A stretch of DNA of 64,000 nucleotides, taken from Bhargavaea sp. CC-171006 (GTDB lineage: Bacteria > Bacillota > Bacilli > Bacillales_A > Planococcaceae). The stretch lies in contig NZ_QUZH01000030.1 in NCBI RefSeq assembly GCF_009761675.1, positions 1 to 64,000 of the forward strand, in the 5' to 3' direction. Shown here piece after piece: positions 1 to 64,000 of the stretch. The notes under the pieces were generated by a model. The model worked only from the letters and a program-made list of their open reading frames with translations, was not told the origin of the DNA and did no database searches. Positions within the stretch are counted from its first letter, which is position 1; each line of letters opens with the position of its first letter. The position numbers and the translations under genes were made by a program.

Positions 1-96
1 AAGTGCGACAGCAAGTGCAAGTGCGATAGCAAGTGCAAGTGTGATGGCAAGTGCAAGTGCGATGGCAAGTGCAAGTGCGACGGCAAGTGCAAGTGC
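1..96. repeat. 18-bp tandem repeat, about five units
   Basis: Unit AAGTGCAAGTGCGAYRGC is repeated head to tail with only a few differences. It is in phase with codons and makes the KCKCDG protein repeat. It continues beyond the left edge. Confidence 0.8.
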
Positions 97-117
97 GACG
101 GCGGATGCAAGTGCTAA
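1..117 (+). CDS. Cys-rich repeat protein, C-terminal end only
   Basis: The window opens inside a reading frame starting at base 1 that encodes 38 residues, essentially repeats of Lys-Cys-Lys-Cys-Asp-Gly/Ser, ending in Gly-Cys-Lys-Cys and TAA at 115-117. An intrinsic terminator follows about 90 bases later, as expected for a real gene end. Two of the three kinds of base difference between repeat units (GAC/GAT, TGC/TGT) are silent in this frame and one gives Ser/Gly. In the alternative open frame (bases 2, 5, ...) the same differences would change Thr/Ile/Met and Ala/Val, and that frame reads through the terminator. So the Cys frame is preferred. Such alternating Lys-Cys repeats could bind metal ions; that is inference. 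The N-terminus lies outside the window and the family is not recognised. Confidence 0.5.
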   Translation, partial: KCDSKCKCDSKCKCDGKCKCDGKCKCDGKCKCDGGCKC

Positions 118-208
118 GGCTAAGACGATCTCCGAAAAAAGTACAATCTGTGTTATTGAATTAAGATTTCATTTAACCTGCCCGAATCACGGATTGGGAC
201 TAGATAAA

Positions 209-248
209 GCTGCATCGATGAGAAGATTCTCTCGATGCAGCCTTTTTT
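209..248 (+). terminator. Rho-independent terminator of the Cys-rich gene
   Basis: GCTGCATCGA pairs with TCGATGCAGC (10 bp) around a short loop, followed by TTTTTT. It fits the plus-strand gene ending at 117. Confidence 0.8.
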
Positions 249-283
249 ATGGGCAGACCAGTCAAGATGAGGTGTTGAACACT

Positions 284-317
284 AAAATGGAGCCATCCGG
301 ATGTCGGACAGCTCCAT
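284..317 (-). terminator. Terminator after the SCO1-like gene
   Basis: On the minus strand ATGGAGC pairs with GCTCCAT, with an inner TCCG/CGGA stem, then TTTTA, just 14 bases after the SCO1 stop codon. Confidence 0.65.
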
Positions 318-330
318 GAGACGCCTGCAG

Positions 331-924
331 CTATTTAATCAGCATATCGATATGTTCAGCAATCTGTTCCACGTTGACCGCTGCCTGCCCCGTGTTCATG
401 TCGTGAACGGCCCGAATCTGATTTTCATCATCTAATACATACATGGTCGTGCCATGAACGATCTGCCCTTCCCGGTCTTTCTGAAAAACCATATTAAATT
501 GGTTTGTGACCTGTTCTGTCTGCTCAACGGTTCCCCTTAGAAAGACCCAGTTCCCTGCAGTAATATCGAACTGATTCTTGTATTGCTCAATCCTGTCCAC
601 GGTATCCACTTCGGGGTCCAATGTAATGAGGATGACATCGTAGGCTTTCTCCTGAATGCCCTTGCCCTCCAATGTTTCTTGAAGCCTCAGCAAGTCAATC
701 ACTGTCATTGGGCAAACATCCGGACACTGGGTGTAATAAAACGCAACAAGTTTCGGTTTGCCCGAGGAAAAGGCATCCGTTTCACCGGTAATCGATGGCA
801 ACTGCGGATCATCTATGGAAGCCATTTTGGGAAGCTCCACCGTCCGGGGCCAAAAAAAGTAGACCGCTGCAAATCCGAGAAGGACGATTACAGCAATGAC
901 CGAGATTCTTTTCAACTGGTTCAC
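331..924 (-). CDS. SCO1/SenC family copper chaperone, membrane anchored
   Basis: A 197-residue protein with one N-terminal membrane segment (about residues 7-25) and a thioredoxin-like domain outside the membrane. The Sco copper site is intact: CPDVCP (Cys67, Cys71) and the distal His157 in a HGTTMYVLD motif. Sco proteins deliver copper to, or keep reduced, the CuA site of cytochrome c oxidase. The chosen start is GTG at 924, two bases after the stop of the upstream gene and about 9 bases after AAAGG; a longer open frame overlaps that gene and has no better ribosome site. It is the last gene of a three-gene unit with two membrane-protein paralogues, and a terminator follows. Confident for family, less so for the exact role. 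Confidence 0.9.
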   Translation of the reverse strand: MNQLKRISVIAVIVLLGFAAVYFFWPRTVELPKMASIDDPQLPSITGETDAFSSGKPKLVAFYYTQCPDVCPMTVIDLLRLQETLEGKGIQEKAYDVILITLDPEVDTVDRIEQYKNQFDITAGNWVFLRGTVEQTEQVTNQFNMVFQKDREGQIVHGTTMYVLDDENQIRAVHDMNTGQAAVNVEQIAEHIDMLIK

Positions 925-926
925 CC

Positions 927-1388
927 TCAACCTTTTATTGAATATAAAACGAGACCAATAACGACAGTGAATAACAGTGTAGCGAATCCGCACAGCTGGT
1001 ACATATTCAGCAGAAGCTGGGTGTGATCAGCGATCGGGATGCTGCAGATCTGCGGGTTTTTCAAAACCTCCCCGATCATGGCCCCCATTAAGACGCCGAC
1101 CAGCCCATTGTAGAGACCTGCCAGGATCTCCCGGTATTTGAAGAGCGATCCGAAAAGAGCACCGACCGCCGCTCCAAGCAGCAGATTCACAAGAAAAACA
1201 AGGGAGAGGCCGGCAGACACCAACACGGTCACATGCATGCCCAATACGAGTGTGATGCCCATCGTCGCTGTGCTTGTGATGGTGGCAGCATACCGGCTGT
1301 CAAACTGGCGTTTCCTTCTGTGCAACCGATAGTAACAGAAACAGGCAGCCGAAACGTTCCAGATCAGAAGTCCAATAATGCCGAGCAT
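927..1388 (-). CDS. Small multi-pass membrane protein (paralogue A)
   Basis: A 153-residue, very hydrophobic protein with about five predicted membrane segments and a basic stretch after the first (HRRKRQ, near residue 24). The central motif GALFGxLFxY, followed after a few residues by a Gly/Met-rich helix containing LxGLxNG, is shared at identical spacing with the preceding gene (1399-1818), so the two are tandem duplicates. SD AGGGTGAAG precedes ATG 1388. Stop and next start are two bases apart, so it is translationally linked to the SCO1-like gene. Function unknown; the context suggests respiratory or copper-related assembly, which is inference only. Confidence 0.75.
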   Translation of the reverse strand: MLGIIGLLIWNVSAACFCYYRLHRRKRQFDSRYAATITSTATMGITLVLGMHVTVLVSAGLSLVFLVNLLLGAAVGALFGSLFKYREILAGLYNGLVGVLMGAMIGEVLKNPQICSIPIADHTQLLLNMYQLCGFATLLFTVVIGLVLYSIKG

Positions 1389-1398
1389 TTCTTCACCC

Positions 1399-1818
1399 TC
1401 ATGATCTCTTCACCGCGGCGAACAGGACAGCGATGATCAGGAAAATAAACACTTCCAGAATGACCGTGAAAAAATAGGGGTCTGTCAGAATAGCCCCCAG
1501 CATGGGCGCCATCAGGCCCATCATCATGCCGTTGATCAGCCCGGTCAACATTGCCTGGTAGTCGAACAACGCGCCAAACAACGCACCTGCACCCATCCCG
1601 GTCAAAGCGGCCGCCATCGTAATGGCCGTAAAGTGGAAGGGGTATTGAAGGATCAGGAAAATCCCCGTCGACAGCCCGACCAGCCCGCCCAGTGCCATGG
1701 AAATATTCATGCCCAGATGAATGCTGATCAACTTCCGGCGACGGCGTACATAGACATACAGCAATGCAAACAGCGCCAGATTGCTGTACAGGATCAGGAC
1801 AAACGAAAGATCACGCAT
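1399..1818 (-). CDS. Small multi-pass membrane protein (paralogue B)
   Basis: A 139-residue protein with about five membrane segments and an Arg/Lys cluster (RRRRK) after the first helix. It aligns without gaps to paralogue A through the motif GALFGxLFxYxxxLxGLxNG and ends its fourth helix with a similar LxxP. Strong ribosome site GGGAGGTGG before ATG 1818. It is the first gene of the unit with paralogue A and the SCO1-like gene (gap of 10 bases). The family is not recognised. No Cys/His cluster that would form an obvious metal site is visible. Confidence 0.75.
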   Translation of the reverse strand: MRDLSFVLILYSNLALFALLYVYVRRRRKLISIHLGMNISMALGGLVGLSTGIFLILQYPFHFTAITMAAALTGMGAGALFGALFDYQAMLTGLINGMMMGLMAPMLGAILTDPYFFTVILEVFIFLIIAVLFAAVKRS

Positions 1819-1910
1819 CCAACCACCTCCCGACAGGATATGCGGCCCTGTCGGTTTGCGGGCCGGCCTCTGTCCGGTCCGACGGGAAGCATCCGGAATG
1901 GAACTCGATT

Positions 1911-1953
1911 AAAAGACCTCCCCTGATTCTTGTTCAATAAGAATCGGGGGAGG
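1911..1953 (-). terminator. Terminator after the EamA gene
   Basis: CCTCCCCCGATTCTT pairs with AAGAATCAGGGGAGG almost perfectly, then TCTTTTAA on the minus strand. It separates the EamA gene from the SCO1 unit. Confidence 0.85.
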
Positions 1954-1974
1954 CCTTTGGAGACCACTTGTACA

Positions 1975-2913
1975 TTAATCTTGTTTATCGTATACCAATT
2001 TCTCCTGTTCAGGGCCGGCATCTTTAGGCTGACCTCTGGTGACCAGCACGGCTGAGTACAGAACAAGAAGAATCCCCAGCACTTGCCACCCCTGAAGACT
2101 CTCATGGAATAGAACGACTCCGATCACCACCGCAACGATGGGCTCTACCGTTGCCAAAATAGAAGCTTTGCTGGCTTCCAGATGTTTCAGACCATAAGTA
2201 TACAAAGCAAAAGCCGCAATCGTAGAAACCAAGGACAACAATAGCGACGATATCCAGACATCCGCATATTGGAACTGGCAGATTTGTTCGGTCACATCAC
2301 TGGTCAGCAGCATAAAGATGCTTGCATACAAAAACGTATACAAGGTCACCGTTAATGGAGAATAACGATCGATGACCGCCTTGCTGAAAATGCTGTATAG
2401 CGCGTAACAGAACCCCGAAAGTATCCCCATCAATAAAATTGCCCATGTCACATTTACCTGACCGAACGGCAGCAGACCCACTACAAATGCACATCCGCCC
2501 ATGGCGAGTACCAACGCCCATCCTTTACGGAGCGTCAGGGGTTCCTTGAAAAAGATCCTGGATAAGATCGTCACAAACACAGGTCCTGTATAAAGGAGCG
2601 TCACAGCAAGCGAAAGGCTCGTACGGGAAAACACTTCAAAATAAAAGAAGTTAAATAAGGAAATGCTCAAAACCCCCGCACCTGCGAAAAAAACATGATC
2701 CTTTAGCCGGGTTTTGAGTTGGGACCGGTTGAACACTGCCATCCCAACCAATAGAAAAACTACTGTAAAGATACTCCTGACTGCAACTACATCCCAAGCC
2801 GTAAATCCCCGATCATACAGGGGAGCAATAAACAGCCCGATTAATCCCCAACAGGCCGCGCCCAACATGGTAATCAGATAAACTTTGAGACCCCGTACCT
2901 TTTCCATGGTCAT
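1975..2913 (-). CDS. EamA/DMT-superfamily transporter
   Basis: A 312-residue protein with ten predicted membrane helices arranged as two EamA repeats of about 140 residues; the second carries the typical EP-centred helix (TVEPIVAVVIGVVLFHE). It ends in a short polar tail. DMT transporters export or import small metabolites; the substrate cannot be read from sequence. Start ATG 2913 has AAGGTGG eight bases upstream; an in-frame ATG two codons later is also possible. It stands alone, closed by its own terminator. Confidence 0.85.
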   Translation of the reverse strand: MTMEKVRGLKVYLITMLGAACWGLIGLFIAPLYDRGFTAWDVVAVRSIFTVVFLLVGMAVFNRSQLKTRLKDHVFFAGAGVLSISLFNFFYFEVFSRTSLSLAVTLLYTGPVFVTILSRIFFKEPLTLRKGWALVLAMGGCAFVVGLLPFGQVNVTWAILLMGILSGFCYALYSIFSKAVIDRYSPLTVTLYTFLYASIFMLLTSDVTEQICQFQYADVWISSLLLSLVSTIAAFALYTYGLKHLEASKASILATVEPIVAVVIGVVLFHESLQGWQVLGILLVLYSAVLVTRGQPKDAGPEQEKLVYDKQD

Positions 2914-2979
2914 CCCCCGCCACCTTGCACTTTGATAAAGTAACTATCTTGACCATATGAATGGCATCCAATGTGAGAT

Positions 2980-3027
2980 GAAGTCCCCGTTTTCCGGGTC
3001 AATCGGGTTCTTATAGAAGGGGACTTC
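2980..3027. repeat. Palindromic hairpin between the two DMT genes
   Basis: GAAGTCCCC and GGGGACTTC frame an inner CCGGGT/GGGTT stem. On the plus strand TTTTA follows but there is no plus-strand gene; on the minus strand the T-run is poor. It may end the YdcZ-like transcript weakly, or both strands. Confidence 0.4.
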
Positions 3028-3041
3028 TTTTATGACTGTGA

Positions 3042-3476
3042 TTACTTCTGATTGAACAAGTAAAGCGACACGAACAGAAGCACAATCGCGACCAGCTTTT
3101 TGGCATCGATCGGGAAACGCACTCCTCCGAACAGTCCGAAGTGGTCGATTACCGCGCCCATGATCACCTGCCCTGCAATAATTCCGGCAAGTGCCGCCGC
3201 TACACCGATTTTTGGAACGGAAAAGACCAGAATGAGCACGTAAACCGCACCCATCAAGCCACCGAGCAGCTGCCATTTTGGAACCGTCGCCACTGCCAGC
3301 AAGTTGCCATTGCCAAAAAAGATAACCGCGAAGAACAGCGCGAGCGTGCCGATCAGAAATGAAACGAATGACGCTTCGATCACTCCGACGTTTCTTCCCA
3401 GGTTTCCGTTGACCTGGCTCTGGATGGCGACGGCAATGCCGCCTATTAATGCGAGTAACGGAAAAAGCAGCTTCAT
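3042..3476 (-). CDS. DMT family transporter, YdcZ/DUF606 type
   Basis: A 144-residue protein with five hydrophobic helices, the usual half-size of the DUF606 family, which probably works as a dimer. The N-terminal segment LALIGGIAVAIQSQVNGNLG is characteristic. AAGGGGAG precedes ATG 3476. Substrate unknown. A second small multidrug-type transporter beside an EamA gene may reflect local accessory content; there is no sequence sign of a shared operon with EamA. Confidence 0.8.
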   Translation of the reverse strand: MKLLFPLLALIGGIAVAIQSQVNGNLGRNVGVIEASFVSFLIGTLALFFAVIFFGNGNLLAVATVPKWQLLGGLMGAVYVLILVFSVPKIGVAAALAGIIAGQVIMGAVIDHFGLFGGVRFPIDAKKLVAIVLLFVSLYLFNQK

Positions 3477-3521
3477 TCAACATACTCCCCTTGCGAACAA
3501 GTCGTCTTTAGTCTTTTGAAT

Positions 3522-3530
3522 ATTGTATCA
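3522..3530 (-). promoter_or_regulatory. Possible extended -10 promoter of the YdcZ-like gene
   Basis: TGATACAAT on the minus strand matches TGnTATAAT; no good -35 is visible. It lies about 50 bases before the start codon. Confidence 0.4.
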
Positions 3531-3562
3531 GACCAACTTGTTTAATCCCGTATTCCTGGTAT

Positions 3563-3597
3563 AAAAAATGCCCCTTCCGATTGTTTAAGGGAGGGGC
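3563..3597 (-). terminator. Terminator after the Rossmann-fold gene
   Basis: GCCCCTCC pairs with GGAAGGGGC, then ATTTTTT, seven bases past the stop codon at 3604. Confidence 0.85.
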
Positions 3598-3603
3598 TCC
3601 GCT

Positions 3604-4224
3604 TTAATAGGCGATTCCTACACGCTTTTTGATGTGCTCGCCGCTTTCAATCAGGCTATACGCGAATTCCGCCGTATCCGGTACTGAAATCTGGCTGCCG
3701 CCTTCCGGGAGGAAATCAGGCTCTGTCCGGTAGTTGCCCAATCGCTCGCCGTCGGGCAAATAAGTCGGACAGACGATGGTCCAGTCGAGATCGTATTGCT
3801 TTAGCAAATTATAGACTTTCTCATGTTCTTCGGCAGCACGGGTTGTTTTGCGCTTGGATTCGCTGGACTGATAGCGCAGGATTTCCGGATTGACCCGGCT
3901 CTGCAGGATTCCGGCAGTCCCGATTGTGATGATCCGCCTGATTCCTTCCGTTTCCATAGCATTGATGATCAGGGGCATGCTTTCCGAGAGTGTCGTGCCT
4001 CCGTCAGTATTGAGTGCGCTGATCAACACGTCCGCTCCGTGTATGGCGTGTGTGAGCGCTTCTTGGTTTAATACATCGCCTTGGATGACCGTCAGATTGT
4101 TGTGATTGATTGTAACCTTTTCCGGAGTGCGGACTAGGACGGTCACATGATGCTCGTCCTCCAATGCTTGCGCAACGATGTGACTGCCAACCCGTCCCGT
4201 TCCTCCTAATATTAAAATGTTCAT
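3604..4224 (-). CDS. NAD(P)H-binding Rossmann-fold protein (YwnB-like)
   Basis: A 206-residue atypical short-chain dehydrogenase of the NAD(P)H-binding (NmrA-like) group. The dinucleotide loop GGTGRVG is at residues 7-13, followed by the acidic/basic strand ending VLVRTPEKV and the ALNTDGG region. The usual YxxxK dyad is not obvious, as in many NAD-binding sensor or anthrone-oxygenase-like relatives. Start is ATG 4224, eight bases after AGGAGG; an in-frame TTG just upstream is less likely. Single gene with its own terminator. Substrate unknown. Confidence 0.8.
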   Translation of the reverse strand: MNILILGGTGRVGSHIVAQALEDEHHVTVLVRTPEKVTINHNNLTVIQGDVLNQEALTHAIHGADVLISALNTDGGTTLSESMPLIINAMETEGIRRIITIGTAGILQSRVNPEILRYQSSESKRKTTRAAEEHEKVYNLLKQYDLDWTIVCPTYLPDGERLGNYRTEPDFLPEGGSQISVPDTAEFAYSLIESGEHIKKRVGIAY

Positions 4225-4261
4225 CAATGGACCTCCTCTTGCTTCTCATCATAAGAATAAC

Positions 4262-4293
4262 AAAAAAGCCCCCAACCAAAACGGTTGAGAGCT
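4262..4293 (-). terminator. Terminator of the rplM-rpsI operon
   Basis: AGCTCTCAACC pairs with GGTTGGGGGCT around GTTTT, followed by TTTTTT, just after the rpsI stop. Confidence 0.9.
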
Positions 4294-4309
4294 TTTGTGA
4301 TGTTGAAAA

Positions 4310-4702
4310 TTAGCGCTTCGAGAACTGAGGTGCACGACGCGCGCCTTTGAGACCGTACTTCTTACGTTCCTTCATGCGTGGGTCACGCGTAAGGAGACCT
4401 GCAGTTTTGAGTGCAGGACGGAAGTCAGGGTCTACCTGAAGCAGCGCACGGGCAACGCCGTGGCGGATTGCGCCGGCTTGTCCAGTGTAGCCGCCGCCGT
4501 TGACGTTGACGAGAACGTCGTAGCTGCCGAGTGTTTCAGTCGCTACAAGCGGTTGCTTGATAACTTCACGAAGTGTTTCGAATGGAATGTAATCTTCTGC
4601 GTCACGACCGTTGATAACGACTTTGCCTTCGCCGGGTACGAGGCGTACGCGGGCAACGGAAGTCTTGCGGCGGCCAGTGCCGATGTATTGAACTTGTGCC
4701 AA
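4310..4702 (-). CDS. rpsI: 30S ribosomal protein S9
   Basis: 130 residues, standard length. It carries the basic C-terminus ending in SKR that reaches the P-site tRNA, preceded by [18 protein letters not shown]-terminus [15 protein letters not shown] is typical of S9. Strong AGGAGG precedes ATG 4702. Second gene of rplM-rpsI, separated by 18 bases from rplM. Confidence 0.98.
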
Positions 4703-4720
4703 AGTGGTTCCTCCTCTTAA

Positions 4721-5158
4721 TTACCCGCGAAGTTCGTAGACTTCCGGTTGTTGTGCTGCGTGTGGATGTTCAGCGCCCGCGTAAACATGAAGTTTGCGGT
4801 ACATCTGACGGCCGAGAGGGCCTTTTGGAAGCATGCCCTTGATGGACGTTTCGAGAAGCTTTGTAGGGTACTTCTCGCGCATTTCGCCTGCAGTACGCTG
4901 ACGGATGCCGCCCGGGTGGCCTGTGTGACGGTAGTAGATCTTGTCCTGGAGCTTGTTGCCAGTCATTTCGATCTTTTCTGCATTAATAATGATGACGTGG
5001 TCGCCTGTGTCCACGTTCGGAGTGTACGTTGGTTTATGCTTGCCGCGCAGGATTGCTGCGACTTCGGACGATAGACGGCCAAGCGTCTTGCCCTCTGCGT
5101 CGACAACGAGCCACTTACGCTCGACTTCTTGGGCTTTCGCCATGTACGTTGTACGCAT
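4721..5158 (-). CDS. rplM: 50S ribosomal protein L13
   Basis: 145 residues, standard length, with the L13 core [20 protein letters not shown] and [21 protein letters not shown]13 is an early-assembly 23S rRNA binding protein. AGGAGG lies eight bases before ATG 5158. It has its own promoter and a leader of about 115 bases, so rplM-rpsI is not simply read through from truA. Confidence 0.98.
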
Positions 5159-5275
5159 TTGTTAGTCCTCCTAAATTTCACTCAATCAAAAGTTCCGAGT
5201 TCCAAGTTTCGATTCTCTATCCCAAACACAAAGAAACCTTACCGGGGCATTCTTAGTGGGGTTATCGAAATACCG
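5159..5275 (-). promoter_or_regulatory. rplM leader RNA, candidate L13 autoregulatory leader
   Basis: The transcript predicted from the promoter at 5282-5310 has an untranslated leader of about 115 bases before rplM. Firmicutes rplM genes often carry the L13 leader (Rfam RF00555). I can place the leader but could not fold it convincingly by eye. Confidence 0.4.
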
Positions 5276-5281
5276 TTTATC

Positions 5282-5310
5282 ATCATACCGTGAATTGGTA
5301 TTGAAGTCAA
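5282..5310 (-). promoter_or_regulatory. SigA-type promoter of rplM-rpsI
   Basis: TTGACT and TATGAT with a 17-base spacer, read on the minus strand, about 125 bases before rplM. Confidence 0.8.
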
Positions 5311-5342
5311 CCATTTTTGTGTGTACACCAGGAAAAGTTGTT

Positions 5343-6089
5343 TCATTCACCATAGCGCACGTTTTCGAGGTATAAACCTTGTGCCTGCGCGGTTTTTCCC
5401 GCTTTGGACCGGTCCTTTGCTGCGAGGATGCCCGGGATGTCCCCCGGGTCCATCTCGCCCTTGCCGCACATCCAGAGTGTGCCGGCGATGATGCGGACCA
5501 TGTTGTACAGGAAGCCGCTCCCGCTGATGACCATATGGAGCTCCTCGCCATGCCGCTCGAACAGGATCGTCTCGACGGTGCGGACCTTGTCCTCCACGTC
5601 GGTCTTGGCCGAGCAGAAGCTGGTGAAGTCATGGGTGCCGACCAGGTGCCGTGCGCCTTCTTCCATCTTGGAGACATCGGGCGTCACACCAAGTGACGGC
5701 GTCGTGAAATACCGCCGGAACGGACTGATGACGTCCGACAGATGCCAGATGTACCTGTAGGTTTTCCCCGTCGCAGAGAAGCGCGCGTGGAAGCTGTCAG
5801 GCACCGTCTCCGCGGAAAGGACACGTATCGCCCCCGGAAGACGCGTATTGAGCGCCATCGCCCAGCGGTTGTCCGGGATTCCGAGCGGCGTGTCAAAGTG
5901 CACGGCCTGCCCGCTCGCATGCACGCCGGCATCGGTGCGTCCGGATGCATGCACACGGACCGCCTCCCCCTTATGGATTACGGAGAGCGCCTGCTCCAAC
6001 TCCCCCTGGACGGTGCGCCCCTTCGGCTGAATCTGATAGCCTTCAAAGCCGCTCCCGTCATAGGCGATGATCAGTTTGATGCGTGGCAT
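5343..6089 (-). CDS. truA: tRNA pseudouridine(38-40) synthase TruA
   Basis: 248 residues. Catalytic Asp53 lies in ASGRTDAGVHASGQ, the TruA signature. The enzyme isomerises U38-U40 in the tRNA anticodon stem. Good SD (AAAGGAGAG) before ATG 6089. It follows ecfT as in Bacillus subtilis, but here a 183-base spacer filled by a 20-bp repeat array separates them. Confidence 0.97.
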   Translation of the reverse strand: MPRIKLIIAYDGSGFEGYQIQPKGRTVQGELEQALSVIHKGEAVRVHASGRTDAGVHASGQAVHFDTPLGIPDNRWAMALNTRLPGAIRVLSAETVPDSFHARFSATGKTYRYIWHLSDVISPFRRYFTTPSLGVTPDVSKMEEGARHLVGTHDFTSFCSAKTDVEDKVRTVETILFERHGEELHMVISGSGFLYNMVRIIAGTLWMCGKGEMDPGDIPGILAAKDRSKAGKTAQAQGLYLENVRYGE

Positions 6090-6117
6090 GGAATCTCTCC
6101 TTTCGGGTCAGGGATTA

Positions 6118-6272
6118 AGTACGAACCGGCGATCCGTAGTACGGATGTTGGGCGCGTACTCCGAATTCGGTTCCTATAGTACAAAGCCGCAGATTTAAAT
6201 ATGAAATGGGGCCACCAAGTCCGGAATTGGCGCTCTAACTCCGATTATGCGGCTGTAAGTCCGCCCCCGTCC
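6118..6272. repeat. Degenerate 20-bp tandem array A (about eight units)
   Basis: Units start every 20 bases at 6118, 6138, 6158, 6178, 6198, 6218, 6238 and 6258. Their first bases are AGTACGAA, AGTACGGA, ACTCCGAA, AGTACAAA, AATATGAA, AGTCCGGA, ACTCCGAT and AGTCCGCC; the remaining 12 bases are hardly conserved. The array fills the ecfT-truA gap and stops at the ecfT stop codon. It is not a CRISPR: there is no constant repeat with unique spacers of usual size. Confidence 0.75.
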
Positions 6273-7070
6273 TTATCCCCGCAGGAACCACAGTGCCACG
6301 ATCACCGCGAGCAGGATCAGCAGCGCCGTGGTATCCCGCCAGTCCCATTTTAATTGACGGTAGCGGGTCCGCCCTTCTCCCCCGCGGTAGCCGCGGACCT
6401 CCATCGCGACGGCGAGGTCTTCGGCGCGCTTGAAGGCGCTGACGAAGAGCGGGACAAGCAGCGGGACGACCGCCTGGATGCGTTCCTTCATCGTGCCCGA
6501 CGAGATGTCGGAGCCCCGTGCAAGCTGGGCCTTCAGGATTTTGTCGGTCTCATCCATCAGGGTCGGAATAAACCTGAGCGAGATCGACATCATAAGCGCA
6601 AGCTCGTGTACCGGGAATTTCACTTTCTTCAGCGGGTTCAGCAGCACCTCGAGCCCGTCCGTGATCGAGATCGGAGACGTCGTGAGTGTGAGGAGAGACG
6701 TCATCAATACGAGCACGAGGAACCGGACCGAGATATAGATCCCCTGCCGCAGACCTTCTTCATAGATTTTCAGGAACCCGAGCTGGAACAGCAGGTCGCC
6801 TTCTTTCGTGAAGAAGATATGCAAAAGGAAGGTGAATGCGATCAGGAACATGACCGGCTTCAGGCCGCCTATCAGAAAACCGATGCGAACCTTGGATGCA
6901 AGGATCGCCAGCAGCGTAAAGGCGAGCAGGAGCGCGTAGCTTACCGTGTTGTTCGCAAGGAACACGGCCGCGATGAAGATGAAGACGAAGATCAGCTTCG
7001 ATCGCGGATCGAGCCGGTGGACAAATGAATCACCGGGAATGTATCGGCCGAACACCATTTTCTCCATCAT
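6273..7070 (-). CDS. ecfT: ECF transporter transmembrane (T) component
   Basis: 265 residues, with N-terminal helices, and the cytosolic coupling motifs of EcfT near the C-terminal half (AQLARGSD and AMEVRGYRG, both with the Ala-Arg-Gly type signature). EcfT joins the two ATPases to interchangeable vitamin-binding S components; no S component is encoded here. Start chosen at ATG 7070, which overlaps the ecfA2 stop (ATGA); the longer open frame upstream lies inside ecfA2. Confidence 0.95.
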   Translation of the reverse strand: MMEKMVFGRYIPGDSFVHRLDPRSKLIFVFIFIAAVFLANNTVSYALLLAFTLLAILASKVRIGFLIGGLKPVMFLIAFTFLLHIFFTKEGDLLFQLGFLKIYEEGLRQGIYISVRFLVLVLMTSLLTLTTSPISITDGLEVLLNPLKKVKFPVHELALMMSISLRFIPTLMDETDKILKAQLARGSDISSGTMKERIQAVVPLLVPLFVSAFKRAEDLAVAMEVRGYRGGEGRTRYRQLKWDWRDTTALLILLAVIVALWFLRG

Positions 7071-7939
7071 GACGCGCCGCCCCCTTTCCGGAGGTCCGCC
7101 GCAAGATAGGCCGCGAGCTGCTCTTCGGTGAGTGCCGGAGGGGCAGGCGGCAGGCCAGCGCCTTCCTCGTACAGCCGCTGGAAGCTGACGGTGCGCGGAA
7201 CGCCTAAGCGCCACTGTGCGAGGCGCTCCGCATCCGCGAACACTGTTTCAGGCGGTCCCTGCAGGACGTCCGTTCCGTCATGCATGACGATCATATGGTC
7301 CGCGTAGCGTGCGGCGTCCTCCATGCTGTGTGTGACGAGGATCGTCGTCATGTCCCGCTGTTCGTGGAGCTCATAGAACAGGTCCATGATCTCCTTGCGT
7401 CCGGCAGGGTCAAGGCCCGCGGTCGGTTCGTCCAGAACGAGCACATCCGGCTCCATCGCCAGCACTCCTGCAATCGCGACTCGGCGCATCTGGCCGCCCG
7501 ACAGGTCGAACGGTGACTTTTCCGCCGTCCCTTCGGGCAGGCCAAGACGTTCGATCCAACTGAGCGCGCGCGTCCTCGCCTCTTCTTCTTTCACGCCGAA
7601 GTTCAGCGGGCCGAACATGACATCCTTCAGCACATTTTCCTCGAACAGCTGATGTTCGGGGAACTGGAAGACGATGCCGACTTTGCGGCGGATGGGCTTC
7701 AGCTGCTTGCCCTTTGTCTCCTTGGTGACTTGGGTATCGCCGATGCGGACGATGCCCGCCGTCGGCTTCAGGAGGCCGTTCAGGTGCTGCAGGAGCGTCG
7801 ATTTTCCGGAACCCGTGTGGCCGATGATGGCCGTGTAGGAGCCCGACGGAATGCGGACGTTCACATCATGGAGCGCCTGCTTCTGGAATGGCGTACCCGC
7901 CGCGTATGTGTAATCTACCTGTTCGAGCGCAATGTCCAT
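7067..7939 (-). CDS. ecfA2: ECF transporter ATPase A2
   Basis: 290 residues of an ABC ATPase: Walker A GHTGSGKST (40-48), Q-loop FQFPEHQLFE, signature LSGGQMRR (about 146), Walker B VLVLDEPTAGLD and a switch His in VTHSMED. The FPEHQLF Q-loop distinguishes EcfA2 from EcfA1. GGTGGAG precedes ATG 7939, which overlaps the end of ecfA1 by 25 bases. The C-terminal tail is rich in Ala/Pro. Confidence 0.96.
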   Translation of the reverse strand: MDIALEQVDYTYAAGTPFQKQALHDVNVRIPSGSYTAIIGHTGSGKSTLLQHLNGLLKPTAGIVRIGDTQVTKETKGKQLKPIRRKVGIVFQFPEHQLFEENVLKDVMFGPLNFGVKEEEARTRALSWIERLGLPEGTAEKSPFDLSGGQMRRVAIAGVLAMEPDVLVLDEPTAGLDPAGRKEIMDLFYELHEQRDMTTILVTHSMEDAARYADHMIVMHDGTDVLQGPPETVFADAERLAQWRLGVPRTVSFQRLYEEGAGLPPAPPALTEEQLAAYLAADLRKGGGAS

Positions 7940-8760
7940 AGCTGCTCCACCAACTTCCGTTCTGTCATCGTTCCTGGCTCTGTTCCGATCCCCTGCTCCC
8001 CGAGAAGCGCGGACAGCCTCATGGCGAACGGCAGATCCAGCCCGAGTGCCGTCAGACCCTCTCCCTTCAGGAAGACCTCCTGCGGCGTTCCTTCCGCGAA
8101 TTTCCGGCCGCCGTTCATGACCACGACCCGGTCCGCAAGCAGCGCCTCCTCCAGGTCATGGGTGATCGAGATGACGGAAAGTCCCGTCTTTTCTCTCAGG
8201 TCGAGGATGACCCGGATCACTTCCTCGCGCCCCTGCGGATCAAGCATCGAGGTCGCCTCGTCCAGGATCAGCAGCCTCGGCCGCAGGGCCAGTGCCCCTG
8301 CAATCGCCACACGCTGCTTCTGGCCGCCGGACAGGTGTTGCGGCTCATGATCGAGGAAGGTGTCCATCTTGACCTGCTTGAGCGCATCCTGCACACGGAG
8401 TGTCATCTCCTCGAACGGGATGCCGTTGTTCTCAAGGGCAAAGGCGACATCGTCCTGCACGGTCGCGCCGACAAACTGGTTATCCGGGTTTTGGAACACC
8501 ATGCCCATCTGAGAACGCTTTTCCCAGAGGTTGTCCTCCGTGAGCGTGTCGCCGAACAGCCCCACTGTCCCCTCCTGCGGGAACAGAAGGCCGATCATGA
8601 GCCGGGCAAGCGTCGACTTGCCCGAGCCGTTATGGCCGACGACGGCGATCCACTCGCCCGCCTGCATGTCGAACGATACGCCGTCCACCGCATAGCGGCT
8701 GTCCGGGTCGTCCGGTGTATAGGTAAAACGGACGTCCTGAAGGGACAGGATCCGTTCCAT
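7915..8760 (-). CDS. ecfA1: ECF transporter ATPase A1
   Basis: 281 residues with Walker A GHNGSGKST (42-50), Q-loop FQNPDNQFVG, signature LSGGQKQR (about 143), Walker B LLILDEATSMLD and switch THDLEE. The FQNPDNQF loop is that of EcfA1. Start set at ATG 8760, seven bases after GGAGG; the ATG two codons upstream sits too close to it. First gene of ecfA1-ecfA2-ecfT, which energises uptake of vitamins through separately encoded S proteins. Confidence 0.96.
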   Translation of the reverse strand: MERILSLQDVRFTYTPDDPDSRYAVDGVSFDMQAGEWIAVVGHNGSGKSTLARLMIGLLFPQEGTVGLFGDTLTEDNLWEKRSQMGMVFQNPDNQFVGATVQDDVAFALENNGIPFEEMTLRVQDALKQVKMDTFLDHEPQHLSGGQKQRVAIAGALALRPRLLILDEATSMLDPQGREEVIRVILDLREKTGLSVISITHDLEEALLADRVVVMNGGRKFAEGTPQEVFLKGEGLTALGLDLPFAMRLSALLGEQGIGTEPGTMTERKLVEQLWTLRSNR

Positions 8761-8870
8761 AGTCATTCCTCCTCTGCTTCGCTCAACTCTGCTGTCTATT
8801 GTAACGGAATCCGGAGGCCGTGTCGTCCGGCCCCGGCGGGTTTGGCGCGCACTTCGGCGGCCTCTGGGAC

Positions 8871-8975
8871 ATATGTCAACGTTTAAGTCAGATATGTCAA
8901 CGTCTCAATGAAATACGGCAACGTCTCAGCCGAATATAGCAACGTCTCACTCCAATAAAGCAACGTTTCACTGCC
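8871..8975. repeat. Degenerate 21-bp tandem array B (five units)
   Basis: Five units of exactly 21 bases start at 8871, 8892, 8913, 8934 and 8955. Plus-strand consensus ATAnnGCAACGTYTCAnnnnA: four of five contain CAACGTYTCA and the first has CAACGTTTAA. It lies between the terminator at 9013 and ecfA1. The motif closely resembles array F at 62357. Confidence 0.85.
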
Positions 8976-9012
8976 AAACGCTCCCCGGCGCCATCCCGTT
9001 TCCGTCAGTATG

Positions 9013-9052
9013 TAAAAAAAAAGCGCGCACCCCAACTGGTGACTGCGCTTTT
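9013..9052 (-). terminator. Strong terminator at the end of the structured interval
   Basis: AAGCGC pairs with GCGCTT with an inner CACC/GGTG stem, then nine T on the minus strand. It ends no recognised protein gene and defines the 3' end of the candidate RNA. Confidence 0.85.
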
Positions 9053-9172
9053 GTCGTATGGCATGACCGGCGGCTGCTCACACCGCCGGGACCATGATGG
9101 GGTGCGGAGAGCTAGACGGGACGCAAGCAGTTGCTCCGCCCATCATAACGCTCAGCTTTTTCATTTGCCGTA
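9013..9172 (-). ncRNA. Candidate structured RNA between rplQ and ecfA1
   Basis: After the rplQ terminator the minus strand has TATAAT (9178-9183), then about 160 bases that fold into three hairpins: ATGATGGG-CGGAG (9146-9134) with CTCCG-CA-CCCATCAT (9109-9094); CCGGCGG (9089-9083) with CCGCCGG (9073-9067); and a terminator with nine T. A -35 box is poor. A 28-codon frame (9164-9078, MKKLSVMMGGATACV...) overlaps but has no ribosome site. It could be an sRNA, a leader of the ecf genes or a 3' element of the rplQ operon. Confidence 0.5.
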
Positions 9173-9185
9173 TAAATCATTATAG

Positions 9186-9230
9186 AAAGAAAAGGGTGCC
9201 GTCCATACTCAGGTAACCGCACACCCTTTT
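9186..9230 (-). terminator. Terminator / 3' element of the alpha operon
   Basis: AAAAGGGTG and CACCCTTTT form a near-perfect stem a few bases after the rplQ stop, followed by a T-rich stretch (CTTTC). An L17 downstream element (a known RNA motif after rplQ in some Firmicutes) is an alternative reading. Confidence 0.75.
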
Positions 9231-9241
9231 CCGTACTGCAA

Positions 9242-9622
9242 TTAAACGAGTTCGATGATGACGACCGGTGCGCCGTCACCGCGACGAGGGCCGACCTTCA
9301 TGATGCGTGTGTAGCCGCCCTGACGCTCAGCGTAGCGAGGTGCCACATCGTCGAACAGTTTCTGCAGTGCATAGACCGTTTGTTCGTTGCCTTCTTCGTC
9401 AGTCGTCGTAACGAGTTCGCGACGGATGAATTCGGCAGCCTGACGGCGTGCATGGAGATCACCGCGTTTTCCGAGAGTGATCATTTTCTCAACGACGGAA
9501 CGGAGCTCTTTCGCACGCGTTTCAGTCGTCTGCAGGCGTTCGTTGATGATGAGATCGGTTGCGAGGTCACGAAGCATCGCCTTACGCTGGGAGCTTGTAC
9601 GACCTAACTTTCTGTAGCCCAT
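9242..9622 (-). CDS. rplQ: 50S ribosomal protein L17
   Basis: 126 residues. N-terminus [20 protein letters not shown] is the L17 signature, and the C-terminus [16 protein letters not shown] is conserved. The insertion with acidic residues [10 protein letters not shown] is common in Bacillales. Last gene of rpsM-rpsK-rpoA-rplQ; terminator follows. Confidence 0.98.
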
Positions 9623-9669
9623 CGAGTTTCCCTCCTTTTGGGTAAATTGGATGGTCCGCTATGGACGAT

Positions 9670-10611
9670 TTATTCTTCCGTACGCAGGCCGAGTCCGAGA
9701 TCTGTCAGCTTCGCCTTGACCTCTTCGAGGGACTTGCGGCCCAGGTTGCGCACTTTCATCATTTCATCTTCGCTCTTGTTCGCGAGCTCAAGCACCGTGT
9801 TGATGCCGGCACGCTTCAGGCAGTTGTAGGAACGGACGCTCAGGTCGAGCTCCTCAATCGTCATCTCGAGGACCTTCTCCTTCTGGTCTTCTTCCTTCTC
9901 CACCATGATCTCGACGGACTGTGCTTCATCCGTGAGGCCGACGAAGATGTTGAGGTGCTCGGTCAGGATCCTGGATCCGAGCGAGATTGCCTCTTGCGGC
10001 CCGATGCTGCCATCGGTCCAGACGTCGAGGGTCAATTTATCGTAATCGGACAGTTGTCCGACACGTGTGTTTTCCACCTGGAAATTGACGCGTGAGACTG
10101 GGGTGTAAATGGAGTCGATCGGGATCACGCCGATTGGCAGATCTTCACGCTTGTTGCGGTCAGCCGGAACATATCCGCGCCCGCGCTGTGCATACATGCG
10201 CATGCGGAGGTGGCCATTCTTGCCGACAGTCGCAATATGGAGATCCGGATTGAGGATTTCAACGTCGCTGTCATGCGTGATGTCTGCGGCCGTTACCTCG
10301 TTCTCGCCCTTCACATCGATCTCGATGACTTTTTCGTCGTCCGAGTAGATTTTCAGAGCAAGTTGCTTCACGTTCAGGATGATCGATGCCACATCTTCCA
10401 CGACGCCGTCAACCGTCGAAAACTCGTGGAGGACTCCGTCAATCTGGATGGATGTAACAGCGGCACCCGGCAGTGAAGAAAGAAGAATCCGTCGCAGGGA
10501 ATTGCCCAGGGTGGTTCCGTAGCCCCGCTCAAGCGGCTCCACGATAAACTTTCCATAGGTGCTTTCCACAGTCTGTACAGCTTCAATCCTCGGTTTTTCT
10601 ATTTCGATCAT
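9670..10611 (-). CDS. rpoA: RNA polymerase alpha subunit
   Basis: 313 residues. The N-terminal assembly domain begins [12 protein letters not shown] with [14 protein letters not shown], and the C-terminal domain (after a linker at about 230-245) holds [16 protein letters not shown] and the [12 protein letters not shown]/activator-contact helix. Start ATG 10611 lies nine bases after AGGGAGG; an in-frame GTG three codons upstream is too close to the SD. The gap of 131 bases to rpsK is long for this operon. Confidence 0.98.
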
Positions 10612-10742
10612 CAAATTCACCCTCCCTCAAAACGTCCATGAATGGCAGTTCCTATTGGAAATCGATATACAAGACAACTATTGCACTCTCACAAACCAGT
10701 TTATCCGTAAATCGTGTTTCTCAATCAATGGACGGACAGCCA

Positions 10743-11141
<399 letters not shown>

Positions 11142-11157
11142 TTACCTCCTTTACTGA

Positions 11158-11523
11158 TTATTTCTTCTTGTTTGCGACTGTCTTGCGCGGGCCCTTACGG
11201 GTACGTGCGTTGTTCTTCGTGTGCTGACCGCGTACAGGAAGGCCGCGGCGGTGGCGGATTCCACGGTTGCTGCCGATTTCCATCAGACGCTTGATGTTGA
11301 GGTTCGTTTCACGGCGAAGGTCACCTTCAACTTTCAGGCTGTCGATTTGTTCACGGATCTTGTCGAGCTCGGCGTCAGTGAGATCGCGTACGCGAGTCTC
11401 TTCGGAAACGCCTGCGCCGGCGAGGATCTTCTGGGAAGTCGTTTTACCGATTCCGTAGATGTAAGTGAGAGCGATGACTACGCGCTTCTCGCGCGGTACG
11501 TCTACACCAGCAATACGTGCCAT
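11158..11523 (-). CDS. rpsM: 30S ribosomal protein S13
   Basis: 121 residues starting [15 protein letters not shown] at ATG 11523, eight bases after AAGGAGG; upstream in-frame ATGs lie within the SD region. C-terminal basic tail [16 protein letters not shown] contacts P-site tRNA. Confidence 0.98.
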
Positions 11524-11546
11524 ATATTCGTGCACCTCCTTAAGGT

Positions 11547-11690
<144 letters not shown>

Positions 11691-11695
11691 TTAGA

Positions 11696-11914
11696 TCATT
11701 TGTAACGGTATGTGATACGGCCACGGGTCAGATCGTAGGGGGAAAGTTCCACTGTCACACGGTCACCCGGCAAAATCCGGATATAGTGCATCCGCATCTT
11801 TCCGGAAACGTGCGCAAGGATCGTATGGCCGTTTTCGAGTTCCACTTGAAAATTAGCTCCTGGCAGAGTCTCGACGACCTTGCCTTCCACTTCGATTAAA
11901 TCATCTTTCGCCAT
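11696..11914 (-). CDS. infA: Translation initiation factor IF-1
   Basis: 72 residues, full length, single S1/OB fold with [20 protein letters not shown]. Binds the 30S A site during initiation. AAGGGATG precedes ATG 11914. Usually map lies between adk and infA; here the 300-base gap upstream has no map gene. Confidence 0.98.
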
Positions 11915-12065
11915 CCATCATCATCCCTTCATGTTAGAATCAGGTCTCTCTTCGTCCCGCTGCGCCCTACCTTCAAACATATGAACGGTCTGCATGAGAG
12001 ATGTCCGAAAGACTACCAATGGATTCCGCTTCCCTGTCCGAAAAACGGACAAATCCACGGTCCCC

Positions 12066-12071
12066 ATTATA
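12066..12071 (-). promoter_or_regulatory. Possible -10 of an infA promoter
   Basis: Perfect TATAAT on the minus strand, 152 bases before infA; the -35 region is not recognisable. Confidence 0.35.
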
Positions 12072-12126
12072 CCTTGTTCCGGACTGCATTGCATGGACGG
12101 AGTCCCGCCACGCCTGCATTTCCGCG

Positions 12127-12161
12127 CCATGTCCGCCGTTCGCAGCGGTCGGCGGACATGG
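12127..12161. repeat. Perfect 12-bp inverted repeat after adk
   Basis: CCATGTCCGCCG and CGGCGGACATGG separated by 11 bases. GC-rich and very stable as RNA, but with no T-run on either strand, so not a standard terminator. It starts 52 bases past the adk stop. Confidence 0.8.
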
Positions 12162-12212
12162 TCTGCCGTCACATGCCATAAAACAGGATCGTCTCGCCTC
12201 CCCGGCACGGGT

Positions 12213-14207
<1,995 letters not shown>

Positions 14208-14208
<1 letters not shown>

Positions 14209-14648
14209 TAGATCACCTCGACAGAGCCGCCTGCGTTCTCGATGGCCTCTTTAGCGGAAGCAGAGAATTTGTGAGCCTGTACAGTAAGCTTTTTCTCAAG
14301 CTGACCGTTGCCGAGGATTTTGATGCCGGATTTTTCCTTGCTCACGACACCCGTTTCGAGCAGGAGCGCAGGAGTGACTTCCGTGCCTTCTTCGAAGCGG
14401 TTAAGCGTTTCAAGGTTCACGATGGCATATTCCTTACGGTTGATGTTCGTGAATCCGCGCTTAGGCAGGCTCTGGAAAAGAGGCATCTGTCCACCTTCGA
14501 AGCCGAGGCGTACACCGCCGCCGGAACGCGAGTTTTGACCGTTTGCACCGCGGCCGGACGTCTTGCCGTTGCCCGAACCAGGTCCACGGCCCACACGGTT
14601 GCGTTCTTTGCGGGATCCTTTTGCAGGTTTCAGTTCATGCAGTTTCAT
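14208..14648 (-). CDS. rplO: 50S ribosomal protein L15
   Basis: 146 residues beginning [20 protein letters not shown] with the glycine-rich [15 protein letters not shown] segment typical of L15. Late-assembly 23S binding protein. Confidence 0.98.
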
Positions 14649-14681
14649 TTGACTGGCACCTCCTTATATTTTGATGAAAGA

Positions 14682-14861
14682 TTAGTTTTCTTTAACTTCG
14701 ACGAGATGGCCGACTTTGTTCAGCATGCCGCGGATTGCAGCATTGTCTTCGTGTTCGACCGTTTGGTTCGTCTTGCGCAGACCGAGAGCTTCAACCGTTT
14801 TGCGTTGATCCGGTTTCGCCCCGATCACGCTTTTCTTAAGGGTGATTTCGAGCTTAGCCAT
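14682..14861 (-). CDS. rpmD: 50S ribosomal protein L30
   Basis: 59 codons, [20 protein letters not shown] then [19 protein letters not shown]; exactly the length and motif (LGLRKxNQTVE) of bacterial L30. GGGGGG-type SD precedes ATG 14861. Lies between rpsE (gap 13) and rplO. Confidence 0.96.
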
Positions 14862-14874
14862 TAGTTTTCCCCCC

Positions 14875-15372
14875 TCAACCCAGCAGTTCTTCTACAGATT
14901 TGCCACGGAGTTTTGCAACTTCCTCGGCACGCTTAAGGTCCTGGAGACCTGCGATCGTAGCACGGATGACGTTGATCGGCGTGTTGGAACCGAGGGATTT
15001 CGAAAGAATGTCCGTGATGCCTGCAAGTTCAAGTACTGCGCGGACAGGGCCGCCGGCGATAACACCGGTACCAGGAGCGGCAGGTTTGATGAAGACAGAG
15101 CCTGCACCGAAACGTCCGGTCACTTCGTGTGGCGTTGTGCCATTGACCATAGGAACGTTGACGAGGTTCTTTTTCGCATCCTCAACAGCCTTGCGGATTG
15201 CATCCGGAACTTCCTGAGCTTTACCTGTACCAAAACCGACACGGCCATTCTTGTCGCCTACGACGACGAGTGCCGTGAAGCGGAAACGACGTCCGCCTTT
15301 TACGACTTTCGCTACGCGGTTGATCGTAACTACGCGTTCTTCGAACTCACTTTTCACTTCATTGCGACGCAT
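14875..15372 (-). CDS. rpsE: 30S ribosomal protein S5
   Basis: 165 residues. N-terminal double-stranded-RNA-binding-like domain [19 protein letters not shown] and C-terminal ribosomal S5 domain. Residues near KVVKGGR are the usual spectinomycin-resistance site and look wild type. Confidence 0.98.
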
Positions 15373-15394
15373 GTGTATAGGTCCCTCCTTTTGA

Positions 15395-15754
15395 TTAGAA
15401 TTCTAGTCCGTTTTCACGGGCTGCATCTGCCAGAGCCTTCACACGGCCGTGATAGAGGTAACCCCCACGGTCGAAGACAACAGATTTGATGTTCTTTTCA
15501 ACAGCTGCCTTGGCGATTGTTTCGCCGACTTTAACTGCTGCTTCAGTGTTCGAAGTGGATCCTTCGAAACCATTGTCCATAGTGGACGCACTTGCGAGTG
15601 TCACACCGTTTGCATCATCGATCAACTGAGCATAGATATGCTTGTTGGACCGGAAGACGTTCAGGCGTGGACGCTCGGCAGTGCCACTGATCTTGGAACG
15701 CACACGTGCATGGCGCTTTTTGCGGACCTGGTTCTTGTCCTGTTTCGTAATCAT
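15395..15754 (-). CDS. rplR: 50S ribosomal protein L18
   Basis: 119 residues; core [16 protein letters not shown] and [21 protein letters not shown]-terminus REnGLEF. Binds 5S rRNA. Start ATG 15754, nine bases after GGAG; the GTG three codons earlier is less well placed. Confidence 0.97.
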
Positions 15755-15785
15755 CGTGGTCACTCCTTTCGATGCCTATGCGGCA

Positions 15786-16325
15786 TTATTTACCTGTCTT
15801 ACCTTCTTTGCGGCGGACATGTTCGCCTTCGTAGCGGATCCCTTTGCCTTTGTATGGCTCAGGCGGACGTACGGCACGGATGTTGGAAGCGAGCGCACCG
15901 ACGTGCTCTTTGTTGTAACCGCGGACGATGACTTTCGTGTTCGAAGGAACTTCGATTTCCACGCCTTCTTCAGGTGTGAACTCGACCGGGTGGGAGTAAC
16001 CGACGTTCAGGACAAGCTTGTTGCCCTGTTTTTGCGCACGGTAACCGACACCAACGAGCTCAAGGGACTTTTCGAAGCCTTTCGAGACGCCTTCGACCAT
16101 GTTGTTCAGGAGCGAACGGGTCGTTCCGTGGATCGCGCGGTGTTCTTTGTTGTCGGACGGGCGTGTCAGGGTGATGACGTTGCCGTCCTGGTTGATCGTG
16201 ATGTCACTGCTCAGTTTGCGAGTGAGTTCGCCTTTCGGGCCTTTGACCGTGACCGTGTTGTCATCCGCAAGGGTGACTGTCACGCTTTCAGGCACTTCGA
16301 TCAGCTTATTGCCAATACGGGACAT
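15786..16325 (-). CDS. rplF: 50S ribosomal protein L6
   Basis: 179 residues beginning [13 protein letters not shown], two repeated L6 domains, ending [20 protein letters not shown]. Near the factor-binding site of the 50S subunit. Confidence 0.98.
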
Positions 16326-16355
16326 GTGTGTGCACCTCCATTCGTTTGTAGCAGA

Positions 16356-16754
16356 TTACCAGACGTATGCGACGACTTCGCCGCCGACTTTCTTCGCACG
16401 AGCTTCTTTGTCAGTGATGACGCCGTGAGAAGTAGAGACGAGGGCGATGCCCAGGCCGTTCAGGACTTTAGGGATTTCATTTGTCTTTGCGTAGACGCGC
16501 AGACCCGGCTTCGAAATACGTTTCAGGCCCGTGATAACACGTTCGTTGTCCTGACCGTACTTAAGGAAGATCCGGATGATCCCCTGCTTATCATCTTCGA
16601 TATATTCAACATCGCGGACAAATCCTTCGCGTTTCAGGATTTCGGCGATCTCTTTTTTCATGTTGGAAGCAGGAACTTCCAGCTTTTCATGGCGTACCAT
16701 GTTGGCGTTACGGATACGCGTAAGCATATCTGCGATCGGATCACTCATAGTCAT
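16356..16754 (-). CDS. rpsH: 30S ribosomal protein S8
   Basis: 132 residues, [15 protein letters not shown] near the N-terminus and [19 protein letters not shown] at the end. AAGGAGG lies before ATG 16754. In many bacteria S8 represses this operon; no binding site was identified here. Confidence 0.98.
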
Positions 16755-16784
16755 TGTGTTGTACCTCCTTCCCAGGTATAGGGA

Positions 16785-17529
<745 letters not shown>

Positions 17530-17556
17530 CAGGAGTACCTCCTTCCTCTATGTCGC

Positions 17557-17892
17557 TTATTTCTTGTATGGATCAGCAATGATCTCGCCGGATTTCTTGG
17601 AAACGCGGACTGTGACCATCTTGCCGTCTTGTTCTTCTTCTTTATAGCCGATACGAGTCGGTTCGCCCGATTTCGGATCAAGCAGCATTACGTTGGAAAC
17701 GTGGATTGGAGCTTCTTTGCTCACGATGCCGCCCTGAGGACTTTCCTGGTTCGGCTTCGTGTGCTTCTTGATGATGTTGACACCTTCCACGATGACACGG
17801 TCTTTCTTAGGGAATGCAGCAAGGATGACGCCGGTTTTCCCTTTGTCTTTTCCTGTGATCACCTGGACTTTATCACCTTTTTTAACGTGCAT
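17557..17892 (-). CDS. rplX: 50S ribosomal protein L24
   Basis: 111 residues; KOW motif at the N-terminus ([18 protein letters not shown]) and [13 protein letters not shown]. Assembly initiator at 23S domain I. AGGAGGTGC SD. Confidence 0.98.
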
Positions 17893-17928
17893 TCTCTTGC
17901 ACCTCCTTGGTTGGCACTACCCTATGGA

Positions 17929-18297
17929 TTAAAGAACTTCCGGAGCGAGGGAAATGATTTTCATGAAGTTGTTGTCGCGCAGCTCACGTGCGACTGGTCC
18001 GAAGATCCGCGTACCGCGCGGGCCTTTGTCATCACGGATGATGACGCATGCGTTCTCGTCGAACTTGATGTACGTACCGTCTTTGCGGCGGACACCGCTC
18101 TTCGTGCGGACTACAACCGCCTTGACGACGTCACCTTTCTTAACAACGCCACCTGGTGTTGCTTTCTTGACGGTGCAAACGACGATGTCGCCGATGTTCG
18201 CTGTCTTACGGCCGGAACCGCCGAGCACTTTGATCGTGAGGACTTCACGCGCGCCGGAGTTGTCAGCGACTTTCATACGACTCTCTTGTTGGATCAT
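17929..18297 (-). CDS. rplN: 50S ribosomal protein L14
   Basis: 122 residues beginning [18 protein letters not shown], the L14 signature; ends SLAPEVL as in Bacillus. Confidence 0.98.
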
Positions 18298-18328
18298 TGA
18301 GGGTACCTCCTCTCAAGTTAAATTCCGA

Positions 18329-18592
18329 TCAGATGATAACCGCTTTTTCAACGACCTCTACAAGGCGGAAACGCTTCGTAGCGGAAAGCGGGCGAGTTTC
18401 CATGATGCGGACGATGTCGCCTGTTTTTGCAACATTGTTTTCATCATGAGCTTTATATTTCTTCGAGTATTTTACACGTTTGCCGATGACCGGGTGCTTC
18501 TTGTAAGTCTCGACAACAACCGTGATCGTCTTATCCATTTTGTCGGAAACGACGCGGCCTGTGTAAACTTTGCGTTGGTTACGCTCAGACAT
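18329..18592 (-). CDS. rpsQ: 30S ribosomal protein S17
   Basis: 87 residues; [20 protein letters not shown] and [19 protein letters not shown] identify S17. AGGAGG SD before ATG 18592. Confidence 0.98.
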
Positions 18593-18610
18593 GCTTGCAG
18601 CCTCCTTTTA

Positions 18611-19235
<625 letters not shown>

Positions 19236-19237
19236 GA

Positions 19238-19894
19238 TCAGTTGCCTCCTTCCTCGGATTTCTTCTTCTCAGGAAGGACTTCACCGCGGTAGATCCATAC
19301 TTTTACGCCGAGTTTGCCGTATGTTGTATCGGCTTCCGCATGAGCGTAGTCGATGTCGGCACGGAGTGTATGGAGCGGTACAGTACCTTCGCTGTAGTGT
19401 TCGGCACGGGCGATGTCGGCGCCGCCGAGGCGTCCCGATACCATTGTGCGGATCCCTTTAGCGCCTGCACGCATTGTGCGTTGGATCGCTTGTTTCTGGG
19501 CACGGCGGAACGATGCACGCTGTTCAAGCTGGCGGGCGATGTTTTCTGCGACAAGTTTCGCATCAAGATCTGCACGCTTCACTTCAACGATGTTGATGTG
19601 CACACGCTTGCCTGTAATTGCGTTGAGTTCTTTGCGGAGCGCTTCAACTTCAGAACCGCCCTTCCCGATTACCATGCCGGGCTTCGCTGTATGGATCGTG
19701 ATGTTTACACGGTTCGCAGCACGCTCGATCTCGACCTGGGACAGGGAAGCGTCTTTCAGGCGCTCATCGATGAACTCGCGAATCTTAAGGTCTTCATGGA
19801 GAAGAGTTGCATAGTCTTTTTCTGCATACCATTTCGACTCCCAGTCACGGATGACTCCGAGTCGCATACCATTTGGATGTACTTTTTGACCCAC
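19238..19894 (-). CDS. rpsC: 30S ribosomal protein S3
   Basis: 218 residues; N-terminal KH domain with the GxxG loop ([12 protein letters not shown]) and C-terminal S3 domain ending KKKSEEGGN. Part of the mRNA entry helicase centre with S4 and S5. Confidence 0.98.
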
Positions 19895-19897
19895 GAA

Positions 19898-20242
19898 TTA
19901 TCCCTCCTTCTTCTCGGATACCACTACTGTGATGTGGCTAGTACGTTTGTTGATTGCAGTTGCACGGCCTTGTGCACGTGGGCGGAAACGCTTGAGCGTC
20001 GGGCCTTCGTCTACGAATACTTCGCTGACAACGAGGTTGTTGACATCCAAGTCGTAGTTGTGCTCTGCGTTGGCAATTGCGGATTTCAATACTTTCTCGA
20101 CAACCGGCGATGCGGCTTTCGGTGTAAGTCGCAGGATTGCGACCGCTTCACCCACTTGCTTGCCCCGGATCAGGTCGACGACCAAACGGACTTTGCGAGG
20201 AGCAATCCGGATTGTGCGGGCTACGGCTTTTGCTTGTTGCAT
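19898..20242 (-). CDS. rplV: 50S ribosomal protein L22
   Basis: 114 residues. [20 protein letters not shown] and the tunnel hairpin [20 protein letters not shown] (macrolide-resistance region, no unusual insertion seen). Confidence 0.98.
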
Positions 20243-20261
20243 CAGGAGTACCTCCTCTCAA

Positions 20262-20540
20262 TTAGCGTTTCGTTTTCTTATCGTCGGCTCCATGACCGCG
20301 GTAAGTGCGTGTAGGTGCAAATTCACCCAGTTTGTGGCCGACCATGTCTTCCGTTACGTAAACCGGTACATGTTTGCGTCCGTCGTAGACAGCAATTGTG
20401 TTTCCGACGAAGTTCGGGAAGATTGTAGAGCGGCGGGACCATGTTTTAATGACCTGCTTCTTCTCGTTTTCGTTCTGTGTTTCGACCTTTTTCATGAGAT
20501 GATCATCCACAAAAGGTCCTTTTTTCAAGCTGCGACCCAT
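20262..20540 (-). CDS. rpsS: 30S ribosomal protein S19
   Basis: 92 residues from ATG 20540, [19 protein letters not shown], ending [15 protein letters not shown]. The upstream extension of the frame is not family-like; GGAGG sits just before the chosen start. Confidence 0.98.
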
Positions 20541-20600
20541 TTTGGTACCTCCCTCCGTGATTGCCCGGCGGCCCACCCCGTGAACCGCTGAGAAACCACA

Positions 20601-21431
20601 TTATTTTTTGCGGCGACGAATGATGTAGTCGTCCGATTTGTTTTTCTTCTTGCGGGTTTTGAGACCAAGTGCCGGTTTGCCCCAAGGTGTAACTGGAGAT
20701 GGGCGTCCGATTGGCGCGCGGCCTTCACCACCACCGTGCGGGTGATCGTTCGGGTTCATGACGGAACCGCGTACTGTCGGGCGCTTGCCCATCCAGCGGG
20801 AACGTCCTGCTTTACCGATGTTGATCAGTTCGTGCTGCTCGTTGCCGACTTGGCCGATTGTCGCGCGGCATGTGCCGAGGATCATGCGGACTTCGCCGGA
20901 CTGCAGACGGACGATGACGTATTTGCCTTCTTTACCGAGAACCTGAGCGGATGTACCCGCGGAACGGACAAGCTGTCCGCCTTTGCCAGGCTTCAGTTCG
21001 ATGTTGTGGATCGTTGCACCCATCGGAATGTTTTCGAGCGGGAGTGCGTTCCCCACTTTGATGTCTGCTTCAGGACCGGACATGATTTCCATGCCGACCT
21101 TGAGGCCTTTAGGAGCGAGGATGTAACGCTTTTCCCCGTCCACGTAGTTGATCAGTGCGATGTTCGCAGAACGGTTCGGATCGTATTCGATCGTAGCAAC
21201 GCGTCCCGGAATGCCATCTTTCCGGCGTTGGAAGTCGATGACACGGTATTGGCGCTTGTGTCCGCCGCCTTGGTGACGGACAGTCGTACGGCCCTGGTTG
21301 TTACGGCCGCCCTTGCGGTGTTTAGGCGCGAGGAGCGATTTTTCCGGCTTGTCAGTTGTGATCTCTGCGAAGTCGGAAGCCGTCATGTTGCGTCGGCCGT
21401 TGGAAGTCGGTTTGTACTTCTTGATCGCCAT
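20601..21431 (-). CDS. rplB: 50S ribosomal protein L2
   Basis: 276 residues, full length. The peptidyl-transferase-associated loop [17 protein letters not shown] is intact, and the C-terminus is strongly basic ([19 protein letters not shown]). Confidence 0.98.
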
Positions 21432-21472
21432 TGTTTTCCCTCCTCTTGTTTTATGGGTTCAGAGCGTAAGTC

Positions 21473-21757
21473 TTACGCTTCGAAAAGTTCGATGTCTTTG
21501 GAGTCAGCCGTCAGTTTGACGATGGCTTTGCGGCGTTTGTTCGTGTATCCGCCGAAACGGCCCATACGCTTGAACTTGCCTTTGACGTTCATGATGTTGA
21601 CTTTCTCGACCTTGACACCGAAGACTTCTTCGACGGCCTGTTTGACCTGTGTCTTGTTGGCGCGGACGTCTACATCGAACGTGTACTTCTTGTCTTCCAT
21701 CGCTTGTGCAGAACGCTCGGTAATGACCGGACGCTTCAATACATCACGTGCATCCAT
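21473..21757 (-). CDS. rplW: 50S ribosomal protein L23
   Basis: 94 residues; [20 protein letters not shown] is the L23 N-terminus. Docking site for signal recognition particle and trigger factor at the exit tunnel. Its ATG shares one base with the rplD stop. Confidence 0.98.
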
Positions 21758-22380
21758 TAACCAAGCACCTCCTGTACTTTTTCGACCGCGGATTTTGTCA
21801 TGACGAGCTTGTCATGGCCTACCAGGTCGAGGACGTTGATGCCGTTTGCGGAGACGACTGTGACGCCCGGGATGTTGCGTGCGGACAGTGCCACGTTTTC
21901 ATCGAGCTCTGCAGTGACGAACAATGCTTTCTTGTCGACGGAAAGATCTTTCAGGACCTGAACGAATGCTTTCGTCTTTGGTGCGTCGAAAGTGAGTGCG
22001 TCGAGTACGACGAGGCTTTCTTCGCGAACTTTCGCAGAAAGTGCCGAACGGAGTGCGAGACGGCGGACTTTCCTAGGCATTTTGTAGCTGTAGCTGCGTG
22101 GAACCGGACCGAATACGGTACCGCCACCGCGCCATTGCGGGGAACGGGTGGAGCCTTGACGTGCACGGCCTGTGCCTTTTTGGCGCCATGGTTTGCGGCC
22201 TCCGCCTGCTACTTCTCCGCGCTGCTTCGTTTTGTGGTTACCCTGGCGCAGCGATGCGCGCTGGGAGATGATCGCTTCAAAAAGAACGGCTTCGTTCGGC
22301 TCGATTCCGAATACGGATTCGCTGAGTTCTACTTCGCCTACAGAAGCGCCAGTTTGATTAAGTACGGATACTTTTGGCAT
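21757..22380 (-). CDS. rplD: 50S ribosomal protein L4
   Basis: 207 residues. The tunnel loop [20 protein letters not shown] is intact. In enterobacteria L4 regulates the S10 operon; no leader structure for this was recognised here. Confidence 0.98.
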
Positions 22381-22398
22381 TGTGTTGTCCTCCTTTCC

Positions 22399-23025
22399 TT
22401 ATTTCTTGAGGGATGCGCGTACTTTTACGAGCGACTTGCGTGCGCCCGGCACATTCCCTTTGACGAGGAGCAGGTTGCGCTCTGTGTCAACTTTTACAAT
22501 TTCGAGGTTTTGGATCGTTACGGTGTCGCTGCCCATGCGGCCTGGGGACTTCATGCCCTTGAAGACGCGTGCCGGGTCAACCGGACCGAGCGAACCAGGT
22601 GCGCGGTGGAAGTGGGAACCGTGGCTCATCGGTCCGCGGGAGTGCCCGTGGCGCTTGATGACACCTTGGAATCCTTTACCTTTTGTTACACCTGTAATAT
22701 CGACGAAATCGCCAGCTGCGAAAATTTCTACGTTGACTTCCTGACCAACTTCATAATCGGCCGTGTCCTCTCCGCGGAATTCGCGAACGAAGCGCTTAGG
22801 CGCAGTTTCTGCTTTTGCTGCATGGCCTTTTTCCGGTTTGTTCGCGAGCTTTTCGCGCTTGTCTTCGAAGCCGAGCTGGACTGCTGCGTAGCCGTCCGTT
22901 TCTGCTGTCTTCTTTTGAAGGACAACGTTTGGTGCCGCTTCGATGACAGTTACCGGGATGAGATCGCCGTTTTCAGCGAAGACTTGCGTCATGCCGATCT
23001 TTCTACCCAAGATTCCTTTGGTCAT
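22399..23025 (-). CDS. rplC: 50S ribosomal protein L3
   Basis: 208 residues, [16 protein letters not shown] start; the loop reaching the peptidyl-transferase centre ([20 protein letters not shown]) is intact. Confidence 0.98.
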
Positions 23026-23069
23026 TCGTCACACCTCCTGTAATCTGTGTGTTTTTATTTTTGTGTTGA

Positions 23070-23462
<393 letters not shown>

Positions 23463-23507
23463 TCAGCAACCTCCCGCTTCATCGCAGTCAAATGACCAAC
23501 ATTCCGT

Positions 23508-23536
23508 ATTATACACAAAACGGAAGAGCCTCGCAA
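23508..23536 (-). promoter_or_regulatory. SigA-type promoter of the S10-spc-alpha genes
   Basis: TTGCGA and TATAAT with a 17-base spacer on the minus strand. The transcript would have a leader of about 120 bases before rpsJ. Confidence 0.8.
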
Positions 23537-23968
23537 GTACTACGCGCGAGATTCTTTGCTGGACCCTAGAATTATATAACGGTTTGGCTCAGGATGCAAT
23601 CGGTAAGGAAAGAGTCGGAATATTAGGTTGCAGGAGAGTGGGGTTGTTATATGGAAGGAAGTCTTTGTGGTTTTCTGTCTGATAGGACAAGCTTCTTTTT
23701 TTCAATAAATCCTTGCGGATTTTGCTACGGCTCCTCGCTTACCGCGGGCGTTGCCTTAGCCTCCTCGAGCTGCGCTCTGCGGGGTCTTCGGCTAACGCTT
23801 TTCCCGCAGGTGTCTCGGACCCTCCGCTACAATCCGTTCTATAGTGAGTTTTTCAAGAGCCCCCTTTCTTCCACCTTAATTTCAACGACGGAATTTGTTC
23901 AATGTGCATTTGGAACAGAGCCTTTTCTATATAGAGGAAACATGCCCCCCGATGTTTTCAAGAATTAC
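23537..23968. other. Intergenic region between the S10 promoter and the YuiF-like gene
   Basis: No gene supported: short plus-strand frames have no ribosome site or family features. Apart from the interspersed repeat at 23711-23840 I see nothing in it. Confidence 0.6.
23711..23840. repeat. Interspersed Bacillales-type intergenic repeat
   Basis: About 130 bases containing GCTACGGCTCCTCGCTTACC, CCTCCTCGAGCTGCGCTCTG, TTTTCCCGCAGGTGTCTCGG and ending CCTCCGCTACAATCCG. From memory this pattern (ending in a CTCCGCTxCAATCC-like tail) recurs between genes in many Bacillaceae genomes. Only one copy is present in the window. Confidence 0.55.
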
Positions 23969-23995
23969 AAAAAGCTCCGGCAGCCCGGAGCTTTT
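23969..23995 (-). terminator. Terminator of the YuiF-like gene
   Basis: AAGCTCCGG and CCGGAGCTT with a four-base loop, then TTTTTG, eight bases after the stop at 24004. Confidence 0.9.
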
Positions 23996-24003
23996 CTTTT
24001 CCC

Positions 24004-25320
24004 TCAGAGAATCATTGCGGCGATCCAGCCGAAGATGACGAGGGGGATGTTGTAGTGGATGAAGGTCGGGACGCAGGTGTCCCAGATGTGGTTGTGCTTG
24101 CCGTCGGCGTTGAGCCCGGCGGTCGGTCCGAGTGTGGAGTCGGATGCCGGGGAGCCGGCGTCGCCGAGTGCTCCGGCCGTGCCGATCAGTGAGATGATCG
24201 CCAGTGTGCTGAAACCGAACTCGACGCTGAGCGGAACAAAGATGGCGGCGATGATCGGCACCGTTGCGAACGAGGATCCGATGCCCATCGTGACGAGCAG
24301 GCCGACAAGCAACATGATGAATGCCGCCATGCCTTTGTTGTCTCCGAGCATGCCGCTGGCGGATTCTACGAGAGTCTCGACGTGGCCGGTTGCCTGGATG
24401 ACGCCGGCAAATCCGTTTGCCGCGATCATGACAAAGCCGACAAACGCCATCATCTTCATGCCGTCGTTGAGGAGCTCGTCCGCTTCTTTCCATCGGACAG
24501 CACCTGTCGCATACAGAACGGCAATACCGGAAATGGCACCGACGATCATGGAGTCGGTCATGATCTGTCCGACAAGTGCCGCTGCAAGCGCGATTACCGT
24601 AAAGACGATGTTGCGTGTCCGGACTTCCCGATCCGGTCCGTTAGCGATGGCCTGGCTGTCCCCGTAGTCACGTGGTTTCCGGTAGGAGATGAAAATGGCG
24701 ATGACAAGTCCGAGAGCCATGCCGGCGACCGGAAGTGCCATAGCCGACGGAATATCCGCCATGTCGATCTCGAGTCCGGCCAATGCCATCTGGTTGGCAA
24801 TGACTTCGTGGAAGAGAAGACCGAACCCGTAAGGCAGCAGGACGTAAGGTGCGATCAGTCCAAATGCGAGCACACAGGCGATCAGCCGGCGGTCGATCTT
24901 CAGCATGTCAAGGATGTGCAGGATCGGCGGCACGAGCAGCGGCACAAATGCGATGTGGATCGGAATCAGGTTCTGTGACGAAATGGCAACCAGAAGCAGG
25001 ATCATGATGATCAGCGCCTTGGCCAGTCCTTTGCGCTCCCCTTCCCCTTCGTTGCCGACAACTTTCAGGATCAGTTTGACGAGCACTTCAGGAATGCCGG
25101 TCCGGGAGATGGCGACCGCAAACCCGCCGAGAAGTGCATAGCTGAGTGCGATCGTCGCACCGCCCCCGAGGCCCTCGGTAAACGCCCCGATTGTATCTTC
25201 TATGGAAAGGCCGCCCGTCAGGCCGCCGGCAATCGCGCCGACAGCCAGCGCCAGTACGACGTTGACCCGGAGAAGGCTCAGGACAAGCATGACGGCGACC
25301 GCAATAATGACTGCATTCAT
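24004..25320 (-). CDS. NhaC/YuiF-type Na+/H+ antiporter family transporter
   Basis: 438 residues, around twelve membrane helices. The N-terminus MNAVIIAVAVMLVLSLLRVN and LSYALLGGFAVAISRTGIPE closely match B. subtilis YuiF as I remember it, and the C-terminal GTAGALGDAGSPASDSTLGP loop is typical of this branch. Members are called Na+/H+ antiporters but may move amino acids. Start ATG 25320 follows AAAAGGAG. A good promoter lies upstream and a terminator downstream, so it is transcribed alone, between the leu genes and the S10 operon. A link to branched-chain amino acids is only positional. Confidence 0.85.
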   Translation of the reverse strand: MNAVIIAVAVMLVLSLLRVNVVLALAVGAIAGGLTGGLSIEDTIGAFTEGLGGGATIALSYALLGGFAVAISRTGIPEVLVKLILKVVGNEGEGERKGLAKALIIMILLLVAISSQNLIPIHIAFVPLLVPPILHILDMLKIDRRLIACVLAFGLIAPYVLLPYGFGLLFHEVIANQMALAGLEIDMADIPSAMALPVAGMALGLVIAIFISYRKPRDYGDSQAIANGPDREVRTRNIVFTVIALAAALVGQIMTDSMIVGAISGIAVLYATGAVRWKEADELLNDGMKMMAFVGFVMIAANGFAGVIQATGHVETLVESASGMLGDNKGMAAFIMLLVGLLVTMGIGSSFATVPIIAAIFVPLSVEFGFSTLAIISLIGTAGALGDAGSPASDSTLGPTAGLNADGKHNHIWDTCVPTFIHYNIPLVIFGWIAAMIL

Positions 25321-25381
25321 AACAAGTACTCCTTTTCGCTTCATCACTTCACCGTGATAAAGCGTTAAAATGAATGTTATT

Positions 25382-25410
25382 AGATTATCATGGCGGCTGC
25401 AGGCTGTCAA
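25382..25410 (-). promoter_or_regulatory. SigA-type promoter of the YuiF-like gene
   Basis: TTGACA and TAATCT with a 17-base spacer, 62 bases before the start codon. Confidence 0.8.
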
Positions 25411-25458
25411 CCCCTTCAGAAAGTGAATGCGAACAGAATCACACGCTCCATTTTTATG

Positions 25459-25521
25459 AGTGCGCATAGAGTAGGCATAACCGCGCATAGAACTGCAGCA
25501 AGCGCGCATAGGAATCCTTGC
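25459..25521. repeat. Degenerate 21-bp tandem array C (three units)
   Basis: Three 21-base units start at 25459, 25480 and 25501, each with plus-strand core GCGCATAG at the same position (AGTGCGCATAG, ACCGCGCATAG, AGCGCGCATAG). It lies between the leuD terminator and the promoter of the YuiF-like gene. Confidence 0.75.
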
Positions 25522-25557
25522 GCGCTCATTGTCAGCCATTATATTGCTCCGCACACA

Positions 25558-25598
25558 CAAAAGAACCGGCAGGCTCCCAAACGGGGGCCTGCCGGTTT
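25558..25598 (-). terminator. Terminator of the ilv-leu operon
   Basis: AACCGGCAGGC and GCCTGCCGGTT form an 11-bp perfect stem followed by CTTTTG, directly after leuD. Confidence 0.9.
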
Positions 25599-25602
25599 CC
25601 TA

Positions 25603-26193
25603 TCATGCGCGCTGCATGACTTCTTCGTATTTCGTGATCTGATCTTCATATTTGAAGGTCAGTGCGATTTCATCCCAGCCGTTCAGGAGCATTTCCTTCC
25701 AGTACGGGTCGATGTCGAACCGGTGGACGGTGCCGTCCGGCTGCGTGACGGTCTGTTCTGCAAGATTGACCGCAAGCTGGAGCGGTTCAGCCTTGCCCTT
25801 TGCGAGGAGCTCTTCCACTTCCTCTTCCGGCAGGCTGATCGGCAGGATGCCGTTTTTCATGCAGTTATTATAGAAGATATCGGCGTAGCTCGGCGCGATG
25901 ACGACGCGGAATCCATAGTCAAGGATGGCCCACGGTGCGTGTTCGCGTGAGGAGCCGCAGCCGAAGTTTTCGCGTGCGACGAGGATTTCGGATCCGTCAA
26001 AACGGGGATCGTTCAGGACAAATCCGTCCCTTTTATTGCCCTCGGCATCAAAGCGCCAATGGTAGAACAGGTACTTGCCGAAGCCGGTCCGTTCGATGCG
26101 CTTCAGGAATTCCTTGGATATGATCTGGTCGGTGTCGACGTTGCTCCGTTCGAGCGGCGTCAGGATACTGGTGACTTCATTGATCGGTTTCAT
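25603..26193 (-). CDS. leuD: 3-isopropylmalate dehydratase small subunit
   Basis: 196 residues. RSNVDTDQIISKEFLKRI and FGCGSSREHAPWAI are the LeuD signatures. With LeuC it isomerises 2- to 3-isopropylmalate. Last gene of the leu cluster, 27 bases after leuC, followed by a strong terminator. Confidence 0.97.
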   Translation of the reverse strand: MKPINEVTSILTPLERSNVDTDQIISKEFLKRIERTGFGKYLFYHWRFDAEGNKRDGFVLNDPRFDGSEILVARENFGCGSSREHAPWAILDYGFRVVIAPSYADIFYNNCMKNGILPISLPEEEVEELLAKGKAEPLQLAVNLAEQTVTQPDGTVHRFDIDPYWKEMLLNGWDEIALTFKYEDQITKYEEVMQRA

Positions 26194-26220
26194 GGATGCA
26201 GCCTCCTTTCATCGTCCCGC

Positions 26221-27630
26221 TCAGGCGTGGACGGCAAATTCTTCGCGGACGTCGGTGAATCGGCCGTTGATGGCTGCGGCTGCAGCCATGGCCGGGCTCA
26301 CGAGGTGCGTTCGGGCACCCGTCCCCTGCCGTCCTTCAAAGTTCCGGTTGGATGTGGATGCACAGCGTTCGCCTGCCGGGACGACATCGTCGTTCATGGC
26401 TAGGCACATGCTGCACCCCGATTCACGCCATTCAAATCCTGCTTCGGTGAAGACCTTGTCGAGGCCTTGCTCTTCCGCCTGCTTCTTGACCGTACGGGAG
26501 CCCGGTACAACGATGGCGCGGACCCCATCACGGACTTTCTTGCCTTCGATCACGCGGGCTGCTTCGCGAAGGTCGCTCAGGCGGGCGTTCGTGCACGATC
26601 CGATAAACACGTGCTGAATCTCGATGTTCGTGAACTTCTGGCCCTCTTCAAGTCCCATGTAGTCAATGGCACGGAGGAAGGATTCGCGCTCAAGCTCGTT
26701 CTCAAAGTCCGAAGCATGAGGGACGTGCCCGGAGATCCCGTCACCCATACCCGGGTTCGTACCCCAGGTGATGAACGGTTCAATCTCGTCTGCATGGATC
26801 GATACAGACTTGTCATACGCTGCCCCTTCATCCGAAGCAAGGGAAAGCCAATCTTCGGCAGCTTTGTCGAATGCCTCGCCCTGCGGGGCATATTTGCGTC
26901 CGCGAAGGTACTCGACTGTCGTTTCATCCGGGCTGATCAGGCCTGCACGGGCACCTGCTTCGATCGACATGTTGCAGATCGTCATCCGCTCTTCCATCGT
27001 AAGCTTGCGGATCGCCTCTCCCGTGTATTCCACGATATGGCCTGTGCCCATGTCGGTGCCGAACTTTGCGATGATGGCCAGGATGATGTCCTTGGCGGCA
27101 ACGCCCGGGGCAATCTCACCATCGATACGGATCTCCAGTGTCTTCGGGCGGGACTGCCAGAGCGTCTGCGTGGACAGCACGTGCTCGACTTCACTCGTTC
27201 CGATGCCGAAAGCGAGAGCGCCGAATGCGCCGTGCGTCGAAGTATGGGAGTCGCCGCAGACGATCGTCTTGCCCGGCTGGGTAAGACCGAGCTCGGGCCC
27301 GATTACATGAACGATCCCCTGATCGGGGTGGTCGACGTCCGCAAGCGGCACGCCGAACTCCTCGCAGTTTTCCGCCAGTGTCCGGATCTGCTTGCGTGCG
27401 ATCGGATCCTTGATCACCTTGCGGTTGACCGTCGGCACGTTATGGTCCATCGTCGCGAAGCAGAGGTCCGGCCGGCGGACTTTGCGCCCGTTCAGGCGCA
27501 GTCCTTCAAACGCCTGCGGAGAAGTGACTTCGTGAAGAAGATGGAGGTCGATGTAGAGGAGGTCCGGTTTGCCCGGTTCTCCGACGACGATGTGCCGGTC
27601 CCAGATTTTATCGATGATTGTCTTTGCCAT
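26221..27630 (-). CDS. leuC: 3-isopropylmalate dehydratase large subunit
   Basis: 469 residues. The three [4Fe-4S] cysteines are in [12 protein letters not shown]-type, [11 protein letters not shown] and [11 protein letters not shown] motifs. Active with LeuD. GGGAGGCGG SD before ATG 27630, 18 bases after leuB. Confidence 0.97.
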
Positions 27631-27648
27631 TGCGTTCCGCCTCCCGTT

Positions 27649-28746
27649 TTACATATACGAAAACATAATATCTTCCGACACGGCTTCCGCGTCGAGCTGT
27701 TCGATGACTTTGTCGGTCCATTCTTCCGTCGTGAGGGAACGGCCTCCCGCCTCGGCGAGGTCCGCCGTGCGGCAGCCGTCTTCGAGTACGGTCTGGACCG
27801 CTTCTTCGATCGCTGCCGCCTCGGTCTCCATTCCGAACGAGTAGCGGAGCATCATCGCGGCCGACAGGATCGCCGCCGCCGGATTCGCGATTCCCTTGCC
27901 GGCGATGTCCGGGCCGGAACCGTGCACCGGCTCATAAAGGCCGAAGCCGTCGGTGCGGATGCTCGCGGACGGCAGCATGCCAAGTGAACCTGTGATGACT
28001 GATGCTTCGTCGCTCAGGATATCCCCGAACATGTTCTCGGTCACCACGACGTCGAATGCGGACGGATCCGTGATGAGCTTCATCGCGCAAGAGTCGACCA
28101 GCTGGTGCTCGACTGTGACGTCCGGATAGGCCGCCTTTTTCTCTTCGACGACCTCCCGCCAGAGCCTGCTCGACTCCAGGACGTTGGCCTTGTCGACGGA
28201 AGTCACTTTGCCCCTTCTCACCCGGGCAAGCTCGAAAGCCTGCTCGACAATGCGGCTGATTTCCTCCCTGGAGTAGACAAGCGTGTCATAAGCGTCGTCG
28301 GCCGTGCGGGCCTTTTCTCCGAAGTAGAGGCCCCCGGTCAGCTCACGGACGATCATGAGATCGACGCCTGCCGCCTTTTCCTCTTTCAGAGGAGAAGCGG
28401 ACAGCAGTGCCGGTACCGCCTTGACGGGACGGAGGTTTGCGAACAGGCCGAAATGTTTGCGGATGGCAAGCAGTCCTTTCTCCGGGCGGAGTTCGGACGG
28501 ATTGTTGTCCCATTTCGGTCCCCCGACGGCGCCCAGAAGAACAGCATCCGCCGTCCCGCAGGCGTCGGCCGTCTCTTTCGGGAACGGGCTATCGAGGGCG
28601 TCAATTGCCGCTCCGCCGATGAGGCCGTAGGAAAAATTGAATTCGTGCTGATAGCGGCGTGCAATAAGCTTCAGGACCTTGACGGCAGCCCTTGTCACTT
28701 CGGGGCCGATTCCGTCTCCGGGCAATACGGCAATTGTCTTTTCCAT
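27649..28746 (-). CDS. leuB: 3-isopropylmalate dehydrogenase
   Basis: 365 residues. Substrate/cofactor motifs LPGDGIGPEVT, RELTGGLYFG and the metal-binding NMFGDILSDEAS with EPVHGSGPDIAGKG. NAD-dependent oxidative decarboxylation in leucine synthesis. AAAGGAGG SD. Confidence 0.97.
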   Translation of the reverse strand: MEKTIAVLPGDGIGPEVTRAAVKVLKLIARRYQHEFNFSYGLIGGAAIDALDSPFPKETADACGTADAVLLGAVGGPKWDNNPSELRPEKGLLAIRKHFGLFANLRPVKAVPALLSASPLKEEKAAGVDLMIVRELTGGLYFGEKARTADDAYDTLVYSREEISRIVEQAFELARVRRGKVTSVDKANVLESSRLWREVVEEKKAAYPDVTVEHQLVDSCAMKLITDPSAFDVVVTENMFGDILSDEASVITGSLGMLPSASIRTDGFGLYEPVHGSGPDIAGKGIANPAAAILSAAMMLRYSFGMETEAAAIEEAVQTVLEDGCRTADLAEAGGRSLTTEEWTDKVIEQLDAEAVSEDIMFSYM

Positions 28747-28785
28747 GTTCGTTTCCTCCTTTTAGTGGTCAGATCGGCGTGCGGG

Positions 28786-31462
<2,677 letters not shown>

Positions 31463-31978
31463 TTACTGAAGGATCAGATCGGGCATGGTGTCCGCGCGCT
31501 GTGTCTCGCGGGTAAAGGCGGTGACGCCGGTGCGCGAGATTTCCTTGATGCCGTATGGGCGGACGAGGTCGATGAAGGCCTCGATCTTTTCCGGATCTCC
31601 CGTCACCTGATAGGTTGTGACGTTCTTGCTCATGTCGATCACCTGCGCGCGGAACGGCTCGACGATGCTCCGGACTTCCTGGCGGAGCTGCGGCGGCGTG
31701 ACGACCTTGACGAGCGCCAGTTCCCGCATGACCATCGCCTTGTCGGAGATGTCGTTTACCTTGATGACGTCGATCTGTTTGGACAGCTGCTTGACCAGCT
31801 GCTCGACCTTCGAGGAATCCTCGACGTGGACGACGAAGGTGATCTTCGACATGCCCGGTGTCTCGGTATGCCCGACGGTGATGCTCTCGATGTTGAACTG
31901 CCGCTTCATGAGGAGGCCTGTCACCCGGTTCAGGACACCGCTCTGGTTGAGGACTGTTGTCGTTATGATCCGTTTCAC
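31463..31978 (-). CDS. ilvN: Acetolactate synthase regulatory subunit
   Basis: 171 residues. N-terminal ACT domain ([20 protein letters not shown], the valine site) and C-terminal ALS-SS domain. GTG start overlaps the ilvB stop by four bases (GTGA), giving coupled synthesis with the catalytic subunit. Called ilvH in B. subtilis. Confidence 0.96.
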
Positions 31979-33714
31979 CGTTCCATCACTCCGATCATTT
32001 CACTGAGGCTCTTGCCCGGCGCGACCATCGGGTAGACGTTTTCTGTCGCGAGCACCCGGCAGTCGACAAGTGCCGGACCGTCCGACTCGATCGCTTCCCG
32101 GATGACCCGTTCCGCCTCGGCAAGTGTCTCGACTTTGTAACCCTTGACCTCATACGCTTCCGCCAGCTTCACGAAGTCCGGCTGAACAGGCACGAGCGAA
32201 GAGGAGTAGCGTTCCCCGTGGAAGGTCTCCTGCCACTGGCGGACCATGCCGAGCGATGCATTGTTCAGGATGATGACCTTCACCGGAAGCTTGAACTCCT
32301 GCAGGATGGAAAGCTCCTGCAGTGTCATCTGGAAGCCGGCGTCTCCGACGATCGCAACGACTTTTTCACCCGGGAAGGCGAGCTGTGCGCCGATGGCTGC
32401 GGGGAAACCGAAGCCCATCGTCCCGAGTCCTCCGGATGTCACCCAGTGGTGCGGGTGGTTCGGCTCGTAATACTGGGCGGCGAACATCTGGTGCTGGCCG
32501 ACGTCAGTCGTGACGATCGCATCGCCTCCCGTGTACTTGTGGATGAGCCGTACCGCATCCTGCGGCATGATCTGGCCTTCCGGAGCTTCTTCGTAGCCGA
32601 ACGGACGGGTCTCCCGGTATTCTTCCAGTTGGGCGAGCCATTTTTCCGTATCCGGAGTATCGAAGCCTTTTTTGTTCAGCTCCGCGAGAGCAGCCTTGGC
32701 GTCCGCTACGATCGGAATGTCGGTCGGGACGTTCTTGCCGATCTCCGCCGGGTCGATGTCGATGTGGATCACTTTTGCATTCGGCGCGAAACCTTTGAGA
32801 TTGCCGGTGAGCCGGTCGTCGAAGCGGGCACCGATGTTCAGGAGCACATCGCATTCCTGGATGGCCATGTTCGCGGCGTAAGACCCGTGCATGCCGGCCA
32901 TTCCCAGCCCGAGCTCATGTCCGCCCGGGACGGTCCCGATGCCGAGCAGCGTCGTCGTCACCGGGATGCGGTACCGCTCGATAAAGCTCCTGAGCTCCCC
33001 TGTGGCTTCCGCGGCGAGGATGCCGGCTCCCGCAAGGATCAGCGGCCGTTTCGCTTCTGAAAGGGCCTGTGCCGCTTTCTGGATCTGGAGGAAGTTCGGC
33101 TTGACCGTCGGCTGGTAGCCCGGCAGATAGACGCTCTCAGGATGAGGAATTTCCCCGGCGAGTTCCGCCAGCGACACATCCTTCGGAATGTCGACGACTA
33201 CAGGGCCCTTCCGTCCTGTGGAAGCGATATGGAAGGCTTCCTTGATGATCCGCGGGATGTCTTTTGCATCCTTTACCTGGTAGTTGTGCTTCGTGATGGG
33301 TTGTGTGATGCCAATGACATCCGCCTCCTGGAAGGCATCTGTGCCGATCACCTGCTGGGCGACCTGCCCGGTCAGGACGACGAGCGGGAGCGAGTCCAAC
33401 ATGGCATCCGCGATGCCGGTCACAAGGTTCGTTGCCCCCGGACCGGAAGTGGCGATCACCACGCCGGTCCTTCCTGTCGTGCGTGCAAACCCTTCGGCTG
33501 CGTGGATGGCACCCTGCTCATGACGGGCCAGGATGTGCCGGATCGGATTCTTGTACAGTGCATCGTAGATCGGGAGCACCGCACCGCCCGGGTAGCCGAA
33601 AATAATGTCCACGCCCTCGTTTTTCAAAGACCGGACCAGCAGGTCGGCTCCGTTGCCGGCTGCCGCCGGCGTGACGGCTTGTTTTGTTTCCCTTACCTTG
33701 ACGCTCGCTTCCAT
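31975..33714 (-). CDS. ilvB: Acetolactate synthase catalytic subunit
   Basis: 579 residues. Three thiamine-diphosphate enzyme domains: pyrimidine domain with catalytic Glu in [13 protein letters not shown], central FAD domain, and pyrophosphate domain VGDAGFQMT...NN. Makes 2-acetolactate or 2-aceto-2-hydroxybutyrate. AAGGAGGAAG SD before ATG 33714. First gene behind the T-box. Confidence 0.97.
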
Positions 33715-33750
33715 CTGCGCCTTCCTCCTTCACTCGTGAGTTTTGTATTT

Positions 33751-33810
33751 AAAAAACAAAAGACCCCTCCACCCCCTTGCACGGAACACAGTCGTCTTCC
33801 GTTGCAAGGG
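33751..33810 (-). terminator. T-box terminator before ilvB
   Basis: CCCTTGCAACGGAA pairs with TTCCGTGCAAGGG (one bulged A); the T-rich TTTTGTTTTTT lies about 12 bases after the stem. The first strand overlaps the antiterminator partner of the T-box. Confidence 0.75.
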
Positions 33811-34050
33811 ATGAAAGAGCCTTTCATGGTACCACCCTTGTTCGCGGCTTCGCCGCCTCGGTGGCCGGGCTGGGAGCCCGGCCGGTTGGTAACGGGGCGG
33901 CGCGATGCCTGCCCCGGGAACACCTTGGGAATGATCCGTTCAGTGTTCCGCTCGGAGGTGATGTCGGTCGGGGCTGCACTGCCGGGTTCCAGCTGTTCCG
34001 GCTCTCTGGTAAATGCAGGGGTCCTTCCCTTTTGCCTCTTCTGCGCTTTG
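33751..34050 (-). promoter_or_regulatory. T-box riboswitch controlling ilvBNC-leuABCD
   Basis: On the minus strand the T-box sequence AAGGGTGGTACC is at 33841-33830, close to the consensus AGGGUGGNACCRCG, followed by the terminator. Upstream are AGAGAG and a GCTGGAAC-type stem I apex (about 34008-33985). By alignment with the Cys T-box at 57715-57970, the specifier is ATC at 33962-33960 in the same GAC-nnn-ACCTC context, which reads isoleucine. B. subtilis uses a leucine codon here. It starts right after the ilvD stop with no clear promoter of its own, so it probably attenuates transcription arriving from ilvD. Confidence 0.85.
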
Positions 34051-34067
34051 GTTCGATTTAAGTCTTG

Positions 34068-35735
34068 TCAGATCTTCATGACGCCGCCTGTGTTGGCGGA
34101 TGTGACCAGTTTCGAGTAGCGGGCGAGATAGCCCGTCTTGATCTTCGGTTCAAACGGCTTCACGTTCTTGCGCCGTTGTTCCAGCACGTCTTCCGGGACC
34201 TTGAGTTCGATCTTTCGGTTGACGAGATCGATTTCGATGATGTCACCGTTCTCGACCAGGCCGATCGGACCGCCTTCCGCCGCCTCCGGCGAAATATGCC
34301 CGACTGCGATGCCCCGGGATGCACCCGAGAATCGTCCGTCCGTGATGAGTGCGACTTTTGTGCCGAGTCCGCGTCCGACTATTGCCGATGTCGGGGCGAG
34401 CATTTCCGGCATGCCGGGGCCGCCTTTCGGACCCTCGTATCGGATGACGACCACATGACCTTCCTGGACCGTGCCGTCATCGATACCTTTCTGGGCTTCT
34501 TCCTGTGATTCGAAGACGATGGCATCGCCCTCGAACACCTTGATGGAAGGATCGACCGCGCCGACTTTGATGACGCCGCCATCCGGTGCCAGATTCCCAT
34601 ATAAGACGGATAGGCCGCCCACCGGGCTATACGGGTTTTCTTTTGGCCGGATGACCTGCTCATTCAAAATCTTGCTGTCTTTCACGTTTTCATAAAGTGT
34701 TTTGCCGGTGACCGTCATCCGGTCCGGGTGAATAGCACCCGGGATGTCGCACAGTTCACGGATGATCGCATTGACGCCGCCGGCAAGGTGCACATCATGC
34801 ATCGAATAATCCGACGCAGGCATGAGCTTGGACAAATACGGAACGCGCTCGGCGATTTCGTTGACCTTCTTCAGGTCATAGTCAATGCCGGCTTCATGCG
34901 CGATGGCGAGTGTGTGAAGGACGGTATTTGTCGAGCCGCCCATCGCCATGTCAAGCGCAAATGCGTCATCGATGGTCTCTTCCGTAACCAGATCACGTGG
35001 CTTCACGTCTTCCTCGACCATGCGCATCAGCTGCTTGGCCGCCTCATAGATGAGGTCCTTGCGTTTGTCCGAGGTTGCGACGATTGTGCCGTTTTGCGGA
35101 AGGGCGACTCCCATCATCTCCATGAGGGTGTTCATCGAGTTGGCGGTGAACATCCCTGAGCAGGAGCCGCATGTCGGACAAGCGCTCTGCTCGATTTCGA
35201 GAAGCTGGGTCTCGGACATCGATCCCTGTTTGTAGGCGCCGACTCCCTCGAATACTGAGGTAAGGGAAAGCTGCCTGCCGTCGGAACCGACACCGGCTTC
35301 CATGGGACCGCCCGATACGAAGATCGACGGGACGTTCGTCCGGACTGCCGCCATGAGCATTCCCGGCGTGATCTTGTCACAGTTCGGGATATAGAACACA
35401 CCGTCGAACCAGTGAGCGTTGATGACCGTCTCAGCCGAATCAGCGATGATTTCCCGGCTCGGAAGCGAGTAGCGCATTCCGATGTGCCCCATCGCAATCC
35501 CGTCATCGACTCCGATCGTGTTGAACTCGAACGGAATTCCTCCCGCTTCACGGATCGCTTCCTTGACGACTTCCGCGAACTTGTTCAGGTGCATATGCCC
35601 CGGGATAATGTCGACGTAGGAGTTACAGACGCCGATGAACGGCTTGCCCATATCCTTCGCCTTGACGCCCGCTGCATATAGCAGGCTCCGGTGCGGTGCC
35701 CGGTCGATTCCTTTTTTAATCATGTCGCTTCGCAT
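34068..35735 (-). CDS. ilvD: Dihydroxy-acid dehydratase
   Basis: 555 residues. Iron-sulfur cysteines are in [12 protein letters not shown] and [18 protein letters not shown]. Fourth enzyme of isoleucine/valine synthesis. Start is ATG 35735 ([18 protein letters not shown]), nine bases after GAGGAGAG; a longer frame starting at TTG 35843 would overlap the promoter and is rejected. It lies upstream of the T-box, so its own level depends on the promoter at 35815-35843. Confidence 0.97.
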
Positions 35736-35814
35736 AAGATGATCTCTCCTCTGAATGGAGGCGGAGCGGCTTCTGGCCGTGCTCTTTTGCCGTCTCTCAA
35801 AATGAATTGAACAC

Positions 35815-35843
35815 ATCATAACGCGGTTAAAATATTGCGTCAA
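35815..35843 (-). promoter_or_regulatory. SigA-type promoter of ilvD and the ilv-leu genes
   Basis: TTGACG and TATGAT with a 17-base spacer on the minus strand. Predicted start near 35808, about 70 bases before ilvD. Confidence 0.8.
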
Positions 35844-35888
35844 GTCGCTTTTTCCAAGTTTTTGTGCAATTTAGAATTGGATTCAGTC

Positions 35889-35908
35889 TGTAAACGTTTG
35901 CAAACGTT
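35889..35908. promoter_or_regulatory. cre-like palindromic operator upstream of ilvD
   Basis: AACGTTTGCAAACGTT (35893-35908) is a perfect 16-base palindrome. TGTAAACGTTTGCA (35889-35902) matches the CcpA cre consensus TGWAANCGNTNWCA at all but one position. It is centred about 85-90 bases upstream of the predicted ilvD start, a position from which CcpA activates the ilv-leu operon in B. subtilis. Another LacI-family regulator is possible. Confidence 0.6.
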
Positions 35909-35935
35909 GATATATCGCATTCTGCACTTCTTAAA

Positions 35936-35953
35936 AATAATTTGAGAATTATT
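35936..35953. repeat. AT-rich palindrome upstream of ilvD
   Basis: AATAATT-TGAG-AATTATT, a perfect 7-bp inverted repeat with a four-base centre. Not a good CodY box (AATTTTCWGAAAATT) or TnrA box; possible operator of an unknown regulator. Confidence 0.45.
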
Positions 35954-36077
35954 TCGCAAGGTTGATTGGAAGCGTAATCACCTGCCGATGCGAGGGCCTT
36001 AACCGATATAGAAAAAAGGAAGTCAAGAGAGGAGTTCCATCCCGATTTGGCATGGAGTGCAGGGAATTCCGTACAAA

Positions 36078-36113
36078 CAAAAAAAGACCCCCGCCCACGT
36101 CTGGGCGGAGGTC
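36078..36113 (-). terminator. Terminator of the str operon after tufA
   Basis: GACCTCCGCCCA pairs with TGGGCGGGGGTC, then eight T. It closes rplGB-rpsL-rpsG-fusA-tufA. Confidence 0.9.
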
Positions 36114-36196
36114 AAAGTCCACGTCTGGACTTTGGAAGCGGAGCGGCTGATCAGGCCGGCCCGCTTCCGATATTCGATTTACATCATCTTCTCAGA

Positions 36197-37384
<1,188 letters not shown>

Positions 37385-37499
37385 TAGGAAAATCCTCCTT
37401 AAATGTAAGAGATAGTTGGTATGGTCCGCGGGGAAGCCGCACTTCCCCACCTTCCATATCTTATAGGTTAGTTATACTTGAATCAAAGGGGAATTTCAA

Positions 37500-39578
37500 T
37501 TATTCACCTTTAACTTTTTTGACGATTTCTTCCCGGATGGACTTAGGAACTTCCTCGTAGTGATCGAACACCATCGAGAATGTGCCGCGGCCCTGCGTGT
37601 TCGAGCGGAGCGATGTCGCATAGCCGAACATTTCGGAAAGTGGAACCATCGCGCGGACGACTTGAGCGTTACCGCGGGCTTCCATACCTTCAACGCGGCC
37701 GCGTCGGGAAGTGATGTCGCCCATGATGTCGCCCATGTACTCTTCAGGGATGACAACTTCAACTTTCATCATCGGCTCAAGAAGTACAGCGTTGACCTTC
37801 GATACTGCGTTCTTGACTGCCATGGAAGCGGCAATCTTGAACGCCATTTCGCTGGAGTCAACATCGTGGTAAGAACCATCGAAGAGCTTGGCTTTGACGT
37901 CGATGACAGGGAATCCTGCCACAACACCGTTTTCGAGTGCGTCTCTAACGCCCGCTTCAACAGCAGGAACGTATTCACGCGGAACAACACCACCGACGAT
38001 GCCGTTCGTGAACTCGAAGCCGGCGCCTTCTTCGTTTGGCGAGAATTCGATCCAGACGTGGCCGAACTGACCGCGGCCGCCGGACTGGCGTACGAATTTA
38101 CCTTCGACATTTGCAGTCTGGCGGAACGTCTCACGGTAGGATACCTGAGGCGCACCGACGTTCGCTTCAACCTTGAACTCGCGCTTGAGGCGGTCAACGA
38201 TGATGTCGAGGTGAAGTTCACCCATACCCGCAATGATAACTTCACCAGTTTCCTGGTCAGTATGCGCGCGGAATGTAGGGTCTTCTTCCTGGAGCTTGCC
38301 GAGGGCAATGCCCATCTTGTCCTGGTCGCCTTTGGTCTTCGGCTCGATTGCAACCGAGATAACCGGCTCAGGGAATTCCATCGACTCAAGGATGACGAGT
38401 GCTTTCTCGTCGCAGAGCGTGTCGCCTGTGCCTGTGTCTTTCAGGCCGACGGCAGCCGCGATTTCACCTGCATGCACTTCGGAGATCTCCTCACGGGAGT
38501 TCGCGTGCATCTGCAGGATCCGGCCGACGCGCTCACGCTTGCCTTTTGTCGAGTTCTGAACGTAAGAACCGGACTGAAGGACACCGGAGTAGACACGGAA
38601 GAATGTCAGCTTACCGACGAACGGGTCAGTCATGACCTTGAACGCGAGTGCCGAGAATGGCTCGCTGTCATCGGCATGGCGTTCCATTGCTTCGCCTGTG
38701 TCAGGGTCAGTGCCGTCGATTGCCGGAATGTCCAGCGGGGACGGGAGGTAGTCGACAACTGCGTCAAGGACGAGCTGGACACCTTTGTTCTTGAACGCTG
38801 TACCGAGGACGACCGGGTAGAATTCTACCGCGAGTGTCGCTTTACGGATAGCAGCCTTGATCTCTTCAACAGAGAGTTCTTCTCCGCCGAGGTATTTCTC
38901 CATGAGCTCTTCGTCGAACTCCGCAAGTGCTTCGATGAGCTTTTCGCGGTATTCGTCAGCCTGCTCCTGGTATTCGGCAGGAATTTCAGTGACTTCGACA
39001 TCTGTTCCGAGGTCGTTGCCATACAGGATGGCTTTCTGCTCGACGAGGTCGATGATGCCGCGGAATTCGTCTTCAGCACCGATTGGAAGCTGAATCGGAT
39101 GCGCATTTGCATCGAGACGGTCGTGCAGTGTTTTGACAGCGTAGAGGAAGTCTGCGCCTGTCTTGTCCATCTTGTTGACGAACACGAGACGAGGTACGCC
39201 GTAAGTGGTTGCCTGGCGCCATACTGTCTCTGTCTGTGGCTCAACGCCGGACTGGGCGTCAAGAACCGTTACCGCACCATCGAGTACGCGGAGGGAACGT
39301 TCTACTTCAACTGTGAAGTCGACGTGTCCCGGGGTGTCGATGATGTTGACGCGGTGGCCTTTCCATGCAGCAGTCGTCGCGGCGGAAGTGATCGTGATTC
39401 CGCGCTCCTGTTCCTGCTCCATCCAGTCCATCTGGGAAGCACCTTCGTGCGTTTCGCCGATTTTGTGGATCTTACCTGTGTAATAAAGGATACGCTCGGT
39501 TGTTGTAGTCTTACCGGCATCAATGTGAGCCATGATCCCGATGTTACGAGTGTTCTCCAAGGAGAATTCTCTAGCCAT
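37500..39578 (-). CDS. fusA: Elongation factor G
   Basis: 692 residues, five domains. G1 AHIDAGKTT (17-25), switch [11 protein letters not shown]4 NKMDKTGAD. Translocase of protein synthesis. GGAGGAG before ATG 39578; 115 bases to tufA. Confidence 0.98.
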
Positions 39579-39629
39579 AATGTGTTTCTCCTCCTGTTAT
39601 GTCGGAATAGAGTGGACTTCGGCTTGAAC

Positions 39630-40100
39630 TTACCAGCGGTAGTGAGCGAATGCTTTGTTCGCTTCCGCCATTTTGTGAAGGTCTTCGCGACGCTTCACGG
39701 ATGCACCAGTGTTGTTGGATGCATCAAGGATCTCGTTAGCCAGGCGCTCTTCCATCGTCTTCTCACCGCGCAGGCGGGAGTAGTTGACGAGGTAGCGGAG
39801 GCCGAGTGTGACACGGCGGTCAGGGCGGACTTCAACCGGTACCTGGTAGTTCGCGCCACCGACACGGCGGGCACGGACTTCGAGGACTGGCATGATGTTT
39901 TCGAGTGCTGCTTCGAATACTTCCAGAGGATCCTTACCGGAACGCTCACGGACGATTTCGAATGCGCCGTAGAGGGCTTTCTGGGCAGTACCCTTCTTGC
40001 CGTCTACCATGATTTTGTTTACAAGACGTGTCACGAGCTTCGAGTTATACAGCGGATCAGGCAACACGTCACGTTTTGCTACTGGACCTTTACGAGGCAT
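39630..40100 (-). CDS. rpsG: 30S ribosomal protein S7
   Basis: 156 residues from ATG 40100 ([20 protein letters not shown]), AAAGGAGG SD. Standard length; assembly initiator of the 30S head. Confidence 0.98.
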
Positions 40101-40144
40101 GTGTGTTCCTCCTTTCAAACTTTACGACACCTTTGGAAGGTGTA

Positions 40145-40564
40145 TTATTTTTTCTCTTTTGGCTTCTTCGCGCCGTATTGGGAACGGCTCTGCATACGGC
40201 CTTGAACGCCGGCTGTATCGAGGGCGCCGCGTACGATATGGTAGCGGACACCCGGAAGGTCTTTAACACGGCCGCCGCGGATCAGGACAACACTGTGCTC
40301 TTGCAGGTTGTGGCCTTCGCCAGGGATATACGCGTTGACTTCAATCGTGTTCGTCAGACGCACACGAGCGTATTTACGAAGCGCGGAGTTCGGCTTCTTA
40401 GGCGTCATAGTGCCGACACGTGTGCAGACACCGCGCTTTTGTGGCGAGTTCACATCTGTAAGAGATTTCTTGAAGCTGTTGTAACCTTTCCCGAGTGCCG
40501 GAGACTTCGACTTGGTCGCTTTCGACTTGCGCGGGTTGCGGACCAGTTGGTTAATTGTTGGCAT
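40145..40564 (-). CDS. rpsL: 30S ribosomal protein S12
   Basis: 139 residues from ATG 40564 ([15 protein letters not shown]). The decoding loop [11 protein letters not shown] and the [13 protein letters not shown] segment carry the usual wild-type lysines of streptomycin-sensitive strains. Confidence 0.98.
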
Positions 40565-40661
40565 CGATAGGGTCCTCCCTTCAGTTCTTTTTAATACCAC
40601 ACATCCAGGTGGTTCATTTTAGGGGTAAAAACAAAGTCTTTGCGCAGCATGACGCAAAAAC

Positions 40662-40907
40662 CTACTCAGTAATGGCGATGACCGAAGCGCCGACATCGAT
40701 TCCGTATGCCCGGCCGAGGTCTTTCCTCGTGCCTTCATAGCGTACCGGAATCCCGTTCTCTTCCGCAAGGGACAGAACGTCGCCGATCAGCCGCCCGTCA
40801 GCATCCGCGGCGAGAATCACTTCCCGCACCCGGCCCTTCCGGAGCGCCTTTACTGCCTGCTTTATACCGATGATCGTCTGTTTCTGATTCGCTTGTCCAT
40901 GAGACAT
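40662..40907 (-). CDS. rplGB: L7Ae-family ribosome-associated RNA-binding protein
   Basis: 81 residues from ATG 40907 (MSHGQANQKQ), GGAGG eight bases upstream. L7Ae/L30e/S12e fold with IGIKQAVKALRKGRVREVI, similar to B. subtilis YbxF (RplGB), a K-turn RNA binder. First gene of the str operon here. Confidence 0.93.
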   Translation of the reverse strand: MSHGQANQKQTIIGIKQAVKALRKGRVREVILAADADGRLIGDVLSLAEENGIPVRYEGTRKDLGRAYGIDVGASVIAITE

Positions 40908-40951
40908 GCCATTTCCTCCAAGGAACCAAAAGTCAACTCTCAACCTTGAAC

Positions 40952-40980
40952 ATATTATCATCCCTGATTCCGTATGTCAA
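40952..40980 (-). promoter_or_regulatory. SigA-type promoter of the str operon
   Basis: TTGACA and TAATAT with a 17-base spacer, about 45 bases before rplGB. Confidence 0.85.
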
Positions 40981-41060
40981 TAAAAAACATATCATTTTTC
41001 CTGAGCTCGAAAAAGGGCGAATACCCCAGAGAAAAACGGCGATGATGATGACTCCTATAG

Positions 41061-41150
41061 TACAATTTCTCTCCCTATCATACGATTTGCGGCTGCGAAC
41101 TACGATTTACCGAACCATACTACTAAACTGCCATATATAAGTACGATTCC
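41061..41150. repeat. Degenerate 20-bp tandem array D (about five units)
   Basis: TACAATTT, TACGATTT, TACGATTT, TACTAAAC and TACGATTC begin at 41061, 41081, 41101, 41121 and 41142; spacing 20, 20, 20, 21. It lies between the rpoC terminator and the str promoter. Confidence 0.75.
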
Positions 41151-41186
41151 ACAATCCTCCGCCCCTATTCCCGGCATGCCCCACAC

Positions 41187-41220
41187 AAAAACCCCCGGAA
41201 AGCATTAAGCTTCCCGGGGG
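41187..41220 (-). terminator. Terminator after rpoC
   Basis: CCCCCGGGAAGC pairs with GCTTTCCGGGGG, then TTTTTG. Confidence 0.9.
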
Positions 41221-41231
41221 ATCTTCATGGA

Positions 41232-44200
41232 TTATTCCGCTGTTGCGGTTTCTTCCTGTTCTTCCATGCCTTCGTAGGCCATTTCGATCTGGCGGTAGCG
41301 CTGCATGCCGGTACCGGCAGGAACAAGCTTCCCGATGATGACGTTCTCCTTGAGTCCGAGGAGTTCGTCCATCTTGCCTTTGATGGCTGCATCGGTGAGG
41401 ACGCGTGTCGTCTCCTGGAATGAGGCGGCCGAGAGGAAGGATTCCGTCTCGAGGGACGCCTTCGTGATTCCGAGGATGACCGGGCGGCTTGTTGCAGGCA
41501 GCCGGCCGTCGCGGATGGCATCGAAGTTCGCTTCCGTGAACTGGTGGATGTCGAGCAGCGTGCCCGGCAGGAGGTCGGTCTCGCCGGCTTCGATGACACG
41601 GACTTTGCGCATCATCTGACGGACCATGACCTCGACGTGCTTGTCGCTGATCTCAACGCCCTGCATCCGGTAGACCTTCTGGACTTCCTTCAGCAGGTAT
41701 TCCTGGACAGTCTTGACGTCCTTGACGACGATCAGCTGCTTCGGATCGATGGATCCTTCTGTCAGCGCATCGCCGCGCTTGATCGTGTCGTTCAGGCCGA
41801 AGCGGAGGCGCGAGTTATACGGTGGCGTATACTTGCGTGTCTCGACTTCGCCGGTGACGGTGATCTCCTTCTGGCCTTCACGGATCTCGTCGATCTCGGT
41901 GATGACACCATCGATCTCGGAAATGACTGCCTGGCCTTTCGGGTTCCGTGATTCGAAGATTTCCTGGATACGCGGAAGACCCTGGGTGATGTCGTCTCCG
42001 GCAACACCGCCTGTGTGGAACGTACGCATCGTCAGCTGCGTGCCCGGCTCCCCGATCGACTGCGCCGCGATGATGCCGACGGCTTCGCCGACTTCGACCG
42101 CTTCGCCTGTCGCCAGGTTCATGCCGTAGCACTTCTTGCAGATACCGTGCTTCGTGTTGCACGTGAACGCGGAACGGATGGTGACGGTTTCGACGCCCGC
42201 ATCCAGGATCGCACGCGCGATGTCTTCGGTGATGAGGCCGTCGCGGTCGACGAGCATTTCGCCCGTTTCCGGATGGCGCACCGATTTCTTTGCGTGGCGT
42301 CCGATGATCCGCTCATCAAGCGTTTCGATGATTTCCGTGCCTTCGGTGAGCGCGCTCACTTCAAGGCCGCGGTCCGTGCCGCAGTCGTCTTCGCGTACGA
42401 TGACGTCCTGCGCGACATCGACGAGACGCCGTGTCAGGTAACCCGAGTCGGCCGTCTTCAGCGCCGTATCGGCAAGACCTTTACGCGCACCGTGTGTCGA
42501 GATGAAGTACTCGAGGACTGTGAGGCCTTCACGGAACGACGACTTGATCGGGAGTTCGATGATCCGGCCGGCCGGGTTGGCCATGAGGCCCCGCATCCCC
42601 GCAAGCTGCGTAAAGTTCGATGCGTTACCACGGGCACCGGAGTCGGACATCATGAAGATCGGGTTAGTGTTCTCGAGAGACTCCATCAGCTGGGACTGGA
42701 TGGTGTCCTTGGCCTGGGACCAATACGAGATGACGCGGTCGTAGCGTTCCTCTTCGGTGATGAGACCGCGGCGGAACTGCTTCGTGACCTTGTCGACCTT
42801 TCCTTGTGCTTCCTGTAGGATTTCTCCCTTGTTCGGAAGGACGACGATGTCCGAGATGCCGATCGTGATGCCGGCACGGGTCGAATATTTGAATCCGAGG
42901 TCTTTCATGCGGTCAAGCATCTTCGACGTTTCCGTGATATGGAACCGTTTGAAGATCTCGGCGATGATGTTCCCAAGGATTTTCTTCTTGAACGGCTGGA
43001 CAAGTTCCGCTTCCTGGATCCTCGCCTTGACGTCATCAGTCGGATCGATGAAGTACTTCTCAGGCGTCTCGACCTGCAGGTTGTGGTTTGTCGGCTCGTT
43101 GATGTACGGGAACGACTCCGGAAGGATCTCGTTGAAGATGACCTTGCCGACTGTCGTCATGAGCAGCTGCCGGTTCTGCTCTTCCGTGAATGTCGGGTTG
43201 TTCTGCGATGACGCATGGATGGCGATCCGGCTGTGCAGGTGCACGTAACCGTTCTGGTAGGCGACCATCACTTCGTCCGAATTGCTGAAGACCATCCCTT
43301 CGCCCATTGCGCCTTTGCGCTCGAGCGTCAGGTAGTAGTTCCCGAGGACCATATCCTGGGAAGGTGTTACGACAGGCTTCCCGTCTTTCGGGTTCAGGAT
43401 GTTCTGTGCCGCAAGCATGAGAAGGCGGGCTTCCGCCTGTGCTTCTGCGGACAGCGGCACGTGGACCGCCATCTGGTCGCCGTCGAAGTCGGCGTTGTAT
43501 GCCGTACATACGAGCGGGTGAAGACGGATGGCACGGCCTTCGACAAGCGTCGGCTCGAACGCCTGGATCCCGAGGCGGTGAAGCGTCGGTGCGCGGTTCA
43601 GGAGTACCGGGTGTTCCTTGATGACTTCTTCAAGGACATCCCAAACGTCCGAATGAAGGCGTTCGATCTTGCGCTTTGCGCTCTTGATGTTGTGAGCGAG
43701 GCCGCGTTCGACGAGTTCCTTCATGACGAACGGCTTGAACAGCTCGATCGCCATTTCGCGCGGCAGGCCGCACTGGTACATCTTCAGGTTCGGACCGACG
43801 ACGATAACGGATCGGCCGGAGTAGTCGACGCGCTTTCCGAGAAGGTTCTGGCGGAAGCGGCCCTGCTTACCCTTCAGCATGTGCGAAAGGGACTTGAGCG
43901 GGCGGTTGCCCGGACCGGTCACCGGACGGCCGCGGCGGCCGTTGTCGATGAGGGCATCGACGGCTTCCTGCAGCATCCGCTTCTCGTTCTGGACGATGAT
44001 TCCCGGTGCACCGAGGTCAAGCAGGCGCTTGAGGCGGTTGTTCCGGTTGATCACCCGGCGGTACAGGTCGTTCAGGTCCGATGTCGCGAAGCGTCCGCCG
44101 TCCAGCTGGACCATCGGGCGGAGTTCCGGCGGGATGACCGGAAGCACTTCGAGAATCATCCATTCCGGGTTATTGCCGGAATGGCGGAACGATTCGACGA

Positions 44201-44834
44201 CTTCCAGGCGCTTGATGGCGCGTGTGCGGCGCTGGCCCTGTGCCGTCTTGAGCTCTTCTTTCAGCGCGTCGGCCTCTTTGTCGAGGTCGATCTGCTTAAG
44301 AAGCCTCTCGATCGCCTCCGCACCCATGAGCGCGGAGAATTTATTGCCGTACTTTTCGCGGTACGCGCGGTATTCGCGCTCGGACAGAAGCTGCTTGCGC
44401 TCAAGGCCAGTGTCTGCAGGGTCAGTCACGACATAGGAAGCGAAGTAGATGACTTCCTCTAGCGAGCGCGGGGACATGTCAAGAAGAAGCCCCATGCGGC
44501 TCGGGATGCCTTTGAAATACCAGATATGGGATACCGGAGCCGCAAGCTCGATATGGCCCATGCGTTCGCGGCGGACTTTGGCGCGGGTCACTTCGACGCC
44601 GCAGCGGTCACAGACGACGCCCTTATAGCGGACGCGCTTGTATTTACCGCAGTGGCACTCCCAGTCTTTTGTCGGACCGAAGATCCGTTCGCAGAACAGG
44701 CCGTCTTTCTCCGGCTTCAGCGTCCGGTAGTTGATCGTTTCCGGCTTTTTGACTTCACCGTATGACCACGACCGGATTTTGTCCGGGGATGCCAGGCCGA
44801 TTTTCATATACTCGAAATTATTTACATCTATCAA
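41232..44834 (-). CDS. rpoC: RNA polymerase beta' subunit
   Basis: 1200 residues. N-terminal zinc site [20 protein letters not shown], catalytic [12 protein letters not shown] (about residue 450) with the three Mg-binding Asp, second zinc site with [13 protein letters not shown], trigger-loop region and C-terminal [23 protein letters not shown] start (44834) seven bases after GGGAGGTAGG, as in B. subtilis. 99 bases after rpoB. Confidence 0.98.
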
Positions 44835-44933
44835 GGAGCCTACCTCCCTTTAGTCTCAATCTGAACAGGCTCACCGTTCATGGCAACGCAGCGTTTCCGG
44901 GCGGCCGAGCCGCCCCGCTGCAATTTTATCGCG

Positions 44934-47900
44934 TTACTCGGCTCCGATCGTTTCCTGCTCCGGCAGGATGTTCAGCGCATCCGTCGGCTGGAGGTCTTCG
45001 TCTTCGTCAAGGTCGCGGAGCTCGATCTCCTCGTACTCTTCCGTCAGCATTTTGACATCGAGGCCGAGGGACTGGAGTTCCTTGATGAGGACCTTGAACG
45101 ATTCAGGGATGCCCGGCTGCGGGATGTTCTCCCCTTTGACGATCGCTTCATAGGTCTTCACGCGTCCGACGACGTCATCAGACTTGACCGTCAGGATTTC
45201 CTGGAGCGTGTAGGCTGCACCGTACGCTTCAAGTGCCCAGACTTCCATCTCGCCGAAACGCTGTCCGCCGAACTGCGCCTTACCGCCGAGCGGCTGTTGC
45301 GTGACGAGGGAGTATGGCCCGGTCGAACGGGCGTGGAGCTTATCGTCGACCATGTGGGCGAGCTTGATCATGTACATGATGCCGACCGACACTTTGTTGT
45401 CGAACGGTTCACCGGAGCGGCCGTCGTAAAGGGTTGTTTTACCCGAGCGGTCCATTCCGGCTTCTTCCATGGTTTCCCAGACGTCTTCTTCGTTGGCACC
45501 GTCGAAGACCGGAGTCGCCATATGGAGGCCAAGGTAACGGGCAGCCATGCCGAGGTGAAGCTCGAGCACCTGGCCGATGTTCATCCGGGAAGGAACGCCG
45601 AGCGGGTTAAGCATGATGTCTACAGGCGTGCCATCCGGCATGAACGGCATGTCCTCTTCCGGAAGGATCCGGGAGATGACACCCTTGTTCCCGTGGCGGC
45701 CCGCCATTTTGTCGCCCACGGAGATTTTCCGCTTCTGGACGATGTAGACACGCACGAGCTGGTTTACACCCGGTGCGAGCTCGTCGCCGTCTTCGCGATT
45801 GAACACTTTGACGTCGAGGACGATTCCGCCTGCACCGTGAGGAACGCGCAGCGAGGTGTCGCGGACTTCACGGGCCTTCTCGCCGAAGATCGCGTGGAGG
45901 AGCCGCTCTTCCGCCGTCAGTTCGGTGACGCCCTTAGGCGTGACCTTGCCGACGAGGATGTCGCCGTCGCGAACTTCCGCGCCGACACGGATGATTCCGC
46001 GCTCATCAAGGTTGCGGAGTGCGTCTTCACCGACGTTCGGAATGTCACGGGTGATTTCTTCAGGCCCGAGTTTCGTGTCGCGGGAGTCGGACTCGTATTC
46101 TTCAATGTGGATCGATGTATAGACATCGTCCTTCACCAGGCGTTCGCTCATGATGACGGCATCCTCGTAGTTGAAGCCGTCCCAAGTCATGAATGCGACC
46201 AGGACGTTGCGGCCGAGCGCGAGCTCTCCGTCTTCCATCGACGGGCCGTCACCGAGTACGGTAAGCGGCTCGACGCGGTCACCGACCTTGACGATCGGAC
46301 GCTGGTTATAGCATGTCCCCTGGTTGGAACGGATGAATTTTTCGAATGGGTAGATGTCAAGGTCGCCCTTGACTTCTTTGCCGTCCACCGTCTCGATGCG
46401 GCGGACGCGGACTTCCTTGGCCTCAACGTGCTCCACGATACCGTGGTGCCTCGAGACAATCGCCGCGCCAGAGTCGCGTGCCGAGACATACTCCATCCCG
46501 GTGCCGACAAACGGCGCTTCCGGATTGAGGAGCGGAACAGCCTGACGCTGCATGTTCGCACCCATGAGGGCACGGTTCGAGTCATCGTTCTCGAGGAACG
46601 GGATGCAGGCAGTCGCAGCCGAGACAACCTGTTTCGGCGAAACGTCCATGTAGTCGATCGATTCGCGCTTGAAGACCGAGTTGTCACCGCGGAAACGGCC
46701 GACAACCTCTTCATTCACGAAGCGCTTCTCTTCATCAAGCGGAGCGTTCGCCTGGGCGACGACATAGTTGTCCTCTTCGTCGGCCGTCAGGTAGTCGATC
46801 CGGTCGGTGACGATACCCGTCTCCGGGTCCACGCGGCGGTATGGTGTTTCAATGAAGCCGAATTTGTTCACTTTCGCGTAAGTCGAGAGCGAGTTGATGA
46901 GTCCGATGTTCGGGCCTTCCGGCGTCTCGATCGGACACATGCGGCCATAGTGGGAGTAGTGGACGTCACGGACTTCCATGCCGGCGCGCTCACGGGTGAG
47001 CCCGCCCGGCCCGAGTGCGGAGAGGCGGCGCTTATGCGTCAGTTCCGCAAGCGGGTTTGTCTGGTCCATGAACTGTGACAGCTGGGAGCTGCCGAAGAAT
47101 TCCTTGATCGATGCGATGACCGGACGGATATTAATCAGCTGCTGAGGCACAATAGATTGTGTATCGTTGATCGACATCCGTTCGCGGACGACGCGCTCCA
47201 TCCGGGAAAGGCCGATGCGGAACTGGTTCTGCAGCAGCTCCCCGACCGAACGGAGACGGCGGTTGCCGAGGTGGTCGATGTCATCGGTCGTGCCGACCTG
47301 ATAAAGCAGGTTGAAGAAGTAGCTGATCGACGACACGATGTCCGCAGGGGTGACGTGCTTCACTTCTTCTTCGATATCTGCATTGCCGATGACGTTGATG
47401 ACTTTCTCATCTTCGCTGTTCGGTGCATAGATCTTCACGGAAGAAATCGTGATATCCTCGTCGAGTACGCCGCCGACCGGCTCAAGCGTTTCATAGCCGG
47501 CGCCCTGCTCGAGGAACGGGATGATGCGGTCGAGTTCGCGGCGGTCAAGCAGCGTCCCCTTCTCCGCAATGATCTCACCCGTCTCCGGATCAGCGATCGC
47601 TTCAGCGAGCGTCTGGTTGAGGAGGCGGTTTTTGATGCTGAGCTTCTTGTTCATCTTATAGCGGCCGACGTTGGCAAGGTCGTAGCGCTTCGGATCAAAG
47701 AAACGGGAGTAGAGCAAGTTCTTCGCGCTCTCGACCGTAGGCGGTTCGCCCGGGCGGAGGCGCTCGTAGATTTCAAGAAGTGCTTTCTCGGTGCTTTCGG
47801 TGCTGTCCTTCTCCAGTGTGTTCTGAAGGTATTCATTATCACCGATCAGATCGATGATCTCCTGATCGGAGCCGAAACCGAGCGCGCGCAAGAGGACCGT

Positions 47901-48476
47901 TACCGGCAGTTTGCGCGTGCGGTCGATACGGACGTGGACGACATCTTTCGCGTCCGTCTCGTATTCAAGCCATGCGCCGCGGTTCGGGATGACTGTCGCT
48001 CCGAAGCCGCGCTTACCGTTTTTGTCCGTCTTGTCGTGGAAGTAGACGCTCGGGGAGCGCACGAGCTGGGAGACGATGACGCGTTCCGCGCCGTTGATGA
48101 TGAACGTCCCGTTGTCCGTCATGAGCGGGAAGTCGCCCATGAAGACGTCCTGCTCCTTTACTTCCTCGGTTTCTTTATTATGGAGGCGCACCTTGACGCG
48201 GAGCGGTGCCGCGTACGTCGCATCGCGCTCTTTCGACTCGCCGACCGGATACTTCGGTTCGCCGAGGCTGTAGTCGACGAATTCAAGCGAAAGATTGCCC
48301 GTAAAGTCCTCGATCGGAGAAATGTCTCGGAACATGTCCCGCAGGCCTTCCTCTAGGAACCATTCATAGGACTTCGTCTGGATCTCGATCAGATTCGGGA
48401 GCTCAAGCACCTCACTGATCCGCGCAAAACTCCTGCGCTGACGATGTTGACCGTACTGAACTAGTTGACCTGTCAA
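44934..48476 (-). CDS. rpoB: RNA polymerase beta subunit
   Basis: 1180 residues. The start is TTG at 48476 ([20 protein letters not shown]), eight bases after GAGGGG; the GTG three codons earlier touches the SD. The rifampicin-cluster segment [20 protein letters not shown] with [11 protein letters not shown] is wild type. Ends with an acidic tail. Co-transcribed with rpoC from a promoter near 48742-48770. Confidence 0.98.
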
Positions 48477-48735
48477 CTGATTCACCCCTCAATTAAAGCG
48501 ATAATGGGTCTTTGCGGATGCCGGCAAATTGATGTATGATATCCGAAAAGACAAAAAGAAAACGAGTCCGATGCAGAAGCTCATTTTCGGTTTCACCAGG
48601 CTTATTCCATTCCGGGCCAGTATTCCCAATTGAAGAGCCGGACTATACGATACAATGCGATTGTCCGGCCCCGGCAGCCGCCAGGGCAGCCGGAGGCACT
48701 TCAGTCAAAAGGGCACACGACCTCAATTTTATTTG
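48477..48735 (-). promoter_or_regulatory. Long rpoB leader with a hairpin
   Basis: About 260 bases between the promoter and rpoB hold no gene. A stem CCGGCTGCC/GGCTGCCGG with a five-base loop and one mismatch lies at 48671-48693, near the 5' end. No T-run follows, so it is not a terminator. Confidence 0.45.
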
Positions 48736-48741
48736 TGCATT

Positions 48742-48770
48742 TTATTATACTATCATCGAATTTTTGTCAA
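48742..48770 (-). promoter_or_regulatory. SigA-type promoter of rpoBC
   Basis: TTGACA with TAATAA at 17 bases (or the overlapping TATAAT at 15). A second TTGAC box lies five bases upstream and a third further up, as near-direct repeats of ACTTGACAAA. The box overlaps the end of rsmC. Confidence 0.65.
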
Positions 48771-48771
48771 G

Positions 48772-49389
48772 TCAATGTTTGTCAAGTCGTTTTTTGAGCG
48801 ATCTGTAGATGAAGTAGCCTTTTTTCTTTTCCTCCGCCGTGGCATTCCCGAAAAGCTCCTGGAGTTTCTTCTCGGTGGACGCGGCGCCCTGTTTTTTCTG
48901 GATGACAACCCAGAGCTCGCCCCCTTCGGCGAGAAGGCGGTAGGCATCTTCATAGATCCGGAAGACCGTATCCTTGCCTGCGCGGATCGGAGGATTCGTC
49001 AGGATGGCCGCAAACCCGCTTCCCCGCACATCCGCACCCGCGTCACTTTCATAGATCACCGTATTGCCGGCGCCGTTTGCGCCGGCATTTTCGCGCGCAA
49101 GATCAAGCGCGCGGCTGTTGACGTCGACCATATGGACGGTCCTGTCCGGCAGCAGTCTGGCCGCAGTCAGTCCGACCGGACCGTACCCGCAGCCGATGTC
49201 CAGGAGATCTCCCGGAATTTCCGGTTCCCTGAATGTATCGATCAGGAGCCTGGAACCGAAATCAACACTTTCCTTGCTGAATACACCCGCATCCGTCTTG
49301 AAACGGAACGGGATGCCGCGCAGCGTCGCCGTCCAGGTCTGCGGCGCGCTCTCGGTGCCCGGGTTCTTCGAATAGTAATGATCCGCCAT
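48772..49389 (-). CDS. rsmC: Class I methyltransferase, RsmC-like (YbxB)
   Basis: 205 residues: SAM-binding motif LDIGCGYGPVG, acidic VDVNSRAL and catalytic NPPIRAG, the pattern of 16S rRNA m2G methyltransferases. Between rplL and rpoB as ybxB is in B. subtilis. GGAGGCG SD. Target residue is inferred from the family only. Confidence 0.88.
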   Translation of the reverse strand: MADHYYSKNPGTESAPQTWTATLRGIPFRFKTDAGVFSKESVDFGSRLLIDTFREPEIPGDLLDIGCGYGPVGLTAARLLPDRTVHMVDVNSRALDLARENAGANGAGNTVIYESDAGADVRGSGFAAILTNPPIRAGKDTVFRIYEDAYRLLAEGGELWVVIQKKQGAASTEKKLQELFGNATAEEKKKGYFIYRSLKKRLDKH

Positions 49390-49467
49390 GCCCGTCGCCT
49401 CCGTTCATGAAAATGGTGCCCGGCCGGGGCCGGGAGCCTTCGCCCCTATCATACCCCTTGGACATGA

Positions 49468-49500
49468 ATAAAAAAGCCCGTCGAGTTGAGACGGGCTTTT
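49468..49500 (-). terminator. Terminator of rplJL
   Basis: AGCCCGTC and GACGGGCT with a seven-base loop, then TTTTTTATT, 19 bases past rplL. Confidence 0.9.
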
Positions 49501-49518
49501 TTGTATAGGAAGCAAGGA

Positions 49519-49878
49519 TTACTTGAGTTCGACGCCTGCGCCGACTTCTTCGAGCTTCGATTTCATTTCTTCTGCTTCTTCTTTCGCTACGCCTTCTTTG
49601 AGTGGCTTCGGCGCTTCGTCTACGAGCGCTTTCGCTTCTTTCAGGCCAAGGCCCGTGATTTCGCGGACAACTTTGATGACTTTGATCTTCTGGTCGCCTG
49701 CGGAAGTCAGGACAACGTCGAAGTCTGTTTTTTCTTCAACTGCAGGGCCTGCTGCGCCTGCTGCTGCTACAGGAGCTGCTGCTGTTACGCCGAATTCTTC
49801 TTCGATAGCTTTGACAAGGTCGTTCAGTTCGAGGACCGTCATTTCTTTGATCGCTTCAATGATTTGCTCGTTGCTCAT
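49519..49878 (-). CDS. rplL: 50S ribosomal protein L7/L12
   Basis: 119 residues. N-terminal dimer domain, Ala/Pro/Gly hinge (about 33-46), C-terminal factor-binding domain [20 protein letters not shown]. Stalk protein recruiting translation GTPases. Confidence 0.98.
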
Positions 49879-49949
49879 TGATGTTTCCTCCTAATAAATC
49901 GATTTATTTTATGCGGCGATGCCGCGTTCCGTTGGCTCAGGCTGCGGAA

Positions 49950-50450
49950 TTATGCGCCTTGTTCTTCTTTCTGGTCTGCAACTGCCTTCGTAGCGAGTGC
50001 GAAGTTGCGGATCGGCGCCTGGAGGACGCTGAGGACCATGGAGAGGAGACCTTCCCGGGATGGGAGTTCCGCCAGTGCCTTGACTTCTTCCAGAGTTGCA
50101 ACGTTGCCTTCGATGACGCCCGCTTTAATCTCAAGCGCATCGTTGTCCTTCGCGAAGTTATTGATAATCCGCGCAGGAGCAACAACGTCTTCTTTCGAGA
50201 ACGCAATCGCGTTCGGGCCTGTCATGTACTCGTTGAGTGCTTCGAGGCCTGATGCTTCAGCCGCGCGGCGAGTCATCGAGTTTTTGTATACTTTGAACTC
50301 GATGCCTTCTTCGCGAAGCTGTTTACGCAGTTCAGTCACTTGCGCCACGTTGAGGCCGCGGTAGTCCACGACGACGACGGATGCCGCTTCTTTCAGCTTG
50401 CCGCTGATTTCATCGACGAGCGCTTGTTTCTGTTCGAGAATCTTGCTCAT
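49950..50450 (-). CDS. rplJ: 50S ribosomal protein L10
   Basis: 166 residues. N-terminal rRNA domain [20 protein letters not shown] and C-terminal helix that holds L7/L12 dimers. Represses its own mRNA through the leader at 50485-50634 in the family. Confidence 0.98.
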
Positions 50451-50484
50451 GTCAACACCTCCTGTTAGAGTGGCTCATTTATAC

Positions 50485-50634
50485 CGCATATCAACGGAAA
50501 AGCCCTGTATCCGCGTACGCAGACACAGGGCATTAAAGTCGGCTTCATTCGATCAAGCACGTCTTTGTCCTCGGCAGGGAAATTTTAAGCGGCATGCCGC
50601 CCCTGCTGTCTACGGTACAAACGATATTCACAAC
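50485..50634 (-). ncRNA. Ribosomal protein L10 leader
   Basis: Minus-strand RNA with the well-known L10 leader pattern: CCGTAGACAGCAGGGGCGGC, TTAAAATTTCCCTGCCGAGG, then a hairpin CCCTGTGTCTGCG/CGGATACAGGG followed by CTTTT (50497-50532), which acts as an attenuator. Matches Rfam L10_leader (RF00557) by eye. Confidence 0.9.
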
Positions 50635-50641
50635 ATCGGCA

Positions 50642-50670
50642 ATCTTACCAGACTACCGGTACGTTGTCAA
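50642..50670 (-). promoter_or_regulatory. SigA-type promoter of rplJL
   Basis: TTGACA and TAAGAT with a 17-base spacer, directly after the rplA stop codon. Confidence 0.85.
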
Positions 50671-50673
50671 TGA

Positions 50674-51375
50674 TTATTTTGCGACAGTAACGTTAGCCGC
50701 ATCAATTTTCACTGCAGGGCCCATTGTAGTCGTCACGTTGACGGACTTCATGTAAGTGCCTTTTGCAGCTGCAGGTTTTGCCTTCTGGATTGTTTCGAAG
50801 ATCGTGTTGAAGTTCTCGATGAGCTTCTCGTTGTCGAACGAAACTTTTCCGATTGGCGCGTGGATGATGCCGGCTTTGTCAGCGCGGTATTCAACCTTAC
50901 CTGCTTTGATGTCCTGGACAGCTTTTGTTACGTCGAATGTAACAGTTCCTGTCTTAGGGTTCGGCATGAGGCCTTTTGGTCCGAGGACGCGGCCGAGCTT
51001 ACCGACTTCGCCCATCATGTCAGGAGTCGCAACGACGACGTCGAAGTCGAACCAGCCTTGCTGGATCTTTTGGACGTAGTCTGCTTCACCTACATAATCA
51101 GCGCCTGCAGCTTCCGCTTCCTTCGCTTTTTCGCCTTTTGCGAAAACGAGGACCTTTTGCGTTTTGCCCGTTCCGTTTGGAAGGACGACTGCGCCGCGGA
51201 TCTGCTGGTCGTTTTTACGAGTGTCGATTCCGAGACGGAAAGCGACTTCGACAGTAGCGTCGAATTTGGTTGTGCTCGTTTCTTTAGCGAGCGCGATTGC
51301 TTCTTCTGCGCCGTAGAGTTGTTCGCGGTCTACTTTTTTAGCCGCTTCTACGAGCTTCTTGCCTTTTTTAGCCAT
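50674..51375 (-). CDS. rplA: 50S ribosomal protein L1
   Basis: 233 residues. [19 protein letters not shown] and [16 protein letters not shown] identify L1. In many bacteria L1 represses rplKA. AAGGAGG SD. Confidence 0.98.
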
Positions 51376-51492
51376 GTTTGTTTCCTCCTTGATTGTGGTT
51401 ATAGCGGATTAACCCTCCCACGAAAAAGGATTGCGGCGTTCGCGTAGAACGGGCGCAACCCTCCTGTAACAGAACAACATCAAGTGAAAGAA

Positions 51493-51918
51493 TCAGTCTT
51501 CGATCGTGATGCCCATGCTGCGGGCAGTGCCTTCGACCATCTGCATCGCTGCTTCAACAGAAGCGGCGTTGAGGTCTGGCATTTTAGTCTCCGCGATTTC
51601 GCGGACTTTATCACGCTTGACGACGGCAACCTTGTTTTTGTTCGGTTCGCCGGACGCCTTATCGATGCCTGCTGCTTTCTTCAGAAGAACGGCAGCCGGC
51701 GGAGTTTTTGTAATGAATGTAAACGAGCGGTCTTCGAAAACCGTGATCTCAACAGGGATGATGAGACCTGCCTGGTCAGATGTCCGTGCGTTGAATTCCT
51801 TACAGAAGCCCATGATGTTTACACCTGCCTGACCGAGTGCCGGTCCGACCGGTGGTGCCGGGTTTGCTTTACCTGCAGGGATTTGCAGTTTAACGATTTT
51901 GCTTACTTTTTTAGCCAC
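51493..51918 (-). CDS. rplK: 50S ribosomal protein L11
   Basis: 141 residues from GTG 51918 ([20 protein letters not shown]), nine bases after AAGGAGG; the ATG upstream is in a non-family extension. Proline-rich [17 protein letters not shown], thiostrepton region, intact. Confidence 0.97.
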
Positions 51919-52045
51919 GAGACGCACCTCCTTAAAGTCCGTGATGTGGTAATAGGGTTGCCCCTCCCACTCATATGTGTCTGCCGGCATTGCCGGTAGA
52001 ATACGGTTGATCCGCAGCAGACCTATTTTAGGCCTGACCTATGGA

Positions 52046-52074
52046 ATGATACCACTAACACCCTCCGCATGCAA
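52046..52074 (-). promoter_or_regulatory. SigA-type promoter of rplKA
   Basis: TTGCAT and TATCAT with a 17-base spacer, beginning nine bases past the nusG stop; leader of about 125 bases. Confidence 0.7.
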
Positions 52075-52082
52075 GCGGAATG

Positions 52083-52616
52083 TCAAATTTTACGAATCTG
52101 GGCGAAATCAAGCTCCATCTTCGTTTCACGGCCGAACATCTCGACAGCGACTTTGACTTTGCCTTTGGACGGATCGACTTCCTCGACCGTGCCCTGGAAG
52201 TTCGCGAACGGCCCTTCCAGAACTTCAACAAGCTCGCCCTCTTCGATATCCATCTCCACCTTGGCTTCTTTCATGCCCATCTGGCGGAGGATGAAGTCCA
52301 CCTCGTCCGGCATGAGCGGCGTCGGTTTTGCACCGCCGCCCGACGAGCCGATAAAGCCCGTGACGCCAGGCGTGTTCCGGACGACGTACCAGGAGTCGTC
52401 AGTCATGATCATTTCGACAAGGACGTATCCCGGGAAGGTCTTGCGCATGACGGTCTTTTTCTTGCCGTCTTTCAGTTCTGTTTCCTGCTCTTCGGGAACG
52501 ATGACACGGAAGATTTTATCGAGCATCCCCATCGTTTCAACCCGCTTTTCGAGGTTAGCCTTCACCTTGTTCTCGTATCCGGAATAGGTGTGCACCACGT
52601 ACCAATTTTTCTCCAT
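52083..52616 (-). CDS. nusG: Transcription termination/antitermination factor NusG
   Basis: 177 residues. NGN domain WYVVHTYSGYENKVKANLEK and C-terminal KOW domain GPFANFQGTVEEVD. The start ATG 52616 fits all relatives, yet no SD is close: the purine-rich GGGAGGGA ends about 20 bases upstream. Separated from secE by a terminator-like hairpin. Confidence 0.97.
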   Translation of the reverse strand: MEKNWYVVHTYSGYENKVKANLEKRVETMGMLDKIFRVIVPEEQETELKDGKKKTVMRKTFPGYVLVEMIMTDDSWYVVRNTPGVTGFIGSSGGGAKPTPLMPDEVDFILRQMGMKEAKVEMDIEEGELVEVLEGPFANFQGTVEEVDPSKGKVKVAVEMFGRETKMELDFAQIRKI

Positions 52617-52761
52617 TCGATCGGACTGGCCGTCCGTCCCTCCCTTTCACTTCCATATGAACGGCTGAGCGCCGGGGCGGCAGCTCACCCGAAGCGGCTT
52701 CTCCAAAGAGTGTACCCGCATCCGGCTTGCGCAACCCGCTCCCGGAAACTTCAGCAAAATG

Positions 52762-52791
52762 AAAAAGCCCGTGTGGTCCTCCAAACGGGCT
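52762..52791 (-). terminator. Terminator-like hairpin between secE and nusG
   Basis: AGCCCGT and ACGGGCT with a 12-base loop, followed by TTTTTC. Only 7 bp, so probably a partial terminator. Confidence 0.7.
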
Positions 52792-52820
52792 ATTGTGGCC
52801 ATGTATTCAGACAGTCTGAG

Positions 52821-53006
52821 TCAGATGCTCAGGAACCAGCGGAACAGTTCCGAAATGCCGAGGTCGATGACTACAAAGTACAAAGCCATGAAAATGACCG
52901 TCGAAAGAACGACGATCGTATACTTGGTCAGTTCTTTGCGTTTTGGCCAGCTGACCTTCCGCATCTCGGAGACGACGCCGCTGAAAAACTCGCGAATCTT
53001 GCCCAT
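52821..53006 (-). CDS. secE: Protein translocase subunit SecE
   Basis: 61 residues with the amphipathic helix EMRKVSWPKRKELTKYT and one membrane helix (about 29-50), the short Gram-positive SecE. Partner of SecY. rpmGB, usually just upstream, is absent. Confidence 0.96.
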   Translation of the reverse strand: MGKIREFFSGVVSEMRKVSWPKRKELTKYTIVVLSTVIFMALYFVVIDLGISELFRWFLSI

Positions 53007-53145
53007 TTTATCGTAAACCTCCGGATTATCAGTGTCTAAGTCGAGTGTGGTTGTGTCACCGGAAGTTCCGGCGTCGTATCACGATTTTCCGCCGGCCGCC
53101 GGGTCAGGACGGCCGTGCCGCCGATCCGCGGACCGGTCCATTTAA

Positions 53146-53174
53146 AGCCTATCACCTGAAAACAAGGCTGTCAA
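53146..53174 (-). promoter_or_regulatory. SigA-type promoter of secE(-nusG)
   Basis: TTGACA and TAGGCT with a 17-base spacer, just after the sigH stop; leader of about 135 bases with no gene. Confidence 0.75.
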
Positions 53175-53187
53175 CGCGTCCCGGTGC

Positions 53188-53838
53188 CTAGCGGCGCGCC
53201 CCTGCAGCAAGGTGTTGCTCCAGTTTCCGCTTGATCCGCTGGAGAGCATTGTCGATCGACTTCACCTGGCGGTCCAGCTTATCGGAAATCTCCTGGTAGC
53301 TGCGTCCTTCCAGATAAAGGGCGAGCACCTGCCGCTCAAGCGTGCTCAGAACATTGTTGACCTCTTCCTCCAGCCGGTGGAAATCCTCCCGGTGGACCAT
53401 GAGGTCGGCAGGGTCGTCCAGCTCCGGCCCAGTAAGCATGTCCAGCAGCGTCCGCTCGGACTCATCCTCGTAGACCGGCTTGTCGAGCGATACCGACGAA
53501 TTCAGCGGAATGTGCTTCTGCCGCGTCGCAGTCTTGATCGCCGTAATGATCTGCCGCGTGATGCAGAGCTCCGCGAACGCCCGGAACGAGCTGAGCTTGT
53601 CCGCGCGGAAATCCCGGATCGCCTTGTACAGGCCGATCATGCCCTCTTGTATGATGTCTTCCCTGTCTGCGCCGACCAGGAAGTATGAGCGCGCTTTCAT
53701 CCGGACGAAATAATGATACTTCCGGATCAGGTAATCGAGCGCGTCCGACCTTCCGGCATGCACCAGCTCGACAAGCGACTCATCGCTGTGGTTTTCAAAC
53801 GCTTCCCCCAAAACCTCTTTCCGGCTGTCAATCATCAT
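53188..53838 (-). CDS. sigH: RNA polymerase sigma factor SigH
   Basis: 216 residues. Region 2 (LIRKYHYFVRMKARSYFLVG, EDIIQEGMIGLYKAIRDF) and region 4 (LSTLERQVLALYLEGRSYQE). In B. subtilis it drives early sporulation and competence genes. It follows rae1 as in B. subtilis. Confidence 0.95.
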   Translation of the reverse strand: MMIDSRKEVLGEAFENHSDESLVELVHAGRSDALDYLIRKYHYFVRMKARSYFLVGADREDIIQEGMIGLYKAIRDFRADKLSSFRAFAELCITRQIITAIKTATRQKHIPLNSSVSLDKPVYEDESERTLLDMLTGPELDDPADLMVHREDFHRLEEEVNNVLSTLERQVLALYLEGRSYQEISDKLDRQVKSIDNALQRIKRKLEQHLAAGARR

Positions 53839-53874
53839 TTCAGATCACCCCGGTCCCCCTTGAGTTTAATGACA

Positions 53875-53904
53875 AGTTTACAGGAAGGAAAATATTGTCG
53901 TCAA
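53875..53904 (-). promoter_or_regulatory. Possible promoter of sigH
   Basis: TTGACG and TAAACT with an 18-base spacer in the 70-base gap after rae1. Confidence 0.5.
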
Positions 53905-53908
53905 CCGC

Positions 53909-54418
53909 TCATTTTAGTCCGCGGCGCCATTTTTCGAAAATTTCGGCCACATCGTCATTGAGCGGGATCTTGGAAAACGGCCGGTTTTCGCGGATTTCCC
54001 GCACCCGTTTCGCTATGCCGTCACGCACCTCGCCCATTTCGAGACGGAGCTCCCGGGCGGATTTCCGCAGGGCTCCCTGCGCGAAAATGACACGCTGCTC
54101 GGTAAAGTCCGATGTGGCGACATGAACCCGGGTGCGCCGGCTCCCGAGTTCGGAGGCGAGACGCTCGATGCGCTCGTCCGCCGTCTCGTTTTCCCTGGTA
54201 AATATCACCTCGACATCCCGCCGCCGCTGTGGCTTCGGGATGCCCGGGACGTACTGTGCATCAAATACGACAATCACCCGCCAGCCCGTGTATGCCCGGT
54301 ATTCGGCCATCAGCTCGACGAGCAGGTCGCGGGCATCTTCCAGCCGGGCATCACGGAGCGCTTTCAGCTCAGGCCATGCGCCGATGATGTTGTAGCCGTC
54401 GACGAGCAGGACGTCCAT
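53909..54418 (-). CDS. rae1: Rae1 (YacP) ribosome-dependent endoribonuclease
   Basis: 169 residues, NYN/PIN-like fold: VLLVDGYNIIGAWPEL at the N-terminus (acidic Asp7) and VIVVFDAQYVPG. In B. subtilis Rae1 cleaves mRNA in the ribosomal A site. ATG 54418 overlaps the rlmB stop (TGATG). Confidence 0.9.
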   Translation of the reverse strand: MDVLLVDGYNIIGAWPELKALRDARLEDARDLLVELMAEYRAYTGWRVIVVFDAQYVPGIPKPQRRRDVEVIFTRENETADERIERLASELGSRRTRVHVATSDFTEQRVIFAQGALRKSARELRLEMGEVRDGIAKRVREIRENRPFSKIPLNDDVAEIFEKWRRGLK

Positions 54419-55173
54419 CACTGACCGCCTTCCGGATCACGCTTCCGGAACACTTCGTACATCAGGAGCGCCGCGGCGACGGAGGCATTCAGGGAATTCA
54501 CATGCCCGACCATCGGCAGGCTATACAGGAAGTCGCACTTGTCCCGCAGAAGGCGGCTCATGCCGCGGCCCTCGCTGCCGATGATGACGGCAAGCGGCAG
54601 GCCCGCGTCCATCTTGCGGTAGTCGGCGTCCCCCTTGGCATCGGTGCCCGCAATCCAGACACCACGGTCTTTCAGCTCATCCACGGTGCGCGCCATATTG
54701 CCGACCCGCACGACCGGGACATGTTCGATCGCGCCTGTCGATGCCTTGGCGACCACGCCGGTCAGGCCGACGGAGCGCCGCTTCGGGATGATGATGCCGT
54801 GCACGCCGGAAGCGTCCGCCGTCCGGAGGATCGATCCCAGGTTATGCGGGTCTTCGAGCTCGTCCAGAATCAGGAAAAACGGGTCTTCCCCGCGCTCTTC
54901 GGCCCTGCGGAACAGATCGTCCATTTCCGCATAGTCGTAGGCGGCGATGGAAGCGACAACGCCCTGGTGGGTCAGATCGGTCAGCTGGTCGAGCTTTTTA
55001 TTCGGCACCTGCTGAACAACCGTGCCGGATTCTTTTGCGAGGCGGCGGATATCCGAGGCAAAGCCTTTCTGTATGCCTTCTCCAATCCAGATCTTATTCA
55101 GTTGGCGCCTCGAACGCAGCGCCTCGAGCACGGGATTGCGTCCCGCAATGATTTCTTCTTCACGGTTCGTCAC
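54418..55173 (-). CDS. rlmB: 23S rRNA (guanosine-2'-O)-methyltransferase RlmB-like
   Basis: 251 residues: N-terminal L30e-like substrate domain and SPOUT domain with [26 protein letters not shown] and [13 protein letters not shown] start overlaps the mrnC stop by four bases, AAAGGAGGGG upstream. Modified residue is inferred from the family. Confidence 0.93.
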
Positions 55174-55589
55174 CGCGCATCCCCTCCTTTCGCTTCCGCA
55201 AAATCAATGGCGTACCGGATCACTTCATCGAGCCGCTCCTTTTTGCCGAGCAGATGCAGATAGCCGACCAGCGCCTCGAATGCCGTGCTGTAATTGTACG
55301 TCTGCACATCCGTGTTTTTCGGAGCATGTCCCGATTTGGCGTTCCGCCCCCGGCGGACGACCGCGGACTCCGCTTCATCAAGGAATCCGCCCTCTTCCAT
55401 CGAGATGACGATGGCCGCCTGGGACTTAGCGGACACATAGCCGGTCGCAAGCCGGTGAAGCGTGTTCGGCTTCGCCCGGCCGGAGCGGATCAGGTGCTCG
55501 CGGATGGCCACTTCGTAGATCGCATCCCCCATGTAGGCGAGCGCGAGCCCGTTTAGCTGCCGGATGTCGCCGTCACTGATTCCAGCCAT
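55170..55589 (-). CDS. mrnC: Mini-ribonuclease III
   Basis: 139 residues from ATG 55589 ([20 protein letters not shown]); [10 protein letters not shown] contains catalytic Asp22. RNase III fold without an RNA-binding domain; matures 23S rRNA in B. subtilis. Four bases after the cysS stop. Confidence 0.94.
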
Positions 55590-55593
55590 CCGA

Positions 55594-56994
55594 TCAGCCC
55601 CTCTTCCAGCGGACGCCCTGCCGGGTATCCTCAAGGACGATTCCCTGGCTCAGCAGATGATCGCGGATTTCGTCAGCACGCTTGAAGTCACGGTTTTTCC
55701 GCGCATCCTCGCGCTCGGCGATCAGTGCATCAACTTCTTCACCCGGAAGCTCATGCGCGGTCTCAAGCGAGATGCCGAGCACGCCGGCAAGCTTGCTGAA
55801 CGTCCCGAGGAATGCCTGAAGCACATTTTTCTGGGTGTTTTTCTCGTTCAGGTAGGTATTCGACAGGCGGGCCAGATCGAACAGCACTGCTATGGCATTG
55901 GCGGTGTTGAAGTCGTCATCCATCGCGGTTTCAAATGACTTTTGTGCCTCTTTGATCTTGTGGAGCCAGATGTCTCCCTGATCGCCGTTGTCCGCCGTCT
56001 GCTCTAGGCGGAACATGAGGTTCCGGTATGCCGTGCGGAGCCGCTCGAGGGCATTTTCCGCATCCCCGATCACCTCAGAGGAGAAGTTGATCGGGTTCCG
56101 GTAGTGGACTGTGAGCATAAAGTAGCGCAGCACCTGCGGATCGATTTTCTGCCGGATGTCGTGGACGGTGATGAAGTTTCCGAGCGATTTCGACATTTTC
56201 TCGTTGTCGATGTTCACGTAGCCATTATGCAGCCAGTAGTTCGCAAATGTTTTGTCGTTGTGCGCCTCGCTCTGGGCGATTTCATTTTCATGGTGCGGGA
56301 AAGTCAGATCCTGGCCGCCTGCATGGATGTCGATCGTATCGCCAAGCACTTCACGCGCCATGACCGAGCACTCAATGTGCCAGCCCGGACGGCCCGCACC
56401 CCATGGGCTTTCCCACGAGATTTCACCGGGCTTCGCGGCTTTCCAGAGGGCGAAGTCGAGCGCATCTTCCTTTTTCTCGCCGGGCTGGATGCGTGCGCCG
56501 ACCTTGAGCTCATCAATCGACTGCTGGGAAAGCTTGCCGTAGCCGTCGAACTTCCGCGTCCGGTAATAGACGTCGCCGCCGGACTCGTAGGCGTAGCCCT
56601 TGTCGATCAGCACGCCGATAAAGTCGATGATGTCCCGGATATGGTCCGTGACTCGCGGATGGTCATCCGCATGGCGGCAGCCGAGCGCCTCGATGTCCGC
56701 GAAGTATGCGGCGATAAACCGCTCCGTCAGCTCACCGACCTCTTCACCGATTTCGTTCGCCGCTTTGATGATCTTGTCGTCGACGTCGGTGAAGTTCGAG
56801 ACGAAGTGGACGTCGTAGCCTTTGTATTCCAGGTAGTTGCGGACCGTGTCATAAACGATGACCGGGCGGGCGTTGCCGATATGGATGTAGTTGTAGACGG
56901 TGGGCCCGCATACATACATCTTCACTTTACCCTCTTCGATCGGGACAAACGGTTCTTTTTTTCTGGTGAGTGTATTGAACATCTGGATGGTCAT
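55594..56994 (-). CDS. cysS: Cysteinyl-tRNA synthetase
   Basis: 466 residues. [17 protein letters not shown] holds the zinc Cys29 and the HIGN motif (38-41); KMSKSLGNF is present at about 265. ATG 56994 overlaps the cysE stop (ATGA), with AAGGAGG upstream. Controlled with cysE by the T-box. Confidence 0.98.
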
Positions 56995-57647
56995 CGTCTT
57001 ACCTCCTTCAATTGCTCCTGCAACTTCTCCAATTCTCTGTTGAGCCGGGCGATCTTTTCTTCCAGCATGTCGCATTTGTCTGCGACAGGATCCGGGATGT
57101 CCTGATGGTCAAGCTTTTTGGGCACCTTGACCCCATTTTGGACGACGACAGTCCCCGGAATTCCGACGACTGTCGAATTCGGCGGAACGTCTTTCAGCAC
57201 GACCGACCCCGCACCGACTTTCACGTTGTCTCCGAGCGTGATCGACCCGAGCACCTTCGCACCTGACGCAACGAGCACGTTGTTGCCGAGCGTCGGGTGG
57301 CGCTTGCCCTTTTCCTTGCCGGTCCCGCCGAGTGTCACGCCCTGGTAGAGCGTCACGTCATCGCCGATCACACAGGTCTCCCCGATGACGACGCCGGAAC
57401 CATGGTCGATAAAGAACCGGCGGCCGATGACGGCACCCGGGTGGATCTCGATCCCGGTCAGGAACCGGACAACCTGGGAAACGAACCGGGCCAGAAAGCG
57501 CAGGCCCCTTTTGTGAAAAGCATGGGCAATCCGGTAGCCCCAGAGCGCATGGAGACCCGAATAGGTCAGCACAATCTCAAAGGAACTTCTTGCCGCAGGG
57601 TCCTGGTCGAAAATTGTCGCAATATCTTCTTTCATCCTCTTGAACAT
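56991..57647 (-). CDS. cysE: Serine O-acetyltransferase
   Basis: 218 residues from ATG 57647 ([18 protein letters not shown]), GGAGG ten bases upstream. Left-handed beta-helix with hexapeptide repeats ([20 protein letters not shown]) and catalytic His in DHGSG. First step of cysteine synthesis from serine. Ends with a charged helix. Confidence 0.97.
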
Positions 57648-57710
57648 GGTAGGGCATTCCTCCAAATATCCGAAAACTGAGGCGGGCGGGAGGCGGCATG
57701 GCCGCAAAAC

Positions 57711-57741
57711 AAAAAGCGCCCCTGTCAACTGACAGAGACGC
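57711..57741 (-). terminator. T-box terminator before cysE
   Basis: GCGTCTCTGTC pairs with GACAGGGGCGC around AGTT, then TTTTT. Confidence 0.9.
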
Positions 57742-57970
57742 CTGGTATGCGCGGTTCCACTCTGGTTTGGGAGGAGCAAAAAGCGCCCCTCCCCCCTCGG
57801 TGCCCGTAACGGGGGCAAGGCGGCCGGCCTACTTCATTTCGGCTCGGCGCTCCGAGGTGCATTTCCGCGCGCAGCGGCCCGGGCCGCTTTCAGCCGGCGG
57901 CGGCCCTCTCTGTCGAGCATGCGCAACGTACTTCTCCTCTTCGTCGCTTTCGGTATGTTGTATCCTTATT
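57711..57970 (-). promoter_or_regulatory. Cysteine T-box riboswitch of cysE-cysS
   Basis: Textbook T-box on the minus strand: AGTA (specifier-loop 5' side), AGAGAG, GGCTG apex, specifier TGC (Cys) at 57861-57859 in GAAATGCACC, then AGAGTGGAACCGCG and the terminator. Uncharged tRNA-Cys would promote readthrough into cysE, cysS and probably mrnC-rlmB. Confidence 0.93.
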
Positions 57971-57977
57971 GACCTCT

Positions 57978-58005
57978 ATTGTACTTGGGGAACGCGGAAA
58001 GTCAA
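57978..58005 (-). promoter_or_regulatory. SigA-type promoter of cysE-cysS
   Basis: TTGACT and TACAAT with a 16-base spacer, just after gltX and right before the T-box. Confidence 0.75.
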
Positions 58006-58040
58006 TTGATTAAACCGTATGCGGAAAATGACCGGGGCAT

Positions 58041-59498
58041 TCAGCCTGCATACGCGGAGACACGCCGGATAACCTTGTCGCGGCCAAGAAGCGAGATTGA
58101 TTCCTGGAGCTCCGGACCATGCGTCTGGCCGGTCGTCACGACGCGGATCGGCATGAAGAGGTTCTTGCCCTTGTGTCCGGTCTCTTTCTGCACGGCCTTG
58201 ATTGCGCCTTTGATCGATGCCGGATCGAACGATTCGAGTTCCTCGAGCTTCGTCTTGAATGCTGTCATGACTTCCGGAACCTGCTCGCCCGAAAGGACGG
58301 CCTTTGCTTCCTCATCGTATTCGATGTCTTCGTTAAAGAACTGGGCGGACAATTCGACAATTTCCGCACCGAAGCTCATCTGCTCCTGGTACAACGCGAT
58401 CAACCGCTCGGCCCATTCCCGCTCTTCTGCCGAAAGCTCTTCCGGCAGGCGGCCCGCCTTCTGTAGATGCGGCAGCGCCAGCTTCACGACTTCCTCGAGA
58501 GGCAGTTGCTTGACGTACTGGTTGTTCATCCATGTCAGCTTCTGCTTGTCGAAAAGCGCGGGCGACTTCGAAAGACGGTCCGCTTCGAACATTTCGATGA
58601 ACTCTTCCTTCGAGAAGATTTCATCCTCGCCCTTCGGCGACCAGCCGAGAAGTGCGATGAAGTTGAAGAGCGCCTCCGGCAGGTAGCCGAGCTCCTCATA
58701 TTGCTCGATAAATTGGATGATCGATTCGTCACGTTTCGACAATTTCTTGCGGCTTTCGTTCACGATCAGTGTCATATGGCCGAATGTCGGCGGCTCCCAG
58801 CCGAACGCCTCATAAATCATCAACTGCTTCGGCGTATTGGAGATGTGGTCATCCCCGCGGAGCACATGCGAGATCTTCATATAGTGGTCGTCGACCGCCA
58901 CCGCGAAGTTATAGGTCGGCACGCCATCCTTTTTCACGATGACCCAGTCGCCGAAATCACCGGATTCGAACGATACTTCATCCTTGACCATGTCCTGGAA
59001 TTTGTACGTGCGGCCTTCCGGCACGGCAATGCGGATGCTTGGCTGGCGGCCTTCCGCTTCCAGCTTCGCGCGGTCGTCGTCTGTCAGATGACGGCACTTG
59101 CCGCTGTAGCGCGGCATTTCCCCGCGCGCCTGCTGGGCTTCGCGCTCCGCTTCCAGTTCTTCTTCGGTGCAGTAGCACTTGTAGGCCAGCCCCTTCTCCA
59201 GGAGACCGTCGTACAGTTCCTTGTAAAGGTCGTTCCGCTCCGATTGGCGGTACGGCCCATATTCACCGCCGACATCAATGCTCTCATCCCAGTCCATGCC
59301 GAGCCATTTCAGGTAGCGGAGCTGCGATTCCTCGCCGCCCTCGATGTTGCGCTTGGCGTCGGTGTCCTCGATCCGGATGATGAATTTGCCGCCGTTGTGG
59401 CGGGCGTAGAGATAGTTGAAGAGCGCCGTCCGGGCGTTCCCGATATGCAGATGCCCCGTCGGACTCGGTGCATAGCGTACACGGACTTCCTGTGTCAT
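58041..59498 (-). CDS. gltX: Glutamyl-tRNA synthetase
   Basis: 485 residues from ATG 59498 ([20 protein letters not shown]), AGGAGG upstream. HIGN motif (18-21) and [10 protein letters not shown]. In Bacilli the enzyme charges both tRNA-Glu and tRNA-Gln. The long upstream frame is not family-like. Confidence 0.98.
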
Positions 59499-59539
59499 AA
59501 TTGGTTCCTCCTGTTCGTTCGAACATGTTTGCTCCGTCC

Positions 59540-59567
59540 ATTTTACCACAGCGCGAGAGGTTTTAAA
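59540..59567 (-). promoter_or_regulatory. Possible promoter of gltX
   Basis: TTTAAA and TAAAAT with a 16-base spacer, 42 bases before gltX. Confidence 0.4.
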
Positions 59568-59601
59568 GCGCGGGGCATGGGTGAACCGAGTGAAGGCCGG
59601 G

Positions 59602-59695
59602 ATGTCTGCGCGTGAACTTTGAAGATTCGTGCGCGAACACCGGGGCGGAGAGGTTTTCGCACGCAAACTTCCCCGATTCGTACGCGAACCCATTC
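59602..59695. repeat. Degenerate ~21-bp repeat array E
   Basis: CGYGAAC/CGCAAAC cores recur with their final GAAC or AAAC at 59614, 59635, 59665 and 59686 (spacing 21, 30, 21); GATTCGT also recurs before two of them. It lies between the ispF terminator and the gltX promoter. Weaker than arrays A, B and D. Confidence 0.5.
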
Positions 59696-59713
59696 ATACC
59701 CTCTTCTCCACGC

Positions 59714-59742
59714 AAAAGGCCGCCCGAGATATCCGGGCGGCC
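59714..59742 (-). terminator. Terminator after ispF
   Basis: GGCCGCCCG and CGGGCGGCC with a short loop, then TTTTG, seven bases past the ispF stop. Confidence 0.9.
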
Positions 59743-59748
59743 CTGTTT

Positions 59749-60225
59749 TTACGCTTTCTCCAATAAAATCACCGCGAGTGCGGCAATCCCTTCTTCGCGG
59801 CCGACAAAACCGAGCTTTTCGGTCGTCGTCGCCTTGACATTCACCTGCGACACATCCGCATGAAGCAGTTCCGCGATGCGGGTTCGGATTTTGTCGATAT
59901 GCGGCGCCATTTTCGGCCGCTGGGCCATAATCGTGCAGTCCACATTTCCGAGCTTCCAGCCCTGCGCTTTGACATCCGCCCAGACCCGTTCCAGCAGCAC
60001 CGCGGAATCCGCGTCCTTGAACGCCTCGTCGGTGTCCGGGAAGTGATGGCCGATATCCCCTCCGCCGATCGCGCCCAGTGCAGCGTCGGTTACGGTATGC
60101 AACAGCACATCCGCATCCGAGTGCCCGATGAGGCCGCGCTCGTGCGGAATGGTCACGCCGCCGATGATGAGCGGGCGCCCTTCTGCGAATTCATGCACGT
60201 CAAATCCTTGTCCGATCCTGATCAT
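59749..60225 (-). CDS. ispF: 2-C-methyl-D-erythritol 2,4-cyclodiphosphate synthase
   Basis: 158 residues, trimeric MEP-pathway enzyme. GQGFDVHEF (zinc ligands Asp/His), [10 protein letters not shown] and the [13 protein letters not shown]-terminal motif. ATG overlaps the ispD stop (ATGA). Confidence 0.97.
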
Positions 60226-60926
60226 TCTTTCTCCTCCTGCCGTTCCAACAGCGCCTCGCCGATCGCGAGGTCCACCTTTGTCGTCATCTTCAGATTATCA
60301 TACGTGCTCTCGACGACGCGGACGGGATGTCCGAGCCGCTCGACCAGCATCGATTCGTCCGTACCGAGAAATCCTTCGGACAGCGCTTTTTCCTCAGCCT
60401 CGGCCAGCAGGTCCGCGCGGAATGCCTGCGGGGTCTGCACAAGCCACACGGTGCTCCGGTCGGGCGTGGATTGTACGACTCCGGCCGCCACCTGTTTCAC
60501 GGTATCCTTGGACGGAACCGCGGCAATCGCGGCGCCGTGCTCCTGCGCCGTCTCCGCCAGTTCCCGGATCACCCGGGGGGAAAGGAAAGGCCGCGCGGCG
60601 TCATGCACCATGACGACCGCCTCGTCCCCGCCGCCCGCAGCGATAAATGCCCGGACACATGCGCGGACACTGTCCTGCCGCTCTCCCCCGCCGTCCGGCA
60701 TCGCCGTGATTTTCGTGATGCCGTGGTCCGCCAGCATTTCCCGGATCCGGTCCCGTTCATCCGGACGCACTGCAAGGATGATGCCGGTGCAGTCCGGGTC
60801 CTGCTGGAACACGGAAAGCGTCCGGACAAGGATCGGCTTCCCCGCGAGCGGAAGGAACAGCTTGTTTTCCCCTGCTCCCATCCGCCGGCCGCTTCCCGCC
60901 GCCGGCAGCATGACTGTGTATTCCAT
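60222..60926 (-). CDS. ispD: 2-C-methyl-D-erythritol 4-phosphate cytidylyltransferase
   Basis: 234 residues from ATG 60926 ([17 protein letters not shown]), eight bases after GGAG. CTP-binding AAGSGRRMG and [10 protein letters not shown], plus [14 protein letters not shown] isoprenoid pathway with IspF. The upstream in-frame start lacks an SD. Confidence 0.96.
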
Positions 60927-60976
60927 TCGATTCCACTCCATCAAGCGAAAGGACAGGGCCGGGGCCCTGCCTTCCG

Positions 60977-62053
60977 TCAGTTTTTCGCTTTCACGTCACG
61001 CGGCCGGGCAAAGATCATCCGTCCCGCAGACGTCTGCAGCACACTTGTCACCGCAACGGTGAGCGTCTTGCCGATCTGGTTTTTCCCGTTTTCGATAACG
61101 ATCATCGTCCCGTCGTCCAGGTAAGCGACTCCCTGATTGGCTTCCTTGCCTTCCTTGATGACGGTGACGCGCATTTCCTCGCCCGGGATGACGACCGGCT
61201 TCACGGCATTTGCCAGGTCGTTGATGTTGAGTACCCGGACATTGTGCAGTTCGCACACTTTGTTCAGGTTGAAGTCGTTTGTCACGACAACCCCGCCGTT
61301 TTTCTTTGCCAGGCGGACAAGCTTCATGTCGACTTCGCTCACGTCATCAAAGTCTTCGTCGGTGATGACGGTCTGACGGTCGTCCTGGATCCGCTTCAGG
61401 ATGTCGAGCCCCCGGCGCCCCTTCGTCCGCTTAAGTGAGTCGGATGAGTCCGCGATGTGCTGCAGTTCGGTCAGGACGAATTGGGGGATGACCAGCTCGC
61501 CCTCCAGAAAACCGGTTTCCGAAATGTCCGCAATCCGGCCATCGATGATGACGCTCGTGTCGAGGATTTTCTGGCTTGCCGTTGATTCGGAAGGCGGCTG
61601 TACACCGTCTTTTTTCTTTTCCCCGCTTCTCGTGAACGTCTGGATCAGCTCTTCACGCTTCTGGAAGCCGAACTGGAAACCGAGGTAGCCGAGAAGCACG
61701 GAGAGGATCACCGGCAAAATGTCCGTGATGGGCGGGAACTGGATTGCGCCGACTGCGAAAGACAGCAGAAACGCAACAATCAGACCGATGATCATACCGA
61801 CCGTTCCGAACAGCAGGTCAAGCACGGGCGCTTTCATAAGACGCTCCTCAAGCCACTTGATTGATCGTACGGTCGGCTCTGTCAGCACGAGGCTCAGCAG
61901 ATAAAAAAGAATGGCACCGATTAATGCGGAAGTATAGGCATTGGTGAGCCATAGCTGGTTAACGGATAAAAGTTCGAATAATGACGGAAGAAAAATGGCA
62001 CCAAGCGTGGCCCCGATCAGTGCATAGGCAACCTTTACAAAAAAGTTCAGCAT
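60977..62053 (-). CDS. yacL: PIN/TRAM domain membrane protein YacL
   Basis: 358 residues from ATG 62053, AAGGAGGTG upstream. Four N-terminal membrane helices (to about 135), then a PIN domain (ILDTSVIIDGRIADI, conserved acidic residues) and a C-terminal TRAM domain. Probable RNA-active nuclease of unknown target. In B. subtilis disA lies between radA and yacL; here it does not. Confidence 0.92.
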   Translation of the reverse strand: MLNFFVKVAYALIGATLGAIFLPSLFELLSVNQLWLTNAYTSALIGAILFYLLSLVLTEPTVRSIKWLEERLMKAPVLDLLFGTVGMIIGLIVAFLLSFAVGAIQFPPITDILPVILSVLLGYLGFQFGFQKREELIQTFTRSGEKKKDGVQPPSESTASQKILDTSVIIDGRIADISETGFLEGELVIPQFVLTELQHIADSSDSLKRTKGRRGLDILKRIQDDRQTVITDEDFDDVSEVDMKLVRLAKKNGGVVVTNDFNLNKVCELHNVRVLNINDLANAVKPVVIPGEEMRVTVIKEGKEANQGVAYLDDGTMIVIENGKNQIGKTLTVAVTSVLQTSAGRMIFARPRDVKAKN

Positions 62054-62253
62054 GGTTTTCACCTCCTTGTTTAAAGTATACACGTTCGACCCCCGGACTT
62101 CCTTCCGGAGAGGGATGAAAACCAAAAGATTTCCATAATTATTCGGACGCCCGGGGAGGAAAGAAGTTCCTTATGAAGAGGCGCCGCCCGTGGCGAAGTG
62201 ATCCGGACAGTCCGGATCCTCAAATCCTTCCCCTTCCCGCCCCTCCCGAAACC

Positions 62254-62291
62254 AAAAAACGGCCCCGCCGCATGTATATGCAACGGGACCG
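62254..62291 (-). terminator. Terminator after radA
   Basis: CGGTCCCG pairs with CGGGGCCG (one G-U) and six T follow. It is 135 bases after the radA stop. Confidence 0.8.
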
Positions 62292-62425
62292 CCTTGTTTT
62301 AATCTATGCCGCAACGTTTCGTGCGTGAGGGCCGGGTTTTCCGGCAAGCCGCGGACGATTGTCAACGTTTCACCAAAATTCGTCACCGCTTCACCCAAGA
62401 TCGTGAATCTCTCAATAAAACCCGC
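62292..62425. other. radA 3' region, in place of disA
   Basis: No gene; consists mainly of repeat array F. The remaining 200 bases up to yacL (62054-62253) also contain no gene and no trace of disA that I can recognise. Confidence 0.7.
62357..62419. repeat. Degenerate 21-bp tandem array F (three units)
   Basis: Units at 62357, 62378 and 62399: GATTGTCAACGTTTCACC, ATTCGTCACCGCTTCACC and GATCGTGAATCTCTCAAT, each continuing to 21 bases. The core GTCAACGTTTCA matches array B. It sits between the radA stop and its terminator. Confidence 0.7.
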
Positions 62426-63799
62426 TTACTTGAATGCCTCTCCCAGCGCTTCGGCGACAGTGCTGACGCCGACAACCTGGATGCCTTCCGGATAATCCCA
62501 ACCTCCCAGGTTCGATGCGGGGACGATGGCGCGTTTGAATCCGAGCTTTTTCGCTTCCTGGACACGCTGTTCGATGCGGGACACACGGCGGATCTCCCCG
62601 GTCAGCCCGACTTCGCCGACAAACACGTCGTACTGGCTGACGGGGGTGTCCTTGAAGCTCGAGACGATGCTCGTCATGACGGCGAGGTCGATCGCCGGCT
62701 CATCGAGCTTCACGCCGCCCGCCACCTTGATGTAGGCGTCGTGCGTCTGGAGCAGCATGTTCATCCGTTTTTCAAGCACGGCCATGAGAAGCGACACGCG
62801 GCTCTGGTCCAGGCCTGTCGCCATGCGCTTCGGATAGTTGAAACTGGATTGTGTGACAAGCGCCTGGATTTCGACGAGAATCGGCCGCGTGCCTTCCATC
62901 GAGGCGACGACGACGGAGCCCGCCGCTCCCTGCGAGCGCTCTTCCAGGAACAGCTCGGAAGGGTTCAGCACTTCCTTCAGCCCGGACTGGATCATCTCGA
63001 AAATGGCCATCTCGTTTGTCGAACCGAACCGGTTTTTCACGCTGCGGAGAATCCGGTACGTGTGATGGCGTTCGCCTTCAAAGTAAAGGACCGTGTCGAC
63101 CATATGCTCGAGAAGACGGGGACCCGCGATCTGCCCTTCTTTCGTCACGTGTCCGACGAGGAAGATGGCCGTCCCGGTCGTTTTTGCAATCCGCATCAGG
63201 TCGGCTGTGCACTCTCGAACCTGGGAGACACTGCCCGGCGCGGACGTGACATCCGGGTGGTGGACCGTCTGGATGGAGTCGACGATGACAAACTGCGGCT
63301 TCAGTTCCTCGATCGACAGCCGGATATGCTCCATGTCGGTCTCGGAATAGATATAAAGTTCCGGAGAGGTGACGCCGATCCGCTCCGCACGGAGTTTGGT
63401 CTGGCGGACCGATTCCTCGCCGGAGATATAAAGGACGCGCCGTCCCTTTTCGGCAAGAAGCGATGATACCTGAAGCAGGAGTGTAGATTTGCCGATTCCC
63501 GGATCGCCGCCGATCAGGACAAGCGAGCCCGGCACCACGCCCCCGCCCAGCACGCGGTTCAGCTCGCCGAACGCCGTTTCGACACGCGGCTCTTCCTGCG
63601 TCTCGACCGAGGTGATCGGGGACGCCTTGCCTGCAGGCCCCGCCTCGGTCCGGAAGGCGCCTCCGCGCGCGGCCTTCCCGACAATCGCCACTTCCTCGTC
63701 CATCGTGTTCCATTCGCCGCAGCCCGGGCAGCGGCCCATCCACTTCGGAGACTCGTATCCGCAATCCCGGCACATGAACTTTGTCTTCTTCTTGGCCAT
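62426..63799 (-). CDS. radA: DNA repair protein RadA (Sms)
   Basis: 457 residues from ATG 63799 ([20 protein letters not shown]), TGGAGGT upstream. Zinc finger Cys10, Cys13, Cys24, Cys27; RecA-like ATPase with [10 protein letters not shown]; the RadA motif KNRFGSTNE; Lon-like C-terminal domain. Branch-migration helicase in recombination. Follows clpC as in B. subtilis. Confidence 0.97.
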
Positions 63800-63817
63800 T
63801 TGTACCTCCAGGTACGG

Positions 63818-63854
63818 AAAAGACATCCCGCCGCGGAATGCGGACGGGATGTCT
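63818..63854 (-). terminator. Terminator-like hairpin between clpC and radA
   Basis: AGACATCCCG and CGGGATGTCT form a 10-bp stem followed by TTTT. Overlaps the radA leader, so it may only partly stop transcription. Confidence 0.65.
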
Positions 63855-63882
63855 GAACCATTTGTTTGATAGATTGATTATA

Positions 63883-64000
63883 TCATTTTTTTGCGCTGCC
63901 TGCAGTTGCAGGCTCTTCGGCGCGGACCGTGTACTGGCCGTCTGCGTCGACGTCAAAGACGACTTTGTGTCCTGCAAGCACTTCGCCTCTCAGAAGTTCT
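63883..64000 (-). CDS. clpC: ATP-dependent Clp protease ATP-binding subunit ClpC, C-terminal end
   Basis: Last 39 codons of a frame entering from the right edge: ELLRGEVLAGHKVVFDVDAD then a variable tail ending AGSAKK and TGA. The segment matches the D2 small-domain end of ClpC (B. subtilis: ...EGQHIVLDVEDGE...), and the position before radA is that of clpC in the ctsR operon. Partial. Confidence 0.8.
   Translation of the reverse strand, partial: ELLRGEVLAGHKVVFDVDADGQYTVRAEEPATAGSAKK

What the first reader, a model, noticed from the sequence alone, without database searches (positions are those of the whole stretch)
6118..62419. A family of locus-specific 20/21-bp phased arrays in intergenic DNA
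Six gaps in 64 kb carry direct repeats of about two DNA turns, each locus with its own motif, none inside genes, four placed between a terminator and the next promoter. Two helical turns per unit would present the motif on one DNA face. Possible roles: binding by a nucleoid protein, a barrier between neighbouring transcription units, or a repeat-generating replication process. I know no named element with these traits, though similar arrays may have been seen in Bacillales.
Basis: partly seen in the sequence, partly recalled or inferred. Interest (0 to 1): 0.7.

Follow-up and report, generated by a model that had tools for sequence, protein, structure and literature searches.

The report
Phased 20/21-bp arrays between bacterial operons
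A bacterium of the genus Bhargavaea carries many short DNA arrays between its genes in which a conserved core recurs at two turns of the helix; the cores change slowly in evolution and the filler between them does not, which points to unknown proteins that bind these arrays side by side.

Summary
The window lies in a Bhargavaea genome (Planococcaceae, Bacillales). In the half I read (1.63 of 3.27 Mb), 69 of 885 intergenic gaps carry arrays: 20 with period 20 and 51 with period 21 (two in both), against 0.1 each in shuffles. Other periods from 8 to 65 bp are rare, except multiples of these two. A unit is a 9-15 bp core plus filler. Motifs are not locus-specific: cores form families shared by many loci, with different fillers. 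In four 21-bp families 157 of 161 steps between neighbouring cores are exactly 21 bp. Between species cores differ at 8%, fillers at 34%, the rest of the gap at 34% (arrays present in both species). Arrays avoid promoter gaps, favour convergent gaps and often lie beyond a terminator. One family forms opposed 4+4 arrays. Families differ between congeners. Best reading: operator arrays for cooperative, sequence-specific DNA-binding proteins, one specificity per family, acting between transcription units. Protein and benefit are unknown. STAR elements of staphylococci are closest in kind, but not the same family.

The parts
6116..6265 (+). 20-bp array between ecfT and truA: 8 degenerate cores (TAAGTACGAA ... 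TAAGTCCG) at 20-bp steps
   Evidence: sequence, cores placed by eye; shuffle test (0 of 1000); the same gap carries 20-bp arrays in 5 of 6 other Bhargavaea records, with other core variants in two
8877..8970 (-). 21-bp array, family F1 (TGARACGTTG on the minus strand), 5 cores at 8877, 8898, 8919, 8940, 8961, between rplQ and ecfA
   Evidence: orthologous gap in six other Bhargavaea records
25458..25527 (+). 21-bp array, family F4 (GCGCATAGAA), 3 direct cores and 1 inverted core
   Evidence: 0 of 1000 shuffles
41055..41125 (+). 20-bp array, 4 degenerate cores of the TAGTACGAA type
   Evidence: 1 of 1000 shuffles; cores placed by eye
59608..59690 (+). two pairs of GCGCGAAC-like cores 21 bp apart; not in the significant list
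   Evidence: sequence shown; read by eye
62363..62414 (-). 21-bp array, degenerate F1, cores at 62363, 62384, 62405, between a radA-like gene and a PIN/TRAM-domain gene
   Evidence: 0 of 1000 shuffles; third core by eye
8798..8826 (-). promoter-like site (ACGACA-17-TACAAT) beyond the F1 array
   Evidence: similar by eye in the gap of the six named Bhargavaea records

Best explanation
Each array is a multi-site operator for a sequence-specific DNA-binding protein that binds cooperatively, one protomer or dimer per core, on the same face of the helix because cores are 20 or 21 bp (two turns) apart. Different core families are the sites of different specificities. The nucleoprotein stretch (about 80-110 bp for 4-5 units, or opposed 4+4) sits between operons, mostly beyond terminators, and most likely acts as a physical boundary (transcription roadblock or insulator, topological or nucleoid anchoring). 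Shown: near-exact spacing, shared cores, slow core evolution, filler drift, placement, lineage-specific family sets. Inferred: that a protein binds, that binding is cooperative, and the boundary role.
For: Core mismatches 61 of 759 aligned positions, fillers 202 of 593, rest of the compared stretch 367 of 1094, over 15 comparisons at 8 loci, not independent, gap columns apart, and chosen because both sides keep an array. Opposed F3 arrays: of 17 candidate rows nine have 29 bp between central cores; four of the nine (three gaps: L142, L154, L160 twice) have four units on each side, and L126 by eye with one degenerate unit. Array gaps of 140-600 bp: convergent 18 of 48, tandem 27 of 270, divergent 3 of 109. 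A terminator-like hairpin lies between gene and array at 48 of 72 gene 3' ends, beyond the array only at 8, none found at 16. Five direct arrays show no RNA structure (z 0.5, -1.25, 2.0, 0.2, 0.2). Core families are absent as adjacent pairs from some congeners: F1 in G067 and G077; F2 in G022, G067, G086; F3 in G067, G086.
Against: No binding protein found. In 1518 predicted proteins of half the genome no family stands out as numerous enough; the largest clusters that look DNA-binding by eye are 11 response-regulator-like and 7 LysR-like proteins, although a dozen or more core families would need as many specificities. LytTR (3 or 4 per genome in 8 of 8) and HTH_17 (none over cut-off) do not track the families. 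Loss at single loci does not follow family abundance well: F1-rich G086 has no array at L006 and L153, F1-rich G003 has 2 and 3 cores there, while F1-poor G022 has an intact 5-unit array at L006; G077, with no strict F1 pair, still has a few F1-like stretches. One search left out the decayed orthologues. Other exceptions: L127 has a 4+4 array with a 19-bp centre, and three F3 arrays have five direct units and no opposed arm; 20-bp arrays have 4-11 units. Density differs several-fold between congeners (69 gaps in 1631 kb own; 21 at period 21 in 200 kb of G086; 9 in 400 kb of G077). No transcript or binding data.
Confidence: 0.5

Rival explanations
1. Selfish repeats: the arrays are sites of mobile or parasitic DNA-binding factors (transposase, recombinase, RAYT-like) and persist where they do no harm; families come and go with the factor.
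For: Lineage-specific families and several-fold density differences between congeners; avoidance of promoter gaps; places beyond terminators.
Against: No sign of copying between loci in three families: best in-register filler identity of arrays in different gaps 0.70 (F1, whose filler is partly conserved), 0.61 (F2), 0.64 (F3); only the tandem duplication at L160 reaches 0.86. No terminal repeats or site duplications seen by eye in the four gaps compared. Cores stay conserved at fixed loci between species.
Confidence: 0.22
2. Neutral minisatellites: tandem duplication by slippage makes arrays, and the period reflects the footprint of a replication or repair event.
For: Some arrays look young, with near-identical units (L137, L155, L151; G040 C40); unit gain and loss between species.
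Against: Fillers evolve about four times faster than cores; only 4 of 161 steps depart from 21 bp; the same core at many loci with unrelated fillers.
Confidence: 0.1
3. RNA-level elements: the arrays act as transcribed leader or 3' RNA.
For: The ecfT-truA array lies between two codirectional genes (terminator not tested there); two opposed F3 arrays fold strongly (z -3.4 and -3.0), as inverted cores must; 24 of 72 gene ends have no terminator before the array.
Against: Five direct arrays have no structure; at 48 of 72 gene ends a terminator-like hairpin precedes the array; the window and two 20-kb array loci give only the L10 and S10 ribosomal leaders in Rfam.
Confidence: 0.06
4. Ordinary operators of a few regulators (for example LytTR or response regulators), multiplied upstream of their target promoters.
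For: Direct repeats about 21 bp apart are typical of LytTR operators (recalled); the F1 core resembles them loosely; the 8877 array lies upstream of a promoter-like site; response-regulator-like proteins form a sizeable cluster.
Against: Arrays avoid divergent gaps and prefer convergent gaps, where no promoter of the neighbours is expected; LytTR genes do not vary with the families.
Confidence: 0.12

Closest known systems
STAR elements of Staphylococcus (PMC3532100; parts 1 and 3 of 5 read)
   Same: Bacillales; intergenic; conserved short core with variable spacers; locus-specific spacers; copy number varies; abundance not correlated with phylogeny; no known function in that paper
   Different: One 14-bp core with at least 40-bp spacers, about 50-nt units, most loci with a single motif, spacers often near-identical within a locus; here many core families, 20 or 21-bp spacing, mostly 4-5 units at period 21, opposed 4+4 arrays, fillers mostly unlike within arrays
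BldC direct-repeat operators of Streptomyces (PMC5859096; passages read)
   Same: Works like: asymmetric head-to-tail cooperative binding to direct repeats of varying number
   Different: 9-bp repeats; the sites read about are promoters; no HTH_17 protein over cut-off in 8 Bhargavaea genomes
REP/BIME and Neisseria NIME elements (recalled)
   Same: Intergenic, families differ between relatives
   Different: Those are palindromic; the direct arrays folded here are not structured
Iterons of plasmid origins (recalled)
   Same: About 20-22-bp direct repeats in helical phase
   Different: Here tens of chromosomal loci and many core families, between operons
Prokaryotic satellites (PMC6749651; part 1 of 5 read)
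   Same: Tandem arrays of at least four units
   Different: Those need internally regular units; Tandem Repeats Finder reported only two of the window arrays as 21-bp repeats

Membership tests
STAR elements | 14-bp core, searched as TNTGTTGNGGCCC | tested here: not met
   0 matches in 1.63 Mb of the own genome, both strands
STAR elements | spacers of at least 40 bp | tested here: not met
   unit 20 or 21 bp, filler 6-12 bp
STAR elements | intergenic direct repeats with locus-specific spacers | tested here: met
REP/BIME | palindromic, hairpin-forming unit | tested here: not met
   five direct arrays z between -1.25 and 2.0; F3 and F4 arrays contain inverted cores, and two F3 arrays fold strongly for that reason
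LytTR operators | cognate LytTR regulators that vary with the core families | tested here: not met
   3 LytTR genes in 7 genomes and 4 in one, also where F1 pairs are absent; binding by one of them to one family is not excluded
BldC-type operators | BldC-like (HTH_17) protein in the genome | tested here: not met
   0 of 8 genomes over the cut-off; four have one weak partial match
CRISPR arrays | repeats of roughly 21-48 nt with long unique spacers (recalled) | tested here: not met
   cores 9-15 bp, filler 6-12 bp
CRISPR arrays | adjacent cas genes | not tested
   no cas search run
Plasmid iterons | array next to a replication initiator gene | tested here: inconclusive
   neighbours of three window arrays are ribosomal, ecf, truA, radA-like and PIN/TRAM genes; other loci not annotated
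Neutral minisatellites | whole unit evolves alike | tested here: not met
   core 8.0% against filler 34.1% mismatches in arrays kept by both species
Cooperative operator array | a protein that binds the cores in phase | not testable with these tools
   needs binding experiments

The most novel reading that the evidence does not exclude
A multi-specificity boundary system of Planococcaceae: a diversifying set of unknown DNA-binding proteins, each with its own core, builds phased nucleoprotein filaments of fixed size (about 5 units, or opposed 4+4) in the DNA between operons, as insulators or chromosome organisers, and protein and core turn over together between species.
Probability: 0.3. Interest if true: 0.88.

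Novelty: new variant of a known kind. Interest (0 to 1): 0.7.

Why it matters
If cores are protein sites, one small genome holds of the order of a hundred boundary-like nucleoprotein arrays that a standard repeat finder mostly missed in the window, and comparison of congeners gives a natural experiment on how a binding specificity and its sites evolve together. It would also suggest a testable function for STAR-like intergenic repeats, which had none in the 2012 paper read here.

Tried and rejected
LytTR regulators as the common factor: 3-4 per genome regardless of families. BldC-like HTH_17 proteins: none over cut-off. A numerous paralogous DNA-binding family: none stands out in half the proteome (by eye). 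Genes lost in syntenic parts of G077 and G086: only 65 and 19 own genes in syntenic context, 9 and 3 missing; a LysR-like and a GntR-like protein among them by eye, not followed. Phage arrays as the source (decoy idea): F1, F2 and F3 unit pairs hit 15, 10 and 73 stretches of viral contigs, and no two listed hits lie 21 bp apart; the plasmid and phage record collections were not searched. Copying between loci: see rivals. Strict loss of a trans factor: my first F1 count for G022 used GARACGTTG and missed a GTTA variant; with GARACGTTR it has 6 pairs, 4 of them in one intact array, and F1-rich genomes also lack arrays at some loci, so I dropped that as evidence. RNA function: see rivals. A common YGAR anchor in all 21-bp cores: true of many by eye, but not of F4 or the Lysinibacillus antri core, so not claimed.

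Limits: gene calls come from my own simple ORF scorer (onward), so some gaps are mis-bounded; a few low-scoring entries (for example AT-rich ones in L144 and L158) are probably not arrays. The unit tally (62 arrays: 34 of 45 with four units at period 21) has a floor of four by construction and failed (0 or 1) for two arrays. Core/filler positions were set on one sequence of each pair, and gapped columns (core 53, filler 43, outside 371) are not counted as mismatches. Searches covered 200 genomes of the family. Half of the own genome was read. In one search one genome (G011) gave no gap to examine.
Full report
WHERE IT IS. The window is part of a 3.27-Mb, 32-contig genome. EcfT from the window is 93-95% identical to EcfT of five Bhargavaea records and 84% to a sixth, so the organism is taken to be a Bhargavaea (Planococcaceae, Bacillales). 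The left part holds genes whose domains fit rpoA, rplQ, two ecfA, ecfT and truA.

IS IT REAL. Tandem Repeats Finder reports 8898-8977 and 62357-62404 as 21-bp repeats and none of the other window arrays as such. A statistic that sums matches at one, two and three periods over four units finds more. In the window five of 36 gaps pass at 20/21 bp with at most 1 of 1000 shuffles as good. In 1.63 Mb of the genome (81 sources, 885 gaps, 305 kb) the number of gaps with score 5.5 or more is 20 at period 20 and 51 at period 21, 69 distinct, against 0.1 each in ten shuffles; 40, 42 and 60 give 16, 13 and 10; the other periods from 8 to 65 give 0-9. Coding DNA (1421 segments) has none at 20 and 12 at 21, the latter in line with other codon multiples. 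Smaller samples gave the same picture.

ANATOMY. A unit is a core of roughly 9-15 bp and a filler. In F1-F3 most core positions carry 1-2 bits and most filler positions 0.1-0.8, though some filler positions next to the core, above all in F1, are partly conserved. Cores form families seen at several loci: F1 TGARACGTTG, F2 GAAAGTGAYGAA, F3 GAATGACGARAY, F4 GCGCATAGRA (21 bp), and 20-bp families around TTACTCCAA, TTATKKCAA, TAAGTCCGA and TASTACGAA. A dozen or so further cores in the list occur at one or two loci each, by eye. Spacing of neighbouring cores between 17 and 25 bp is 21 in 128 of 128 steps with one substitution allowed per core, and in 157 of 161 with two (two at 20, two at 22). Among neighbours within 10-70 bp the 20-bp families have 25 of 28 (TTACTCCAA, which includes a near-perfect 11-unit array), 19 of 23 (TAAGTCCGA) and 11 of 19 (TASTACGAA) at 20; TTATKKCAA is looser (22 at 20, 5 at 21; only its eight commonest offsets were printed). 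Chains of at least three cores have 4-6 units in F1 (8 arrays), 5-8 in F2 (7 arrays) and 3-5 in F3 (21 chains, 14 with four); 20-bp arrays range from 4 to 11. F3 often comes as two opposed arms. At L142, L154 and twice at L160 four units face four units with 29 bp between the central core starts; L126 has the same with one degenerate unit; L127 has 4+4 with 19 bp; L147, L155 and L157 have five direct units and no opposed arm. In five of six F4 gaps listed, one inverted core lies 14-16 bp from a direct one.

PLACEMENT. Of gaps of 140-600 bp with known neighbours, 18 of 48 convergent, 27 of 270 tandem and 3 of 109 divergent gaps carry an array (chi-square p about 1e-9). At 72 gene 3' ends facing an array of score 7 or more, a terminator-like hairpin lies before the array at 48, only beyond it at 8, and none was found at 16. 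There is no matched control for random positions, so this shows placement, not enrichment. On contig C3 of G086 F1 pairs occur on both strands without visible trend (by eye).

EVOLUTION. In the rplQ-ecfA gap six other Bhargavaea records keep the terminator and promoter region much alike while the F1 array between them varies in unit number, filler and integrity; in two it is a remnant. In the ecfT-truA gap 20-bp arrays are found in five of six, and the core itself differs: TCGGACTTA in three, TTGGAGTAA plus TCGTACTTA in one, TTGCAATTAGA in one; the sixth has only traces. Over 15 pairwise comparisons of orthologous arrays at 8 loci (several share a locus or genome; decayed orthologues left out), cores differ at 61 of 759 aligned positions, fillers at 202 of 593 and the rest of the compared stretch at 367 of 1094. 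One F2 array is nearly identical between the own genome and G077, filler included, in a stretch that is itself highly similar. Fillers of F3 are about as unlike within arrays (0.35 identity) as between arrays (0.32); F1 and F2 are somewhat more alike within (0.52 and 0.49) than between (0.43 and 0.40). So many units are old, cores are kept, and new units arise now and then by tandem duplication.

FAMILIES COME AND GO. Adjacent F3 pairs: 111 in the own genome, 26-88 in five congeners, 0 in G067 and G086, two single hits in 192 genomes of other genera. F2 pairs: 45 in own, 17-40 in four congeners, 0 in three, 0 in the 192 others. F1 pairs (GARACGTTR, genus only): own 30, G003 53, G056 46, G086 97, G040 10, G022 6, G077 0, G067 0. 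Reversed control patterns gave 0 for F1 and F3 and 4 hits in three other-genus genomes for F2. Single loci do not simply follow these totals. At L032, G003 and G056 keep arrays, G040 has three units, G022 decayed units, G077 one remnant; at L029 G077 has none; at L153 G056 and G003 have two or three cores, G077 degenerate ones, G040 one, G022 and G086 none; at L006 G022 has five, G040 and G056 four, G003 two, G086 none. G086 has 21 gaps with period 21 in 200 kb, several in duplicated segments and many with cores not seen in the own sample; G077 has 9 in 400 kb. Beyond the genus, in 73 loci of other genera (885 gaps) period 21 is found in 9 gaps, hardly above some other periods in this AT-rich DNA (9: 8, 17: 6), but four of them look like true arrays (Lysinibacillus L066 and L078, Sporosarcina L109 and L111). 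The L. antri core gives 10 unit pairs at six loci of its genome and none in four other genomes, the S. luteola core 15 pairs at six loci and none in four others (two mismatches allowed, controls 0). Of 18 other genera sampled with one or two stretches of up to 20 kb (G011 gave no gaps), two show a score of 6.5 or more at 21 bp, so density there is low.

MECHANISM. Two-turn spacing with few exceptions, small unit numbers, slow cores and free fillers are what an array of sites for a cooperatively binding protein should show. Placement away from promoters and mostly beyond terminators argues for action on DNA between operons rather than promoter control. I therefore favour a boundary role (roadblock, insulator or anchoring), at 0.5 for the operator-array model as a whole; the boundary step is inference. 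The main weaknesses: no protein is known, many core families would need many specificities, and density and single-locus presence vary strongly between congeners, which a selfish variant would also explain.

LITERATURE. Nine searches of the held open-access library, seen as capped listings, showed no description of such arrays. STAR elements (PMC3532100, parts 1 and 3 of 5 read) are the nearest in kind. The satellite survey (PMC6749651, part 1 of 5 read) asks for regular units and would probably miss degenerate arrays. BldC (PMC5859096) was read in passages. Most subscription papers and preprints were not searchable.

Noticed in passing
window 1-114: Strong 18-bp (6-bp based) repeat AAGTGCGACGGCAAGTGC, partly inside a 92-aa ORF; similar CACTTGCA-rich repeats lie in L041 and L044, so it is probably a repetitive protein gene.
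   Followed up: no
window 50487-50633 (-) and 23394-23490 (-): Rfam matches to the L10 leader and the S10-Clostridia ribosomal leader.
   Followed up: no
L160 3434-4020: A whole 4+4 F3 array is tandemly duplicated, with matching fillers; the G077 gap has one copy.
   Followed up: partly
L304 (G086): Two pairs of identical arrays 1.5-2 kb apart, apparently segmental duplications.
   Followed up: no
G040:C40:321-541: About eleven near-identical F2 units in a row near a contig end, the youngest-looking array seen.
   Followed up: no
window 48759-48796: 15-bp repeat AATTTTTGTCAAGTC, 2.5 copies, near the start of a 1183-aa ORF that is probably rpoB (not tested); not of the 20/21-bp kind.
   Followed up: no
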